A stretch of DNA of 64,000 bases from contig QEOQ01000508.1 in the NCBI GenBank assembly GCA_010279815.1, positions 4,153,342 to 4,217,341 of the forward strand. The letters are read 5' to 3'. The stretch's first letter is position 1. The number at the start of each line of letters is the position of its first letter. This stretch comes from Brachionus plicatilis (Eukaryota > Rotifera > Eurotatoria > Ploima > Brachionidae). Position numbers and translations under genes: made by a program. The notes under the pieces are model-generated. The model made no database searches. It was given only the letters and a program-made list of their open reading frames with translations, and was not told the DNA's origin. Of this stretch, positions 1 to 64,000 are shown piece by piece.

Positions 1-18
1 CCATACGTATTTTTGCAG

Positions 19-681
19 TGTGTCAACTTGCCGTGCAAATTCATGCTCGCCTACGTCATCAAACACAAAATGAGATGCGAGTACCTTAGCGTGACCAGCG
101 AGGGCTTCCGCTTCAGACAAAAAATGTTCCGCTCTTTCAACGAGCTCGTCTCTTGGTTCAAGCAGCACTTTAACGAGCCGGTGCCCCAGCCCCTCTCCCA
201 GATGACCCAGTCCCAGCCGCAGACCCAGCTGATGATGAGTCAAATGAGCTCGATGAGCGTGTCCAGTCAGCCCATGCAGACAGACGATGCGGCCAACACG
301 TCCAAAGACAGGGCGGACTTTGAGCCGGCCCGGGCTCGCTCTGGCTTCGGCGACAGGGAACGCGGCCCCAGAGGGGGCATGCGGCCCAGGGGCGGCTTTG
401 ATCGAGGACGCGGTGCGCGTGGTGCCAATAGGGCCGGCTATGGAGGCACACGCGACCACTTCAGGACCAACACTGACTGGAATGTGGACAACCGAAGGCA
501 CAAGGACGACGATTGGGATGAGGGTGGCTCTAGGGCGCCGTCAAACAACTGGAAAAGTACGGCATATGAGCCTGGTAAAGATGATTATGTGCCGCGGCCG
601 TCCTCGCCGCTACCGCCGCCGCCGCCGCCCCCCACCAGGCCCCAGGCTGTCATTAATAACGATGATGAAATGTGGGATTAA
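19..681 (+). CDS. SPT6: SPT6 transcription elongation factor, C-terminal exon (5' partial)
   Basis: This is the last coding exon of the histone chaperone and elongation factor SPT6, which binds the phosphorylated RNA polymerase II linker through a tandem SH2 module. The bases before 19 end in a splice-acceptor pattern (ttttgcag), so the rest of the gene lies upstream of the window. The first ~55 residues match the end of the second SH2 domain: KFMLAY, EYLSVTSEGFRFR and ELVSWFKQHF resemble the human KFLLGY, EYVTVTPEGFRYR and GLFRWFKDHY. A low-complexity tail follows, with Q/M/S-rich stretches, an RGG box (repeated RGG, RPRGG, GRGAR) and a proline run, ending ...DDEMWD. The GC content is far above the flanks, as expected for coding sequence here. 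A polyadenylation signal AATAAA lies at 956-961. The family assignment is secure for the SH2 part; the tail is not conserved enough to judge. Confidence 0.88.
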   Translation, partial: CVNLPCKFMLAYVIKHKMRCEYLSVTSEGFRFRQKMFRSFNELVSWFKQHFNEPVPQPLSQMTQSQPQTQLMMSQMSSMSVSSQPMQTDDAANTSKDRADFEPARARSGFGDRERGPRGGMRPRGGFDRGRGARGANRAGYGGTRDHFRTNTDWNVDNRRHKDDDWDEGGSRAPSNNWKSTAYEPGKDDYVPRPSSPLPPPPPPPTRPQAVINNDDEMWD

Positions 682-1182
682 ATGTAAAATATTGGATTAA
701 TAGAAGAAAAAAATTGATTAGATTTTGTGATTTTTTTTTTGTTTATGTTGGGGTTATCGTTTTCAATTGATTAGTCACTGTTCGGCTATTAAAGGCTTAT
801 TTTATATTTTAAATATTTTTAATTTTTTTTCTTTCTTTTTTCTTTCGATTTCTATCTCTCTCTTTTTTTTTTTTTTTGTTTATTCACATTGTTTAAATTT
901 ATCACAAAAAATAAATAATTAAATATTTTTGTTGTAATTGTTTAATTCCAATTTGAATAAAGAAATTAAAATTGTATTATAGACTTACAATAAAATACAA
1001 TAGAAATTTAGTTATTGTTTACTTTTTTTCAAGCGAATTAACTGAGTATATAATTTATGTTATTTAACAAAAAGACTTGGATAGTTTATATTTTTTCTAA
1101 ATTTTAAAATTAAATTTTTTCACCTGAACAAATATTCTGATTTTGATAAAAGTGACGCTCAATTAATTTTTGGCTTTGGTTA

Positions 1183-2252
1183 TAGGGTTGTTAATCGAAA
1201 TTTTTTATTTCGAAGTTTTTTCAAAATTATTTCACTTGGATTTTTTTTCCAAACCTTGAAAATCGTTTTTTTCTAATTGAGTAAAAAAACCTTCAAAATT
1301 TTTTGCTAAGTTTGAAAAAATTAAACCTTGAAATTTCAAATTTTCTTTTTGTGCAATTTATTAAATTGGAGAATTAATTTAACACAAAAAAATTTCGATA
1401 TCATAAAATCGATTTATAAAAAAAGGAAATTATAGTTTAAAAATTTTGAACTTGAGAGTAATTAAATCGGATTAAAAAATAAAAAAGTTTAAAATTTGTT
1501 TTTCATTATAAAATTGACCATATTTAAAACAGACGGTTTCATCAGATTTCTTTGGTCATTTTGAACTAAACCTGCATTGCTGAAAAGGTTTTCAATTTTC
1601 AAAATCTAAACAACGCCTTTTTGATGGTTTGTCAGTAACAATCGAATTTTGGGTTATGTTATTAACTTTGAGTAAATACTTTGAAACCTCATTTGAAGAA
1701 CCATTGTAAATAGTTATTTCTTTTAAACAAATCCTGCATTTTGCTTAAGCTTTATCTGTCTTAGACGCATAATGCAACCATACCCAAGATCTTGGTTCAA
1801 TCAATTGCTTTTCACCTTTTCTTGGCTAATAGAAGTTAGGGTTTCGGTATTATTAGAATTTGTTCTATCGGTAAGAATTTTTAATATTTTTTCTAGTTAT
1901 AAATTGAAAAAATACAAAATGCTGAAAAGAAGTTTTATTTGATATTTTTGTAAATATATTATAATTTGGAAAATGCAAAATCTCAAAATTAGACATTTCA
2001 AACTTGAAATTTTTGGACTTGAAATTATTTTTAAAGTCTCTTAATGTAGAAAAAATTGCTTGAAATTTTTACTTCAAGATATTAAATTTTAATCTTGAAG
2101 TTTTAATTTCAATCTGAGAAATTAAAAAGATTGAAATTTTGCTTTCAAGTAAGAAATTTAAAGTATGCAGGCATTTCGAAGTTTCATTTTTTAATTATGA
2201 AATATAAAAAAAAAATTCAATGTTTCAAAATTTAGTGCGTTTAACAACCCTA
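1183..2252. mobile_element. hAT-like DNA element with 8-bp TSD and iterated TTGAAATTT motifs
   Basis: The ends are TAGGGTTGTTAA at 1183 and its reverse complement ending at 2252. They are flanked by an exact 8-bp duplication, TTTGGTTA, at 1175-1182 and 2253-2260. The inner flanks carry many copies of a CTTGAAATTT-like motif on both strands. The only coding trace is a decayed BED zinc finger on the minus strand (see 1592-1798). An 8-bp duplication together with a BED finger fits the hAT superfamily. It sits between the SPT6 3' UTR and a duplicate of that UTR. Confidence 0.8.
1592..1798 (-). pseudogene. BED-type zinc finger remnant inside the 1183-2252 element
   Basis: Read on the minus strand this gives a 68-codon stretch with one internal TAA. 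It contains, in order, WVWLHYAS, AKCRICLKE, YNGSSNEVSKYLLKV and KPSKRRCLDFEN. That is the layout of a BED finger: a VW aromatic start, then AKCxxC, then a G-S-(T/S)-x-N-x-x-x-x-(H/Y)L segment. The zinc-binding histidines of the second half are lost, and a stop interrupts the reading frame just before AKC. BED fingers form the N-terminal DNA-binding module of many hAT transposases. No catalytic hAT segment is seen within the element, so it is a non-autonomous, decayed copy. Confidence 0.65.
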
Positions 2253-2261
2253 TTTGGTTAT

Positions 2262-3000
2262 TAATTATCTATAAGATTAATAGAAGAAGAAAGTGAATAG
2301 AATTTTATGCTGAGGATATTGTTTTCAATTAATTAGTCACTTGGCTACAAAATCTTTAAGAATATTGTTTCCGCACAAAGAAAAATCTTTTCAACACAAA
2401 AAAAATCTGTTCAGCACAAAGACCCCTCTTCTCAGCACCAAAAATCTAATAAGTCTAAAAAAGCTTTTTAGCACAAAAATTTTGTGTTTAAACCAAAATT
2501 TTATTTTAAAAAAAAATGCAAAATATTTATTTAATTTTTAAATTAAGTCAAATTTAATGCCTGGAATGCCATCTTTCAGCCAATTTGTTCCTTCCTTTTT
2601 TCTATATAAATTTTGGAATGTATTTTTTGTTAACTCATTTGTTGATATATAAATTTTGAAATTTTTCTTTTTTAATTTCAAATACAAAAAATTCATGCAA
2701 AATAAAATTATTGTTTAAAAACAAAATTTTTGTGCTCTAAAGCTTTTTTAGATGATTCAAATTTTTTGTGCTGAGAAGAGGGATCTTTAGTTGATCAGAT
2801 TTTTTTTACGCTAAAAAGATTTTTGTTTGTGCGGAAAAGGGAGACCCAAAATCTTTCTTTTTCCTTTTTCGCTTTATTAATTAATTTTGTTTAACTTTAT
2901 CACATAAAATAAATAATTAAATATTTTAATAAAGATTTTGAAATTTTAAAATAAGACATGGGAAATTTAGTTTTTTTTTTAATTCAAAAATAAGTAAGGT
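2262..3000 (+). repeat. Duplicate of the SPT6 3' UTR, split by a transposon
   Basis: The sequence at 2275-2345 repeats that at about 695-785 (gattaatagaagaa, then ttcaatta/gattagtcact). After the 2358-2847 insertion the similarity resumes at about 2857-2940 with 835-925 (ctttcttttt..., ttatcacaaaaaataaataattaaat). The duplicate carries no coding sequence. The parent copy is the 3' UTR of SPT6. Confidence 0.6.
2358..2847. mobile_element. GGGTCT-family mini-transposon F1 with GCACAAA iterons
   Basis: An exact 9-bp duplication, AAAATCTTT, flanks the element at 2349-2357 and 2848-2856. The right end reads AGACCC (GGGTCT outward); the left end has diverged. Both arms carry iterons of about 20-21 bp, built on GCACAAA followed by AAATCTTTTC, pointing inward. 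Left-arm copies include CGCACAAAG, ACACAAAA, GCACAAAG and GCACCAAAA; the right arm is the mirror image. A 66-codon open stretch over the left arm is just the iterons translated. No convincing protein is seen. The element interrupts the duplicated SPT6 3' UTR. Confidence 0.75.
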
Positions 3001-3016
3001 TGGCTATGAATAATAC

Positions 3017-3180
3017 AGTGCTGCTATGATACCTTGAATTCACCATATTTAACGTAAATTTTGGTATATTCACGATATTTTACCATATTACCGTAAAATA
3101 TGGTAATCTAAACAACGGTATTTTTCGTAAAATAAAGATAATTATCGTAAATTACGGATAATTGTTGAAAAATTCAGTGA
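3017..3180. repeat. MITE-like end fragment with ACGTAAA/TACCATATT palindromes
   Basis: It starts TACAGTGCTGCTATGATACC, which resembles the end of the 58090-58550 repeat (GTGCTGCTACGAT). Inverted ATATTTTACC/GGTAAAATAT motifs follow. No matching far end was found nearby, so this is a solo or decayed copy. The stretch from 3180 to 4565 is otherwise AT-rich and shows nothing convincing. Confidence 0.35.
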
Positions 3181-4565
3181 AAAAAATATTTCCAAAATTT
3201 CTCGAAAAAAACCGATTTTCATGAAAAAAAATTTTTTTTTTTGAATTATTGAAAAAGGGCAAATAGGAAAAAAAGGAAAAATGGATTTTTTATTATTATA
3301 TATCTTTTTTTAAACAAATTATGAAAATTAATATTTTAATATTATTTACAAAACAGATTTTATTTTCTAGCGTTTATTGCCTCTTTGAATATGGATCCTT
3401 TAAAATAAATTTCACATTTATTAGTTTTCCCAGATTAAGAGCTTGGCTTTTAAATCAGATCTTAAAAAAATATGATACAAAATTCAAAGACACAAAATAA
3501 AAAGTATATTAGTAGATTTGAATAAAAAATTCGAGATAAATAACTTTTATAGAAAATTAATATATTATTCAAGAAATAATTTATTTGGAACGTAGATAAT
3601 TGATATGTGAAGAAAATATTTATTTTAAGAGTATTAGTATATTTATTTTTGATAATTCAACTTCAATTATTTTTTAATCAGCTAAAAGCATTTTCATTAA
3701 ATTTTTTCAAAAATTACATACTGAAACTTAAAAAATAAAAAATTAAATAAAATTGTACAAATAAATTAAGAAAATTGAATTAAATTATACAAGGAAACAA
3801 AAGGAAAATAAAATAATTAAATATTTTTTTATTTACTTGTAAAATTTTATCTTAATTTTGCATTATTTTAATTTATTAAATATAAGTATAAAGGGGAGAA
3901 AGTCCAAAGTTAATTAATTGATTAAATAGCTTATTTAGCCATCTAATAAAAAATAACCTTAAGAATTTTTATAAAAAATGTCTCAAGAATCACCTACTTT
4001 AATACCTTATATTGATCTGCTCAATATAGATTTTAACACGCAAAATGATGTTGAAGAAGTAGAAACAAAATTTTTTTTTTTATTTCCTTGTTTTCAGAAT
4101 GATATAAAAATAAAAAATTCAAATAGAGTCAAATAAAAATCATGAGTAAAAAATAAATAAGTTTAAATATAAAGTATTAAAAAAAAAATCAAGACAAAAA
4201 TAAGTATTAATTAATTTGTTTGTTTTTTAAATTTATTTTGGGTTGTCCACATAAACAATAAATATCTACTAATAAAATCTTTAATCTACTTTGATCAATT
4301 TTTTACTCTTTTATAATAAAAAAAATTATCTTCTATAAATATGATTTATCTACTGACCAAAATTTAGCCCATTATAGAAAACCTTTATGAATGAGACAAA
4401 TCACGTGTCATTTCGTGAATATCAAACATTTACCTTTCGAAATGGTCGTTCATTTTCAATGATCATCGACCTGGCCTAGTTAAAAAAAAAATTTCAAATA
4501 ACATTTAATCCATAAAAAAAAATAATAAAATTACAAAAAAAAAAAATAATTTTATTCATAAAAAA

Positions 4566-5606
4566 ATGGCATATTCAGAAAAATCCTCGGCATTCAAAGA
4601 GGAATTGATAATCAAAGACCGCCTTTCGCTCACAGACAAGCTCAACAATTTTCTTCTATTCGTTTGGCACCCGGAACGAAAAGAAATATTTGGCAGGGAC
4701 GGACTTAGCTGGGCAAAACTTGGCCTCTTTTACGCCTGTTTTTACATGGCAATAGCGGGCCTATTCTGCACCATGCTGGCAATTTTCATGGCCATTATTG
4801 ACAAGCGAGAGCCCACCTACTACAACGACTTTAGTGTCATGTGGAATCAAAAGGTGGACACTCTGCGAGTCGGTGTCAGTCCTGGCCTCGGATTTAGGCC
4901 CCAAAAAGATTCCATCACTACTTTGATTAGAGTGAAATCAAGTGAAAAGAACATCTCTCATCCCTTCTCTTACATGCACTATGTGCGCATGATGGACGAA
5001 TTTTTAAGCACCTATCTAATAAATGACAAGCGGGGCGAACAAATAATTAACTGTGACTTCAACTCGGACCCGGACTATCTGGAAAAACAGTTCAATTTGA
5101 ACAAAGTGTGCAGGTTTGAAATAGTTGAGATGTTCGGACCGGACAATATGTGCACCCAGACCAGAAACTATGAATTTGACAAGTCAAAGCCGTGTGTGCT
5201 GCTAAAAATGAACAAAATTTATGACTGGAGACCAGAGCCCTACGGACCAGATGACAAACTTCCAGCTGAGTTGGTGCCCTATGAGGAGGTGGTGCGCGCC
5301 AACCCGAGGAACATTTTTGTGCTGTGCTTTGGCGAGAACCAGGTCGATATGGATTTTATCGGCCCGGTGACTTTTTTTTCGCGCACGCCAGATGGACAAG
5401 GCAAATATCCCATCGGGTTCATTCCCTTCTACTATTTTCCATACAAGAATCAAGATGGATACAGATCGCCGCTGGTCTTTGCCTATTTCGGTAATATTAC
5501 CACCAATGTGCTCGTCAATGTGATGTGCAAGGCATATGCTAAAAATATTTTCAGGAATAATTTGTACCGAATGGGCGCTGTGCACTTCGAGATAATCATT
5601 GACTAG
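4566..5606 (+). CDS. Na+/K+-ATPase beta subunit (nervana-like), intronless
   Basis: The 346-residue protein matches the usual beta-subunit length of about 300-350. It is the glycosylated type II membrane subunit that folds and stabilises the alpha subunit of Na+/K+- or H+/K+-ATPase at the plasma membrane. The N-terminus is cytoplasmic and contains the typical FLWHPE-like stretch (LFVWHPERKEIFGRDGLSWAKLG). One transmembrane helix follows at about residues 57-80, with the family's aromatic FYACFYMAIAGLF pattern. The ectodomain has paired cysteines (Cys-165, Cys-180 and later ones), GENQ near residue 255 and YFPY near 300, all typical positions. N-glycosylation sequons occur (for example NITT). 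The ATG at 4566 follows an A-rich leader and is the first in frame. AATAAA at 5757-5762 is the likely polyadenylation signal. Single-exon structure and much higher GC than the surroundings suggest possible retrocopy origin, but the frame is intact. Confidence 0.9.
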   Translation: MAYSEKSSAFKEELIIKDRLSLTDKLNNFLLFVWHPERKEIFGRDGLSWAKLGLFYACFYMAIAGLFCTMLAIFMAIIDKREPTYYNDFSVMWNQKVDTLRVGVSPGLGFRPQKDSITTLIRVKSSEKNISHPFSYMHYVRMMDEFLSTYLINDKRGEQIINCDFNSDPDYLEKQFNLNKVCRFEIVEMFGPDNMCTQTRNYEFDKSKPCVLLKMNKIYDWRPEPYGPDDKLPAELVPYEEVVRANPRNIFVLCFGENQVDMDFIGPVTFFSRTPDGQGKYPIGFIPFYYFPYKNQDGYRSPLVFAYFGNITTNVLVNVMCKAYAKNIFRNNLYRMGAVHFEIIID

Positions 5607-5779
5607 AGATCAACAGTTCTCACTCAGAGTTAATACAGATTCCTAATTTTTTTTATTTTTTTTTATTTTTTTTTTTTGTTGTTGATGGATTATTATTTAA
5701 AATTGAAAAAATATAGCATTTAATTGTTTTATAGTTCGATGTAAATTTTTTTTTTCAATAAAAAGATTTCAATAGAAAG

Positions 5780-6450
5780 ACAAGTTCTTCTCATTGCATC
5801 CTTTGCCTGGTATTTTTTTGAACAATTTTAAAAAACTTGAAAATTATTCAGTTGAAACTTAAGAAAAGCTTATTTTAATAAGTTATTTAATTAATTTACA
5901 ATACTGATTCGACAAGTGGAATTTACGAAAAATTACGTAAATTTACGAAATTTTTCGATATTTTACGTAAATTTTCGCAAATTTACCCTATTTTACTTTG
6001 GCAAAAAAATGGCCGAATTTTTGTAAATTTTGGTAAATTTTCACTCAAAATAAAATTTCAGAGATTCTATTGCTTTTTTGACAAAAAGAAAATTAGCGAA
6101 AATTTACGTAATTTTACGAACGTAAATCTACGTAAATTTTCGTAAATTTACCTTATTTTACGTAAATTCCACTTGTCGAATCAATACTATATTTATTCCA
6201 TATTTTAATAATAAATTGTCCTTCTAAACATGAAAATATGAGCTTTCTTTTAATTTATTGAGAAAAAGTTTTGAAAATTTTTTTTCCTAAATTTGCAAAA
6301 CTGATATTATTCTAATTAATTTTTCTAAATCTTTTTAAAATTATAAATTAAACATAATCATACTTTAAAAAAACTAAAAATCAGCAGATAGACGTTTAAC
6401 TCGATTTTGAGCATCTTTTTAAGTCAGAGAAGGATGTTCTGTACAATTAG
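5780..6450 (+). repeat. Segmental duplicate of the HIT gene 3' end and flank
   Basis: From 5780 the sequence repeats the last ~27 codons, stop and downstream flank of the HIT-domain gene (18190-18395). It then matches 19197-19385 up to about 6450. The copied coding tail reads DKFFSLHPLPGIFLNNFKKL and has no upstream part, so it is a dead fragment. The two copies differ by one insertion each: 5906-6182 here and about 18396-19196 in the parent. The fragment begins ~20 bp after the polyadenylation signal of the ATPase beta gene. Confidence 0.85.
5906..6182. mobile_element. MITE, 277 bp, perfect 22-bp inverted ends
   Basis: The inverted ends begin GATTCGACAAGTGGAATTTA and match over 22 bp. A direct repeat AATACT flanks the element (5900-5905, 6183-6188). 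The inside is made of ACGTAAATTTACG-type palindromes and has no ORF. Comparison with the parental copy at 18290-18320, which lacks it, shows that it is an insertion. Confidence 0.85.
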
Positions 6451-7560
6451 ATTTTTTTTTTGTTAAGAATATGATTTCTATTAATGAATTTCTAGGTAAG
6501 TTTTTTAACATTAAATTATGAACTTGGTCAGGTCCTGATGCCGCTTCATTTTTCAACCTTTATAAAGCCTTATTAATTCATTTAAGCAAATTGGATCATT
6601 AAAATTAGACTAGTTATAATTTCTATATAAAGAAATCAGGGTTAGAATTTAGTATTTCGATATATTTCTCAGAATCAATTAAATCAGAATTAGGACAAAA
6701 TATTGAAGATAAGAGTTCTCTGAAGCATTAACCCTTTTCTTCATTAGTTTTGAATTCCTTTTCATTTAAAATCAAGTTAGGAATTAAATTTGATCTTTTT
6801 TTTGTTCTAAATTTATTAATTTTTTTCCGAAAAGGTCTACTTGTCAGTGGGTTTTTTCCCATCTTCTTAATAAAATCAAACCAATTTTGATTCCAGAATT
6901 TTTTAAAGAGGCCTTTAACTCAGATATAAGTTGATTAAAACTTTGCTTTAGCTTTTGACAGCGAGTTTTCTGGAAGATTCTTACTTTCCTACGTTCTTTG
7001 ATCAAATTAACAATGTTCAGTGGAAGACTCGTTTTGCAGATTTTCTGAGAAAGATATGGAATGCTTTTATGTGAAGCAGGAATAATTTTTTCTGTAATTT
7101 TATCATTTAGTTGGTCTATTCTGAGGGAACTTTCAGTGATATTCACTATTTGAGAATTTAAAATCTCGCTGAATAATTGCAAGTTTGCTTTCTCAAAGTT
7201 AAACCTTTTAGCTGCTGATTTATTTTCTAATTGATAGCCCATAGAAATCGATGCTTCGATTGAAAAATGGTCAAAAGTGATGTCTTGACTATTTAAGACA
7301 ATAAAGACGAGAATTTTGTCAATTAAAGAAGATGAAACTAAAAAAAGGTCAAGAATTTCAAAGTAATTCCTATTAAAAATATTGAAAGGAGGACTCTGAT
7401 TATTGATAACTGAAAAGTCTAACTCATTGATTATTCTTTCAAACAATATGCAATTTTCATTTTCCCCAACGCAGCCTTTTTGTGAAAATAATTTCTTTCA
7501 TATCAGGCTATTTATACTCTGTTAAATTAGCTAAACTAATTTTAAAAGAGTCTGAGCCGA
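6430..7560 (-). pseudogene. Jockey/CR1-type LINE remnant: endonuclease end, linker, start of RT
   Basis: Read on the minus strand, an open stretch of 200 codons (7446-6844) contains NELDFSVINNQSP, FNRNYFEILDLFL, TFDHFSIE and then a basic linker with NLIKERRKVR. This is the end of an APE-type endonuclease and the following linker of a non-LTR retrotransposon. Further on, with frameshifts, AASGPDQVHNLMLKNLP is the start of the reverse-transcriptase domain (usually KAPGPDxIxNxLLK). The remaining RT and the 3' end are absent. Frameshifts and stops mark it as dead. Confidence 0.8.
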
Positions 7561-7610
7561 ATCTTTTTTTTTCAAAATAAATATTTAATAAACTTTTTCT
7601 CGTGTGTTTA

Positions 7611-8006
7611 TCTGTCAAGTCGCACTGTTAGTCCTTCCCCTCTCATTTTTTCATCCGGACTTGGGACCGGCAACGGTATGATTGCAACTCAACAGTCAGC
7701 GGCCAAAGTTACATATGGGACGTTCATCATAAACAGCGCCACTCATCCGAGCACTTAATGGCTGCGAACTCGGCAACTATTTAGACTAGCTTGGAACCAC
7801 AAACCAAGCGTATCTATATCTGGATACAAGCTTATCCAAACTAAAGACACTTTACTTTTTTCACTAAGGCTCTTGGACCCAACAGACTATCATCAGCTCT
7901 AGCTTGCAAGCCTCCTCATCCCGGCCTCTATGCGCCTGCATCATCATCACCCCTCCTCTTTTTTCACCCGGGCTTGGGACCGGCCATGTGGGCAGAGTTA
8001 ATAACA
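7611..8006. repeat. GC-richer dispersed repeat with duplicated CTTGGGACCGGC motif
   Basis: This ~400-bp island has much higher GC than its flanks. It begins and ends with near-copies of one motif: CATCCGGACTTGGGACCGGC at 7651-7670 and CACCCGGGCTTGGGACCGGC about 313 bp later. There is no long ORF. It lies on the 5' side of the minus-strand LINE at 6430-7560 and may be that LINE's 5' region, or an independent SINE-like copy. I cannot name its family. Confidence 0.45.
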
Positions 8007-8017
8007 AAGATTTTTTT

Positions 8018-9277
8018 ATTTTTTTAAAAAGAAAAAAAAATAAAAGTAAAAAATAAGATAAAAGAGTAAAAATAATTTAAGTTATAAATAAGTTAAATAT
8101 TACAATTAAAATAAATAAAGAAATATTAAGAAATGATAATGATAGAGAGTTTCAGAATACTTTTTTTAAATATTTTATGGTTTAGGAAGAAAAGAAAAAA
8201 TTGTAAGGTATGTGTTCATTTTAAAAATTAAATTTTAATATCTCACTTTTATCCTGCTTTTTCAAAATTATATGAAAATTATCATTAAAAGACGAAAATA
8301 TACATCTTATAAATTTATAATTACTTAAATAAATTTTTTGACACAACTTAATTTTTAGCAGGGTTGAGATAAAAAATCAATTTTGTAAAATACAGAAAAT
8401 TTTACGGGGCAGTCGGGTTACTTTTGTTGGTAAAGGGTGACATTTTGCTTAACGAGTGAGTTTTCGGTTTAATTTTACAAAAAATTTGACAATTAGGTAA
8501 ACACTATTAACTTGCCGGTCTTTAGAGGTGAGTCAAAATCTTGAAATTTTGGTGCAAAAATTTCGAATTTTCTCATTTTAATTTGCTTAAATTTAAAAAT
8601 TTTACAAAAAAGTCAGCTGGTTGGGCTAAGTTACAATATAAAATCAGACTTGTGGGTAAGTCAAAAATTTAAGCCATTTTTAAGTCATTTTTAATTGAAA
8701 TCAATTACTCAAGATATATTTTTTTTAAAGTTAAGTCATTTGACTTGACTTTGAATTTATTTTTAATTTTAGAAATAAATTTAAAAAAAAAATTTTCTTA
8801 AATTTCTAGATCGATTTCTAATTGCATGAGGCCTCGTGATGAATGATGCTATGGAGAGTATCAAATTTTAGCTATTAAAGGTATTATCAAAGATGATACC
8901 ATAAATTAAGCTATATTATTTATGTAATTTTTAAACTTTGTTTTTTTTGTTAAAATGGTTATAGTAATTTTTTATGAAAATCAAATTGATAAACAATATT
9001 AGAATAAATATATTCAAAACTTTATTTTAATCGAGTGAAAATAAAAAATTAAATTTTGTTATCATCTTTGATAAATAAAATACGCTGACAACAATTTAGT
9101 TATCAGAATGTAAATAGAGTACCAAATGAAAACATTTTATATTATTATTTATAATAACTTTAATTAATTTCGTTTATTTTAATCCTATTTACTTTATTTT
9201 TTTTCCATTTTTAATTCTGAAGGAGCTCAAGCTCGGTCCAGAAAAACAAATAAATTAAATAAACTAGAAAGAAAAGT
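8018..9277. other. AT-rich stretch without a recognisable gene
   Basis: No coding sequence is supported. At 8640-8760, short AAGTCA/TGACTT repeats resemble the better-preserved repeat at 22857-23166 and may be a decayed copy. The end of the stretch (about 9215-9277) may be LINE sequence on the minus strand (GSIE, then DFSF). Confidence 0.3.
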
Positions 9278-9308
9278 CTTCAATAGATCCAATTAAAGAT
9301 TTATAAAT
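9278..9308. repeat. 31-bp target-site duplication, left copy
   Basis: It is identical to 9991-10021 (CTTCAATAGATCC... to ...TTTATAAAT). Both copies encode the same LINE peptide, IYKSLIGSIE, on the minus strand. They are therefore duplicated target sequence rather than part of the inserted element. Confidence 0.8.
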
Positions 9309-9990
9309 ATTTAGAAATTACGATTATTTTTTAAAAAAAATATTTATTTTAAAAAACTTTCGAATAAAAATTAAATTGTCACGACGCGTTTCGACCAAAT
9401 GGCCTTCTTCAGGTTTTAAGACTGAAAGAAAGAATAAAATTTAATAATAAAAAATTTTTTAATTAAAAAAAGGAAAAAAAAGTAATATTTTACATAATAG
9501 AAATAATTGCTTTTCAAATTATTATTTAATTATTACAAAAATAGGTAATTAGAATAAAATTAATACAATAAAAAATAGTTTTTGAAATTAATGTAAAATT
9601 AATGTCGAATTTTCATAATTGAAATTTAATATTTAAATTTAGAATAATTTTTTACAATTCAAAAAATCAAAGTTAACAAAAATTAAAGATAAAAGATTTT
9701 TTATGAAAAACTTAGAGTTTTTATATATTCAATTTTAGGAATTTTTTTGTTCATAATAGGTATATTAAATTTTAAGAAAAAGTTTATAAGATCAGTTTCA
9801 GTTGATTTTCGAACAATGTCTTGTTTCAGGTCAGATTTAAATATATAGAATGAAAAATCTTCTTCAGCATGATTTATTTTATTAAAGTGAATAGATACTT
9901 CTGAACATGAATTAAAATTACTTAGAGATTTTCTAATATCTTTTTTAAATTTCCTAATTGAATATAAATGATCTAATATTCTTATTTTAG
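9309..9990 (-). mobile_element. Penelope-like element fragment (GIY-YIG region plus hammerhead-like end)
   Basis: This 682-bp insertion lies between exact 31-bp duplications. Its minus strand, at about 9987-9745, reads without stops through RILDHLYSIRKFKKDIRKSL, EVSIHFNKINHAEEDFSF and DLINFFLKFNIPIMN. This resembles the C-terminal part of the GIY-YIG endonuclease of Penelope-like elements (a SxHF...H..E.DF pattern). Downstream on the same strand lies a hammerhead-ribozyme-like motif, the hallmark of Penelope terminal repeats. The RT domain is missing, so the copy is 5'-truncated. The domain call is by pattern only. Confidence 0.6.
9369..9425 (-). ncRNA. Minimal hammerhead ribozyme-like motif
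   Basis: On the minus strand the core boxes appear in order: CTGAAGA (9412-9406, consensus CUGANGA), a potential stem II GGCC-ATTT-GGTC, GAAAC (9392-9388), and GTC as cleavage triplet (9385-9383). Stem III would be the very short ACGCGT, which is self-complementary, as in the minimal hammerheads of Penelope-like elements that are thought to act as dimers. Flanking TTAAA/TTTAA could close stem I around an internal loop. There is one unpaired A between CUGAAGA and stem II. Activity is not shown. Confidence 0.55.
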
Positions 9991-10021
9991 CTTCAATAGA
10001 TCCAATTAAAGATTTATAAAT
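9991..10021. repeat. 31-bp target-site duplication, right copy
   Basis: Identical to 9278-9308. It continues directly into the LINE reverse-transcriptase remnant upstream on the minus strand. Confidence 0.8.
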
Positions 10022-11030
10022 GTTTTAGACAAAATATTTAAATATTAATTAAGTTTAAACTTTAATTAAATCGTTCTTTTAATCTCATCTATTATAAAGT
10101 TGAATGTTATTTCAGAGTCAAATTTAATACCTAGAAAATCTTTAGATTTTTTGTTGGCTTTCAATTTTATTTCCATATATCTTAAGATTAAAATCAGTAA
10201 ATTAAGTGAGCATGATTTTTCAACTGAAATCTTAATTTTTCATTCAAAAGGCACTTCTCTAATTCAGCTAAATAGTTATATGTTTATCTTACTGTGACTA
10301 GGTCGTCGGCAAAAAGAAGGATTAATCATTATTGGTCTTAATTCTATTGGGAATACTGTTAAAAAACGATCTGAACAGTAAGGGACTTATTTCTGGCCCT
10401 TGAGGGACGCCTGCTTTAATTCAGTATTCACAGGTTAAATGATTATTTACATTTACTCTAAATTTTCTCTAATCCAGAAATGAGTATATCCAGTGAAATA
10501 GATGGTGTGAATATGACAAAAATATTTATTTAAATGACAAAAATAAAAATTAGTATGACAAAAAGGGCTTATTGTGTGTGGCATTGTGAAATTTCACATA
10601 ATGCTTCCAAAATAAAAAGAAAAATTTTTTTATAATTTTTTTTTCTAATGGGAGAAAACTATCAAATCTGCAAAATTGTCTACAATTTAATTGTAGAACC
10701 TAAAAAATCTACAATTCGATAACAAGGACAACAGCAATAGAATATTAATGTTTATGACTTCAATTGGTATGATGATTTTATCTAATTCATTAAGATGGTA
10801 TTTTGATTGTACTTTCAATGAGTTAGGATTCTTTTACTGTTAAATATTGGGTCTATAAAAGTTACTTTTATTCTACCTAGAATATTATTCCCTAAAAAAA
10901 TGCTAAAATAGGGAAAATCACTCGGAGTAATTTTACATTACAAAAATAAAACTGAATAAATCTAAACATTTTTTTGCAACAATGTTTGCAGCTAAGCTAT
11001 GATTGCAAAAAATTGAATTGAACAAATTAA

Positions 11031-11255
11031 AAATCAGAATCAGATGACGAAATCGACGATGATGATGATAGTGATACCACAGATTCCGACGAAGAAGTGA
11101 CTGCCCCTTTACAAAGAATTGGAACAACTTTAGAGATAGTTGAAATTGATGATGTTGTAGCACAAAAAGGTAAAAAGGAAACATGTAAAATATGCAATAA
11201 AGAGTTTGTTAGATTAAAGACACATATGACTAGAATTAATAAAAATAATGTATAA
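11031..11255 (+). pseudogene. Acidic protein with one decayed C2H2 finger, inside F2
   Basis: The open frame of 74 codons follows an in-frame TAA at 11028 and has no ATG before its acidic part, so a start exon would have to be spliced on or has been lost. The first ~25 residues are Asp/Glu/Ser-rich (DDEIDDDDDSDTTDSDEE), like an acidic activation or nuclear segment. The end reads CKICNKEFVRLKTHMTRIN: Cys-Cys-His are in C2H2 spacing, but the last histidine is replaced by Asn. The stop is at 11253-11255. It is the only protein signal in the element. No transposase is seen. Confidence 0.6.
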
Positions 11256-11303
11256 AAACTGATGAAATAACAACAATTAATTGATATAATTAAATAATTG
11301 ATA

Positions 11304-12068
11304 TACCCTAATGCCTTGCCCCCTAATGCGGCATTTATTTTCAGAATTCTGGATTTTAATGCATGCATTTAACCCACTTTTTTTCCAGATACGCTGCGAC
11401 TAAAAATGCTGCAGTTAATGTCAAAATTTTGGTATAAATGCCGCATTAAATATGTAGAAAATAATAAAAATATATTTTTCTATTATTTCTAAATTTGAAA
11501 CACAAAAAATGTTCTTCGGACATAATGCATGCATTTGAAGTTAAAATTTTGAGTTTTAATGCTAGTTTATTAAATTCATTTTTAACACTTTTAAGTGTCC
11601 AATTTTTTTTTTATAATTTTTATAACTATTATCATAATTCTTACAATTATATTCATAACTGCAGCATTCAAAATAAAAAAAAGATCATGCTAAAAATATA
11701 ATTCATATAATTTTTTTTAAAAACAAATAATTTTTATACGGAAAATTTTATGCCATTTTTATATTAAAATACCGTTTTTTTTATCAATTTAAATAAAATT
11801 TCGTGACGCATTAAAACTCAAAATTTTAACTTCAAATGCATGCATTATGTCAGAAGAACATTTTTTTTTGTTTCAAATTTAGAAAAAATAGAAAAATATA
11901 TTTTTATTATTTTTAAATATTTAATGCAGCATTTATACCAAAATTTTGACATTAACTGCAGCATTTTTAGTCGCAGCGTATCTGGAAAAAAAAGTGGGTT
12001 AAATGCAGCATTAAAATCCAGAATTCTGGTTTAAAGTGCAATGCATTAGGGGGCAAGGCATTACGGTA
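11304..12068. mobile_element. Nested DNA element, ~260-bp inverted arms rich in ATGCxGCATT
   Basis: The ends are TACCCTAATGCCTTGCCCCC and, from the right, TACCGTAATGCCTTGCCCCC, flanked by an exact 7-bp duplication ATTGATA (11297-11303, 12069-12075). The arms are near-perfect inverted repeats of about 260 bp. They contain regularly placed ATGC(N)GCATT palindromes joined to AGAATTCTGG, GATACGCTGCGAC and similar blocks. The ~240-bp centre has no convincing ORF. It is inserted just after the zinc-finger ORF of F2. Confidence 0.85.
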
Positions 12069-12986
12069 ATTGATAATATGAATAAAATATTTTCTATTAA
12101 ATTACTTTTTTAGCATTTTTTTAGGAAAAAATATTCTAGGTAGAATAAAAGTAACCTTTTCAGACCCAAAAAAATATTGAGTCTATATATAAATATTTAG
12201 AATATTTAGGATAGAGTAAAAAGGACGGCACCTCTTTCAATTAAGCATTTCCATCAAATATTCTTGATCCATGGCTGCTATCAAAACCGAATGTTTCCAA
12301 TGTGTTATTTTCTTTCAAGAAACAAGTAACCAGAAACATATCAGTGATTTTTTTTTCATATTTTCTTTGTTTATTTTGTCATTTAAAAATTTTTTATAAT
12401 AATTTTTTTTTAATTAATTTTTTTTATCCCATTTCGCAATACATTTTCTTCTGCTTGTTTACTGCTAGAAAAGTATCGCCTATGGATTTCCAAAGAATTT
12501 TATTTTTTAAATTTTTTTAAAAATGAAATAAATTGTATTTTTTTTAAAATGAAGAAAATTCTAAGCGTTCTGGGTTTCAATTGGTGAAGTGTTAATTTTC
12601 CATTCTATCAAAACGAAATGCACAGGCAATCCAACTAGCTCAAAAATATCTATTTAATCTAATAAAAATAACACTGTCCAAAAATATAGTTTATTCAATT
12701 TGAATTTAATTAATCTATTAAAGCATTTTATTTTTTTAGAATCTAATAAACAAAAACCTTTTCTAAAAAAACCTCTATCTAAACCAAAGGGAATAGAACT
12801 GCTCCATTTCTTCTCATATATTTTTGAACATCTTTTCCAGAGAGTCTTGAGTAAAATTTTTATTGCGCAAAATAAATATCAAAGATTATATTTCTAAAAT
12901 AATTGAATATCGTAAATAGCTTCTTGATTTCATATACTACCAAAGAACAATTAAAAAATATTAAAAAATTTAATTCCCAAATTCAA

Positions 12987-15221
12987 ATGAAGCTGGTGTT
13001 TATTTTTGTCAATATTTTTGTGTTTTATAAATCTTTTATGTGTGTATACTACGATTTATTCGACGCGGAATTAAAAAAAGCCTTAGCCACAAATGATTCA
13101 GAGTGTTCTTTGACTTTTGCAAGTAGCAAATTTATAAAAAAATCAATTTTTGTTAAACCAGGATTTGTTGTTGTACAAATAAATTTTGAGAATTTTCAAA
13201 ATTTTGACTCCATCAAAACCGAATGCATCACTCGAAAAGACAATTATTTGATTTCATCGGTAATATTTGTTCCATCAGTCAATGTTGTGTTAGATCACAG
13301 ACTTGTATTCAACTTTAGTTCAAAATCTATTTCAATTTTACCACTTTATATACACATAACCAGATTAGACAAAATAGACTCTCGGGCTAATGCATTTGAA
13401 CATGTTTCGAATAAAATTATTCTACTCTATTTTTATTTTTCACATTTTCGAACTATTTCGAATAGTTCAAATATTTTTAAGAATGTGAACGAATTGTTTT
13501 TTGCATTCAGCGTAAAGTACTACAAAAACACAAGTCCTTTTTTATTCAAAAATCTTTTCATGGAAAAATTGTCTTTTTTTGGCTTATCAAATAGTTTGAT
13601 AAAAAAAAATTCTCTTACTTTTGTGGAAGTAAAAACAAGCTTTAATTTTACTCTAAACAATTTATACTTAAAATTCTATAAAACTAATCTGGATGCTCAG
13701 CTGCTCAATCATCATCTATTTGAAATGGTCAAGTCCATTCAATTAAAAGGCTATTTGGAAAAAATCCAAGATTTTTTATTCAACAATTTCACTAATTTAA
13801 AAGAGATCCATTTGGAACTTTACAATATCCAGCTTCTCTTTGCCAAATCTCAGCATTGGTTTCCCACTCATTTGAAAAATAAAATTAAATTTTTGTTCAG
13901 AACAAAAGATACTTACCATTTTCCAATCAGAGACTTTTGTATTTTTGCCAAATTTCCCAGAAACAATTTCCTAGTTCCAATTTTTCAAAATATAAAAAAT
14001 TGTACTTGTGTCATATTCTGGTTTTATATAAACACTAGCCATGTGGTTAACACTTTTTGCCAAAATTTCAACCATTCTGAATGCGATTATTCGGCATTGA
14101 TGGCCAATTGTCAAAAAAAAATTCTTCTCTATCCCAAACTCAACTATCTAGACTCACTCTACTACTCCGAAATTGTCAATTTTCTCAGCATTGTACTTTT
14201 GCCAATCTTTGCTCTTGCTGGTATGGTGGCCAATTCTTTTAACATTCACATCCTGACTAAGAAAAAGATCTTCATTCAAAAAAGAACCAAAAATTTTGCG
14301 TTTAAACTAATGATTATTAATTCGGCATTGAATTTTGCCTATAGCCTCATATATATGGTGCACCTTTGTAGCACATGTGTGTCGTTTTCGGCCATTTACT
14401 GTTCTCTTCTAAGCAAAAATATCTTTGTTCAATATTTGGAAATTTATTTGGTGGAATTTTTAGGTGGAAGTTTGAGGACAATGTCGAACATTGTAAATGT
14501 TTTTATTGCCATAGACAGGACTCTATTGCTGAAAAATAGCAGTGTTTTTAATCAAAAAATTGGAAGACTATTTCCGATCTATCCATTGATGGTCATGTTG
14601 ATTTTGGCCTTTTTGGTCAACTCGGACAGAATATTGACCAGTGAGGTGAATGCAAATTTTATTGTGAGAGATTATTTGTTCTACAATGATTTTCCGAACA
14701 AGGACACTTTTCACAACATGTTCGATGGCAGTATGCAGAGACCATCAAAGACTCTGATGAATGAGAATGTCAATGAGAGGATAATATTCTACATTATCTA
14801 CATAATCAAGTTTTTTGTCAATGATCTATTTCTTTTTATTTTGATATTAGTGATTGATGTGATCCTGCTGGTTCAGTTTAGAAGCTTTACCAGAATGAAG
14901 TGCAGAATTTTTAAGGATGCAAATGAAAAAAATATAAAAAAAGCGGAAAAATATGAGCATAGAATTACGCGAACAATTGTCATTAATCTTTCTGTTTTGT
15001 TCTTTTTTCGAGCTATTGAATTCACAATTGCCATATTGGTATTCATCGAAAAGTTAAATGGTACATTTTGCATCTATGCATCCAAAATCTGCACTAATTT
15101 TCTACAGCTCGGAAGTGTATTTTTTGTCATTTCGTGCTCGTATTCAACTGTTGTTTACTATTATATGAACAAATCGTTCAGAAAAATATTTTTGTCTTAT
15201 TTTAAAAGGTTCAAAATTTGA
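12987..15221 (+). CDS. Rhodopsin-type GPCR with large divergent extracellular domain
   Basis: The frame is open from further upstream, but the first ATG that gives a signal peptide is at 12987 (MKLVFIFVNIFVFYKSFMC), giving 744 residues. Residues ~20-390 form an extracellular region with many sequons and a leucine-rich-repeat-like segment (NFTNLKEIHLELYNI), then a cysteine cluster (CTCVIF, CQNF, CDYS, CQKK) just before the membrane. Seven helices follow at ~395-735: TM1 LSIVLLPIFALAGMVANSFN, TM3 ending IAIDRTLLL (IDR in place of the usual DRY), TM5 VNDLFLFILILVIDVILL, TM6 INLSVLFFFRAIEFTIAIL and TM7 FFVISCSYSTVVYYYMNKSF. The NPxxY motif is replaced by a degenerate SxxVYYY. The ligand is unknown. 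No intron interrupts the coding sequence. It is an intact but divergent receptor. Confidence 0.75.
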   Translation: MKLVFIFVNIFVFYKSFMCVYYDLFDAELKKALATNDSECSLTFASSKFIKKSIFVKPGFVVVQINFENFQNFDSIKTECITRKDNYLISSVIFVPSVNVVLDHRLVFNFSSKSISILPLYIHITRLDKIDSRANAFEHVSNKIILLYFYFSHFRTISNSSNIFKNVNELFFAFSVKYYKNTSPFLFKNLFMEKLSFFGLSNSLIKKNSLTFVEVKTSFNFTLNNLYLKFYKTNLDAQLLNHHLFEMVKSIQLKGYLEKIQDFLFNNFTNLKEIHLELYNIQLLFAKSQHWFPTHLKNKIKFLFRTKDTYHFPIRDFCIFAKFPRNNFLVPIFQNIKNCTCVIFWFYINTSHVVNTFCQNFNHSECDYSALMANCQKKILLYPKLNYLDSLYYSEIVNFLSIVLLPIFALAGMVANSFNIHILTKKKIFIQKRTKNFAFKLMIINSALNFAYSLIYMVHLCSTCVSFSAIYCSLLSKNIFVQYLEIYLVEFLGGSLRTMSNIVNVFIAIDRTLLLKNSSVFNQKIGRLFPIYPLMVMLILAFLVNSDRILTSEVNANFIVRDYLFYNDFPNKDTFHNMFDGSMQRPSKTLMNENVNERIIFYIIYIIKFFVNDLFLFILILVIDVILLVQFRSFTRMKCRIFKDANEKNIKKAEKYEHRITRTIVINLSVLFFFRAIEFTIAILVFIEKLNGTFCIYASKICTNFLQLGSVFFVISCSYSTVVYYYMNKSFRKIFLSYFKRFKI

Positions 15222-16561
15222 AGCTTACTGTCGCAAAAATTTATTTGTCTTTCTTATTTTGTCTTTTTTATTCTTAGAAAACAAATTAAAGTAATTTAAA
15301 AAAAAAATAAAGAATTTTTTAATTTCACCTATTACATTTTGTTTTAAGCTCAGAATGACCTATACTTTTTTAACTCTAGTTTAACTTCACCTGTATAAAT
15401 TTACTTATATCTAAATAAAATAAATTTTAGCGTATAAAACGATTTTATTAAAATTAAAATTCTTTTTATTTTTAAAAGATGTTTTCAAAATAAAAAAGCT
15501 GTATCAATGTAAAAAAAAATTTTTTTGTTTGAAAAAAAATTTAGATATCTTGAGTATCAATTCTTTTAATAAAACTCCCTTTTAATATTTTATAATATAA
15601 TTTTGTTAATAATTATTTTGTCAAAAAAATAAAGTCAAAAAAATTGTTCTTTGACTCAAAGTATTAATCGCCTTTTATTAGTTTAAATTGATTTACATTA
15701 GAAAGACTTCAGATTTTCTCGTCACTTTTGCATCACATTTACATAATAAAATTGGATCAACTTTAATAGGAATCTGATGCAAATCCAAGTAACATTAATG
15801 TATGCCAATTGAGACTTTTGCAAAAGCATTTATTTTTAAAATGAAAGATAAAGAAGACCGTAAATAGACTTTTAAATTATTAGTAAAAATAATCGAAAAT
15901 TTCAAATATTGTTTCTGTTTTTCTTAAAATATCTCGTTTATTCCAGAATTTTTATCAGATACCATCAAACAGTTCTATTTAAATAAAAGTTTGCTTTTTA
16001 AATAATTTAAAATTTATGCCTATTTTTCATTGCAAAAAAAAATTTAAAATTATCAAAATTGTTTTAGACCAGACATATTTCAAAATTTAAAATTTGTTTT
16101 ATAAATGTTTCAAATTAACTTAAAATTACCAAAATAAATTTAAAACAAAAATGCAGTTGATATCACAAAAATTTAATTCTAAAGAAAAATTTCATAAAAA
16201 CAATGTCTCAAAAAAATTTCATCCAAAATGTGATTAATAAAATGAATTTTTTTAAATAAGGAAGTATATACGATTTGATTATTGATTCAATTTACTATAA
16301 AAAGAAAGTAAAAGTGAACATCAAAAGTTTTTGCCAATTTTTAGTATTATTTTTCCTCCATTATGGATGAATTTAAGTGTCTCTTTAATAGAATAAGCTT
16401 GAGAATTTTTCTGAAAATTTAAAATATGCATTTTCTGGCGTAATTGTAATTTGTTAAATAATAATTATCTTAAAAGATTTTTTTCTCATCTAATTAATTT
16501 TTAATAAAATTATCAGTTGAAGTTGAAAGTGTTCAAAAGTTTTGAGCTTACCAATATTGAG
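15222..16561. other. AT-rich intergenic stretch
   Basis: I see no gene, repeat with ends, or RNA here beyond the GPCR 3' UTR. AATAAA occurs near 15307, a candidate polyadenylation signal. Confidence 0.4.
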
Positions 16562-16570
16562 AATAAGATT

Positions 16571-17139
16571 GGGTCTATCTAGTCCCCACAAACAAAAAAC
16601 TGTCACCCACAGATCAAAAACTGCTCTCCACAAAAAAAAACTTCCTAGCAAAAATTTTTTTAAAATATCAATTAAAAACTGCCACTAAATATTTTATATA
16701 ATAAAATGCCAATGATTTTACGTAATAAAAAAAAATTTCAAAATTTTAGGAGATTAAAAAATCCAAAAAAATAAAAACGAAAAAAAAGAACAATGACAAT
16801 TCATTGAATAATGCAGGGCCAATATTGTATGAGAATCCGACGAATTTGTTAATAAACCGAAAAAGGTCGTCCAAAATTAGCTGGAAATTGGTTTTCCTTA
16901 AAATAAGTTTTAATTTAATTATTTTATTAATTTAATATTTAATTTTTTTTATTTATAATTCTATAAACAATATTTGAATAAATTATATAACAAATTTATT
17001 AAATTGTGTTATTTGGTTAAATATGTAAAAATTATTTATTTTGAATTTGACACAAAAAATTGTGTTTTTTAGTGATTTGTGTTAAAAAGTTTTTGGTTTG
17101 TGGGAAACAGTTTTTTAATTGTGGGGAACCATTTATCTC
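16571..17139. mobile_element. GGGTCT-family mini-transposon F3 with CCACAAA iterons
   Basis: It is flanked by an exact 9-bp duplication, AATAAGATT (16562-16570, 17140-17148). The left end is GGGTCTATCTAG; the right end has diverged (GAGATAAATG outward), but both lead after 13 bp into CCCCACAA. The arms hold iterons of 20-22 bp built on CCCACAAAxxAAAAACTG, three to four per side, pointing inward. The centre contains a decayed ORF: EFVNKPKK followed, after a one-base shift, by GRPKLAGNWFSLK, a K/R-rich patch with the GRP core of an AT-hook. This peptide is related to the one encoded in F4 (37800-37952). Confidence 0.8.
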
Positions 17140-17334
17140 AATAAGATTGCATATTTTTGGAACTAAACCAAGAGACTATTTTTGGACCCAAGAAAAAAGT
17201 TAAACCGATATTCGAATCATATGATTAAATAATTTTTATGTTAATGAACTTCCCTTTTTTATAAACACAGTAACTTAATTTTTTTTCAAAAATTGAATAT
17301 TTCAAATTTTATTTTAAATTTAAATTTGATTTTC

Positions 17335-18270
17335 ATGTCCGAAATGCAAAGAACCAAAAGCCCTTGGTAAATATGAACAAATAAAAAAATTAATGAAAAA
17401 AATCAAGTTTAATTTATTAAAATTTTTCAATTAAGTGACTATGCTCTTTACGAGGACAAAAAATTTTGTGTAATATTTGACATTTTGACACCCAGGCCGC
17501 ATTTTATTGTCAAATTTTGTCCACAAAGCCGCAAGTATCCTCGCTTTAAAAGGGTTGAGATTCAGGATTTGAGCTCCGAAGATACTCGAGACTTGTTCGA
17601 ATTCATACAAAATTTTACCAGTCATTATGGACTAAATTCAGAGCCGTTTTGCATATCTTTTCATACAGGTCAATGGGCTAGCACACCAGAATTCCATGCA
17701 CACATATGCGTTAACCTTGAAAGGTATCTGAAAATACTTTTGGAAAAAAATTTAGAAATTGAATCGGTAAAGCCAGGTTCAAATTGGAGCATGAAAAATT
17801 TTACGGATAAAATAAAAAACGTAAAAGACTTGTATATAGAAAATGTTAAATATTATAAAGAAGTCTGTCTGCTGAACGGTGCCAAGTACCAGAAAAAAGA
17901 AATTGAATCAATTGCTGTTTTGAACCAAAGCTCGTATCCAAATTTGATTATGCCGTCATACATTCCAAACATTCGGCTGGATTTTGACCTTAGGGAGCCA
18001 AAATTAAAGTTTATCTATACAAGTTTAAATCTTGAAAGTTCAAGACAAAAAGTATTTATGGATCTTTTGAAAGAAATGTGCTATTTTTCAAATCGGTTTG
18101 GATTTTTGGAAAAACCAAATGGATGTCATATTTGCATAAGTGTTGACTTAAACAACAATTGCAATGGTTATATTCATTTAAGTGCTGACAAGTTCTTCTC
18201 ATTGCATCCTTTGCCTAGTATTTTTTTGAACAATTTTAAAAAACTTGAAAATTATTCAGTTGAAACTTAA
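17335..18270 (+). CDS. HIT-superfamily protein, two exons
   Basis: Exon 1 is 17335-17366 (starts MSEMQR, ends CCT TG), the intron is 17367-17435 (gtaaat...aag) and exon 2 is 17436-18270, giving 288 residues in one frame. Splicing supplies the start codon that exon 2 lacks. The first ~110 residues match the HIT fold used by aprataxin- and HINT-like nucleotide hydrolases: DYALYEDKKFCVIFDI (strand with the acidic Y-E-D turn), TPRPHFIV, and then FHTGQWASTPEFHAHICV. That last block corresponds to the HxHxHxx catalytic motif, but the third position is Cys (FHAHIC), so hydrolase activity is doubtful. A second, weaker half near the end (GCHICISVDL, GYIHLSADKF) may be a diverged internal copy. AATAAA at 18325-18330 is the likely polyadenylation signal. 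The last 27 codons are copied at 5780. Assignment to HIT is by motif only. Confidence 0.65.
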
Positions 18271-18395
18271 GAAAAGTTTATTTTAATAAGTTATTTAATT
18301 AATTTATTTATTCCATATTTTAATAATAAATTGTCATTCTAAACATGAAAATGTGAGCTTTCTTTTAATTTATTGAGAAAAAGTTTTGAAAATTT

Positions 18396-19196
18396 AGTAA
18401 TCAAAATTTTTATTCAGAAATCGCATTGGTGATCTTTTAGAAATAAAGGTGAAAAAATAATTTATCACCATATTTAGTTTATTCAAATTATATTTAATAG
18501 AATCTCAGATTTAATACCACCATGAGGTTCGCGCGTAGCGAACAAAAAAGATTTTTGACTAGAGGGTCTTGAAGTTTGATAGTATTTGAAAACAGTGGTT
18601 TAGGTTTTTGAAATTTTTGAGATGAGTTCTCATTCAAAAGTTACTATATCTATATTTTTTTAAAGAGCGCAAAATTCTCTATTAAATGATGTATTTTTCA
18701 AGTATTTTAAGTGGAATTAAATTGCACTTTAAACTAAAAAAACACATTTTTTTGTGCTTTTTCCAGTTTTTTTGATTCTCGTCGGAGGATTGACCCAAGA
18801 CCCTAACTTTTTTATTTAAATTATAAAACTAGACAAAATTCTGAACAAATCTCAGGCTTCACTTTTTTTATTTAAAGCTTAATTAATCCAAAAAAAAGTC
18901 AAAATATAGTTCAATTACTAAAAAAAATCATTAAAATTTAATTTTCATCTTTTATATTAATAAACTATTAGAAATTCTTAGATGCTCTTGTGTTTTAGCA
19001 TTAGATTTGCCAGAGAAGTATGTTTTAAGAATTTGACCGTAGCTCGAGATAAACAGAGCTATAATTTACAGAGCATTTGCTTAAATTTACAGAACATGTT
19101 TTGGGCCTTCAAAAACTAAGCCTTGGATTATTGGAATATTTTTGGCGATTTATTATTTTTTAACTAAAATTACTGAAACTTTAACTAGAATTACTA
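18396..19196. mobile_element. ~800-bp insertion in the HIT gene downstream flank
   Basis: The flank of the HIT gene is continuous at 6255-6290 but is split here. The gap is bounded by TTAGTAATC at the left and GAATTACTAAA at the right, a short inverted repeat (TTAGTAAT/ATTACTAA). Inside are the palindrome TTCGCGCGTAGCGAA near 18528 and GGGTCTTG/CAAGACCC at 18565 and 18798. There is no ORF. The element type is unclear. Confidence 0.5.
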
Positions 19197-19385
19197 AAAA
19201 AAAATTTTTTTTCCTAAATTTGCAAAACTGATATTATTCTTATTAATTTTTCTAAATCTTTTTAAAATTATAAATTAAACATACTTATACTTTAAAAAAA
19301 ACTAAAAATCAGCAGATAGACGTTTAACTCGATTTTGAGCATCTTTTTAAGCCAGAGAAGGATGCTTTATACAATTAGATTTTTT
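19197..19385 (+). repeat. Remainder of the segment duplicated at 6270-6450
   Basis: The sequence from TTTCCTAAATTTGCAAAACT to TACAATTAGAT matches 6283-6451 with few changes. This fixes the far edge of the duplicated block. From there to 20340 no gene is seen. Confidence 0.8.
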
Positions 19386-20347
19386 TTTTTAATTAGAACA
19401 ATATTTGGATAATTAAGAATATTATGGTATAAATTTTGATGAAAAATCTGAGCTCTGTAATCTGGTATCTAATTAAGATCTCAATAATTCTTTGCTTATT
19501 ACAATTTGGTTCATATATAGGCAAAGGATAAATAAAAATTTTTAAAAAAGTTAAATAAAAAATTTTTTTTTTCAATTTAATTAAATATTGAAAAAACTAG
19601 CTTCAAACTTGATTTTTAAAATAAATTCACATTTTTAAATTAATGAAATGTAAGTCATTTTTATATTCATCTAGTAAAATTGGTAAAAAATCAGTAATTT
19701 TAGTTAATGAATTAGCACACGCCAATATTTTTCTGTTGTTTGAATCAAAAATGACGAAAACTTTTCGATTTTTGTGTTTTTCCTAAATGGGTTATGTAGT
19801 AGTTTAGTTAGTTAATTAATTAGTATATTAATAAATTATCAAAATTTAATCTTATTAATTAATTAATGAGACATTAATTTATAAAAATTGTTAATTCATT
19901 CATACACTCATGGATACTTCATTAGGCCTGAAATTTAAATATTTCTATTTAAAAAAAATTGAATTCATCGAAAGTCTTTTAAAATTTATTTCAGCAATTC
20001 TTAATTTCCATAAATCTGATTAATTTTTTTCAAATGTATATTTTATTTCAAAAATGTCTATTTAATTTTTCTTTGAGACAGTTTAAACAAATATTTAAAT
20101 AGAACTCCAAAAATTTAAATCTTTTTGCTCTAGTCTCTTTTATTGTAGAGAGGCGTAGATTACAAAAATCAATAATCAAAAATTTTAAATTAATACCGCT
20201 TTATTAAACATAAATTCAGCTTATACAAAATTAATCTCTTCTTAGAACCATGAAATTTGCTGATCGGACCATAATCAAATCTTGCTGGCGGTTTTCTTTT
20301 AGAGTATTTAAGAAGTTCTAAAAAATTTATAAAAATTTAACCAAAAA

Positions 20348-20905
20348 ATGAGTTTAATTTTATATTTTTTATTTTTGATATTAGCAAAAGTGTCGTATTC
20401 CCAAACGAATCGTTGTGTCGACCCGGATGAATATTTTTTAAATAAAAAATTCACAGAGCTAATTAGCTCATCATTGTGGTATCACCAGCATGAAATGAAA
20501 TATAAAAAATCCGTAAGTTTTGATGGTGAAAAAATAGACAATAGCGATGGGACATGGAATGATTTTAGATGTGACACTCAAAATGGAAATGTAACGAGTG
20601 AAGAACAGAAGACAATTTGTCCAAGAAGATATAATATCATTTTTAGACGCAATAAATATCCTTTTTATAGAAAAAATGCCATTTGTACTTGTGAGAAATG
20701 CGGTATATCGGACAATATAAATTTAGAAATCAACTTTTATAAATGTATGCCAGTATGGAAAGAAGTTCCAGTTCTGATCCGAGACAAGTGTCAAGAAGAC
20801 GGTTTTTACTATTGGAGCCCTGAATATGAATACATTAACAATGGGTGCACATGTGGTACGACTTTTAAATTGATTTCTTATCGATCAACTCAATCAAAAA
20901 ATTAA
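20348..20905 (+). CDS. IL-17-like secreted cystine-knot cytokine
   Basis: The 185-residue protein starts with a clear signal peptide (MSLILYFLFLILAKVSYS). The C-terminal half carries the IL-17 signature: ICPRRYNI at 90-97, then CTCEKCG at 113-119, C-MPVWKEVPVL from 133, C148, and the closing GCTCG at 166-170, with YYWSPEYEYI before it. IL-17 family members show the same order (Pro-Trp/Arg start, xCxxxxC pair, V-x-VL-R strand, tyrosine-rich loop, GCTCV). Ten cysteines are present in the mature chain (23, 75, 91, 113, 115, 118, 133, 148, 167, 169). In animals these proteins are secreted dimers acting through IL-17 receptors in mucosal defence. The gene has one exon, with TATTTAAG about 45 bp upstream as a possible core promoter and AATAAA at 20964-20969. 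Confidence 0.78.
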   Translation: MSLILYFLFLILAKVSYSQTNRCVDPDEYFLNKKFTELISSSLWYHQHEMKYKKSVSFDGEKIDNSDGTWNDFRCDTQNGNVTSEEQKTICPRRYNIIFRRNKYPFYRKNAICTCEKCGISDNINLEINFYKCMPVWKEVPVLIRDKCQEDGFYYWSPEYEYINNGCTCGTTFKLISYRSTQSKN

Positions 20906-21299
20906 TTTGAATGTGTTTATCTAAAGATGTGTTCTTTAAAATATCTATTTGAATATTTTTTAAAATAAAAATGTCTAAAAGAAACTATGTTTTTAGCATG
21001 TGAAGGTTTATAGTTTTAAAATATTTTCCCCATTGTTAAATAATGAAAAACCTTGGTAATAAAAAAAACGAGTAGTCGAAAAATTTATTTTTTAAATATA
21101 TTAAGTTTGATATCTAAACTTGATTAAGGTTTTAGTTATATAATCATTATTTTGAATTTTGAAATAAATCTAATGATCCAAGTGGTTTAATTTTTTGTTT
21201 TTGAATCACAAAATGTATCCAATGTTGAAATAACATTGAAAAAGTGCGATTTTCCAAAATTTTTTTCAGTTTCAAATAAAAAAATAATTTCAAACTAGT

Positions 21300-21930
21300 G
21301 TTGAAAGAGATCTTGGAATATTTCTAACTGATGACCTCAAATCGACTCACCAAGCGGCACAGGCGGCAAACAAAGCAAATGCAGTACTAGGCCAACTCAA
21401 GCAAGCGTTCAAATACTGGTCCAAAAGTTCGTTTAAACAGCTGTTTATGGCATTTGTTAGGCCACATCTGGAGTATGCTGTAGCAAGCTGGAGTCCTTGT
21501 ACCAAAAAGGAATCAAATATCTTGGAACAAGTACAAAGACGAGCTACGAAATTAGTTATTAATTTTAGAGACCTAGATTATGACAAAAGACTTACCAGAT
21601 TGGGTTTGACGAGGCTAAAGACGAAACGTGAACGGGGAGATCTAATCGAGACCTTCTAAATATTAAACGGTCTGATTATAGTGGAATGGCAAAATCCGTT
21701 TATCAATAGCAACGCACTGTCAAGTAACGGTCCAGCTGGAGGAATTCGTGGACATCGAAGAAGATTGACCAAGCAATTGACAAGAATAAAGAACAGGGAG
21801 AGCTTTTTGACAAAAAGAGTGGTTAACGCGTGGAACAAATTACCGACTGAAGTTGTTAATGCAAAATTTAAAAATGATTTCAAAAACAAAACAATTAATT
21901 TATTTATTTATCTATTTTTTTTTTTTTAAT
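21300..21930 (+). pseudogene. LINE (jockey/CR1-type) reverse transcriptase, C-terminal end only
   Basis: The frame reads from VERDLGIFLTDDLKSTHQ through AFVRPHLEYAVASWSP, VQRRATKLV, LGLTRLKTKRERGDLIETF, a single in-frame TAA at 21657, then ILNGL and finally FLTKRVVNAWNKLP. This order is the C-terminal (thumb/tail) part of non-LTR RTs. The copy is strongly 5'-truncated, as is normal for LINE insertions. After the stop come a ~100-bp 3' UTR and a (TTA)n tail at 22037-22058, which marks its 3' end. Apart from the one stop the frame is clean, suggesting a fairly young insertion. Confidence 0.85.
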
Positions 21931-22321
21931 TTATATTTACATAAGTGTGTCATCATGATGGATTATGATGAAATCAGACAGCTACCATAGCAAGTCTATA
22001 AATAGCCTTGCTCCGCAGCTAGTCTGCTGTAGCTTTTATTATTATTATTATTATTAAGTTAATGTTTCAAATATTTTCATATTTGAAATTAAACTCTTTA
22101 GTGAAATAGAATGAGTTTAATTAGTTTAATTTTTATTTAGAAATTTCAAAATAATATTGAAAATTCTTTAAAATTATTTATTTATTTGTTTTTCTGTACG
22201 CTACCAACCTTCAAAATAAAATAAATGAAACAAAAAATTTGAAAATAAAGTTAAATAAGATAAAATAAAATGAAAAAAAAGATAAATAATTCATTTAGAT
22301 TTAAATTAATATTCAATCGTT

Positions 22322-22480
22322 GATAACTCGATCAAGTCGGTTTGGTGAACCATAGTTCGCATATTTTGCGATCAATTTTTGTTCTCGGGTTTGTGAACTA
22401 GAAGTTCACCTAATTTTTTTGTTCACACAAAGTTGAACCAAAATATAATTAGGTGATCAATTTAGGTGAAAAACTTTTAT
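22322..22480. repeat. Decayed GGTGAACC/TTCACCTAA iteron cluster
   Basis: It contains TTTGGTGAACC, AGTTCACCTAA, TTGTTCACAC, AGTTGAACCAAAATAT and AGGTGATCAATTTAGGTGAA. These are the same words as in the arms of element F5 at 52905-53642, here without its ends or zinc-finger ORF. Confidence 0.45.
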
Positions 22481-22856
22481 ACTATGAGAATAAATTTAAT
22501 AAAATAGCTATTTAATAGAATGCCTAATTCTCGATACTGATATAAATATAAAAATAAACAATTGAAGTTAATAATTTTTTTTTTAATTTGAAGGAGCTTT
22601 AGAAATAGCATTTGCTCAAAATTAAAAAAAAAAACAAGTTTTTCATGCTCGCAATATTAATTTAAAATTATTTTTTTATTTGAAACTGAAAAAAATATTT
22701 GAAACATCGCATTTTTCAATGTTATTTCAACATTGGATACATTTTGTAATTCAAACACAAAAAATTAAACCAAGTAAATTTTGATATATTTAAATATTTG
22801 AATGATAACGCCAGATATATCAAGAATTTAAATTTAAAAAATTTGGTTTGGACCAG

Positions 22857-23166
22857 TCTTGGACAAAAGTCATTAAGTCAAAGTCAAGTCAAGTCATTTG
22901 ATTTGACTTTAAATTTTTTTTTTTTTTTTTAAAAAGTCATTTGACTTTACTTGAAATTTTTTTTTTGAAAAAAGTAATTTCAAAGACTTAGAAATAAAAA
23001 TGGCCCCTTAATAGCAACATGGAACGGCAAAAAATTCATGTGGCCGCCTTAATAACTACATGGAACGGCAAAAGACTTATTTTTAAAAAAAAATTTCAAG
23101 TCAAGTCAATGACTTGACTTTGAAAAGACTTTAAATTGACTTTTTTTTTGACTTTTGCCCAAGTCT
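22857..23166. mobile_element. MITE with AAGTCAAGTCA iterations
   Basis: Outer ends GACCAGTCTTGGACAAAAGT and, from the right, GACCAGACTTGGGCAAAAGT are near-perfect inverted repeats. Both arms carry repeated AAGTCAAGTCA / TGACTTGACTT. The centre holds a short tandem duplicate around ACATGGAACGGCAAAA. No ORF. The target duplication is unclear. Confidence 0.65.
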
Positions 23167-23169
23167 GGT

Positions 23170-26100
23170 CTGGACATAACAATCTTTTATGTGTTCTAAA
23201 ATTACAAAAAGTAAATGACTTAGAGCTCAAAGGAAAGCTAAAATATTAAGCTTCAAAACATTATACAATACTTTATTTCAGCACTTTTATAGTTTTTAAT
23301 TTTTTCTTTTGCAGCACCCACTAATTTGTTCCACGCTTCGCAAATGGTTATATTTTTTTTATAATAACTAGATTGAATCAATTTCCTTTTTTATTAGAAA
23401 ATACAAAATTTACTTTGATTTTAGTATTTTTGATATATCTGAATCATTCATTATTAAAAAAAAGATTTTTTTAAATAAAAGAAAATACAGTCATTCCAAT
23501 CCAAATCATTATTTAGCTTAATTTTTTTGGCTTTTCCAAAATTATGTTTTATATCAAGCATTCAAGTGTTTTTTTATAAATTTGAATTAAATTTGAATTT
23601 TAAGAAACTTCCACATTTTTCTGTCATGTCTATTTCCTGCAAAATCTTGATGGAATTTTTGAATTTGATTGCTATTAGGAAGAAAAATTACTAGGAACCA
23701 GCAACAATTAAAGTGCAAAAATAAATCTTTTTTTAAATAAAAGTAATTTAAAATTTTGCATGACAGATAATTATTTATCTGTCGGAATAAAGTTCTAATA
23801 ATAATTTCACAATTTTACACAAAATTGTAAAGACTTACGGAGGCAAAGATTGATCATTTCTGAGGTTTTAGATTTGTCTGATAAAATGATCGTAATGGTC
23901 CCTATCGACCATTGTTTTTTTCTGTTTTTATTAACCACACCTGATGTAGTTGGTTTTAATGAATCCACTTTAGTCTCAAATGCAGATCGTGATCGTGTTA
24001 AAAGCTTCGGATAAACATGAAAAAAGTTTGTCAGGCAGCATTATCAGTTTTAAGATATGAGGAGAAGACAATGGAAATAGAAAAATTAATTCATTTTTTG
24101 ATGATATTTAATGCATTGAATTTTTATAAGATTAGATTTTTATTAATTTATAATCTATTTTTTGGGTTAGAATGATTGAAAATAATTTTTTGCACATTTG
24201 TTTGTTTTTTCGAAAGAATCTTTAACCTTTAAATATTATTCAATTTTTTTTTTATTTTTTTTACTAATAAAATTACTTTCTTGAAAAGTAAATCAGCAAA
24301 ATTTTAATCATTTTTATTTTCGTTTTTTCAATTTTCATTTTTTTATGAAATTTTCAAATTTTGTAAAAATAGCAATGAGAATAAAGCTTACAGGTTTTAA
24401 TTAATTTTGAGTGACGGCATGCAAATTTCAGCAAACAGTTAAACTAACTCCATTCAATTGAATAATTTGGCTAATTTTAAGCAGACTAAATTTGAATGAG
24501 ATTTTTAATAGAAAAAACTTGCATGCCGAGAAAGCGAGAACGAAAAGTTAAAATACCAAGTTTTCAAAAATAAATTTAATTTTTACATTTTAGTTTTTTA
24601 TTTTTAAATTTGATATATTTGGTATCTGAAATAAATTTTTAAAATTTTTTTATAAAATATTTTATCTTCTTCCAATTTTAATATAAAGATAAAGATTAAG
24701 ATGCTTTGAGTGATAAACAGGTTGAGAATATTTATCGTTTGTCTTAGTTAAATTAAAGAAAAATTAATTTTTTTTAAAAATAATAAATCTAATCTGTAGA
24801 ATTTTATATTTTTCAGGATAATTAAAAATTAAAAATATAAGTAATTTTATTTTAATTTAATTAATTTCATAATTAGTGTAAAGATTTACAAAATTTTGAA
24901 TCTAAATAATTTTAAATTTTGAAAAAATAATGTTAATCCAAAATAATCACATATTTTGTTAAATAGATAATGATTACAACGAAATTAAGGAATTATTGAA
25001 AGTTAAATTTTATACTTACAAAGATCGTTTTAAGTGTTAGAAAGTTTTCTTTTTTTCACACTGGAACTATTTTGGATAATAAGATAAATGCATTAAAAGG
25101 GAGACAATCACTATCGTAAAAATGAAGCAATCTATTAACCAAAAATTAAAAATCTCTAACAATTATTATTAAAAAAATCTAAAATTAAAATTCACATACT
25201 AGATAAAATAAATACCTGAAGTGGCTAAATTACTAACTACTAAGGCACTGTTTGCAATGACAAGAGAACTCTGGTTTGAATCAGATAAGTTTGGCTTAAC
25301 TAAGCTTCAACAATGCCTTTTTTTTAAATTCTAATTCTTATTTAAAAAATTGGACTTAAATTTAATTGAAGTTTAATTTTTTGAATAAAATAATTTTTTT
25401 AACTATTTTTATTTTTTCGAAAAAATCTTTAACCTTCAAGAATTCTTTTATAAAGGTTTTGATTTTGATCCTTAAATTGTATCTTCTGATACAATTGATT
25501 TTTAGAGAAAATTTAAAATGATTTTGAAAAAAAATTCTAAGGTTTAGTCAAATAACTATTAAATATTTTTGTTTAAATTTTTTATGAAAATTTCAAATTT
25601 TGTAAGAATTACAATCAAAATAAAGCTTTTGAGTTTCAATCAAACACTGAGTGGCATCATTCAGATTTTTACACGAACTTAATTTAACAATTGCCATTTA
25701 ATAATTTGGCTTATTGGCAGCAGACTGAATTTGAACAAGATTGACATGTTGAAAGAGTGAAAATGGTGAGTAATAAGACTTTGTTTTCAAAAATTTTCGC
25801 TTGGTTTTTGTCAGAAATGAACGATTCATTTAAAGTTTGAACCTGATTTATAAAATGCTAAGCATCAGGATTTTTTTGGAAAATTTTGCATGCATTTAAT
25901 ATATATCACGTAATAGGCTTTTTTTCTTAAAAGTCAATTAAAGCTATTTTAGGCAAATATGGGCAAACATTTTTTTGATAAGACAGGATAAAAATATAAT
26001 TTTTCTTGCTTGTAAGAGAAATTTTTTTTATATAACTGTAATTCGTAAATACAATTTTAAACAGAAAGGGGTTGCAACAATTTAAAATTTAAGCTTCCAA

Positions 26101-29100
26101 AGAAATTAGTTTCTTTTAGATGCATTAATTAGAATTGAAAGATGTTTAGCTTTACTTATTGACACCTATGAAATCTTAATTTTCCCTTTTTAATATTAAT
26201 TTTTCAATTTAAAAAAATTCAATTTCATAATATCTTAATAAGTAACTCTTAAGATTTTTCGAAAATTTTAATACTTTTTAAGCAGTTTTCTTTAGTTTCA
26301 TTGCTTTAAATATTCTTAAAGATTTTGGTCAAAGATTTTATGGAATTTTCTCTTAAGATTACTATAAAAATTTTTTCAATAATCTTAAATTCTTTAATTT
26401 TTAAAATTTAAAAAATTATTTTAACTAGCAACAATCATTTTTTTTCTAATTTAATTATTTTTCATTTAATTACTTAATATTCCTTTATTTAACAATTTTT
26501 CTTTCAAAAAATTATGGATTTTCATAAAATTCCGTACTTTGTTACTTGGATTATAAACAGAACAAGTGAGTGCGGATTGTTCATTTTTATTACTCTTTAT
26601 ATTATAATGTCATGCTAGAACCATTGAATATCTTTCTGAATGTCAAAAAAAAAGCAGGTTTTGAATCAAGATGAATAAAAAGCCAAGCTACATTTGGGTG
26701 ATATTTTTTTCCCTGAACTGTTTAATACTTAAGAAAATAGTATCTTTAATTACTAATTTAAATTAATTGATAGCTTAATAAAACTTTTTGTATTTACTCT
26801 TAAAAATTCAATAAAATAGCAAGTCTATAATATTCAAAATTCAAAATTTGTATTTCTCAAGTGATCCGAAAAAAAAAAATTCTTCATCTGTTTGTCTTGT
26901 AACATTTTCAAAATTTTGTTCACTTTTTTCTAAATTATCAAAACTACTTAACATGGGTCTGAAAGGGAGGTTATCTACCATTCCAAACTGCCCGGGGTCC
27001 TCCCCTAACTATTTTTTTAATAAAAAATAAAAAAATAAATAAAAAGTTAAGAACTGAATGCCTTCTGTAAAAATATGTTTGTGAATTAAATTTCATGATA
27101 AAAATATTTTAAAACCTTTTTTTTAAATAACAGTATTTAATAATCATCATCAAGTTCATTATATCCCAATTTCTTGAAAATACAATTTTAAAAAGAGCTT
27201 TTTTCATTTCATTTTTCTTATTATTTGACTTTACAATGGACAAACAATCTATTGATTAAATTAATTATTATTTTTTTAATTCAGTCTATTTTCATTTATT
27301 TTTTTTAATAATCAAATAAAAATTTCTGATCACTGAAACCAATATTTTTTAAACTAGATAGATATATTCACCAGAATATCTAATTAGCTAATTAATTTTT
27401 CACAGCAAATTGTCTAGACATATTATTAAAAAATACTTTTAGAATATTTGAAAAATTGATGAATATGATGCAGATAAATTTTTATTGCATGTAAGGTATT
27501 GTGTCAAGTTGCAAAATCAAGATTTTTTAATAACTAAGAATATCCAGAATGTTGGCATAATTTAAAGCATATTTATTTTATTATGTTATCAACTTTTTTC
27601 TATTTTTAATTTTTTGAATTAATTTTGTAAAGTAAATTTTTAAAATTTGAAATTTTTTTAAACTTTTAAAATTATTTTTTTTTCAGATTGAATAATAAAG
27701 CCAAAAATAGGGAATTTAAATTAGAAATAATGATATGTTTATGAGATTCAAAAGAGCGTCATTTTCCGGCATTCTATTCGATTAAATAAAGCAATATATA
27801 ATAAAGAAATGGTAAATTAACTTAAAAAATTTATAATTAATACTTAAGGAATATTCAAATTGTTAAAAAAAAAATACATTTACTTTAAACTTTAAAAATA
27901 ATCCTAGTAATTGATTTTAAGGTAAATTTGAAAAAAGCTTTTAAGAAAAAACGATTTACTGAAAAATAGCAGATTAGCAAATTAGATTTTTCGTAGAAAT
28001 TTTATTCTTAATAACATTTGTGTTATTAAAATCAATCTAAAAAATTTTAGAAAATATGACACCTATTGACCTTATTTTTTTAAATTCTAGCTTTAAAAAT
28101 ACTTTTTCAGATTTAATTAAAAATTCTTTTTGCAATGACAATTAAATTAAAAAGATAGAAATTAAAATTTTAAAATTAATTTTAGAGAATGATTTGAAAA
28201 AATATTCTCACAAAGAAAACATGATCAGTATCTGATCCTTGAGCTTTTAAATTTTGTAGCTGAATAAAAATTAATTTTTTCCTAAGATCTCATAAGATTT
28301 ATTAGAAAATTGTCGTTTGAGTTTTAGCTTTTAATATTATTTAGAATTATAGACTAAAAAATAATAAAACTTTTATTGTGTATTAATGTCGAAAAATTTT
28401 TTCTTTTGACAAAAAATATTCTTGAGTAAAATTTTTGTTTACTTTTAAATATAATTTATTGGAAAAAAATTTGGCTTTGATTGGAATTATTCAAGTTAGC
28501 TTGTTTAATTTTTTTTAAATTTTGTGAAATTTTAAATTTTGTTAAATCTGAATTTCTTTAAATAAGCTACTAAAAATGAATGAATATTTCCTAAAAGCTT
28601 CAATTATACTAATCCTATTAGTATAAGCTTGAGAAAATTAATCATCGCTTAAATTCTAATTTATTTTTACAAATATTTTATCCCCATATTATTACCGACT
28701 TATTTTACAAAAAAAAAGCAAATAAATCAAGCATTCAGTTAAACTAAGATTCATTTTTATTACTTGTCATTTTTTTATTTGTTTTTTAAAAAAGATTATT
28801 TTTCAGACATATTTATTGAATTCTTTAAAAATAACTAGCACTTGAAATCATACGCAGTATACTCAGACACTTCAACATGTTAGCGACTTAAATTATGCTT
28901 TTATTAGTTTAAAAAATAGAGAGTGGGATTAATGATCCGAGTTAGAACATATATTTCTAAATAATTGATTTTTTTAATCAAGTAAACTCTTGCAAAATTT
29001 AGTTGAAATTTTGAGTTCAAAATTTTAAATTAGTTCAGTAAAAATCGGCACGCAAATATTTTTACAATTTTAATGACATTTTATCTAAAAAATTAATCCA

Positions 29101-32100
29101 ATAAACACATTGGAAAATATTTGTTAATTAGAGTATATTTATAATAATAATTAACAAAAAAAAATTTAATTAATTTTTATCGTAAATCCAGGCATGAAAT
29201 TGATTATTATGTATTAAAAAGCCATTTTTTTAAAATTAAAAATTAATGATGGAACCTTTTATTTCCATTTTTTTATATTGAATGGTTATTGAATTAATTA
29301 AATTACCTGTTGATTTTCTTAAGAAATTTTAAATGTGATTCATGAAAAAAAGAAAATAAATTTTTAATAATCGAGCACACAGTTGTGTAATGTAGACCGT
29401 GCTGACTAAAAAGCCAGTAATGAAGCATTCTTTGACAGTCGTTTTCCTCGTTGGTTGCTGATTAAGCCATTAAAATCTGCTTAAAATTATTTTTTGACAA
29501 ATTCTTTCTTCCATTATCAATTATTATTGTATTTTTTTAATTTAAAGGATGAAAAGACAATTTTTATTTAAAAATAAATTTCATCAAAATATCATTCGGA
29601 TACTTGAAAATAATAATAATTTTAAAAGATAAATAAAAAATAAAAGAACAAATTCAGAAAATAGAATGCAATTTATTTGGATTTTTTTTCAAGTCTCTTA
29701 AAATCATTTGTATTTGAAGTGGAATTTTTTAAAGAATAATTTTAATTATTTTAAAGGGTAGATTTAAAGCGTTTTAATTTAAAGTTTTTTTTAAAATGAA
29801 GCTACTGATGAAAAAATCTTCTTGATTATTATTTCTTAATTTATGTCTGTCTTTAGTCATAGAAAATGAAAATTAAAATAAAGAAAACTAAAAGATCGAA
29901 TATAAAATAATTGCTTCTTAAATTATAGTTTAAAAAATCAGAAAAATTTTTTTCGTTTCAATCGATCATGATTTAATTAAATTAAACTTTCAAAATTTTT
30001 AAATCCACTTTTGTCAAGTTTTTGATGAAAAGATAAAAATTGTCATTTTTTATCAGTCAAATTTTTTTTTGATTTTTGGATTAGAAATTCAATTTAATTC
30101 TTATTAATAATAATAAAAGTTTTAAAAAATATCTTTTAAAGATCCAAATATTTATTTTGTTCTAAACTTAATAAAAATAAATATAAGCTTATTAAAAATT
30201 TTTAGAGAATTTTTTTTATTTTTCACATGTCGATACTAATTTATTACAAGGTTTATTAATATTTTTTTTTTAAGTTTATTGGCTTTTATCTTAGAATAGT
30301 CAAATTACACGGAATCGATTCAATGGAAAAAAATTCAATCGATATTTGCTTTATTTTAACAAATATCATCAGATTATATAGTTGAGAAAGAAAAGCTCGG
30401 AAACTTAAAATGACTGATCAAGAAAAATGACAGAAAAAAGAAAAAACTTTTTTTAAATTAGTATGTAGAATTTAGACTCTAAAATTCAAACGCTTTAACA
30501 AATAACCAAAATTGTAGCATTGAATTAATAATTATTATTAAATTTTTTTTAATTATTAGTTTATTAAGTATTTTTTATTTATAATTTTGCATTAAAATCC
30601 AAAAACCGCAATGAATGTATCAGTTTGGAGCCGTTGCTAAAAAAAAGCATCAAAAAAATAAGCGCCTTCCTCATTATCCTGTTTGATAGCACCGGACAAT
30701 CTATTTATTTTTAATATTACCAAAAGTCAATGTCTAGAATTTTTAATTACATTAGAGTACAATACATTATATCAGTCATTGGAGTTGTCTAACATAGATT
30801 TTTCAATGGCGTAATGTGAAATAAAAATAGAAAATTTTGTTTTGATGTCAAGAGATTAGAAGAGACTGCAACAAGACTAAAATTGGAAGAAAAGAGAAAG
30901 AAATTTTTAAAAGCTATTTTCATAACATCTAATATTTTAATTAAAGCTTTCAATCGTTTGTTTAAATAGCTTTTTTCTATTTTTAAAGCGTCAAAATTTG
31001 GTTCTTATTTAGAGATCTAGCTTGTGATGAAATTTATTTCTTGAACAATTGATTTTCATTTGAATTAAGACAACCAATAAAAAGTAAAAAAAGGAGACTT
31101 TAAAGTATTGATTTTTTAAAGTATATTTGGTCATTATATAAATTTTAATTAATTATTAATGTATAAAATGTCATTTCAATTAATATTGATTAATTGGAAA
31201 CAGTGAACTAATAAATATGAAAAATCAAAAATATTTTCTTTCCATTAAAATCAAAATTTTTCAAAAATAACTGCGATTTTTTTAAATTTACTAAATATAC
31301 AATTAAGCCTCGCAGTGTATTGATGATAAAATAAAACTTAATAAATCTTAGTTAACCAAATGATAAATTCGAAACTTTATTTTAGAATGTAATAAACATT
31401 ACTGATCAAAATGGGGACAATTTGTCTGAAAATAATTATTTTATAATATTAGAAATTAAAAATATTAGAACAGACTAGAAAAAAAAAATTAAATAATTAA
31501 CGTTTCTATAAGCAGAGCTTTAAATCTTTAAGGAACTGGTGTATAATCGTTTAGTTTTTCCTTTTAAAAATTACTTTAAAAAGTGAGTTTCTAAAAAAAA
31601 AAAAGTTGTTTTGCCAATATTCGTATGCAGGAACTTATTATAATTATTTAAAATAAACTCGTTTTCAAGGTTAACCTAAAATTTAAAACTAGATGATTTT
31701 TATATATTTTAAGAAAGAAATCTTTTGGTTAAATTTCAAAATTATTTATTTATTTTAATCAAACAGAGTTTAATTTAATTAATTTTTATTTATTTATTAA
31801 GTATTTTTTTTTATTTTTTGTCAAACAGAATTTAATTTACCAAAAAAAAGTGTGTTCATTAGAATTTAGGAATTTATTTGAGGTATTAATTGAACCTAAA
31901 AGATAATCTTACCATCAATGAACACATTTTTAAATACATATTTAATAATTCTTTAGTCAGTTGAGCCAAAGAAATAAAATACAGATATACTTGTCTTATT
32001 AATGGTTATTTAGCAGTAATCATATAACGGAATTTAAAATTAGTACCTGATGACAATAAAATGACACCTAAAGTAGCCTAAAAACAAATGGTTTCAAAAC

Positions 32101-32398
32101 AGCTCAATGAAATATCTCATATTTTTTTAAATTGATTTAAGACATATAAATTTTGGAATTTGATGATTAAAAATTTGTCAATAATTTTTTGTCATTTTAG
32201 TGGCATGATTTTTCGGATGCTTTTATGATTTTAGTATCCTTGATATTTAATAATTATCTGTAAAATATTTTAAAGATACATTGAATAAGCGTCTAAAACA
32301 TGGAAGAATAAATTTGCTACCTGTTTATGGGGTTGTGAACTTAGTATCAATTCGATCTATTCAATTCAGAAAATTTTAATTTCATTTTTACAATAAGA
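23170..32398. other. Gene-poor AT-rich block with a diverged internal duplication
   Basis: No protein with recognisable features, tRNA or rRNA is seen in about 9 kb. The one structured signal is a diverged duplication. The block at about 24180-24560 (TTTTTTCGAAAGAATCTTTAACC..., AAGCTT...GCAGACT, AATTTGAATGAGATT) resembles 25385-25790 (TTTTTCGAAAAAATCTTTAACC..., AAGCTTTTGAG, CAGACTGAATTTGAACAAGATT), about 1.2 kb apart. This could be an old tandem duplication of non-coding sequence. Introns or distant regulatory DNA of flanking genes cannot be excluded. Confidence 0.4.
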
Positions 32399-32400
32399 TA

Positions 32401-33846
32401 CAGTGGTGATTTGACACTAGGGTTTTTACCTTTTTTTACGTAAAATTACGTAAAATTACGTAAATTTACCACTTTTTACGTAAATTTTCGTAATTTTACA
32501 CTTGTAAGGACTGGTAAATTTACGTAAATTTACGCAATTTTACGAAATTTTACGATAATTTTCGAAAAAACTGGTAAAAACAAAAGGGCCAAAAAAAAGC
32601 CAATTTTCAAGCAATTTCTTAGAATTTTTGGAAAATTTCAAAAAAACAAAAAAATTTTTAAAAAAAAAAATTTACATTTTTTTACGTAAATTTACGTAAA
32701 ATCCGAATTTTTTAATTGTAAAATTTTGTAAAAAATTGTAAAATATGGTAGATTCATGTAATATCGCTTTAAATCAAAAAAAGTGTTGTTAATTTTATTT
32801 TGTAAGAATAAAAAGGAAAAAATTTTTTTTCAATATATAATTAAATCTTTATCTTTTAGTCCATTAAACTTTACTTAAATAAACAAAAAAAAAGTCATTT
32901 CAAAAATTTATTGAATAATTCGTTCAAAAATTGATTATTAGTTTTATGTTTTTCTAGCTTTTAAATTTACTGAACGCTGTGTTTTCAACGAATTTCTAGC
33001 TTTTTCAAATGCCTTTTCAAAAGTTTCTCCACTAGGAACAAATTTTGTTAAGCGTTCTAAATTTAAAAAAAATTATTTTCTTAAATATGAACAAAAAGAC
33101 TTTTAAGTTTACCTTTAATTTCTATGAATTTTTTAAAGTCTTTATTCCTATAAAAAGTTATTGTCTCATGAAGCTCTTCTGGAAATTTCTCTTGAATCAA
33201 ATTTTTTAATTCCTGGGTAAAGTCCTTTTGGGTGCCTTAAAATTTTTCTTATAAAACAATAAAATTAAATTAATTATTCATTGAGACTATATTTAAGTTC
33301 CAAAAAATTTTAACACCTAAAAAATGTTTATCATATATAAGTCATTTAAAAAAGGTATTATTAAAAAAAAAATTTGACTCAAAACAAAATTAATTATTTA
33401 TTTAGGTTATCCCAATTGTGATTCAAAATAATGGAGACTGGTCAAATCATTAATTTTTTCCATTTAAAATAGTCTGATTTATTAAAATAAAAATATTTAC
33501 TGTACTTTACAATTTTTTACAAAATTTTACAATTAAAAAATTCGGATTTTACGTAAATTTACGTAAAAAAATGTAAATTTTTTTTTTTAAAATTTTTTTG
33601 TTTTTTTGAAATTTTCCAAAAATTCTAAGAAATTGCTTGAAAATTGGCTTTTTTTTGGCCCTTTTGTTTTTACCAGTTTTTTCGAAAATTATCGTAAAAT
33701 TTCGTAAAATTGCGTAAATTTACGTAAATTTACCAGTCCTTACAAGTGTAAAATTACGAAAATTTACGTAAAAAGTGGCAAATTTACGTAATTTTACGTA
33801 ATTTTACGTAAAAAAAGGTAAAAACCCTAGTGTCAAATCACCACTG
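32401..33846. mobile_element. Tc1/mariner-like element with ~340-bp inverted arms and a captured spliced ORF
   Basis: The ends are CAGTGGTGATTTGACACTAG in inverted orientation, flanked by TA on both sides (32399-32400, 33847-33848), the target duplication of the Tc1/mariner/pogo group. The arms, nearly identical over about 340 bp, are filled with ACGTAAATTTACG words. The centre (about 32750-33500) carries no transposase but a minus-strand reading frame with two good introns (see 32944-33235). The near-identity of the arms points to recent activity or conversion between arms. Confidence 0.85.
32944..33235 (-). CDS. Spliced ORF of unknown function inside the 32401-33846 element
   Basis: On the minus strand, exon 33235-33113 and exon 33056-32944 join across a 56-bp intron with gtaaac...ttag borders and stay in frame to a TAA at 32946-32944. 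An acceptor (ttttaag) precedes the first exon, so a 5' exon is missing from this model. A candidate start exon beginning MEKINDLTSLHYFESQ lies near 33462 but lacks a good donor. The visible ~78 residues are charged, with TQKDFTQELKNLIQEKFPEE, ETITFYRNKDFKKFIEIK and then a basic tail rich in Lys/Arg (KAFEKARNSLKTQRS). I do not recognise a domain. It could be a captured host gene fragment or an accessory protein of the element. Confidence 0.5.
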
Positions 33847-33848
33847 TA

Positions 33849-36800
33849 TATTTTAGTTCTTTTAAATGCTTAATTTTGAGAAAATTCATTTGCTTAATAC
33901 AGTGAAATCTCTGGTATTTTATAAATTGTACATGAAATTAAAAAGTATTCTATCTCAAAGGAAAATTTCTTTGTAGAGTTTTACAGACATTTTCGGATTA
34001 AGTAAGTTTTTTTGAATGGAAACGATCGTATTGGAAAAAACTTTACAGTCCATCTTTAGAGCTCATTTTAGTCATTTGTATAATTTGTATATTTAAAAAT
34101 TATTGCATAAAATAAATATTCAAATTTTTATTCATTTCAAAGTAAATTAGCAAAAATAAGCTTTTTTTAAATCAAGCAAAAGTAATTAGAAATTATATTT
34201 TTATTTAACATGTTGTTTAATTATTGAAGTAAATAAAATCAACAATAAAAAATTATAAAATGTGGATAATATTAATTATATCAGATAGTTATAAAACATG
34301 AAATAACCTCTAAAGGACTGAAAATAATGTAGCATGAATATCGATAGAAAAAAAAGCCTGTTCAAAAATTGTAAAATATTTTTAAAATGCCAAGGGATTT
34401 GTATAAAATAGAAATTTTTTGATTGTTTTGGTAGATATCGATTAAAGATATAAATAATTACATTTAAAAATTTTCTTTCAAAAATAGATAAAAATGAAAA
34501 TAAAGATGAAAAAAATAAATTTTAAAAAATTTAATGGAAATGAAAGATTTTTTCTTTTAGAATTCTGATCCTTTTTTTTTTTAAACAAATTTTTGTTAAT
34601 AACTTTTTTATGTCAAACTGTAAAATTTGTCAGTGTAATTTTTTAAAAATTCTTCATGGGACTTACTAACTTTTTAACTTACCAATTTAATTTTTTATCA
34701 TTATTTCATTTAGACATTTTTTTATTTGCTATCATTTAGTTTAGCTATTATTTAATTTTAAAAAATTTAGAAAAATATTGTATTGTCAAATGTCAAAAAT
34801 TTGTTTTGTAATTGTACAAAAGTGATTCTGCAAAAAGTACGATTTTACATAAATTTGTACAAACGAATCCTATGATCTGTAATTTTCTTTTAAATTCACA
34901 CCATCAAAAAACAATTGACTAAAATATAAAATAAATTACAGAATTTTTGCAGAGCTTAGAATCATTTTTACACATTTAAGCTAAGTCGAATAAATTTAAT
35001 AAATTCAATTTTAATCGATTCAATTAACGCAAATTCTGGTGATTTTTTAATTAAAATAGAAAATTAAAATATAAAAAAGAAATAATAAGAAAAAGAATAT
35101 GTCAATAAAAATTTATAATAAATTTAAAATAAACATTTTTGAGAATTATCAAGAATCAAGAAGAATTAATATATGTTCAATATTTTATAAATTTTTAAAT
35201 AAATAATTTCCTTGCATTTCATGACTATTTATATTTTTTTTTTAAATGAACGAATGAATTTATATTTTTATCAAAGCATTAATAATAATGAAATCTTATT
35301 TGAAACTTACTGCTGTATTTAATATTTTTTTTAAATTTTAATTCTAAGTGATTTTTTCGACATATAACTTTACGGTTTATTTAAAATTATTTTCTCTAAA
35401 AATTTTGCACTATATGGTTGAATACTTAATAAAACTGATTGCAATTTTTTAATAATTATTCCATTAATAAATACACATTTTTTTAAACTGAGTTTTTTTT
35501 TTGAAAAGCTACAGGACTGCAATATCAATACAAAATATAATGTTTTAAATGTAATAAAAAATTAATTAGCAATTTTAATATCTTTATCTGTTCCATACTT
35601 ATGAGCATTAAATTTTTTAGTAAAAATGATTATTAATTAAATTATTTTTTCCTATAATAGTTCAATTGATAAGACGCATTTATTTTTTAATTTAGATGAA
35701 TTTTTTTTTAACTTCGACTTCTTAATATATGAAAAGTTGGTTTTTCACAATTTTTTTTTAATATTAAAAATATGCTTTGTTACTATCATTTAGGTACATT
35801 TTAATTAAAATACACTTAAATTAAAATTTCAATTTAATTTAAGTCTTCTTTTTATATTCTAATAACTAAAGGAATGAGAAGCTTGGAGCCAAAAATTGTA
35901 GGGAATCAGTTTAAAAAATTCTTTTGAAAAATAATTATAATATATCAAAATCTCGATATAATTCTATTATCAAAATAGGATTTTCGAAATATTAATTTTT
36001 TACAGCACAAATAACTGTTAATTATAAGGTGAACTGTTTTTCCAAAAAATATCGAATTATTAAGGTATATTAAGGTGTATTGTGAAATACTAAAATTAGA
36101 AGCTTTTTTGATTAAGGACTTATTAGATATGCTGATTGATTCTTTAAAATTTTAGAATATCGATCCATGTTTGCTAATTATCAATGATGTTTATGGCTAA
36201 TTGAATTAATCTTTTACATATAACGAAACTTGATGCAACCCATGAATAAAAAATATATTTTTAGATAGATCCATTCAATTGTAATATCTGATTTTTATCT
36301 AGTTTTTCTTTTCAATTGTTTAAAGAAACAGAATTAATAATATATGAAATTAAATTTTCATTTTTCAATCTAGTTTTTAAAGCGAATTAATTTTTTTGAA
36401 TTTTCATCATTCCTAAAAGGAATCGTTAAAAAAGATATATCTATAGAAAAGACAAAGATTGAAAATTTTATATTTTCATCTGCTACATTTTAAGATAAAT
36501 TACTCTTAAAAATCAGATTTTCGTTTTTAATTTCGATGAAATAAAACCAATTTTTCAAAATGCGTCAAAATTTATGAGATTCATTTTTGGGTTAGCTAAT
36601 TTTTTGATTGAAATCCAATAAAAAAATGATTTTCATCAATATTACATTAAAAATCAATTTCAAAACTTTGATTGAAAGCAGAATTTTTTATATTTTTTTG
36701 ATATTGATAATGACATAAGTAGGTGTTATATTTTTGAAAAGATTTTTAAATATTTTTTTTTCAAAATTTAATTTAAAAAATAAAATGTATTTTTCTGTTT

Positions 36801-37525
36801 CTTTTTTAGACTCACTTTTAAAATTTTGGTCTATGGTGTTTATAAATTTTTAAATAAATAAATATACAGAAATTATGAGTATCTTTGTTAAAAAAGTATT
36901 AAATAAATAAAGAGCCTTTTGGCACCGATCACTCATATTTAAGTTAACTAAAAATACATTAAACAAACCGTCATTTTAAAAAATTTATTTTTAACAAATT
37001 ATTTGACATGCAATAAATTTTCCAATATGGGTTTAATTTTTTCAAAAAAAAAACAAAATATTAGAAAAATTGTAAATTAATTATAATTCATCAAAAATTT
37101 TTGCTAATTATTTTTAATTTAAATTAGCTTATTCATCGATATAGTGTTCTTCATTATAAAAAGCACTGTCTTAATAAACTTATTTTAATAAGTTTATCAA
37201 AATTTAATTAAAAAAAGTCCAACGACATATGAGCAGTTATGAAGTTCCAATTTTCAAGTTAAAAGAAATTTGATTCAAAGAAGGCATAATATAAAAATTT
37301 AATTTTTTTTCTAAAAAATAAATTCTGTGAATGTATAAGATTAAAAAACTGAAGGGAATTACACTTATCTAAATTTAATCGAAAGCCTTTCGCTTTTTTA
37401 AAGATTTTAATTCAAGACATTAACAGGCTTTGGCAAATATTGTAACATTGGTTGTTTCACCTTAAGCAAAAATTGAGCTTCGATCAAATAAACCATAGAT
37501 GTTTAATGTAAATTTTTAATTTATA
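33849..37525. other. Gene-poor AT-rich block
   Basis: I see no supported gene, element with ends, or structural RNA in this stretch. Confidence 0.4.
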
Positions 37526-37593
37526 TACAGTCGAGTTCGGTTATAACGAACTTACTTCGAAACTCTCAAAATGGTTCGTTATAAACGAACTTC

Positions 37594-38304
37594 GGGTTTG
37601 TTGTTTTAACATACATCAAAATCTTCTCAACATACATTCATATCTTTTCAGCATACACAAAATTTTTCAAAACATACATTAACTTAAAAACATACAAACA
37701 TGCTAAAAAACATACATACTAGCTTAAAAACATACAAAAATTGGCATATTAAAAAATAAAAAATTTAAATTTAAAATTATTTTCAAAAAATTTAATAAAA
37801 TGAATAGACGGACAAAACAAACAATTAATTATAAATATAAATTATGTGGTCATTTATTAGCACTAGAATCATTATTAAATGCACGTGAATTTGTAAATAA
37901 GCCAAAAAAAGGAGGTCAAAAAAAGTCTACTAAATCATTAGAAAAAGATTAGTTAATTATTAATTTTTGACTTTTATTATCAAATTTAATTAAATCGAAT
38001 AAAACATTTTTTTTTAAAGTTTATTACTAAATTTTTGTATTTTGAAAATTAAAATAAATCGTCTCTTTTATTTAAAAATAATTCTTTTATTTATCTGCTA
38101 AAATTAAACAGGACTAAATTTAAAAGTGATTTTTTTAAAAAACCAGTATGTTTGTTAGCAATCTGTTTGTTTTTCAGCCCTATGTATATTTTTAAGAATT
38201 TTGTATGATTTTCAGCAAATGTATGTTTTGATAAAAACTACGTATAGTGAAAAGATTTGAATGTATGGTGAAAAGATTTTTATGTATGTTGGTCAGCTAG
38301 ACCC
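37594..38304. mobile_element. GGGTCT-family mini-transposon F4 with AACATACA iterons
   Basis: It is flanked by an exact 9-bp duplication, ACGAACTTC (37585-37593, 38305-38313), which is pogo-element sequence. The ends are GGGTTTG and AGACCC. Each arm has about six or seven iterons spaced about 20-21 bp, built on AACATACA with AAAATCTTTTC between the outer ones. Left-arm repeats start at about 37608, 37629, 37650, 37671 and onward; the right arm mirrors them. The centre encodes a 50-aa basic protein (37800-37952). No transposase is present. Confidence 0.85.
37800..37952 (+). CDS. 50-aa basic protein of F4 (AT-hook-like patch)
   Basis: An ATG-initiated frame of 50 codons and a TAG stop. It starts MNRRTKQTINYKYKLCGHLL and ends in a lysine-rich patch EFVNKPKKGGQKKSTKSLEKD. 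The KPKKG(G/R) core matches the decayed peptide in F3 (EFVNKPKKGRPK), which has the GRP of an AT-hook. It contains one Cys and no zinc-binding pattern. It lies centrally between the two iteron arms. That two unrelated-looking copies share this peptide argues that it was once under selection. The function is unknown; minor-groove DNA binding is an inference from the basic patch. Confidence 0.45.
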   Translation: MNRRTKQTINYKYKLCGHLLALESLLNAREFVNKPKKGGQKKSTKSLEKD

Positions 38305-38350
38305 ACGAACTTCGTTATATCCGAAACATAAAAAAAGATTAATTTTTTGA

Positions 38351-38563
38351 TTAATGTTTGTCTGCCGCAAGTACATTTTCTTCACACAATTTCAAAATTT
38401 CATCACGACGTTTGTATATGCCAGACATAGTGCCTGGCGGTATTTTGTACTCATCGCAAATTTGAGTTTGAGTCTTTTCCTTGCTATCAATAAGCTTGAT
38501 AAATTTAACTTTTTGACTCAAGGTAAAAATTTTTCGTTTCGTTGCTTGACTTCTAGAATTCAT
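38351..38563 (-). CDS. 70-aa pipsqueak/CENP-B-type helix-turn-helix protein of the pogo element
   Basis: The frame runs ATG to stop with 70 residues: MNSRSQATKRKIFTLSQKVK, then FIKLIDSKEKTQTQICDEYKI and PPGTMSGIYKRRDEILK. This is the N-terminal HTH of Tigger/pogo transposases and CENP-B (the usual pattern is a K-R-...-L-x-x-K-x-x-I/F-I, followed by a recognition helix with TxSxIxKxRxxI). A complete pogo transposase has about 450-550 residues with a second HTH and a DDE domain; here a stop follows directly after the first HTH and nothing of the rest is seen in the element. It could bind the element's own ends without cutting. The frame is intact, so recent or preserved expression is possible. 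Confidence 0.7.
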   Translation of the reverse strand: MNSRSQATKRKIFTLSQKVKFIKLIDSKEKTQTQICDEYKIPPGTMSGIYKRRDEILKLCEENVLAADKH

Positions 38564-38899
38564 TTTTTTTTATTAATTGAGGATCATTTTCTTTTAATTT
38601 TTATAGATAAATGTGTGAATTTTCTCCGATAAAATTAACCGTCTTATGGTTAATTGACAGATAAAGATTAGGATTCAAAAAAAAATCATACTTTTTTGTC
38701 AAGTTCGTTATAAAAAAATAAATTCTACTGAGAATTTTTAAAAAGACTTCGTTATAACCGAGTTTTCGTTATAACCGAGTTCGTTATATCCGTAAAAAAT
38801 AACATTATAAAGATTGTTGTTTTACAATCTATTGAATTTTTTTTCGCTATAACCGATTGTTCGTTATAAGCGTTTTCGCTATAACCGAACTTGACTGTA

Positions 38900-40050
38900 A
38901 TCAGTTGAGCAATCTAAAAATCTGTATTTTTTTGTCATGATCATGATGTATAACATTACAAGTTAAAAGAGAAATATATCTATCCATAAAATCTCTCATA
39001 TAAATTATACCTCCTCTTTATTCTTTCAATAATTCATTAAAAAAATTTGTTTATTTCCCAAGTCTCTCTCATGCTTTAAAACAAATAAAAAATTAGCAAT
39101 ATTGATCTTCAACAAAATTTAGCAATTTAGTATTTAATTTTTCCAGTCGACTTTTATTTATATTTCGTTGTTATAATTCTTTTTACTTTTGAGACTTAAA
39201 ATCTAATAATTTTGATGTTTATGCGATACCATATTCTAAATTAGATCACTTGTCGTTTTCCAATGTTTAAAAATACATTATTGGATGCACTTTTCTTCTG
39301 ATTTTAGCCCGAAAATCTGATATCTCGATTTTTTTCTGCGACTAAGATCAAATTAATTTTCATATTTCAGATATATTATTCCGCAAAAAAAATATTATTT
39401 CATCATTAGGAAAAAAATCAATTAAAATGTGAAGGGAGTTAAACTTCTTTTTCACAAAAGTGTAGGTTTAAGACTATAGGCTTTTTTAGTTGATTATTTT
39501 TTACTTTGATGTAATTCTAACTATGCAATTTAAAATTTTTAAAAATTTTTTCAATAGGTTTTGTTTAATAATAAAAATTGTCGAATTTTTTTTTCTTTTT
39601 TTTTATTGAATCAATTGAATTTTCTGGAATTGTATTGAAAAGATTCTAATTAAAATTATTCTGAGTTCATTCACGTGTGGCCATATTTCGGGATAACGGA
39701 AGCACAATTAGACAATAAAAAATTAATTAACTATTATTTAAATAGTGAAAAAAAAAATAGAAGACTTTGTATGATTTATGTGATCGAATTGACTCTAAGC
39801 TAATTAAAACAGTATTTAAGGAAATGAATTCCGCTGCAAAAGTTGAATTCATTTTTTTTTCATTTCAATTTCAATATTGAAATCACTGTGTCAATCGAAT
39901 GAATCCTGTGATTAAATCTTTATTAATTTTTAATAAGTTTATCAATAAATTTTTTACACGCTTAAAAAAACAACCAGCAATTATGGGCCCAATCTTCACT
40001 TAATTTTATTTTCACTTAAAAATTCCCAAAATCTTTTAATTAATTTTTAA
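38900..40050. other. AT-rich upstream region of the second GPCR
   Basis: No gene or bounded repeat is seen. It presumably includes the promoter and 5' UTR of the receptor at 40141. Confidence 0.35.
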
Positions 40051-40140
40051 ATGCACCAAAACAATCTATCTTCTCATCAAATCCATCTAAACATTTATTT
40101 TCTTCACTTTAAACAATTTTTCATATTTAGATTCAACAGT

Positions 40141-41451
40141 ATGAATTTCCCGAACGCCACTCTTCAAAATTCATCTCAAAAGTTGACCCAACTAGAAGCT
40201 CTATTCGACCTAAATGCACCTGTGTTCACCTCTAACCTCATCCTTTCATTGATATTCCTTCTCGGAATTTTGTTCAACACAATTTCAATTGTTTTCATCA
40301 TTTTAGCGCGAGCATTTACTCCCATCAATTTGCTGATCATAAATCTCGGCCTGGCCGACATCACCTATTCACTGGGCATTCCATTTTTTATAAGCCAAAC
40401 GCTCAACTTTGACTGGCAGTTTGGTCAATTCGGTTGTAGAATATTCATATTCACCGAGTTCTCCGGGATCATTGTCGGAATTCTGACAGTTGCTGCACTC
40501 AGCGTTGAACGCTTCTATGATGTCACTGACAAAAATTGTTCCGAGCTGTCCTCGGATCGCCTAAAGCCTTGTTTCACCATTTTGTACTCAATTTTTGTCT
40601 GGGCCTTTGCTCTGTGCTTTTCACTTCCACTGATCTCAAGCATCCAACTAAAAAAACACAACCAGAATGTGTTCATATGCCAAAGTGACTGGGACGACTC
40701 GAGCCTGAGGATTTTTTTTGTTCTAAAGCTTTTTCTAATTTTCATATTTCCGTATTCAGTGATCACATTTAGTTCTTGTAAGTTGCTTAAATTTTTGAAC
40801 AACTGGAAAAAAAGATTCAACAATTCGGCATTTTCAAGCCGCCGAACAAAAAGCAATGTAGTGGTCAGGCAGAGAAAAAGTTCTGTACAGACTTCGATGG
40901 TGGTTATAGGATGTAAATACGCGAGTATTGTTCATGAAAATGCTGAAGACAAGCAAAGCGAGCCAACTGAGGCCAAAATAAACACCAATGAGTCTAACTA
41001 CCAAGCTTACTTGCAAATGGCAAATGGAGATTTGAAAGAGCAAGAGGAGAATGGGGAAAATGGGGAAAAATTCAAAATTGGTGAAGCTTTGGTCAATTTG
41101 AAAAAAATTTTTACCAGAAAAAAATCAACAAGAAGAAGTCTGATTAAAAACAGATACTTGAATTCGGTGAGGCGTAAAGCTATACGTTTGGTGTTGGCAA
41201 TCAATTTTTTGTTCATCATTCAATGGTCTCCTTTTTGGATTTTCCAAATTGTGATGTTGTTCTCAACTTCCGGGGTTCGAAACATTCGTTCAATAAACAC
41301 AGTGGTCAGTACTTTGTCTTACTCGAACACGGTTGCCAATCCTGTATTGTACATGTTGTTGACATACAATTTCAAAGAGTATTTGCAAAAAGGATTCCGC
41401 AGTGTGCCAATATTTAAGAGAATTTATAATTTTTTCAAAACCAGTGAATAA
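40141..41451 (+). CDS. Class A GPCR, peptide-receptor-like (galanin/allatostatin/somatostatin type)
   Basis: I place the start at the ATG at 40141 (MNFPNATLQNSSQ), which gives a short extracellular N-terminus with two N-glycosylation sequons. An earlier in-frame ATG at 40051 would add 30 residues. The 436-residue protein has all class A marks: TM1 with GILFNT (GN motif), TM2 NLGLADITYSLGIPFF (LAxxD and a peptide-receptor-like GxPFF), a conserved Cys after WQFGQFGC, TM3 ending ALSVERFYDV (ERF for DRY), ECL2 cysteine (FICQSDW), TM6 FIIQWSPFW (CWxP variant) and TM7 SNTVANPVLY (NPxxY). The third intracellular loop is long (about 130 residues) and basic, and the C-terminal tail is short. There is no intron. 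AATAAA overlaps the stop region at 41448-41453. The ligand is unknown. Confidence 0.85.
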   Translation: MNFPNATLQNSSQKLTQLEALFDLNAPVFTSNLILSLIFLLGILFNTISIVFIILARAFTPINLLIINLGLADITYSLGIPFFISQTLNFDWQFGQFGCRIFIFTEFSGIIVGILTVAALSVERFYDVTDKNCSELSSDRLKPCFTILYSIFVWAFALCFSLPLISSIQLKKHNQNVFICQSDWDDSSLRIFFVLKLFLIFIFPYSVITFSSCKLLKFLNNWKKRFNNSAFSSRRTKSNVVVRQRKSSVQTSMVVIGCKYASIVHENAEDKQSEPTEAKINTNESNYQAYLQMANGDLKEQEENGENGEKFKIGEALVNLKKIFTRKKSTRRSLIKNRYLNSVRRKAIRLVLAINFLFIIQWSPFWIFQIVMLFSTSGVRNIRSINTVVSTLSYSNTVANPVLYMLLTYNFKEYLQKGFRSVPIFKRIYNFFKTSE

Positions 41452-42880
41452 AATAATTTTTTTATTAACTTCAAATATTTTATTTTATTAAAAAGCAGTG
41501 GTAATTAATAATTTTTAAATTTTTTTTTTTCCATGCGAAAATGATTGTTCATTCAGTTCATTGAGAAAATTTTAAGTCTAAAAAAAACGAGGCCAAATTT
41601 AATTTTCTATTTATTTTTGTTTTTAAAAGAATGATTGAAAAGAAGCTTTTTACTTAATAGACATTACTGGAAGGCATGAAACTTATTATGTACATAACGC
41701 TGTACTCAATTTTTTTAAATCAATAAAAATTATTCGTCACAATTTTATAAATAATATTTTTAATGATAACAGAGATGAAAAATGTTTATCAAAAACAGAT
41801 TGATTATTTGTTTTTGTTTGTAATTAGAAATTGGAATAGAAAATCGTCAAATTCTACTAATAAAATTAATTAAAAAGAAAAAGTGTGCAAATTTTATCAC
41901 AATTGAAATGAATGGAAATTAATTGCAAATTTTTTTCTACAAATCTATACTAAATACAAAGACTAGTTCTCAGTTAAATTGGCTTTTATTTTTTCACGAC
42001 ATTTTTTCGTAAATTTAAATAAATTTATTGATTGCATGGAATTTTTCTAAATATAAAAAAATTATTTTGAAAATTTAAAATAGACTAGCATTTTTGAATA
42101 AAAAAATATTCAAAATTAAGTTTTTCTTATGAACCTTAGATAATGTTCATACCTTAATAGACTAATTAACACTTCATTTAATAAATTTATTGTAAAATAT
42201 AAATATTTTATAGTTGTAGGATAAATTGTCATTTGGGTGGCATTGTTAATTTTAAAAAAATAATATAACAAAGTCATATATATCGCTGTTAACAAGAAAA
42301 AATTCAACAAAGATCCATTTTATACACAAACCATATTGAAATTTTTTTAAATTAAAAAGTTTTTTGAAAAAATAAAACAGTAAGGTAATCAAGTTAAATA
42401 ATTTAAATTTTGAAACAAATTCTAAAAAAATTAAATTTTTGTTATTGAAAATCGAAAGTTTGAATATTGAAAATTTTGGCACAAAGCAATTGATTAATCT
42501 TGAATAAGAATATTTGTATGTTTTTTCACCACTTTATTATTTAGCCAACCAACATTTTGTTTTGAGTCAATTTCTTTAGTTTTTCTTTCAAATTAGAGGA
42601 TGAGTTATTATAAAAACTGCATTTAAGAGAAAATGAAATAACTCTCTGAAACATTCTATGATGCTGGAATGAATAAAGACCAAATTTGTCTTAAAAATTG
42701 TTTATTTCATTAAAGCTAATTGATTTAAATTTTGAATTTAAAAGCTTTATGATAGATAAATAATATTTATTTGCTTATTTTAAGATTGCTTCCTTTGAAA
42801 AATAACATAAAAGAAAAGAAGAATAATCAGAAAAAAAATTGGACTATTATATTATTACAGAAATTGCAAGATAGAAAATT
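41452..42880. other. AT-rich intergenic stretch
   Basis: I see no supported gene or bounded element. Confidence 0.35.
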
Positions 42881-42884
42881 CATT

Positions 42885-43330
42885 TGATAAAAAAAAGTTT
42901 CCCATTAACTTTGATTGATAAACTGAATGCAAATTTTTTAAAATTAAGATCTTGATCAACTATAATATTAAAACCCAAAAAAACAAACTTCCTTTACAAC
43001 CAGTATATCTTCTCCGCTTATTTTGATTTTTTCTGGGACCAAAGATTTCTTACTTGCAAAAATCATGCAATAAGTCTTAGACCAATTCATATCTTTTTAA
43101 TTAAATTTAAACCATTCATTTAAATTTTTTTATGTTAAATTTAAACTTATCAAAAATATTTCAAGATCTTTATCAGAGATGCTTAATGTTGTATCATCTG
43201 CAAACATTTTGATATTAAAATTTTTAAAAATGAATTGTAAATCATTCACAAAAATAATAAAAAGAAGAGGGCTTAAACAGATCCCTTGTTAGGATCGTTT
43301 CAATTCAGACAAACTTTAATAACTTTCTTA
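42885..43330 (-). pseudogene. LINE reverse-transcriptase fragment
   Basis: On the minus strand, CLSPLLFIIFVNDL is followed by MFADDTTLSISDKDLEIF (catalytic FADD box, about 43205-43195), then NEWFKFN, NWSKTYCMIFASKK and IKISGEDILVVKEVCFFGF. This is RT motifs 4-7 of a jockey/CR1-type LINE. Frameshifts and stops show it is dead. It is separate from the LINE remnants at 6430, 9215 and 21300. Confidence 0.75.
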
Positions 43331-45345
43331 ATGTAAGGAATAATAAAGTTCTATAAAATGCTTAATATTTAAGCTATTTTGCTAAATAGATGCCTGCACA
43401 AACTCGGCAAAGTAATGGCACCGAATATTAGAAAAATTTTTGTGGCGGGAAAATTCGTAAATCACCGGCAAAGTAATCAAAGAATACTTTTAATGAGTGA
43501 ATTTTTTTAGAATTTTTGCCGAGACTAGAATAAGGTGATACATTCGAGTTTTAAAATTCACATTGCCAACTGAAAAATGCTAATGTTCCTTAAAAAATAA
43601 CTCAAAATAATTAAAATAATAAAATGTATGATCAGAATTATAAAATATGATAAATTAAATATTTGAAATATGTTTTTCTTATGAATTTTTATGTTTAAAG
43701 CCATTAGAAAAATAAGAAAAGTTCTAAATGAATAATGTTTTTATTTTATGAAAATTTGATTTTGTACAAGTAAAATAATTTTTACGGTACCATAATTATT
43801 GTCAAAAATTAAACTATGCGATTAATTCAGATATTTCAATGTTATATCTCGACAAAAATTGAAAAAACGCTAAAATATGGAAAATATTAGTGTTCAATGT
43901 AGTACATGAATAATGAGAAATTTAAGAAAAAATCAAAAAACTTTTTTCTATATGACAAGTGATTTTAAAATGAATTATCAACTTGAAAATGAACACTTAA
44001 TAAATTAAAATATCAAAAGCCAATTAAAAAAATAGAAGCGCTTTAAGTGTAAGTGATTGTCATGAGACACATTTTGCTCTATTAAGTTATTATCTTAGCC
44101 TTAATATATAAGTAAATTGTTTGACAATTTTGAAGGCTAATGCTATTTCATTATTTTTGAAAAGCTATGGTGCTTAGCTTTGATTACTAAATAATAACAA
44201 AATGGCCTCTAACCATCATAAAAACTCTAATAATCATTTTCTAAAAAAATACTTAAATTTTTATTTGTTTTTATTTTGAAATTATTTGTTTAAATTGTTC
44301 CATTTTTCTCTAAATTTTTTATATTCTCAATAAATTAAAGCCTTATTTTTTCTAGCTCTAAAGTTGAATTCAATTTTTAATTTTTTTCAAAAATCATTTA
44401 AAAAATTAAAAGCAGATTTTGAATTGAAAAATTTGCTATTAAAATCATGCCTAAATTAGTAAATGTGATCCATTAAATTTTTTTGATATGATAATATAAG
44501 ACCGAATGCTCACTTTTTTAATCGTTAGTCAGAAACGATTATTTAGGCACATTTTATTAACCTTGATAAAAAAAACTAAACTCATATTTCGTATTTTTAT
44601 CGTATTTAAAAAAATTAAGAAATTTAACCTATTCCTATTTTAGAAAGAAGTAAGATGCAAAACCCATCCGATAAGATTATTAAGACTATGCAGAAAAAAA
44701 TTTGCATCAAAAGCTGAAAAAAAAATTTTTTTATATTTTTAATGCCGCTCTAAAATTAAAGAATTTTCGGCATAAAAATGAAGACCTTTTTGACAGGGAT
44801 TATAATTGTGTGGTCCGAGATTTGATCATAAGTTTAGTATTTTTCTTACATAAGAAATTTTTCAAAAGATAATTTTTTATCATTGCCGAAAATTGTAGAA
44901 AAAAATGTTTCCAAGCACACAAATTAAAATTAGATAACATTTTATTGCTGAAGAACATTCATCGAACATATCCTTATCTGTTCAAAACATTTGCTTGTAT
45001 CGAAAAAAAATTATCTCTTTGTTGAAATTTTTTTTTAAATAAATAACCTGGAATGTCTCAAAATTTTACTCCTAATATTTATTAATAAATAAAAAAAATT
45101 CAGAATTTTTATTTTATTTATAACTTTGTGTCTATTTCTGGTCGAATGGTTACTCTAGATTCGCACAAGGCTTGGCCTTTCTCAGCTTATTTTTACAAGC
45201 CTTGAATTTCTTGAAATTATTTTCTTAAGATAAGGTGCTATCTTATAATTCAATTTATGATCAATCTACTGTCTTTTTTTAAGAGTATATTAAACTACAA
45301 AAGTTCTTTTTTTAAGCAAAATTTTTTAACATTTACACCGATAAT
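43331..45345. other. AT-rich upstream region of the ABCC gene
   Basis: No gene is supported. Near 43398-43526 short CTCGGCAAA / TTTGCCGAG words in opposite orientation suggest a small decayed MITE. The region presumably includes the promoter of the ABCC gene at 45346. Confidence 0.3.
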
Positions 45346-48300
45346 ATGAATGAACAGGAATTTGTTCATAACCCAAGTCCATTACCTGAGACCGGATTTT
45401 TCTCCAAGCTGACATTTAGCTGGATAAACCCTCTGCTAAAACTTGGTCGTAAAAAACAACTGCAATTGTCTGATTTATATAGTCCAGTGTATGATGATGA
45501 AGCTGAAAAAATAACTGAAGAACTTGAAAAGTAGTCTTTTTAATTAAATTTAAAAAATAAAAATAAAATTTTCCAAAAAAGAGAATGGATCAATGAGCAA
45601 AAGACTCATTCAGAGCCAAGTTTGGCAAGAGTGTTGATGAGATGGTATAGAAGAAAAGCGATTATAAATGCTTTATTTATAATATTTCAAGTAAAATATT
45701 TATTTTTTTTAAAGTTAAATACAATTCCAATTTAAAGGAAATAATAAAAATAATCCAGCCATTGTTTATTTCTATAATTCTGCGGTATTTTAATGGAACA
45801 ATGGAAATTACAGAAGCTTTAATATATGCTGGAGTCATTTCGGTTTGTTCTATAATTGTAGGCATCCTGCACCATCCGTACTACTTGAACGCTTGTCGAT
45901 ACGGGATGAGGCTGAGGGTAGCAAGTTCTGGTTTGATTTATAAAAAAATTTTGCGACTAAGCTTAAAAACCTTGGATTCAAAATCAGCTGGAGACATTAT
46001 AAACTTATTGTCGACTGATGGTACTAGGATAGAATATGGCATTTATTATTTGCCATATCTAATCACAGGTCCCATTCAAATGGTGATTGTGATCGTAATT
46101 ATTTACCTTGAAGTTGGATTTACTTTTTTGGCTGGTCTCTTACTATTGGCACTGATTGTTCCGGCAAAAGCTTTCATTGTCAGACAATTTAATAAATACA
46201 GATCAAAAAACTGTCAAAAAAGTGATGAACGAGTAACTGTATTGACTGAAATTTTGAATAGTATTAAAATAATTAAAATGTATTGTTGGGAAATACCTTT
46301 TAGCAAAAAAGTAACTGATTTAAGAAAGTAAGTTAATTTTATCAGAGAAAATTTTTTTTTAATTTAATTTAATTTAGCCAAGAACTGCGCTATCAAACTC
46401 TTTTAAATCTAGTCCAATCTCTTACAGCTACCATTGATACAATAATGGCAACTCTAATGTCTTTTTTGAACATTTCCTTTTTCATTGCATTCGCAGGTAT
46501 TCCTCTGGTTCCGAGCTTCATTGTCTTCTCAATTGGCTTTTATATGCGTTTGTGTAATTCAGTTGGATTTAACTTTTCGAGAGCTGTTGTCTCTGTGGTC
46601 AACTTTAGAGTGAGTGCCAAACGTGTGGGTGATTTTTTGCTCATGAAAGAACTTGACATGAAACCAGTGCCTGTTCCCAATGATCCAGATCTAGCTATAG
46701 AAATAGAAAATTTAAATTTTAGTTGGAAACAAGATGAATTTAGTCTAAAAAACATAAATGTCCAAGTCAAAAAAGGAGATTTTGTTTCAATTGTTGGACC
46801 AGTTGGTTCAGGAAAAGTAAAAGAAATTTTGTTTTTTTGTTTAGATTTTTATCTTTTTTGTTGAGTCTAGAGCTCTCTGTTACTTGGCATTGTTGGTGAA
46901 TTGGAAAATTACAGTGGAAAAATTTTTAAAGATGGAAAAATATTTTATTTAACTCAACAGCCATGGGTTTTTACAGCAAGTATTCGACAAAATATAACTT
47001 TTGGTCTGCCATACATCAAAGAAAAATTTGATAAAATTGTAGAGGTGTGCTCTTTGAAAAAAGTAATTAAATTTATATTTTAATTAAATTAGATTATTAA
47101 TTAATAATTGATTTTAGGATCTTGAGCTGTTGACTTATGGTGAACAGACTTTGGTCGGCGAAAAGGGAATCAATCTTAGTGGAGGACAAAGAGCACGCAT
47201 CTGTCTGTATGCATATAAATTAAAATCAAATAATTTAAGCATTTGGTGACATGTTTTTTGATAATAGTTATCTTTCTATTTTATCATCACGTTGCATGTC
47301 ATCAAATGATTTATTTATACTTTTTATTATTTATTAGTAAAAATAAATTTTTCACATTTTAGAGCACGAGCTTTATATTCTGATGCAGACATTTATCTAT
47401 TTGATGACACATTAAGTGCGGTCGATGGAACAGTAGCGAAAAATATAATGAAAAAGTAAGAATTCATATACAGTGTTTAAAGTTTAACTTAATAAAGTGT
47501 AAGATTACACCATTTTACGTAATTTTACGTCATAAAATGTAATTTACATAATAATACATCATTTCTTGTATGTAAGAAAATGTATTCAATATTATCTTAC
47601 GTAATTTTACGTAATATTACACTAGTTTAGTACTTTTTCTTACAATTAGCCCTCTTACAATGTAATTTTCTGTCATATTTTTTAAGTAAAGTAAATATTA
47701 GGAAAGTACCCATATTTTTTTTATAAAATTCAAATTTTTATTAATTTTTCACTTTTTACTCTAAAATTCAGTTTTTTTGGCCATAAGCGTTTTTGACGAA
47801 ACTTTGTTAAACTAGTGTTATTTTAAGTAAAATACTTAAGATTATGTTATCTTACATTTTCTTACATACAAGAAATGATGTAATATTATGTAAGCTTACA
47901 TTTTCTGGCGTAAAATTACGTAAAATGATGTAATCTTACCCATTATACAGTTTAACTTTAAACACTGTATTTTTAACTAAAATGACCCTATTTTTATTTA
48001 AAGATGCATTAATGGATACTTGAAATACAAAACCAGGATTTTGATTACACATCAAGTTCACCATTTAGAAACTGCAGATATAATCTATGTCATAAAAGAT
48101 GTACTTTATTAATTATAAAAACATTAAAAATTTTAAGTAAATAAGTAAATAAGTAAATAAGTTTTTTTTTAATTAAAAGGGAACAATAGAAGCTGAAGGA
48201 AAATATAATGATTTGTTGAAATCTCACCTAGCTGAACTTAGCAGCATGGAAGACGCTGAATCTGGAGGTGACTTTGACTCAATGGAGGAAATACCCGACG

Positions 48301-50918
48301 AAAAAGCAGAGTCTAAAAAACGAGAGGCAAATCAGCTACCAGAAGATTTGAAAGCAAAACAAGATGTAAAGTTGAAAATATTGAAATAAAAATTATTTTG
48401 AATTTATTATTTATAGCTTATTAAAAAAGAAAGAGAAGAAGTTCAGCAGAAAGGTGCCGTAGGATGGAGCGCTTATATTGCTTATTTCACTGCTGGATTC
48501 GGATATTTGGGTGTAATAGTTGTCATAGTTCTTTTTATTGCAGCTCAAACAATGACAATTTCTGCCGATTATTGGCTGTCTATTTGGTCAAATTTGGAAG
48601 AAGAATTTGAAAACAAACAAAAGCTAATTAAAAGCTGTCTACAAAATTTGGAAACTCAAAATGTGAATTGTACCCAGATACTTTTTGATATTGACTCAAA
48701 TACTGATCCATCTTCAATCAATTTAATTTATGATGATAGGGAACGATCTTACAAAATTTATTTAAGTAAACAAAAATTAAATTTAATAAAAAAATTAAAA
48801 AAAAAAAAAAATTTTAGCGCTGGTATGCATTGCTTTTTTTGTGGTCGCAGTTCGTTCGGTTGCCTTCTTCATGCTTTGTGTAAAAAATTCCAAGAATACT
48901 TACCAAAAATTGTTTGCTAGTGTTAGAGATACAACCATTAGATTTTTCGATCTTAATCCGATAGGTAAGACAAAAGTAAAAAAATTTTCAAGAAAAAATT
49001 TTTTTTCTTTTTAGGAAGAATTTTGAATCGTTTTTCCAAAGATACAAACAACATGGATGAAATGCTTACTCTTTATTTGTATGAATTTTGTCAAGTAAAA
49101 AAAAGCAAAATTTATCAAATTAAATTTAAAAATTTAAATTTCAGATATTAATGGTAATTGTTGGGGCTTTAGTTGTTCCTATTTCAGTTAATCCATGGAT
49201 GCTATTGCCTTTAATACCTCTTGGATTAGCTTTTTATGTGATTCAAAATTATTTTGTGTCAACCGCCCGAGAATTAAAAAGACTTGACAACATTGGTCGA
49301 AGTCCAATATTTGTGCATACAAATACATCTATTGAGGGTATTAGTACAATAAGGGCGGCTAGCAAAGGTCAATTATTGACAAGTGAATTTTACTCACATT
49401 ATGACTACCATACAAGGGCTTACTTTGGCTTTTTTGTTGTTCATCGATGGTTCGGATTGCGGCTGGACTTTTTATGCTCTTTGTACACTATTATGACTCT
49501 ATTTGCTTGTATTTTTTTAAGAGGTAAATCAATTTTTTTATAAAAATAAAATTAAAAAAAAATATTATTTAGATAATCTTGGACTAAAATCTGGTCAAAT
49601 CGGTCTGCTAATGGTATATTTATTTCAGTTGTTTGATTTGTTTCAATGGTGTGTTGTTTTATCAACTATGGTTGAAAATTTGGTATTTTTTATTTTTTTG
49701 AAAATTTGGTGAATTTATTTTAATTTGAACAAAAAAAATTTAGATGACCTCAATTGAACGAATTGTTGAGTACACAAACATACCATCTGAGCCATTGAGA
49801 GAAGGAAAAATTGAACCTCCGATCAATTGGCCAACTAGTGGAGAAATTGAATTTGATAAAGTTTCATTAAATTATGACAAAAATTTGCCAAGTGTTCTCA
49901 AAGAAATATCACTGAATATAAGACCGGGAGAAAAAGTTGGAATTGTGGGCAGAACAGGAGCTGGAAAGTCTTCATTTTTTCAAGCAATCTTTAGAATGTA
50001 TGAACCTTTTGGAAAAATATTCATTGATGGAGTTGACATTACCCAGCTAAGCTTGAACAATCTACGAACAAAATTGACCATAATTCCGGTAGGAAATAAA
50101 ATAAATTTATATTTAATTTTGATAAAATTTTTCAAATTCTTATTCAAGCAAGAACCAGTCTTATTCTCTGGAACACTCAGACTCAACTTGGATCCTTTTG
50201 GTAAATACTCTGACCAGGAAATATGGTATGCCGTCGAGTCTGTCAGTCTAAAAAACAGTGTTCAATCGATGAATTCAGGTCTTGATTCATTAATTACAAC
50301 TGGTGGTACCAATTTGAGTGTAGGCCAAAAGCAACTCATTTGTTTGGCAAGAGCTATTTTAAAAAAGACTAAAATCTTGATCATTGATGAAGCAACTGCC
50401 AATGTGGACTATAACACAGATGCCATCATTCAAAAGACAATACGAGAACAGTTTAAAGATTGCACGGTTCTAACTATTGCTCACCGTTTGGCCACTGTTG
50501 TTGACAGTGATAGAATATTAGTGAGTTTTTTTAAGGCTGTATTTTGATTTTTTATGATTAAAATTTTTATTTTTAAAAGTGTTTGTCAGAAGGTAAAATA
50601 GTTAATTTTGGTATTCCAAAAGAGTTGTTGAGTGACGAAAATTCCATTTTATATGAGCTTACAAAAAAATTGTCACCAAATGAAAAGAAGCTAATTTTTG
50701 ACATTGCCAATGGTGAAAAAAAAGTTGATCTAGCTCTAGATATTGTTCCGATTGAGAATGATAATGAAATGATGATGGAAACAAAATCAGTAAAGTCTTT
50801 TGTCTATGAAAATAAAGGAGTCGATTTTTCTGATGAAGAAATAAGTTTGTTTCATCCAAGTGTACAGTCTAAATCAAATTTTTCCATAGGCAAAAGTGAA
50901 TTAGAAGCAAGATTTTAA
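45346..50918 (+). CDS. ABCC (MRP4-like) transporter, copy A, 17 exons
   Basis: My exon model: 45346-45530, 45582-45690, 45738-46327, 46378-46816, 46871-47062, 47118-47206, 47363-47455, 48004-48100, 48180-48365, 48417-48765, 48818-48964, 49015-49094, 49145-49523, 49573-49682, 49744-50088, 50149-50520, 50580-50918. All joins keep frame with GT..AG, giving 1366 residues, close to human ABCC4 (1325). It is a short-type multidrug-resistance protein without TMD0: TMD1, NBD1, TMD2, NBD2. NBD1 has GPVGSGK (435-441), LSGGQ (525-529), Walker B ending FDD (549-550; Asp replaces the catalytic Glu, as usual in ABCC) and His-582. NBD2 has GRTGAGKS (1084-1091), LSVGQ (1186-1190) and IIDE (1210-1211), so one canonical ATP site. 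Family members export organic anions, cyclic nucleotides and conjugates across the plasma membrane. Intron 7 holds a MITE. AATAAA is at 50954-50959. A paralogue with the same exon plan lies at 58999. Confidence 0.9.
47471..47967. mobile_element. MITE (mariner-type ends) in ABCC copy A intron 7
   Basis: The ends CAGTGTTTAAAGTTTAACTT and, from the right, CAGTGTTTAAAGTTAAACTG are flanked by TA on both sides. Near-matching arms contain AAGATTACACCATTTTACG and TTTTACGTAATTTTACG. There is no ORF. Copy B's intron 7 (61539-62009) does not contain it, so it arrived after the ABCC duplication or was lost from B. Confidence 0.85.
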
Positions 50919-52393
50919 AATATTTTTGTTCTAGTTGTTAAAATATTGGCTTAAATAAAGTTTGTATTTATTACCTAAAATAAGAAAATGAATTGTTGAG
51001 AACTTTTTTTTTTTCCAATGATCTAAAATGTCAAATTTTTTAATTAAAATTTTAAAATGTTTTAAACTAATTTATTGATTTCAAGATTAATTTTAAAACG
51101 AAAAAAAACAAAATCCCCTAACTTTGGCAATTTTTGAACTTTTTCGATCTGTAATAGCCAAAAGCTTAGAAACTCATGAAAGCTCATGAAATTTTTTTTT
51201 CAGTCTGTAAAAAAATTTAGAACATTTAGGACATGAGCTTTATTTTGGTGTATTAAACTTCGAATTTGATCATAAATTGAGGAAGTTGGGTTCTCTAGGC
51301 TAACATTTTCAAATTCCTTTTTTTTTTTAATTTTTTTGGCTTAAAAAATCATCAAATGCTGATTACTTTTCGAAAAAAATTTATTTTGATTCTGTAAAAA
51401 GCAGTAGACTCAGTGAATTCTAAGCTTCAGTTTGGTACCATTTTCATTCCTTTTGGATTAAAATTAAGTGAGCTAGGCCTTACTAAAATTTTAATTCTTG
51501 AAAAGAGCCCATAATTTTAAAAACAGCATAACTTTGTTAATACTAAATTTTTTTTCAATCTTTAAAAAAGATTTAGGACATGAGCTTTATTTTGGTGTCT
51601 TAATAAAGATAAAAAAGTGGAAATAAAGAAGTGTTGAGGAAATAAAGAAGATGAGTAATGTAGCAATTCCACAATGGAGTATGATCGTTCTTGTTAATTA
51701 TTTTGGCGCCCTATTTTAAGTCATAGTCACTGAAATTGATGTCCAAGCCAGTCTTTAAGCTGACTTAAGACTTTTATACAACTCTTTTTTTTAATGTTTT
51801 CTTTTAAATGTTTAACTTTTTGTTTATTTCTTGATTTTTAGATTTTTAAATGAAAAAAATATTGATGTAACGTTTAGACAACATAACTCTTAATTTAACC
51901 CGAACCACAACAAAATTATTGCTAATTTTTTTGGTTATACAAAAAATTTTTTTCTTTTACAATTGAAAAAGCGAAAAATTAATCTTATATTTTCAATTTA
52001 ATAAATCGATAAGTGTATAAGTAAAAGATTAAATAAAAAAAATTTTAATTCAAAAATATTTTTTTATAAAACATTTGTCCTTTATTTAATTTTACAATTT
52101 TTATTTACAATTAAATAATTTTTATTGATATTTTGCAGAATCTTTATAGAAATCAATATAGATTATTTATTGTAATTAGAAAGAATTTTTAAAATTTTTT
52201 TGTAGAATATTTACAGAAAAGAGCAGAAATTATGAAGAAAAAGCGTTCGAAATTCAACAAAAAATCTGTAAAAATACCTTTAAAGATTCTACAAAATATC
52301 TGTTAAATTGAGTTGACTGGGTGTCATTTTTAATTTAAAATTAGATTAGTTTTAAAGTTTAATAAGTTTTAATTAATTTTAGGAAAAAAAAAG
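50919..52393. other. Intergenic stretch with a duplicated ~30-bp word
   Basis: No gene is supported between the ABCC stop and the minus-strand PAN gene. A stretch reading TTTAGGACATGAGCTTTATT (51226-51250) recurs at about 51570-51595 with its CAGTCTGTAAA/CAATCTTTAAA flank. This suggests a decayed repeat of about 345-bp period. Confidence 0.4.
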
Positions 52394-53888
52394 TTATTTT
52401 ATAAAAATGTATTTTTTGTATTTGGTGTCATATAAGCTGACTAAATTCCCAAGACGCCATCCGGGAGGGCCATCTAAATGCCATGAAAGACGAAATGGGT
52501 TTAATTGGTCAAATGTATCTGCGTCAGTTTGAGCTATTGTATAATTTGGAGAAAAACCAAAGCTTTCTCCAGGAGTCATGTACCAATAGGCAGAGCCAAT
52601 TTGGACTGGTTGATTGCTGACAGTTGTTGTCAATACTGAATAGCAGTTTGCGCATGCAACAAGCTTCAACACATCAGAGCCTTCAAGTCCTCCACCAGCA
52701 CACAACATGGAGCTGCTATTACAAAAGTTATCCTTCACGTTAGTTAGATTACTGGTCATAGTTGATTGCGAATATTTTTGATCAAATGCCAGCTTAAACC
52801 CTAGGTAGCACAATGAACTTATGGGAAAATCAATGGTTAAACCGGGAGGTGTTACTAGAATAAAAAAATATTTGCATCAAATGGAATAAGATGCTCCTAT
52901 TTAAGGGTCTGTTGCGTTATGTGATCACTGGTTCACATAAAAGGTGAACCAACTTACCCAACCTAAATAAGTGATCAGTTGTGTTCACTTTTTAGGTGAA
53001 CCAAAAATATGTGTACTAATTAATTAAAATTTTTTTCAAAATAATCACCTAAATTAAATTGTGTTCACCTAAAATAAAAAGTGATCACCTAAAATGATAA
53101 TTACCAAAAAAATTATGACAAAGTAAATAAAAATTTGATTTTTCAAAATTTTAGCTTTAATAAATAGTCATCTTATTTTAAAAAATTGCAAAACTTTTGC
53201 ACTAAAAATATTAAAATTACAATAAAATGCTTGAAATAATAATTTAAGAATACTTATGAGAATAAATTTTCTTCATCTAGAAGAAATTGTAAAAATAACT
53301 TTAAATAACAAAAAAGATCCTATAAAATGTGATTTTTGTGGAAATTATTTTGAAAAAAATGGTCTCAAGAGACACATTACTGTCAAGCATAAGAATCAAT
53401 AAAAAAATTTTTTTTGGCTCACTTATTTTTTTTTACATGACTAATAATTTTCTCACCTATTTTTTTGTTGGCTCACCTATAATTCAAAAAAATTAAAAAA
53501 TAAATTTTGATTTTCGAAATAATTTTTTTTGTGCACATATTTTTGGTTCACCTAAAAAGTGAACACAACTGATCACCTATTTAGGTTGGGTAAGTTGGTT
53601 TACCTTTTATGTGAACCAGTGATCACATAACGCAATAGACCCCTATTTAAGCTTACGGTGAATTTTTTTTTCTTCTTTAGACCACAAATGCCCATCCATG
53701 GCTGATGCGTCACTATTTGTAACTGAAGTATACAAAATACATTGAGTGTCCCTGTAATACACATTTCTACATTGATTGTTTTTAGAACAATGCGAAAAAC
53801 ACTGCATTCGGCTATTTGACTTAATTGTCTTATTCAAGATTGTTGAGCATCCAAATAAGATGGGCTTTGATTTGTTGTTAATTTTCAT
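52394..53888 (-). CDS. PAN/apple-domain protein, two exons seen, transposon in its intron
   Basis: On the minus strand, one exon runs from upstream to 53657 and ends before gtaag; the next is 52854-52394, after tattctag. The join C|TA keeps frame. I give the first in-frame Met (53888, MKINNKSKPILFGCSTI) as the visible start, but the frame is open to 53957 and an upstream exon with a signal peptide is likely. The first exon holds a PAN/apple-type module: GCSTILNKTIKSNSRMQCFS, HCSKNNQCRNVYY, CILYT, with the usual C-x-x-x-C and closing C. The second exon has a cysteine-containing linker (NCYSVLTT, CAGGGLEG) and a conserved-looking C-terminus (YWYMTPGESFGFSPN, LSWHLDGPPGWRLGNL). PAN domains bind proteins or glycans outside the cell. 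The intron is almost entirely the F5 element (52905-53642); without it the intron would be ~55 bp, typical here. Confidence 0.65.
52905..53642. mobile_element. GGGTCT-family mini-transposon F5 with TTCACCTAAAAT iterons and a zinc-finger ORF
   Basis: The ends GGGTCTGTTGCGTTATGTGA and, from the right, GGGTCTATTGCGTTATGTGA are inverted repeats continuing for over 100 bp with few changes. The flanking duplication is CTATTTAA (52897-52904 and 53643-53650), readable as 8-10 bp because of the run of G/C at the junctions. The arms contain GTGATCAC and AGGTGAACC words. The inner left arm has iterons about 21 bp apart (AATCACCTAAAT, GTTCACCTAAAAT, GATCACCTAAAAT). The centre encodes one complete C2H2 finger (53256-53402). 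It lies in the intron of the PAN gene. Confidence 0.85.
53256..53402 (+). CDS. 48-aa single C2H2 zinc-finger protein of F5
   Basis: An ATG-to-stop frame of 48 residues. After a short N-terminus (MRINFLHLEEIVKITLNNKK) comes one canonical finger, CDFCGNYFEKNGLKRHITVKH: C-x2-C-x12-H-x4-H with the structural Phe and Leu in place, then KNQ and stop. It is on the strand opposite to the host PAN gene and sits between the two iteron arms of F5. A single finger reads about 3-4 bp, so specificity would need dimers or repeated sites, which the ~21-bp iterons would provide. A spliced upstream exon cannot be excluded. There is no other coding signal in the element. Confidence 0.6.
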   Translation: MRINFLHLEEIVKITLNNKKDPIKCDFCGNYFEKNGLKRHITVKHKNQ

Positions 53889-54503
53889 TAGTTTGCTCTC
53901 TTGTTTATTTAAAAAATTTAAGCTAGTAGAAATAAATTGTTTGATATAACAAACCAATTTTGTTTGCTGATCGTATCAAAGGGATTAGGCTTATTGGAAA
54001 AATTGCCAAAAAAAATAAGCTTAATGAAAAATTCATTTTTTAAAATAAAAAAAAACATTTTGCTGTTTTTTTTTATTTATAAGAAAATTTATTCCCGAAA
54101 GGATTTTTTTGCATTAGCTCAAATCATTTTGTTTTCAATTTACTTTTATATTTTTACTGAAAATTTTAATTAAGTAGGAAATTATTTTGAGCATTTAAGA
54201 GCTTATTTATTTGAAAAAAATTCAATCGAATGACTAGTGCTAGTTTTTAACACAAAGGATGTTTTTTGGGTTGAAAAGTTCTTTTTTTATGGCAAGATTT
54301 TGATTTAGATTTTTTTTAAATTAAAGTTATTGAATTTTATGTATTTTTCCAAATCAAATGATTCTTATTGAAATTTTCATATGGCTGTATAACATTTTTA
54401 GAATAAACTTGACTAATATCAATTATTTATTGTTTAAAAATATAATTAAAAATTCATTTAAAAAAAGTCCATCACACAACTTCGTAAAAGTTTTCCTTCC
54501 AAA

Positions 54504-54722
54504 TTAGAAATGATTTTGCAAGTGCGGGACTTCCAAGCTTTTTTTCTTTTTTAAAAGAGTGGTCCCAAAATTAAGTCCTATTTTGAACTTCAGCGTTTCT
54601 TCAAGGCCATCTTTGATCACTTTACCAGGACAATTCGGATAGTCTGAGTTATTACAGCGCCACGTGATGATTCCAGAACAAGCTTCATAGCTAGTCTTGT
54701 ATTCGTGATTTTTCTCATCTTG
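54504..54722 (-). pseudogene. FLYWCH-type zinc-finger fragment
   Basis: The minus-strand open stretch of 72 codons contains HEYKTSYEACSGIITWRCNN, then SDYPNCPGKVIKDGLEE and, near the end, PHLQNHF before a TAA. The W-R-C...C-P-G order is that of FLYWCH fingers (Y...W-x-C...C-x-G/A), although the closing His pair is irregular. No start codon or second exon is seen. FLYWCH fingers occur in host regulators and together with MULE-type transposases, so this could be either origin. The call is by pattern only. Confidence 0.45.
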
Positions 54723-54899
54723 TTACAAATAACTTACGCTTCCATATTTATTTGAGACTGTTATTATATGCCTCATGAAGTTTTTTATATGCCTCATGAT
54801 GTAATATGTTGGAGGGAGTATCATATCTTAGTTTTAGAATAGAGCGAACTGCTGAATATTAAATTACTTTTATTACTTTTTTATTTGACAAGATTTTGA

Positions 54900-55895
54900 T
54901 TAAGTTTAGCTTTGAATAGCAAAGTTCTTTAATTTCTTCTATCATTGAAGAAAAGGTTAATTTAGAATCGAATTTTATACCTAGGAACTTAACTTCTTTT
55001 CAATGAGAAGGGAATATTCATTATTAGTTTGTATTTCCTTTAGGAATATCATTAATAAATATACTAAATAATAAAGGAAAGGAAAGAAGTCACCACTCTG
55101 AATTACTTCAGTTATTTCAGCGCAATCATCAAAATTTTTATCGCTTCTCAGTTTAACTGACGACTTGTAGAACTGCCAGAATTTTTTCGAATTCCCAAAA
55201 TCCTTCGGTGTCTGGTTTTTGAAATACTCTTTAATTTTTTTTCAATTTAATACTTTGAACTTCCTTCTAGCCTCTTTATATTCAGCCTGAGTTTGCTCAT
55301 TATTACTCTCAGAGTTAATATAAAAACAATAGTCATGATATTTCTTCGAGGCTCTTAATTCATCATCAAACCAGGGACAATAATTTTGCTTCCTTGGTTT
55401 AAAAATCTTCTCAGGGCAGCATTTTTTAACAGCCTCAATTATCCTATCTTTTACAAAACCCCATCTATCTTCGATATTATTGCATTATCCGTTTTCATTG
55501 ATTTTAGAAAAACATTTAATTTAATAGATCCTTTACATTTTCTCAGTCCATTGATAATCGATTTTAATATTTACTGATTTTTTGTAAAGTTTTATTTTCA
55601 TATCGTTTTGTTTTATTTAGTTTTATTTGCAGCAAAAGTAAAGGATCTATTAAATTAAATGTTTTTCTAAAATCAATGAAAAGGGATAATGCATTAACTT
55701 TTCAACAAGTTCTTTGTTAATAAAAGACACAAATTCATGTATAGCCGTCTGGCATGAAAACCCAGACTTAAAGCCATGCTGCCCCTTGAAAAATATCTTA
55801 TTTGGCATAAAGTAACTAACAATTTGTTCGGCTAAAAGCTTTTCAAACATCTTAGCTAAAGGTGAAAGGACTGATATTGCTCGATAGTTATTCAT
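54900..55895 (-). pseudogene. LINE remnant: linker plus start of reverse transcriptase, rearranged
   Basis: The minus strand at 55895-55650 reads NNYRAISVLSPLAKMFEKLL, QHGFKSGFSCQTAIHEF, the first RT motifs of a non-LTR element. At about 55390-55110 it reads CPWFDDELRASKKYHDYC, EARRKFK and KEYFKNQTPKDFGNSKKFWQ, the linker that should precede the RT. It then jumps to LLFSIFINDIPKGNT, a later RT motif, at about 55080-55040. The pieces are therefore out of order and carry deletions. The element is dead. Confidence 0.75.
55484..55700. repeat. Inverted repeat within the LINE remnant
   Basis: The sequence TTTCATTGATTTTAGAAAAA and its flanks at 55490-55545 reappear as the reverse complement at 55638-55695 (GTAAAGGATCTATTAAATTA...). 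The arms are ~55 bp, separated by ~95 bp. This marks an inversion or fold-back duplication of LINE sequence. Confidence 0.65.
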
Positions 55896-56033
55896 ATCTT
55901 TTATACGTCCTGACTGCTCTAAGTTTTATTTAAGTCAGGCATGGTTTAAAAAAACATTTGCTAAAATGCGGTACTTTAGGGCGAAATAAGTTTATAATCA
56001 TGGAAAAGAAGCCCCCTAGAAGAAATCGACAGT

Positions 56034-56820
56034 GTGAATATTGACCCTACACCCTTTAATGGTGATCTCCTTCATTTAGTCTTCAATTTTGAAGATGACT
56101 ATTTTAGCCAAAGAAAAAATACTCCAAATTTTCCGAACAATTTGGAAGATCTAAAAGATTTTGGGATTAGAAATTCAAGATTTTTGTTGATCTTAAATTT
56201 AAATGTAAATTCCGTTATTCTATAAAAGAATGAATTAATTGACGTGGTTTTTTTAGGTCTCTATGATTTAATCTCAATTAATGAGACGAAGCTTGATTAC
56301 TCTATCCCGAGTGTTTTTTTTTCACATCCAAACTACACAATTCTCCGAAGAGATGGGCTCAGAGATGGTGGGGGAGTAATGGTCTTGGTTAAAAAGAATT
56401 TAAGGGTTATTCAGACAGAAATTTCATTGAATTTTGAGGGGAACTCTGTGGCTCTTATGGCAAAGGGACAACAAATTAATGTTCTTTTCTGCTATAAACC
56501 ACCATCTTTGAGAAAAAAAGATTTTCTTGATTTTCTTGAGAATTTAATTTTTACAATTAATACCAATGATCGTTTTTTGATTATAGGTGACCTTAAGAGA
56601 TCCAAAAACAGTACCAAAAGATCCAACCAGGATTGGAATTAAGAATAATAAAAATGTGGATATTGGGATTAAATTAAGTTGAATAGATCATGTTTTACAT
56701 CCAGATGACCTAGACCCTTTTTCCGAGGTTATAGAATGTCCGTGTAGCGATCATAAATTCCTTGTAGCTTCTTATGATTTATTGGTTGAAAGAAAATTAT
56801 GACTAGCATCCCAACCAGAG
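56034..56820 (+). pseudogene. LINE endonuclease-domain remnant
   Basis: Plus-strand frames, with breaks near 56225 and 56640, give LNLNVNSVIL, YDLISINETKLDYSIPS, YTILRRDGLRDGGGVMVLVK, FLIIGDL and IDHVLHPDDLDPFSEV...CSDHKFL. This is the APE-type endonuclease of a jockey/CR1-type LINE: the SINETKLD, RRDR-GGGVMV and SDH motifs are in order. It is in the opposite orientation to the neighbouring RT remnant at 54900-55895. Frameshifts and stops show it is dead. Confidence 0.8.
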
Positions 56821-56821
56821 T

Positions 56822-57076
56822 TTACTCTGGAAAGAATCTAGAAAAGGTTAAGACTTGTATTTCATCTATTGACTTTAGCATTATTGATAAGTTTACTGAT
56901 AAAATATAAGCTGGCTTTAAAATCTGAATGTAAAGCTCAATAGTTTTTAATGGAATTGGGCACTGTAAATCAGGATTGGTTTGATCAAAAGCACCATTAT
57001 CATACGCACTTTTGAAAGATTCCAACATGAGGTACGCCGAAGACCATCTTTTATATTCTCTAGTCTCAGCTTTCAT
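56822..57076 (-). pseudogene. hAT transposase fragment
   Basis: The minus-strand stretch contains ETREYKRWSSAYLMLESFKS, NPDLQCPIPLKTIELY and IQILKPAYILS. This matches the conserved RWNS(A/T)YLMLE and ILKP(A/F) blocks of hAT transposases. A related fragment lies nearby in the opposite direction (57391). Nothing complete remains. Confidence 0.7.
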
Positions 57077-57390
57077 TTTTTTTCTTTAAAAGTCATTCCT
57101 AGCTGAATTGAATGCCTAATATGACTATTTGACCTATTCAAAGTTTTTAAATCTATTGAAATTTTATGCATTATTTTATTTTAATTGATGATAATTTCTA
57201 GCTCTTTCAGAGGTTCTTCTTTATCTAAGTTATAAAATTCATGATTATCTAGTTTTATTGGTCCCATTTGATTAACTAAACTGCTAAAATAAACGGCATT
57301 AGAACTGGTTTTATTTACTTTCAAACACCATATTATTTTCTAAATTTAGAATTTCCCTTATTTCTTCGTCGACGGAAGAAAAATAAGGAA

Positions 57391-57990
57391 TTGACTCATC
57401 TTCATTCTCATCATCAATTTCAGATGCGTTTGCGGTTTGTTGGCCTTGTTGAATTTCATGCACAGAATTTTAAATACCGAAATTATCAGACACTTGATCG
57501 TTTTCTTCATACATGCCCGGCATGTATAACTATTGAGCTTTACATTCAGATTTTAAAGCCAGCTTATATTTTATCAATATTCCTTCAAAATAATCATATT
57601 TCTATTTGCTCAGTAATACCAAGTCTATTAAAACCTATTTATGACTGGGAAAAATGGATTTAGTTGAATCCGAACAGAGACTTTGCGCATTATTAATTGT
57701 CTCTTTAAAAGAAAAAATTTTCATATGAGCTAAATTCAACAATTTAAAAGGTAGTTTTTTGTTGATTATCAAAATTGTCGAAGTGGTTGATAATCAAGGC
57801 GATTTGAATAATTCAGTAAAAGAAAAATTTTATTCTTAAATATTTGAAGAGGATGAAAAATCAACTAAAAGCTATAACGAACCTCTGCTTTTTAAAATAG
57901 AAACCGAAATTTCTACTGAAATTTTAAGATTTGCAGAGTTTCTTTGTGGTGAGAAGAATTTAAAATCAATAAAATCAACACAAAAGTTTC
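57391..57990 (+). pseudogene. hAT transposase fragment, opposite orientation to 56822-57076
   Basis: The plus strand reads TIELYIQILKPAYILSIFLQ, NNHISICSVIPSLLKPIYDW, and after a stop LCALLIVSLKEK and further broken frames, ending near IFEEDEKSTKSYNEPLLFK. The blocks follow the order of the hAT catalytic region after the RWNS motif. The TIELYIQILKPAYILS block is shared with the minus-strand fragment 450 bp away, so the two probably derive from copies of one element that inserted or inverted here. Confidence 0.65.
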
Positions 57991-58089
57991 AGAAAAAAAT
58001 TAAAATAAATTTTCTAAATTGATCAATTTGGCTACCGTTTTTTTTGTTAGAAAATATTTAATCAACCCTTTTCTTTCTAAGATCTGTTC

Positions 58090-58550
58090 TGCTGTTCTGC
58101 TACGATAAACTGTTTTTACGAAATTACGAAATTTTACGTATATTCACGTAAAATCACGTAAAATTTCGAAAAAAGAGTTTACTGTATCAGTACAGTATAC
58201 TAGAATGGACTTCAGTCTTTAAGAGAATATTTAATCATTTTTGACCCCATTTTACACGGATAGTCAAAGATACTTATTTCACATTTTAATTATTAAATAT
58301 TTTTGCATTTATTTACCAAATTTTACTTAAATTTACTTTAAAAAAAAATTGCTTTTTTACGTAAAATTACGAAAATTTACGTAATTTTTTTTGTTCTTAA
58401 AAATTGCTACAAATTTTCAAAAATCAAAATTTGAAAAAAAATTACAATTTATAACGCAAAAGCTTTACGTAATTTTCACTAAAATTTCATAAAATTTCCT
58501 ATTTTTACGTAAATTTACGTAACTTTACGTAAATCGTAGCAGCACTTTAT
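58090..58550. mobile_element. MITE-like repeat with CTGCTACGAT ends and ACGTAAAT palindromes
   Basis: The ends CTGCTACGATAAAC and, from the right, CTGCTACGATTTACG are inverted. The interior is rich in TTTACGTAAA words. An inner fold-back (AAACTGTTTTTACGAAATT / AATTTCG...AGTTTACTGT) is present in the first 100 bp. No ORF and no certain target duplication. A related end lies at 3017. Confidence 0.55.
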
Positions 58551-58998
58551 TACTTTTTAAATTGGACAGAATTATATGAATAGAATGAATAATAATTTAT
58601 GAAATCATATGCTTTTCAGGAAAATTTGAAAACAATCTTGAATTTCTAAAAAAATCTCAAAAAATAGCTTGCTTCTTATCTAACTACATTTCTAAAATTA
58701 AAAAGATAATAAATAAATATCAAAATTGTTTGAAAAGTTTAAATTTTTGAAAATTCATAAATTTTACAAAGGTCTTAAGACGTTACATTTAAAATTTGTG
58801 AGAAACATAAAGCCAATTTTTTAATACACAAATATCACTTGTTATGTAACTATTAATTTTTATTTTGCATTTATTTAATTTTTGAGGAAAAACATGATAA
58901 TAGATTAAATAAAAATTTTATTACTTAATTTATTTATCACGAGGATCGTTAACTATTTAAGAAAGTGGTAACAAGTTTATAGTTATGAATTGTAAGAT

Positions 58999-61900
58999 AT
59001 GAACGAACAGGAATTCGTTTATAACAAGTGTCCATTACTTGATTGTAGTTTGTTCAAAAAGCTAACTTTTAAATGGATTGATGCGCTGTTGGTTTTAGGT
59101 CGAAAGAAACAGTTACAGCTATCTGATTTATATAGCCCGGTGCATGAAGATGAAGCAAGCATATTAACACAAGAACTAGAAAAGTAGAATATTACAACCA
59201 TGAAAAATATGAAAAATTTTATTTGATTTTTAGAGAATGGATTAATGAACAAAAAAAGTCTTCTAATCCAAGTTTAGCTAGAACATTGATCAGATGGTAC
59301 AAAAGAAAAGCCATTTTGAATGCATGCTTAGTTCTGATTCAGGTATTTCTTTGGATATTCAAAATTAAAAAATAATCAAGGTCTATTTTAATAATTAAAC
59401 TTAAGGTAAATCAAGATTTTAAATTGAGCTAAGTAATTTCAAAAATTTCGTTATAGTTCATATTTTTATATGGTTTTAATTATAAGTCGGAAAATTATGA
59501 AACATTGGGAGTTTTTGAAACTTTATAGCAAAAATACTTAAAAACTTGAATACAAAAATTTTTATTATGAATTATTTAATTATTTATTATTTTTATTCTG
59601 AAAAAAATAGATAAATATTTTCATATCAAATATTATCACTCATTAATTTAATTCTTATCATTAAACCATGTTAAAATGAAGGAAAAAATGAGATAAAAAA
59701 ATTAAAATCAAGAGTAATTTTTAACCTTTAAAAAAATTATTTTTAAATTTACCTTAAAATTTTATTCATCAACTAAATAGTCATTATAATAAACTCTATG
59801 ATTTTTTTTAATTAATAAAGGAAACGATAAATATATTTCAACCACTTTTTATATCAATTATTCTACAATATTTTAGTGGATCTATAGAGCTTAGTATAGC
59901 ACTTATTTTTGCTAGTTTGTCATCAATATGTGTCTTAATTGATAGCATGCTGCACCACCCATATTTTTTAAATTCTTATCGATATGGAATGCGCTTAAGA
60001 ATAGCTTGTTCGGGTTTGATTTACAGGAAAATTTTACGACTCAGCTTAAAAACATTGGACTCTAAGTCGGCTGGTGACATAATAAATCTATTATCAACTG
60101 ATGCTACTAGAATAGAATTCGGAATGTATTTCTTACCATATTTAGTAACCGGACCTATTCAACTTGTAATAGTAATAACAATCTTATATCTAAAAGTTGG
60201 TGCAACTTTTTTGAGCGGACTTTTGCTTTTGTCTTTGATTGTTCCGGCTAAATGGCTGATATTAAAGCAATATAACAAATTTAGATCAAGAAATTGCAAA
60301 AAAAGTGATGAACGGGTAACTGTATTGACTGAAATTTTGAATAGTATTAAAATAATTAAAATGTATTCTTGGGAAATACCTTTTAGCAAAAAAGTAACTG
60401 ATTTAAGAAAGTAAGTTAATTTTATCAGAGAAAATTTTTTTTAAATTTAATTTAATTTAGCCAAGAACTGCGCTATCAAACTCTTTTAAATCTAGTCCAA
60501 TCTCTTACAGCTACCATTGATACAATAATGGCAACTCTAATGTCTTTTTTGAACATTTCCTTTTTCATTGCATTCGCAGGTATTCCTCTGGTCCCAAGCT
60601 TCATTGTCTTCTCAATTGGCTTTTATATGCGTTTGTGTAATTCGGTTGGATTTAACTTTTCGAGAGCTGTTGTCTCTGTGGTCAACTTTAGAGTGAGTGC
60701 CAAACGTGTGGGTGATTTTTTGCTCATGAAAGAACTTGACATGAGACCAGTGCCTGTTCCCAATGATCCAGATCTAGCTATAGAAATAGACAATTTAAAT
60801 TTTAGTTGGAAACAAGATGAATTTAGTCTAAAAAACATAAATGTCCAAGTCAATAAAGGAGATTTTGTTTCAATTGTTGGACCAGTTGGTTCAGGAAAAG
60901 TAAAAGAAATTTTGTTTTTTTGTTTAGATTTTTATCATTTTTGTTGAGTCTAGAGCTCTCTGTTACTTGGCATTGTTGGTGAATTGGAAAATTATAGTGG
61001 AAAAATTTTCAAAGATGGAAAAATATTTTATTTAACTCAACAGCCATGGGTTTTTACAGCAAGTATTCGACAAAATATAACTTTTGGTCTGCCATACATC
61101 AAAGAAAAATTTGATAAAATTGTAGAGGTTTGCTCTTTGAAAAAAGTAATTAAATTTATATTTTAATTAAATTAGATTATTAATTAATAATTGATTTTAG
61201 GATCTTGAGCTATTGACTTATGGTGAACAGACTTTGGTCGGCGAAAAGGGAATCAATCTTAGTGGAGGACAAAGAGCACGAATCTGTCTGTATGCATATA
61301 AATTAAAATCAAATAATTTAAGCATTTGGTGACATGTTTTTTGATAATAGTTATCTTTCTATTTTATCATCACGTTGCATGTCATCAAATGATTTATTTA
61401 TACTTTTTATTATTTATTAGTAAAAATAAATTTTTCACATTTTAGAGCACGAGCTTTATATTCTGATGCAGACATTTATCTATTTGATGACACATTAAGT
61501 GCTGTCGATGGAACTGTTGCTAATAACATAATAAAAAAGTAATTTTTTTTTGAAAATTTTGATCTTGATTTTTGTTTTTATGTTTTTTAACCAATTTAAT
61601 AAAAATTTATTTCTATTCAGGCTAGGAATTTCAAAATTTCTTTTCTTAATGGTATCAGGTTTCGAAACCTATACTTAAAATAATTACCAAACAAGATTGC
61701 TTGATAATTTTTCTCAATTTAAAAAAAAAAAATATTCAGCTGGTCAATCACTTATTTATTAAAAAATATTTAATCTTAAGAAAAGTATCAAAAGTATTGA
61801 AATCAATAATTCGATGCTTTTTAAAAACATCAATGTATTTTTTGATTTAATGCTTCTGCTATTATTTTATTTAATTTAAAATAAAGTATCAAAATTATCT

Positions 61901-64000
61901 TTATTATTACTTTACCTCTCTACTTTCTTGAAAGTAAAGTAACTGATAGCAATAGTTTTTATTTTACCTTTTTTACTAAAATTAAAATGATTTCTTAATT
62001 TTTTTTAAGATGCATAAATGACTATTTAAAAGAAAAAACAAGAATTTTAATCAGCCATCAAGTACATTTGCTTGAATCATCAAAAAAAATATTTATTTTA
62101 AAAAATGTACCATCCAAAATTTAAATTATAATCTTATTCCAATAAATTATACTTAAAGGGTAAAATCGAGGCTGAAGGGACCTATAACCAACTACTTGAT
62201 TCTCATTTAAAAGAGTTAAGTTGTACGGATAAAACTATATCTAGTGGAGAATTCGATTCATTAGTAGAAGATACAGTTGATGAAGTTGAATTTGAAAATA
62301 AGAAGAAATTATCTGAAGATTTAAAACTAAAACAAGAAGTAAACTTAATTAAAAAATTGTATATTGATTTAAAATATTTTTAAGCTAATCAAAAAAGAAA
62401 GAGAAGAAGTCCAGCAGAAAGGTGCCGTAGGGTGGAACTCTTATGCTTCTTATTTTACAGCTGGAACTGGATATTTTGGACTTATTGGTGTAATTTTTCT
62501 ATTTTTGGCGGCCCAAGCTATGACAATTTCTGCCGATTATTGGCTGTCTATTTGGTCAAATTTGGAAGAAGAATTTGAAAACAAACAAAAGCAAATTAAA
62601 AGCTGTCTACAAAATTTGGAAACTCAAAATGTGAATTGTACCCAAATACTTTTTGATATTGACTCAAATACTGATCCATCTTCAATCAATTTAATTTATG
62701 ATGATAGGGAACGATCTTACAAAATTTATTTAAGTAAACAAAAATTAAATTTTAACAAAAAAATTTAAAAAAAAAAAAATTTTAGCGCTGGTATGCACTG
62801 CTTTTATTGTGGTCGCAGTACGTTCTGTTGCTTTCTTCATGTTTTGTGTGAAAAATTCCAAGAAAACTTATCAAAAATTATTTTCAAGTGTTAGAGATAC
62901 ATCCATAAGATTTTATGATCTAAATCCAATAGGTAAATTTATGAAATTAGAATTTTTCAAATTTGTAAATTTAGACCTTAAACAAAAATAAATTAAATCA
63001 ATATTTAAATTAAAATATAAACTAAATAAAATTTTCGTTTAATTTAAACTTGTTTATTAAACAACATATTTAATAATTTTTTAATTATTTTTTAAAAAGG
63101 TAGAATTCTCAATCGTTTTTCTAAGGATACGAACAATATGGATGAAATGTTAACTCTGTATCTGTACGACTTCTGTCAAGTATAAAACTTTATCGGCTTT
63201 TATGATATTTTTTGGAAAACAACAAAAAAAACTATTTTAAAACTAATTTCCATAATTATATTCATTGAATTCTAATTTTAAGGTAGCAATGGTTATACTG
63301 GGAGGATTGGTTGTTCCGATTTCAGTTAATCCGTGGTTGATTCTGCCACTTGTTCCCTTAGGATTTGTATTTTTCTTAATTAAAAACTATTTCATATCTA
63401 CAGCAAGAGAATTGAAAAGACTTGACAATATTGGCCGCAGTCCTTTATTTGTTTATGCAAATACAACAATTGAAGGTATCAGCACAATTAGAGTTGCCAA
63501 TAAGGAAAAAATATTAGCTCAAGAATTTAATGTCTTGACTGATTATCATACCAGAGCTTGCTTTGCTTTTTTTGTTGTTAATCGTTGGTTCGGTCTACGT
63601 TTGGACTTTCTCTGTTCATTATACACAATAATAACTCTTTTTGGAAGCTTGTTATTAAAAGGTGATTAGGATTAGACATGATATTTATCTGATTACACAT
63701 TTTTTTCTAAAGATTATCTTGGTCTAAAGCCTGGTCAAGTTGGCCTATTAATGGTTTATTTATTTCAGCTATTCCATCTCTTTCAATGGAGCATAGCCTT
63801 GTGGACAAATGTTGAAAATTTGGTATTTTTTTTTTTTTTGAAAATTTGGTGAATTTATTTTAATTTGAAAAAAAAAATTAGATGACCTCAATTGAACGAA
63901 TTGTTGAGTACACAAACATACCATCTGAGCCATTGAGAGAAGGAAAAATTGAACCTCCGATCAATTGGCCAACTAGTGGAGAAATTGAATTTGATAAAGT
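58999..64000 (+). CDS. ABCC (MRP4-like) transporter, copy B, 3' end outside window
   Basis: Exons: 58999-59183, 59234-59342, 59821-60410, 60461-60899, 60954-61145, 61201-61289, 61446-61538, 62010-62106, 62159-62338, 62385-62733, 62786-62932, 63100-63179, 63283-63661, 63713-63822, and 63882 to beyond 64000. Thirteen of the fourteen complete exons have exactly the same length as in copy A; the linker exon 9 is six bases shorter. All boundaries obey GT..AG and stay open. NBD1 keeps [21 protein letters not shown] and the switch His (ISHQVH). NBD2 lies mostly beyond the window. It starts MNEQEFV like copy A, but the next ~30 residues differ. Identity to A is patchy: near-perfect, introns included, in some blocks and clearly diverged in others. 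It is presumably also a plasma-membrane exporter of organic anions, perhaps with different substrates because the diverged blocks cover parts of both membrane domains. Confidence 0.88.

Follow-up and report, generated by a model that had tools for sequence, protein, structure and literature searches.

Four short Brachionus plicatilis elements bearing GGGTCT ends are shortened Mutator-like and Merlin transposons

In a 64,000-nucleotide stretch of the Brachionus plicatilis genome (hereafter the window), four of five similar-looking short elements are shortened copies of two unrelated kinds of transposon. F1, F3 and F4 are Mutator-like elements (MULEs) that have lost internal sequence, and F5 is a Merlin element with an internal deletion. 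An origin by internal deletion is established directly for F4 and F5; for F1 and F3 it is shown by short remnants of coding sequence. The transposase types, the duplication lengths, the asymmetry of the tips, the grid on which the iterons lie and the family-specific iteron words are read directly from the DNA. We consider it rather likely that this assignment holds together with the wider picture, in which seven MULE families have common tips and carry family-specific iterons that are probably sites of their own transposases. The five elements are real, but they do not form the single family of mini-transposons proposed in the initial annotation. The features are as follows.

2349..2357: left copy of the F1 target duplication, AAAATCTTT, 9 bp
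2358..2847, minus strand (that of the transposase remnant): F1, internally deleted MULE, with tip B at the left (AAGAATATTGTTTC) and tip A at the right (GGGTCTCCCTTTTC, minus strand)
2557..2601, minus strand: remains of a MULE transposase C-terminus in F1, covering 15 codons with 93% identity to the L073 ORF
2848..2856: right copy of the F1 target duplication, AAAATCTTT
10812..10819: left copy of the likely F2 target duplication, CTTTCAAT, 8 bp, seen for a single F2 copy
10820..12233: likely true limits of F2, whose small ORF has a C2H2-like motif at its end, like that of Merlin
11303..12093: separate and highly repeated element, nested in F2 but outside the family
12234..12241: right copy of the likely F2 target duplication, CTTTCAAT
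16562..16570: left copy of the F3 target duplication, AATAAGATT, 9 bp
16571..17139, plus strand: F3, internally deleted MULE, with tip A at the left (GGGTCTATCTAGTC) and tip B at the right (GAGATAAATGGTTC, minus strand)
16833..16903, plus strand: remains of a MULE transposase C-terminus in F3, interrupted by a frameshift
17140..17148: right copy of the F3 target duplication, AATAAGATT
37585..37593: left copy of the F4 target duplication, ACGAACTTC, 9 bp
37594..38304, plus strand: F4, internally deleted MULE, with ACATACA iterons in each arm, tip B (GGGTTTGTTGTTTT) on the left and tip A (GGGTCTAGCTGACC, minus strand) on the right
37800..37952, plus strand: F4 50-codon ORF, transposase N-terminus fused to the last 39 residues
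38305..38313: right copy of the F4 target duplication, ACGAACTTC
52897..52904: left copy of the F5 target duplication, CTATTTAA, 8 bp
52905..53642, plus strand: F5, internally deleted Merlin, with near-identical GGGTCT ends
53256..53402, plus strand: F5 48-codon ORF, C2H2-like tail of a Merlin transposase
53643..53650: right copy of the F5 target duplication, CTATTTAA

A full-length relative combining a MULE transposase with the ends of F4, which the initial annotation had suggested looking for, does exist: a 3,068-bp element (C73:45281-48348) carries a MULE transposase gene between F4 arms and is flanked on both sides by TTTAATGAA. Its transposase (L007) contains the Pfam MULE domain (E 1.7e-14); the F4 ORF is identical to the C-terminus of the L007 ORF at 38 of 39 residues, and its start resembles the L007 N-terminus. 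The F4 family is young: identity reaches 98-100% in several of its copies, and of 16 full-length F4 matches (the window copy counted) 14 show 94-100% identity. Among the MULE families, an open-frame full-length partner was found for F4 alone. A decayed full-length MULE, C48, possesses a tip of each kind (A and B, described below) and is flanked on either side by ATAATTTAC; it is a member of the CAACACAA-word family and retains the MULE domain (E 4.5e-11). A SWIM-type CxC...CxH motif could be read by eye in the MULE transposase. The N-terminal region had no match in Pfam, and its predicted structure was poor (mean pLDDT 53) and matched no solved fold (best E 1.3).

Exact 9-bp duplications had been annotated around three elements and are indeed present at F1 (AAAATCTTT), F3 (AATAAGATT) and F4 (ACGAACTTC), within the 8-11 bp, mostly 9, of Mutator elements; that of F5 (CTATTTAA) is 8 bp. 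The suggested Mutator affiliation applies to F1, F3 and F4, the MULE domain being found in the full-length F4 partner while F1 and F3 retain only C-terminal remnants, but not to F5, which is a Merlin with an IS1595-type transposase. Counting each copy with both ends and both flanks once (other copies lack an end or a flank), exact duplications of 9-10 bp were seen in 16 of 20 F4 copies, 5 of 6 F1 copies (the remaining one has 8 bp), 4/4 for F1b, 2/4 for F1c and 2/2 for F6, from 21, 11, 8, 8 and 3 input loci, respectively. For F3 (21 loci), only 5 of 17 copies had an exact duplication, and six more had one mismatch. A strict 9-bp duplication scan recovered F4 alone in the window, because the tips are unlike and the F5 duplication is 8 bp, and recovered nothing in the genome loci. 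The distance search GGGTCTN{300,330}AGACCC gave 15 places and its control also 15.

The F5 ORF is identical to the tail of an ORF in a longer relative, L048, at 40 of 42 residues. In L048, DDE_Tnp_IS1595 was detected in ORFs (2.7e-10 and 1.4e-6), split across several frames. Moreover, F5 has the 5′-GG ends and the 8-9 bp duplication of Merlin elements, the latter being exactly 8 bp in 23 of 25 two-ended copies (30 loci). An independent Merlin, L130, has GGGTCT ends, an 8-bp duplication and an uninterrupted frame of 463 codons in which DDE_Tnp_IS1595 scores 7e-21, and another, L128, has GGCGCTACC ends. The N-terminal Zn_Tnp_IS1595 domain, which Merlin elements lack, was not listed at E<=0.1 for the L048 pieces, L128, L129 or L130, but N-terminal CxxC pairs were seen by eye in the last three. 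Relative to the Merlin/IS1595 group as described in an excerpt of PMC8101967, the DDE_Tnp_IS1595 domain, the 8-bp duplications and the GG ends (F5, L130, L128) are the same; the rotifer Merlins differ by repeated family-specific arm words and by a C2H2-like C-terminal tail, recognized by eye in L048, L128 and L129 (Pfam C2H2 models were below cut-off for L048 and gave nothing for L128 and L129).

F2 was rejected as a GGGTCT-ended element. The words at 10849 and 12162-12167, annotated as its ends, are internal, and mirrored arm sequence continues outward of both. The absence of a clear period, already noted for F2, was confirmed. No transposase was found at the four genome matches to its small ORF, and no full-length F2 was found.

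The GGGTCT end is thus found at both ends of F5, at one end each of F1 (right), F3 (left) and F4 (right; the left end is GGGTTT), and inside F2. Its one-sided presence is not decay of single copies, because the copies of each family retain the same unlike tips. An element of any of the seven MULE families compared ends in two 14-bp tips that differ from each other, here A and B, which are conserved between families but are not complementary within an element. Termini and arms were compared separately, as proposed earlier. Tip identity is 0.73 (A-A) and 0.63 (B-B) between families and 0.44 within one element, whereas arm identity is reversed, 0.57 (A-A) and 0.51 (B-B) between families and 0.81 within an element (the arm consensus includes one F1c copy twice). 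Mutator elements have long terminal inverted repeats; in the F1/F3/F4 group, the arms behind the tips are inverted repeats, 0.54-1.0 identical at positions 15-66, but the outer 14 bp are not. The labels A and B were assigned by eye; when they were re-optimised in both observed and permuted data, none of 2000 column swaps matched the tip/arm contrast. Furthermore, a 21-mer of tip A had 42 matches in the genome and its reversed control had none. Tip A lies upstream of the transposase gene in six families and downstream in F4, so the tips have no constant orientation to the gene.

Behind the tips, the iterons follow a 21-bp grid counted from the tip. Past the first site, which is partly imposed by end matching, 214 of 237 words in six families are on the grid (positions 27-95), against 13% expected if uniform; in a separate count, all six words of C48 are on it. 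Autocorrelation, as originally suggested, was weak in single arms (P<=0.02 in 4 of 18), and it is the register from the tip that is strong. The inward iterons annotated at about 20-22 bp are borne out for F1, F3 and F4 (about 21 bp), but F5 is arranged differently: its three TCACCTA words, at a spacing of 20 bp, lie 141-187 bp inside the left end only. The iteron word does vary between elements, because several distinct MULE families are present: each family keeps a constant word of its own, unlike those of the others. Within a family, one iteron is not exchanged for another, the family's own word occurring 3.0-4.4 times per 110-nt arm and those of other families 0.03-0.5 times (one F1c copy is counted twice). 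By eye, the sequence between words diverges more freely. The family-specific iterons are likely candidates for binding sites of each family's own transposase.

That all five elements form a single family of mini-transposons, united by the GGGTCT end and with exchangeable iterons, is barely credible: the hexamer is in common and the window copies are alike in size and layout, but the transposases come from two superfamilies, the duplications have two lengths, MULE and Merlin ends no longer agree beyond the hexamer and the F2 words are internal. Since F1, F3 and F4 are MULEs and F5 is a Merlin, GGGTCT is present in two unrelated superfamilies, which we take as convergence or chance upon a common GG start and not as descent. 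Capture of an end between superfamilies, or a shared host factor reading it, could also account for the precise match of the hexamer between MULEs and Merlins of the same genome, where two Merlin families (F5, L130) have it at both ends. We regard this as distinctly improbable, given that the identity ends after six bases, that the Merlin L128 has other ends and that Merlin ends generally start with GG, as stated in the same PMC8101967 excerpt. A shared terminal hexamer is therefore no proof of kinship; here, duplication length and coding remnants alone separate MULE from Merlin.

The grid itself may be explained otherwise. Tandem repeat units of about 20-21 bp were called in the F1, F3 and F4 arms, which would suit a grid without function that arose as 21-bp units were duplicated in tandem; the identical register from the tip in both arms of seven families whose words differ, and the freer divergence between words, make this quite improbable. 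Alternatively, the words could be sites of a separate anti-silencing protein, by analogy with plant VANDAL elements, whose families have specific non-coding motif arrays bound by VANC (excerpt of PMC5735166). This we consider unlikely. In the L007 part of the F4 partner, which is all but about 0.2 kb (in L065) of the one element scanned, there was no VANC-type second gene and no second ORF of at least 60 codons (transposase parts, frames antiparallel to them and one edge-crossing ORF set aside). Moreover, on either side of an element the words hold a fixed register to the cut end, as is more readily expected of end recognition than of anti-silencing sites.

For the MULEs, we favor a reading in which the RNase H-like core, being conserved, would read the tips, cut there and insert at a stagger of 9-10 bp. 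The N-terminal region, which bears cysteines, would bind iterons two helical turns apart on one DNA face, loading inward from each tip, and that of each family would recognize its own iterons. Mini-elements would be mobilised by transposase from full-length copies, and F5 likewise by borrowed Merlin transposase. The three N-terminus/iteron pairs available (L007, L023 and L134, the latter two 39% and 35% identical to L007) are too few to demonstrate co-change. A bolder view, at somewhat less than even odds, is a modular form of addressing, in which an old pair of non-equivalent tips, each marking its own end for the MULE core, is joined to a replaceable word on a fixed two-turn lattice, and a rapidly changing N-terminal domain reads that word. 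If such addressing is real, a change of word would found a new family, and the old mini-elements would no longer be moved. Tip and address are seen here evolving separately. How a transposon family changes its address and so sheds its own parasites, the mini-elements, is a difficult question to study; the young F4 family, together with a candidate open-frame transposase gene, makes a binding or excision assay feasible.

Elements of the hAT and CACTA types have arrays of short transposase-binding words behind the tips at both ends, unlike the rotifer elements in belonging to different superfamilies with different duplication lengths. SWIM-finger MULEs, whose clades are tabulated in an excerpt of PMC6446971, have in common with the rotifer MULEs the MULE domain, the SWIM-type motif, 9-10 bp duplications, long arms and non-autonomous deletion derivatives; the rotifer elements differ from that description in that their outermost 14 bp form two conserved tips unlike each other, not a matching pair of inverted repeats, and in having family-specific words in strict 21-bp register from the tip. 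Arabidopsis VANDAL elements are also MULE families with differing arrays of short motifs in non-coding DNA, but in the PMC5735166 excerpt their VANC-bound motifs are scattered through non-coding regions, whereas the rotifer words are in register with the element end. A literature search, Repbase not covered, found no paper on these rotifer MULE or Merlin elements, and none was found on unlike MULE tips; the words Merlin, MULE and Mutator are absent from the main text of the Brachionus/rotifer genome papers PMC6555955 and PMC11954553. Every named database relative was from Brachionus, and copy numbers in the genome, given as candidates found/scored, are at least 247/40 for F3, 70/40 for F1, 45/40 for F5 and 31/31 for F4.

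Five short elements of the window had been assigned in the initial annotation to one family of mini-transposons with GGGTCT ends:

2358-2847: F1, element with a MULE transposase remnant
10849-12167: F2, with limits revised below
16571-17139: F3, element with a frameshifted transposase remnant
37594-38304: F4, internally deleted MULE
52905-53642: F5, deleted Merlin element

The observation is real but was partly misread. A single GGGTCT family for all five was rejected, F4 being a deleted MULE and F5 a deleted Merlin; new here are a variant form of MULE and a further Merlin, and F2 had been given wrong limits.

The arms of F4 were found again in the same genome (102.9 Mb, 173 contigs, AT-rich), at positions 45281-45770 and 48088-48348 of contig C73, where they enclose a MULE domain that had been detected independently (locus L007). 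This element of 3,068 bp, flanked on each side by TTTAATGAA, is the full-length relative with a MULE transposase and F4 arms that had been sought. Its transposase is split by an apparent GT-AG intron into adjoining open stretches, a first of 420 codons and a second of 404 that is still open at the locus edge; Pfam detects MULE in the first (1.7e-14) and returned no match for the second. The 50-codon ORF of F4 starts like the transposase N-terminus and ends with its last 39 residues (38/39 identical), the deletion junction lying at a short A/T microhomology. F4 is an internally deleted MULE. The family is young, since 14 of its 16 full-length matches (window copy counted) are 94-100% identical. 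The transposase has nine database relatives, and all six that are named are Brachionus proteins, the best being from B. calyciflorus (49% identity, 98% of the query covered); another relative is a B. plicatilis protein (95% identity over 26%). The genome most likely belongs to a rotifer of the B. plicatilis complex. F4 is surrounded by TTCGTTATAACCGAA-type repeats (37530-38888), and its target duplication, ACGAACTTC, is a piece of one of them.

The proposed Mutator affinity applies to F4, with a MULE gene between its arms, and to F1 and F3, with their C-terminal remnants, but not to F5. F1 retains 15 C-terminal transposase codons that share 93% identity with L073, a longer relative in which a SWIM-like CxC...CxH motif is also present; the C-terminal remnant of F3 is frameshifted. 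The 9-bp target duplications reported for F1, F3 and F4 were present when all five elements were re-read. On contig C48 lies a decayed full-length MULE (2,784 bp, CAACACAA words, ATAATTTAC at each side), directly adjoined by a member of a separate family, F6, with GCACAT words. Additional F6 copies (L131, L132, L134) partly retain the transposase, with different middle pieces missing and with short tandem repeats in its N-terminal half.

The tips were compared among seven MULE families (F1, F1b, F1c, F3, F4, F6 and C48, the last two each represented by one element). By eye, tip A resembles GGGTSTNCCTANYC and tip B RRGAWTATTRTTTC. At positions 1-14, identity between families is 0.73 for A-A and 0.63 for B-B, against 0.44 for A versus B within one element; at positions 15-66 the values are 0.57, 0.51 and 0.81, respectively. 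This contrast was reached in 0 of 2000 column swaps, for which the A/B labels were optimised just as for the observed data. A 21-mer of tip A has 42 genome matches, and its reversed control none. Six families have tip A upstream of the transposase, while F4 has it downstream; the F4 gene (L007/L065) is inverted relative to the tips compared with that of the related family F6 (L023/L126), as if the interior had been flipped between the two ends.

Behind the tips, family-specific words start near positions 17, 38, 59 and 80. With the first site left aside, six families have 237 words in the range 27-95, and 214 of these fall within one base of this grid (uniform expectation 13%), as do 6/6 C48 words counted separately. 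In F1, F3 and F4 the arm periodicity of about 20-22 bp noted initially stands as a register from the tip; counting against it, single-arm autocorrelation gave P<=0.02 in just 4 of 18 arms. Nearly all words point inward (32.9 versus 0.6 outward, as totals in which every arm type has a weight of one), and arms carry 3.0-4.4 words of their own family versus 0.03-0.5 of others.

What the data demonstrate is the origin of the mini-elements by deletion, the kind of transposase, the length of the duplications, the dissimilarity of the two tips, the grid and the words of each family; beyond this, we propose that the conserved transposase core would read the tips and the N-terminal region the family words, with full-length copies supplying transposase to mini-elements. 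L007, L023 and L134 each have a different word, and in matched parts the L007 N-terminal region is 39% identical to that of L023 and 35% to that of L134; such divergence paired with different words would fit an N-terminus that reads them. Cysteines are common to the L007 and L023 regions. The L007 region had no Pfam match, and structure modelling of the transposase N-terminal region gave no usable model. MULEs are described in PMC6446971 with 8-11 bp duplications, SWIM and other fingers, and long arms. The nearest analogue for family-specific arrays is VANDAL/VANC, which, according to PMC5735166, differs in employing a separate protein.

F5 is a deleted Merlin element. Its relative at C4:1674461-1676964 holds IS1595-type transposase pieces in several frames, and the small F5 ORF is identical to its C2H2-like tail at 40/42 residues; in the database, a B. 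plicatilis protein resembles the Merlin tail (90% identity over 56%). The fourth duplication, put at 8-10 bp, does exist in F5, as CTATTTAA, but is 8 bp rather than 9. Of the F5 copies at 30 loci, 25 have both ends, and 23 of these show a duplication of exactly 8 bp. F5 also has GGGTCT at both ends; of the other four window elements, F2 alone has it two-sided, as words. GG ends and 8-9 bp duplications are given for Merlin in PMC8101967. Of three further Merlins, L130 has GGGTCT ends and L128 GGCGCTACC ends, each with an 8-bp duplication, and these two and L129 all match DDE_Tnp_IS1595 at 7e-21 or better, a family with 38 matches in the genome. The transposases of L128, L129 and L048, a longer F5 relative, end in an acidic stretch and a C2H2-like tail; L130 has a basic tail instead. 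Several Merlin-like end types of this sort exist: position 662 of L015, near an unrelated MULE gene, shows a GGGTCTTGCCTGTTATGTGACC end, as in the mini-element L001.

F2 does not stop at its GGGTCT words, as mirrored arm sequence continues outside them: L082 has it beyond either word, and L083, L133 and the window copy have it beyond one of the two. Bracketing by CTTTCAAT makes 10820-12233 the likely element, with one copy as basis. Nested inside (11303-12093) is an unrelated common repeat with inverted arms of ~260 bp, pieces of which match at 88-98% in most of 40 scored candidates.

The stretch at 47490-47948 (459 bp, inverted arms, bracketed by the 9-bp repeat AGTTTAACT) is possibly another mini-element, with TTTTACG-type words. 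Two neighbouring ABC-transporter-like genes (45651-50918 and 59812-63669) have some near-identical exons. A near-perfect inverted repeat at 32430-33820 (60/60 bases in several frames) contains TTTACGTAAA-type 10-bp repeats, and similar repeats occur near 5920-6168 and 58464.
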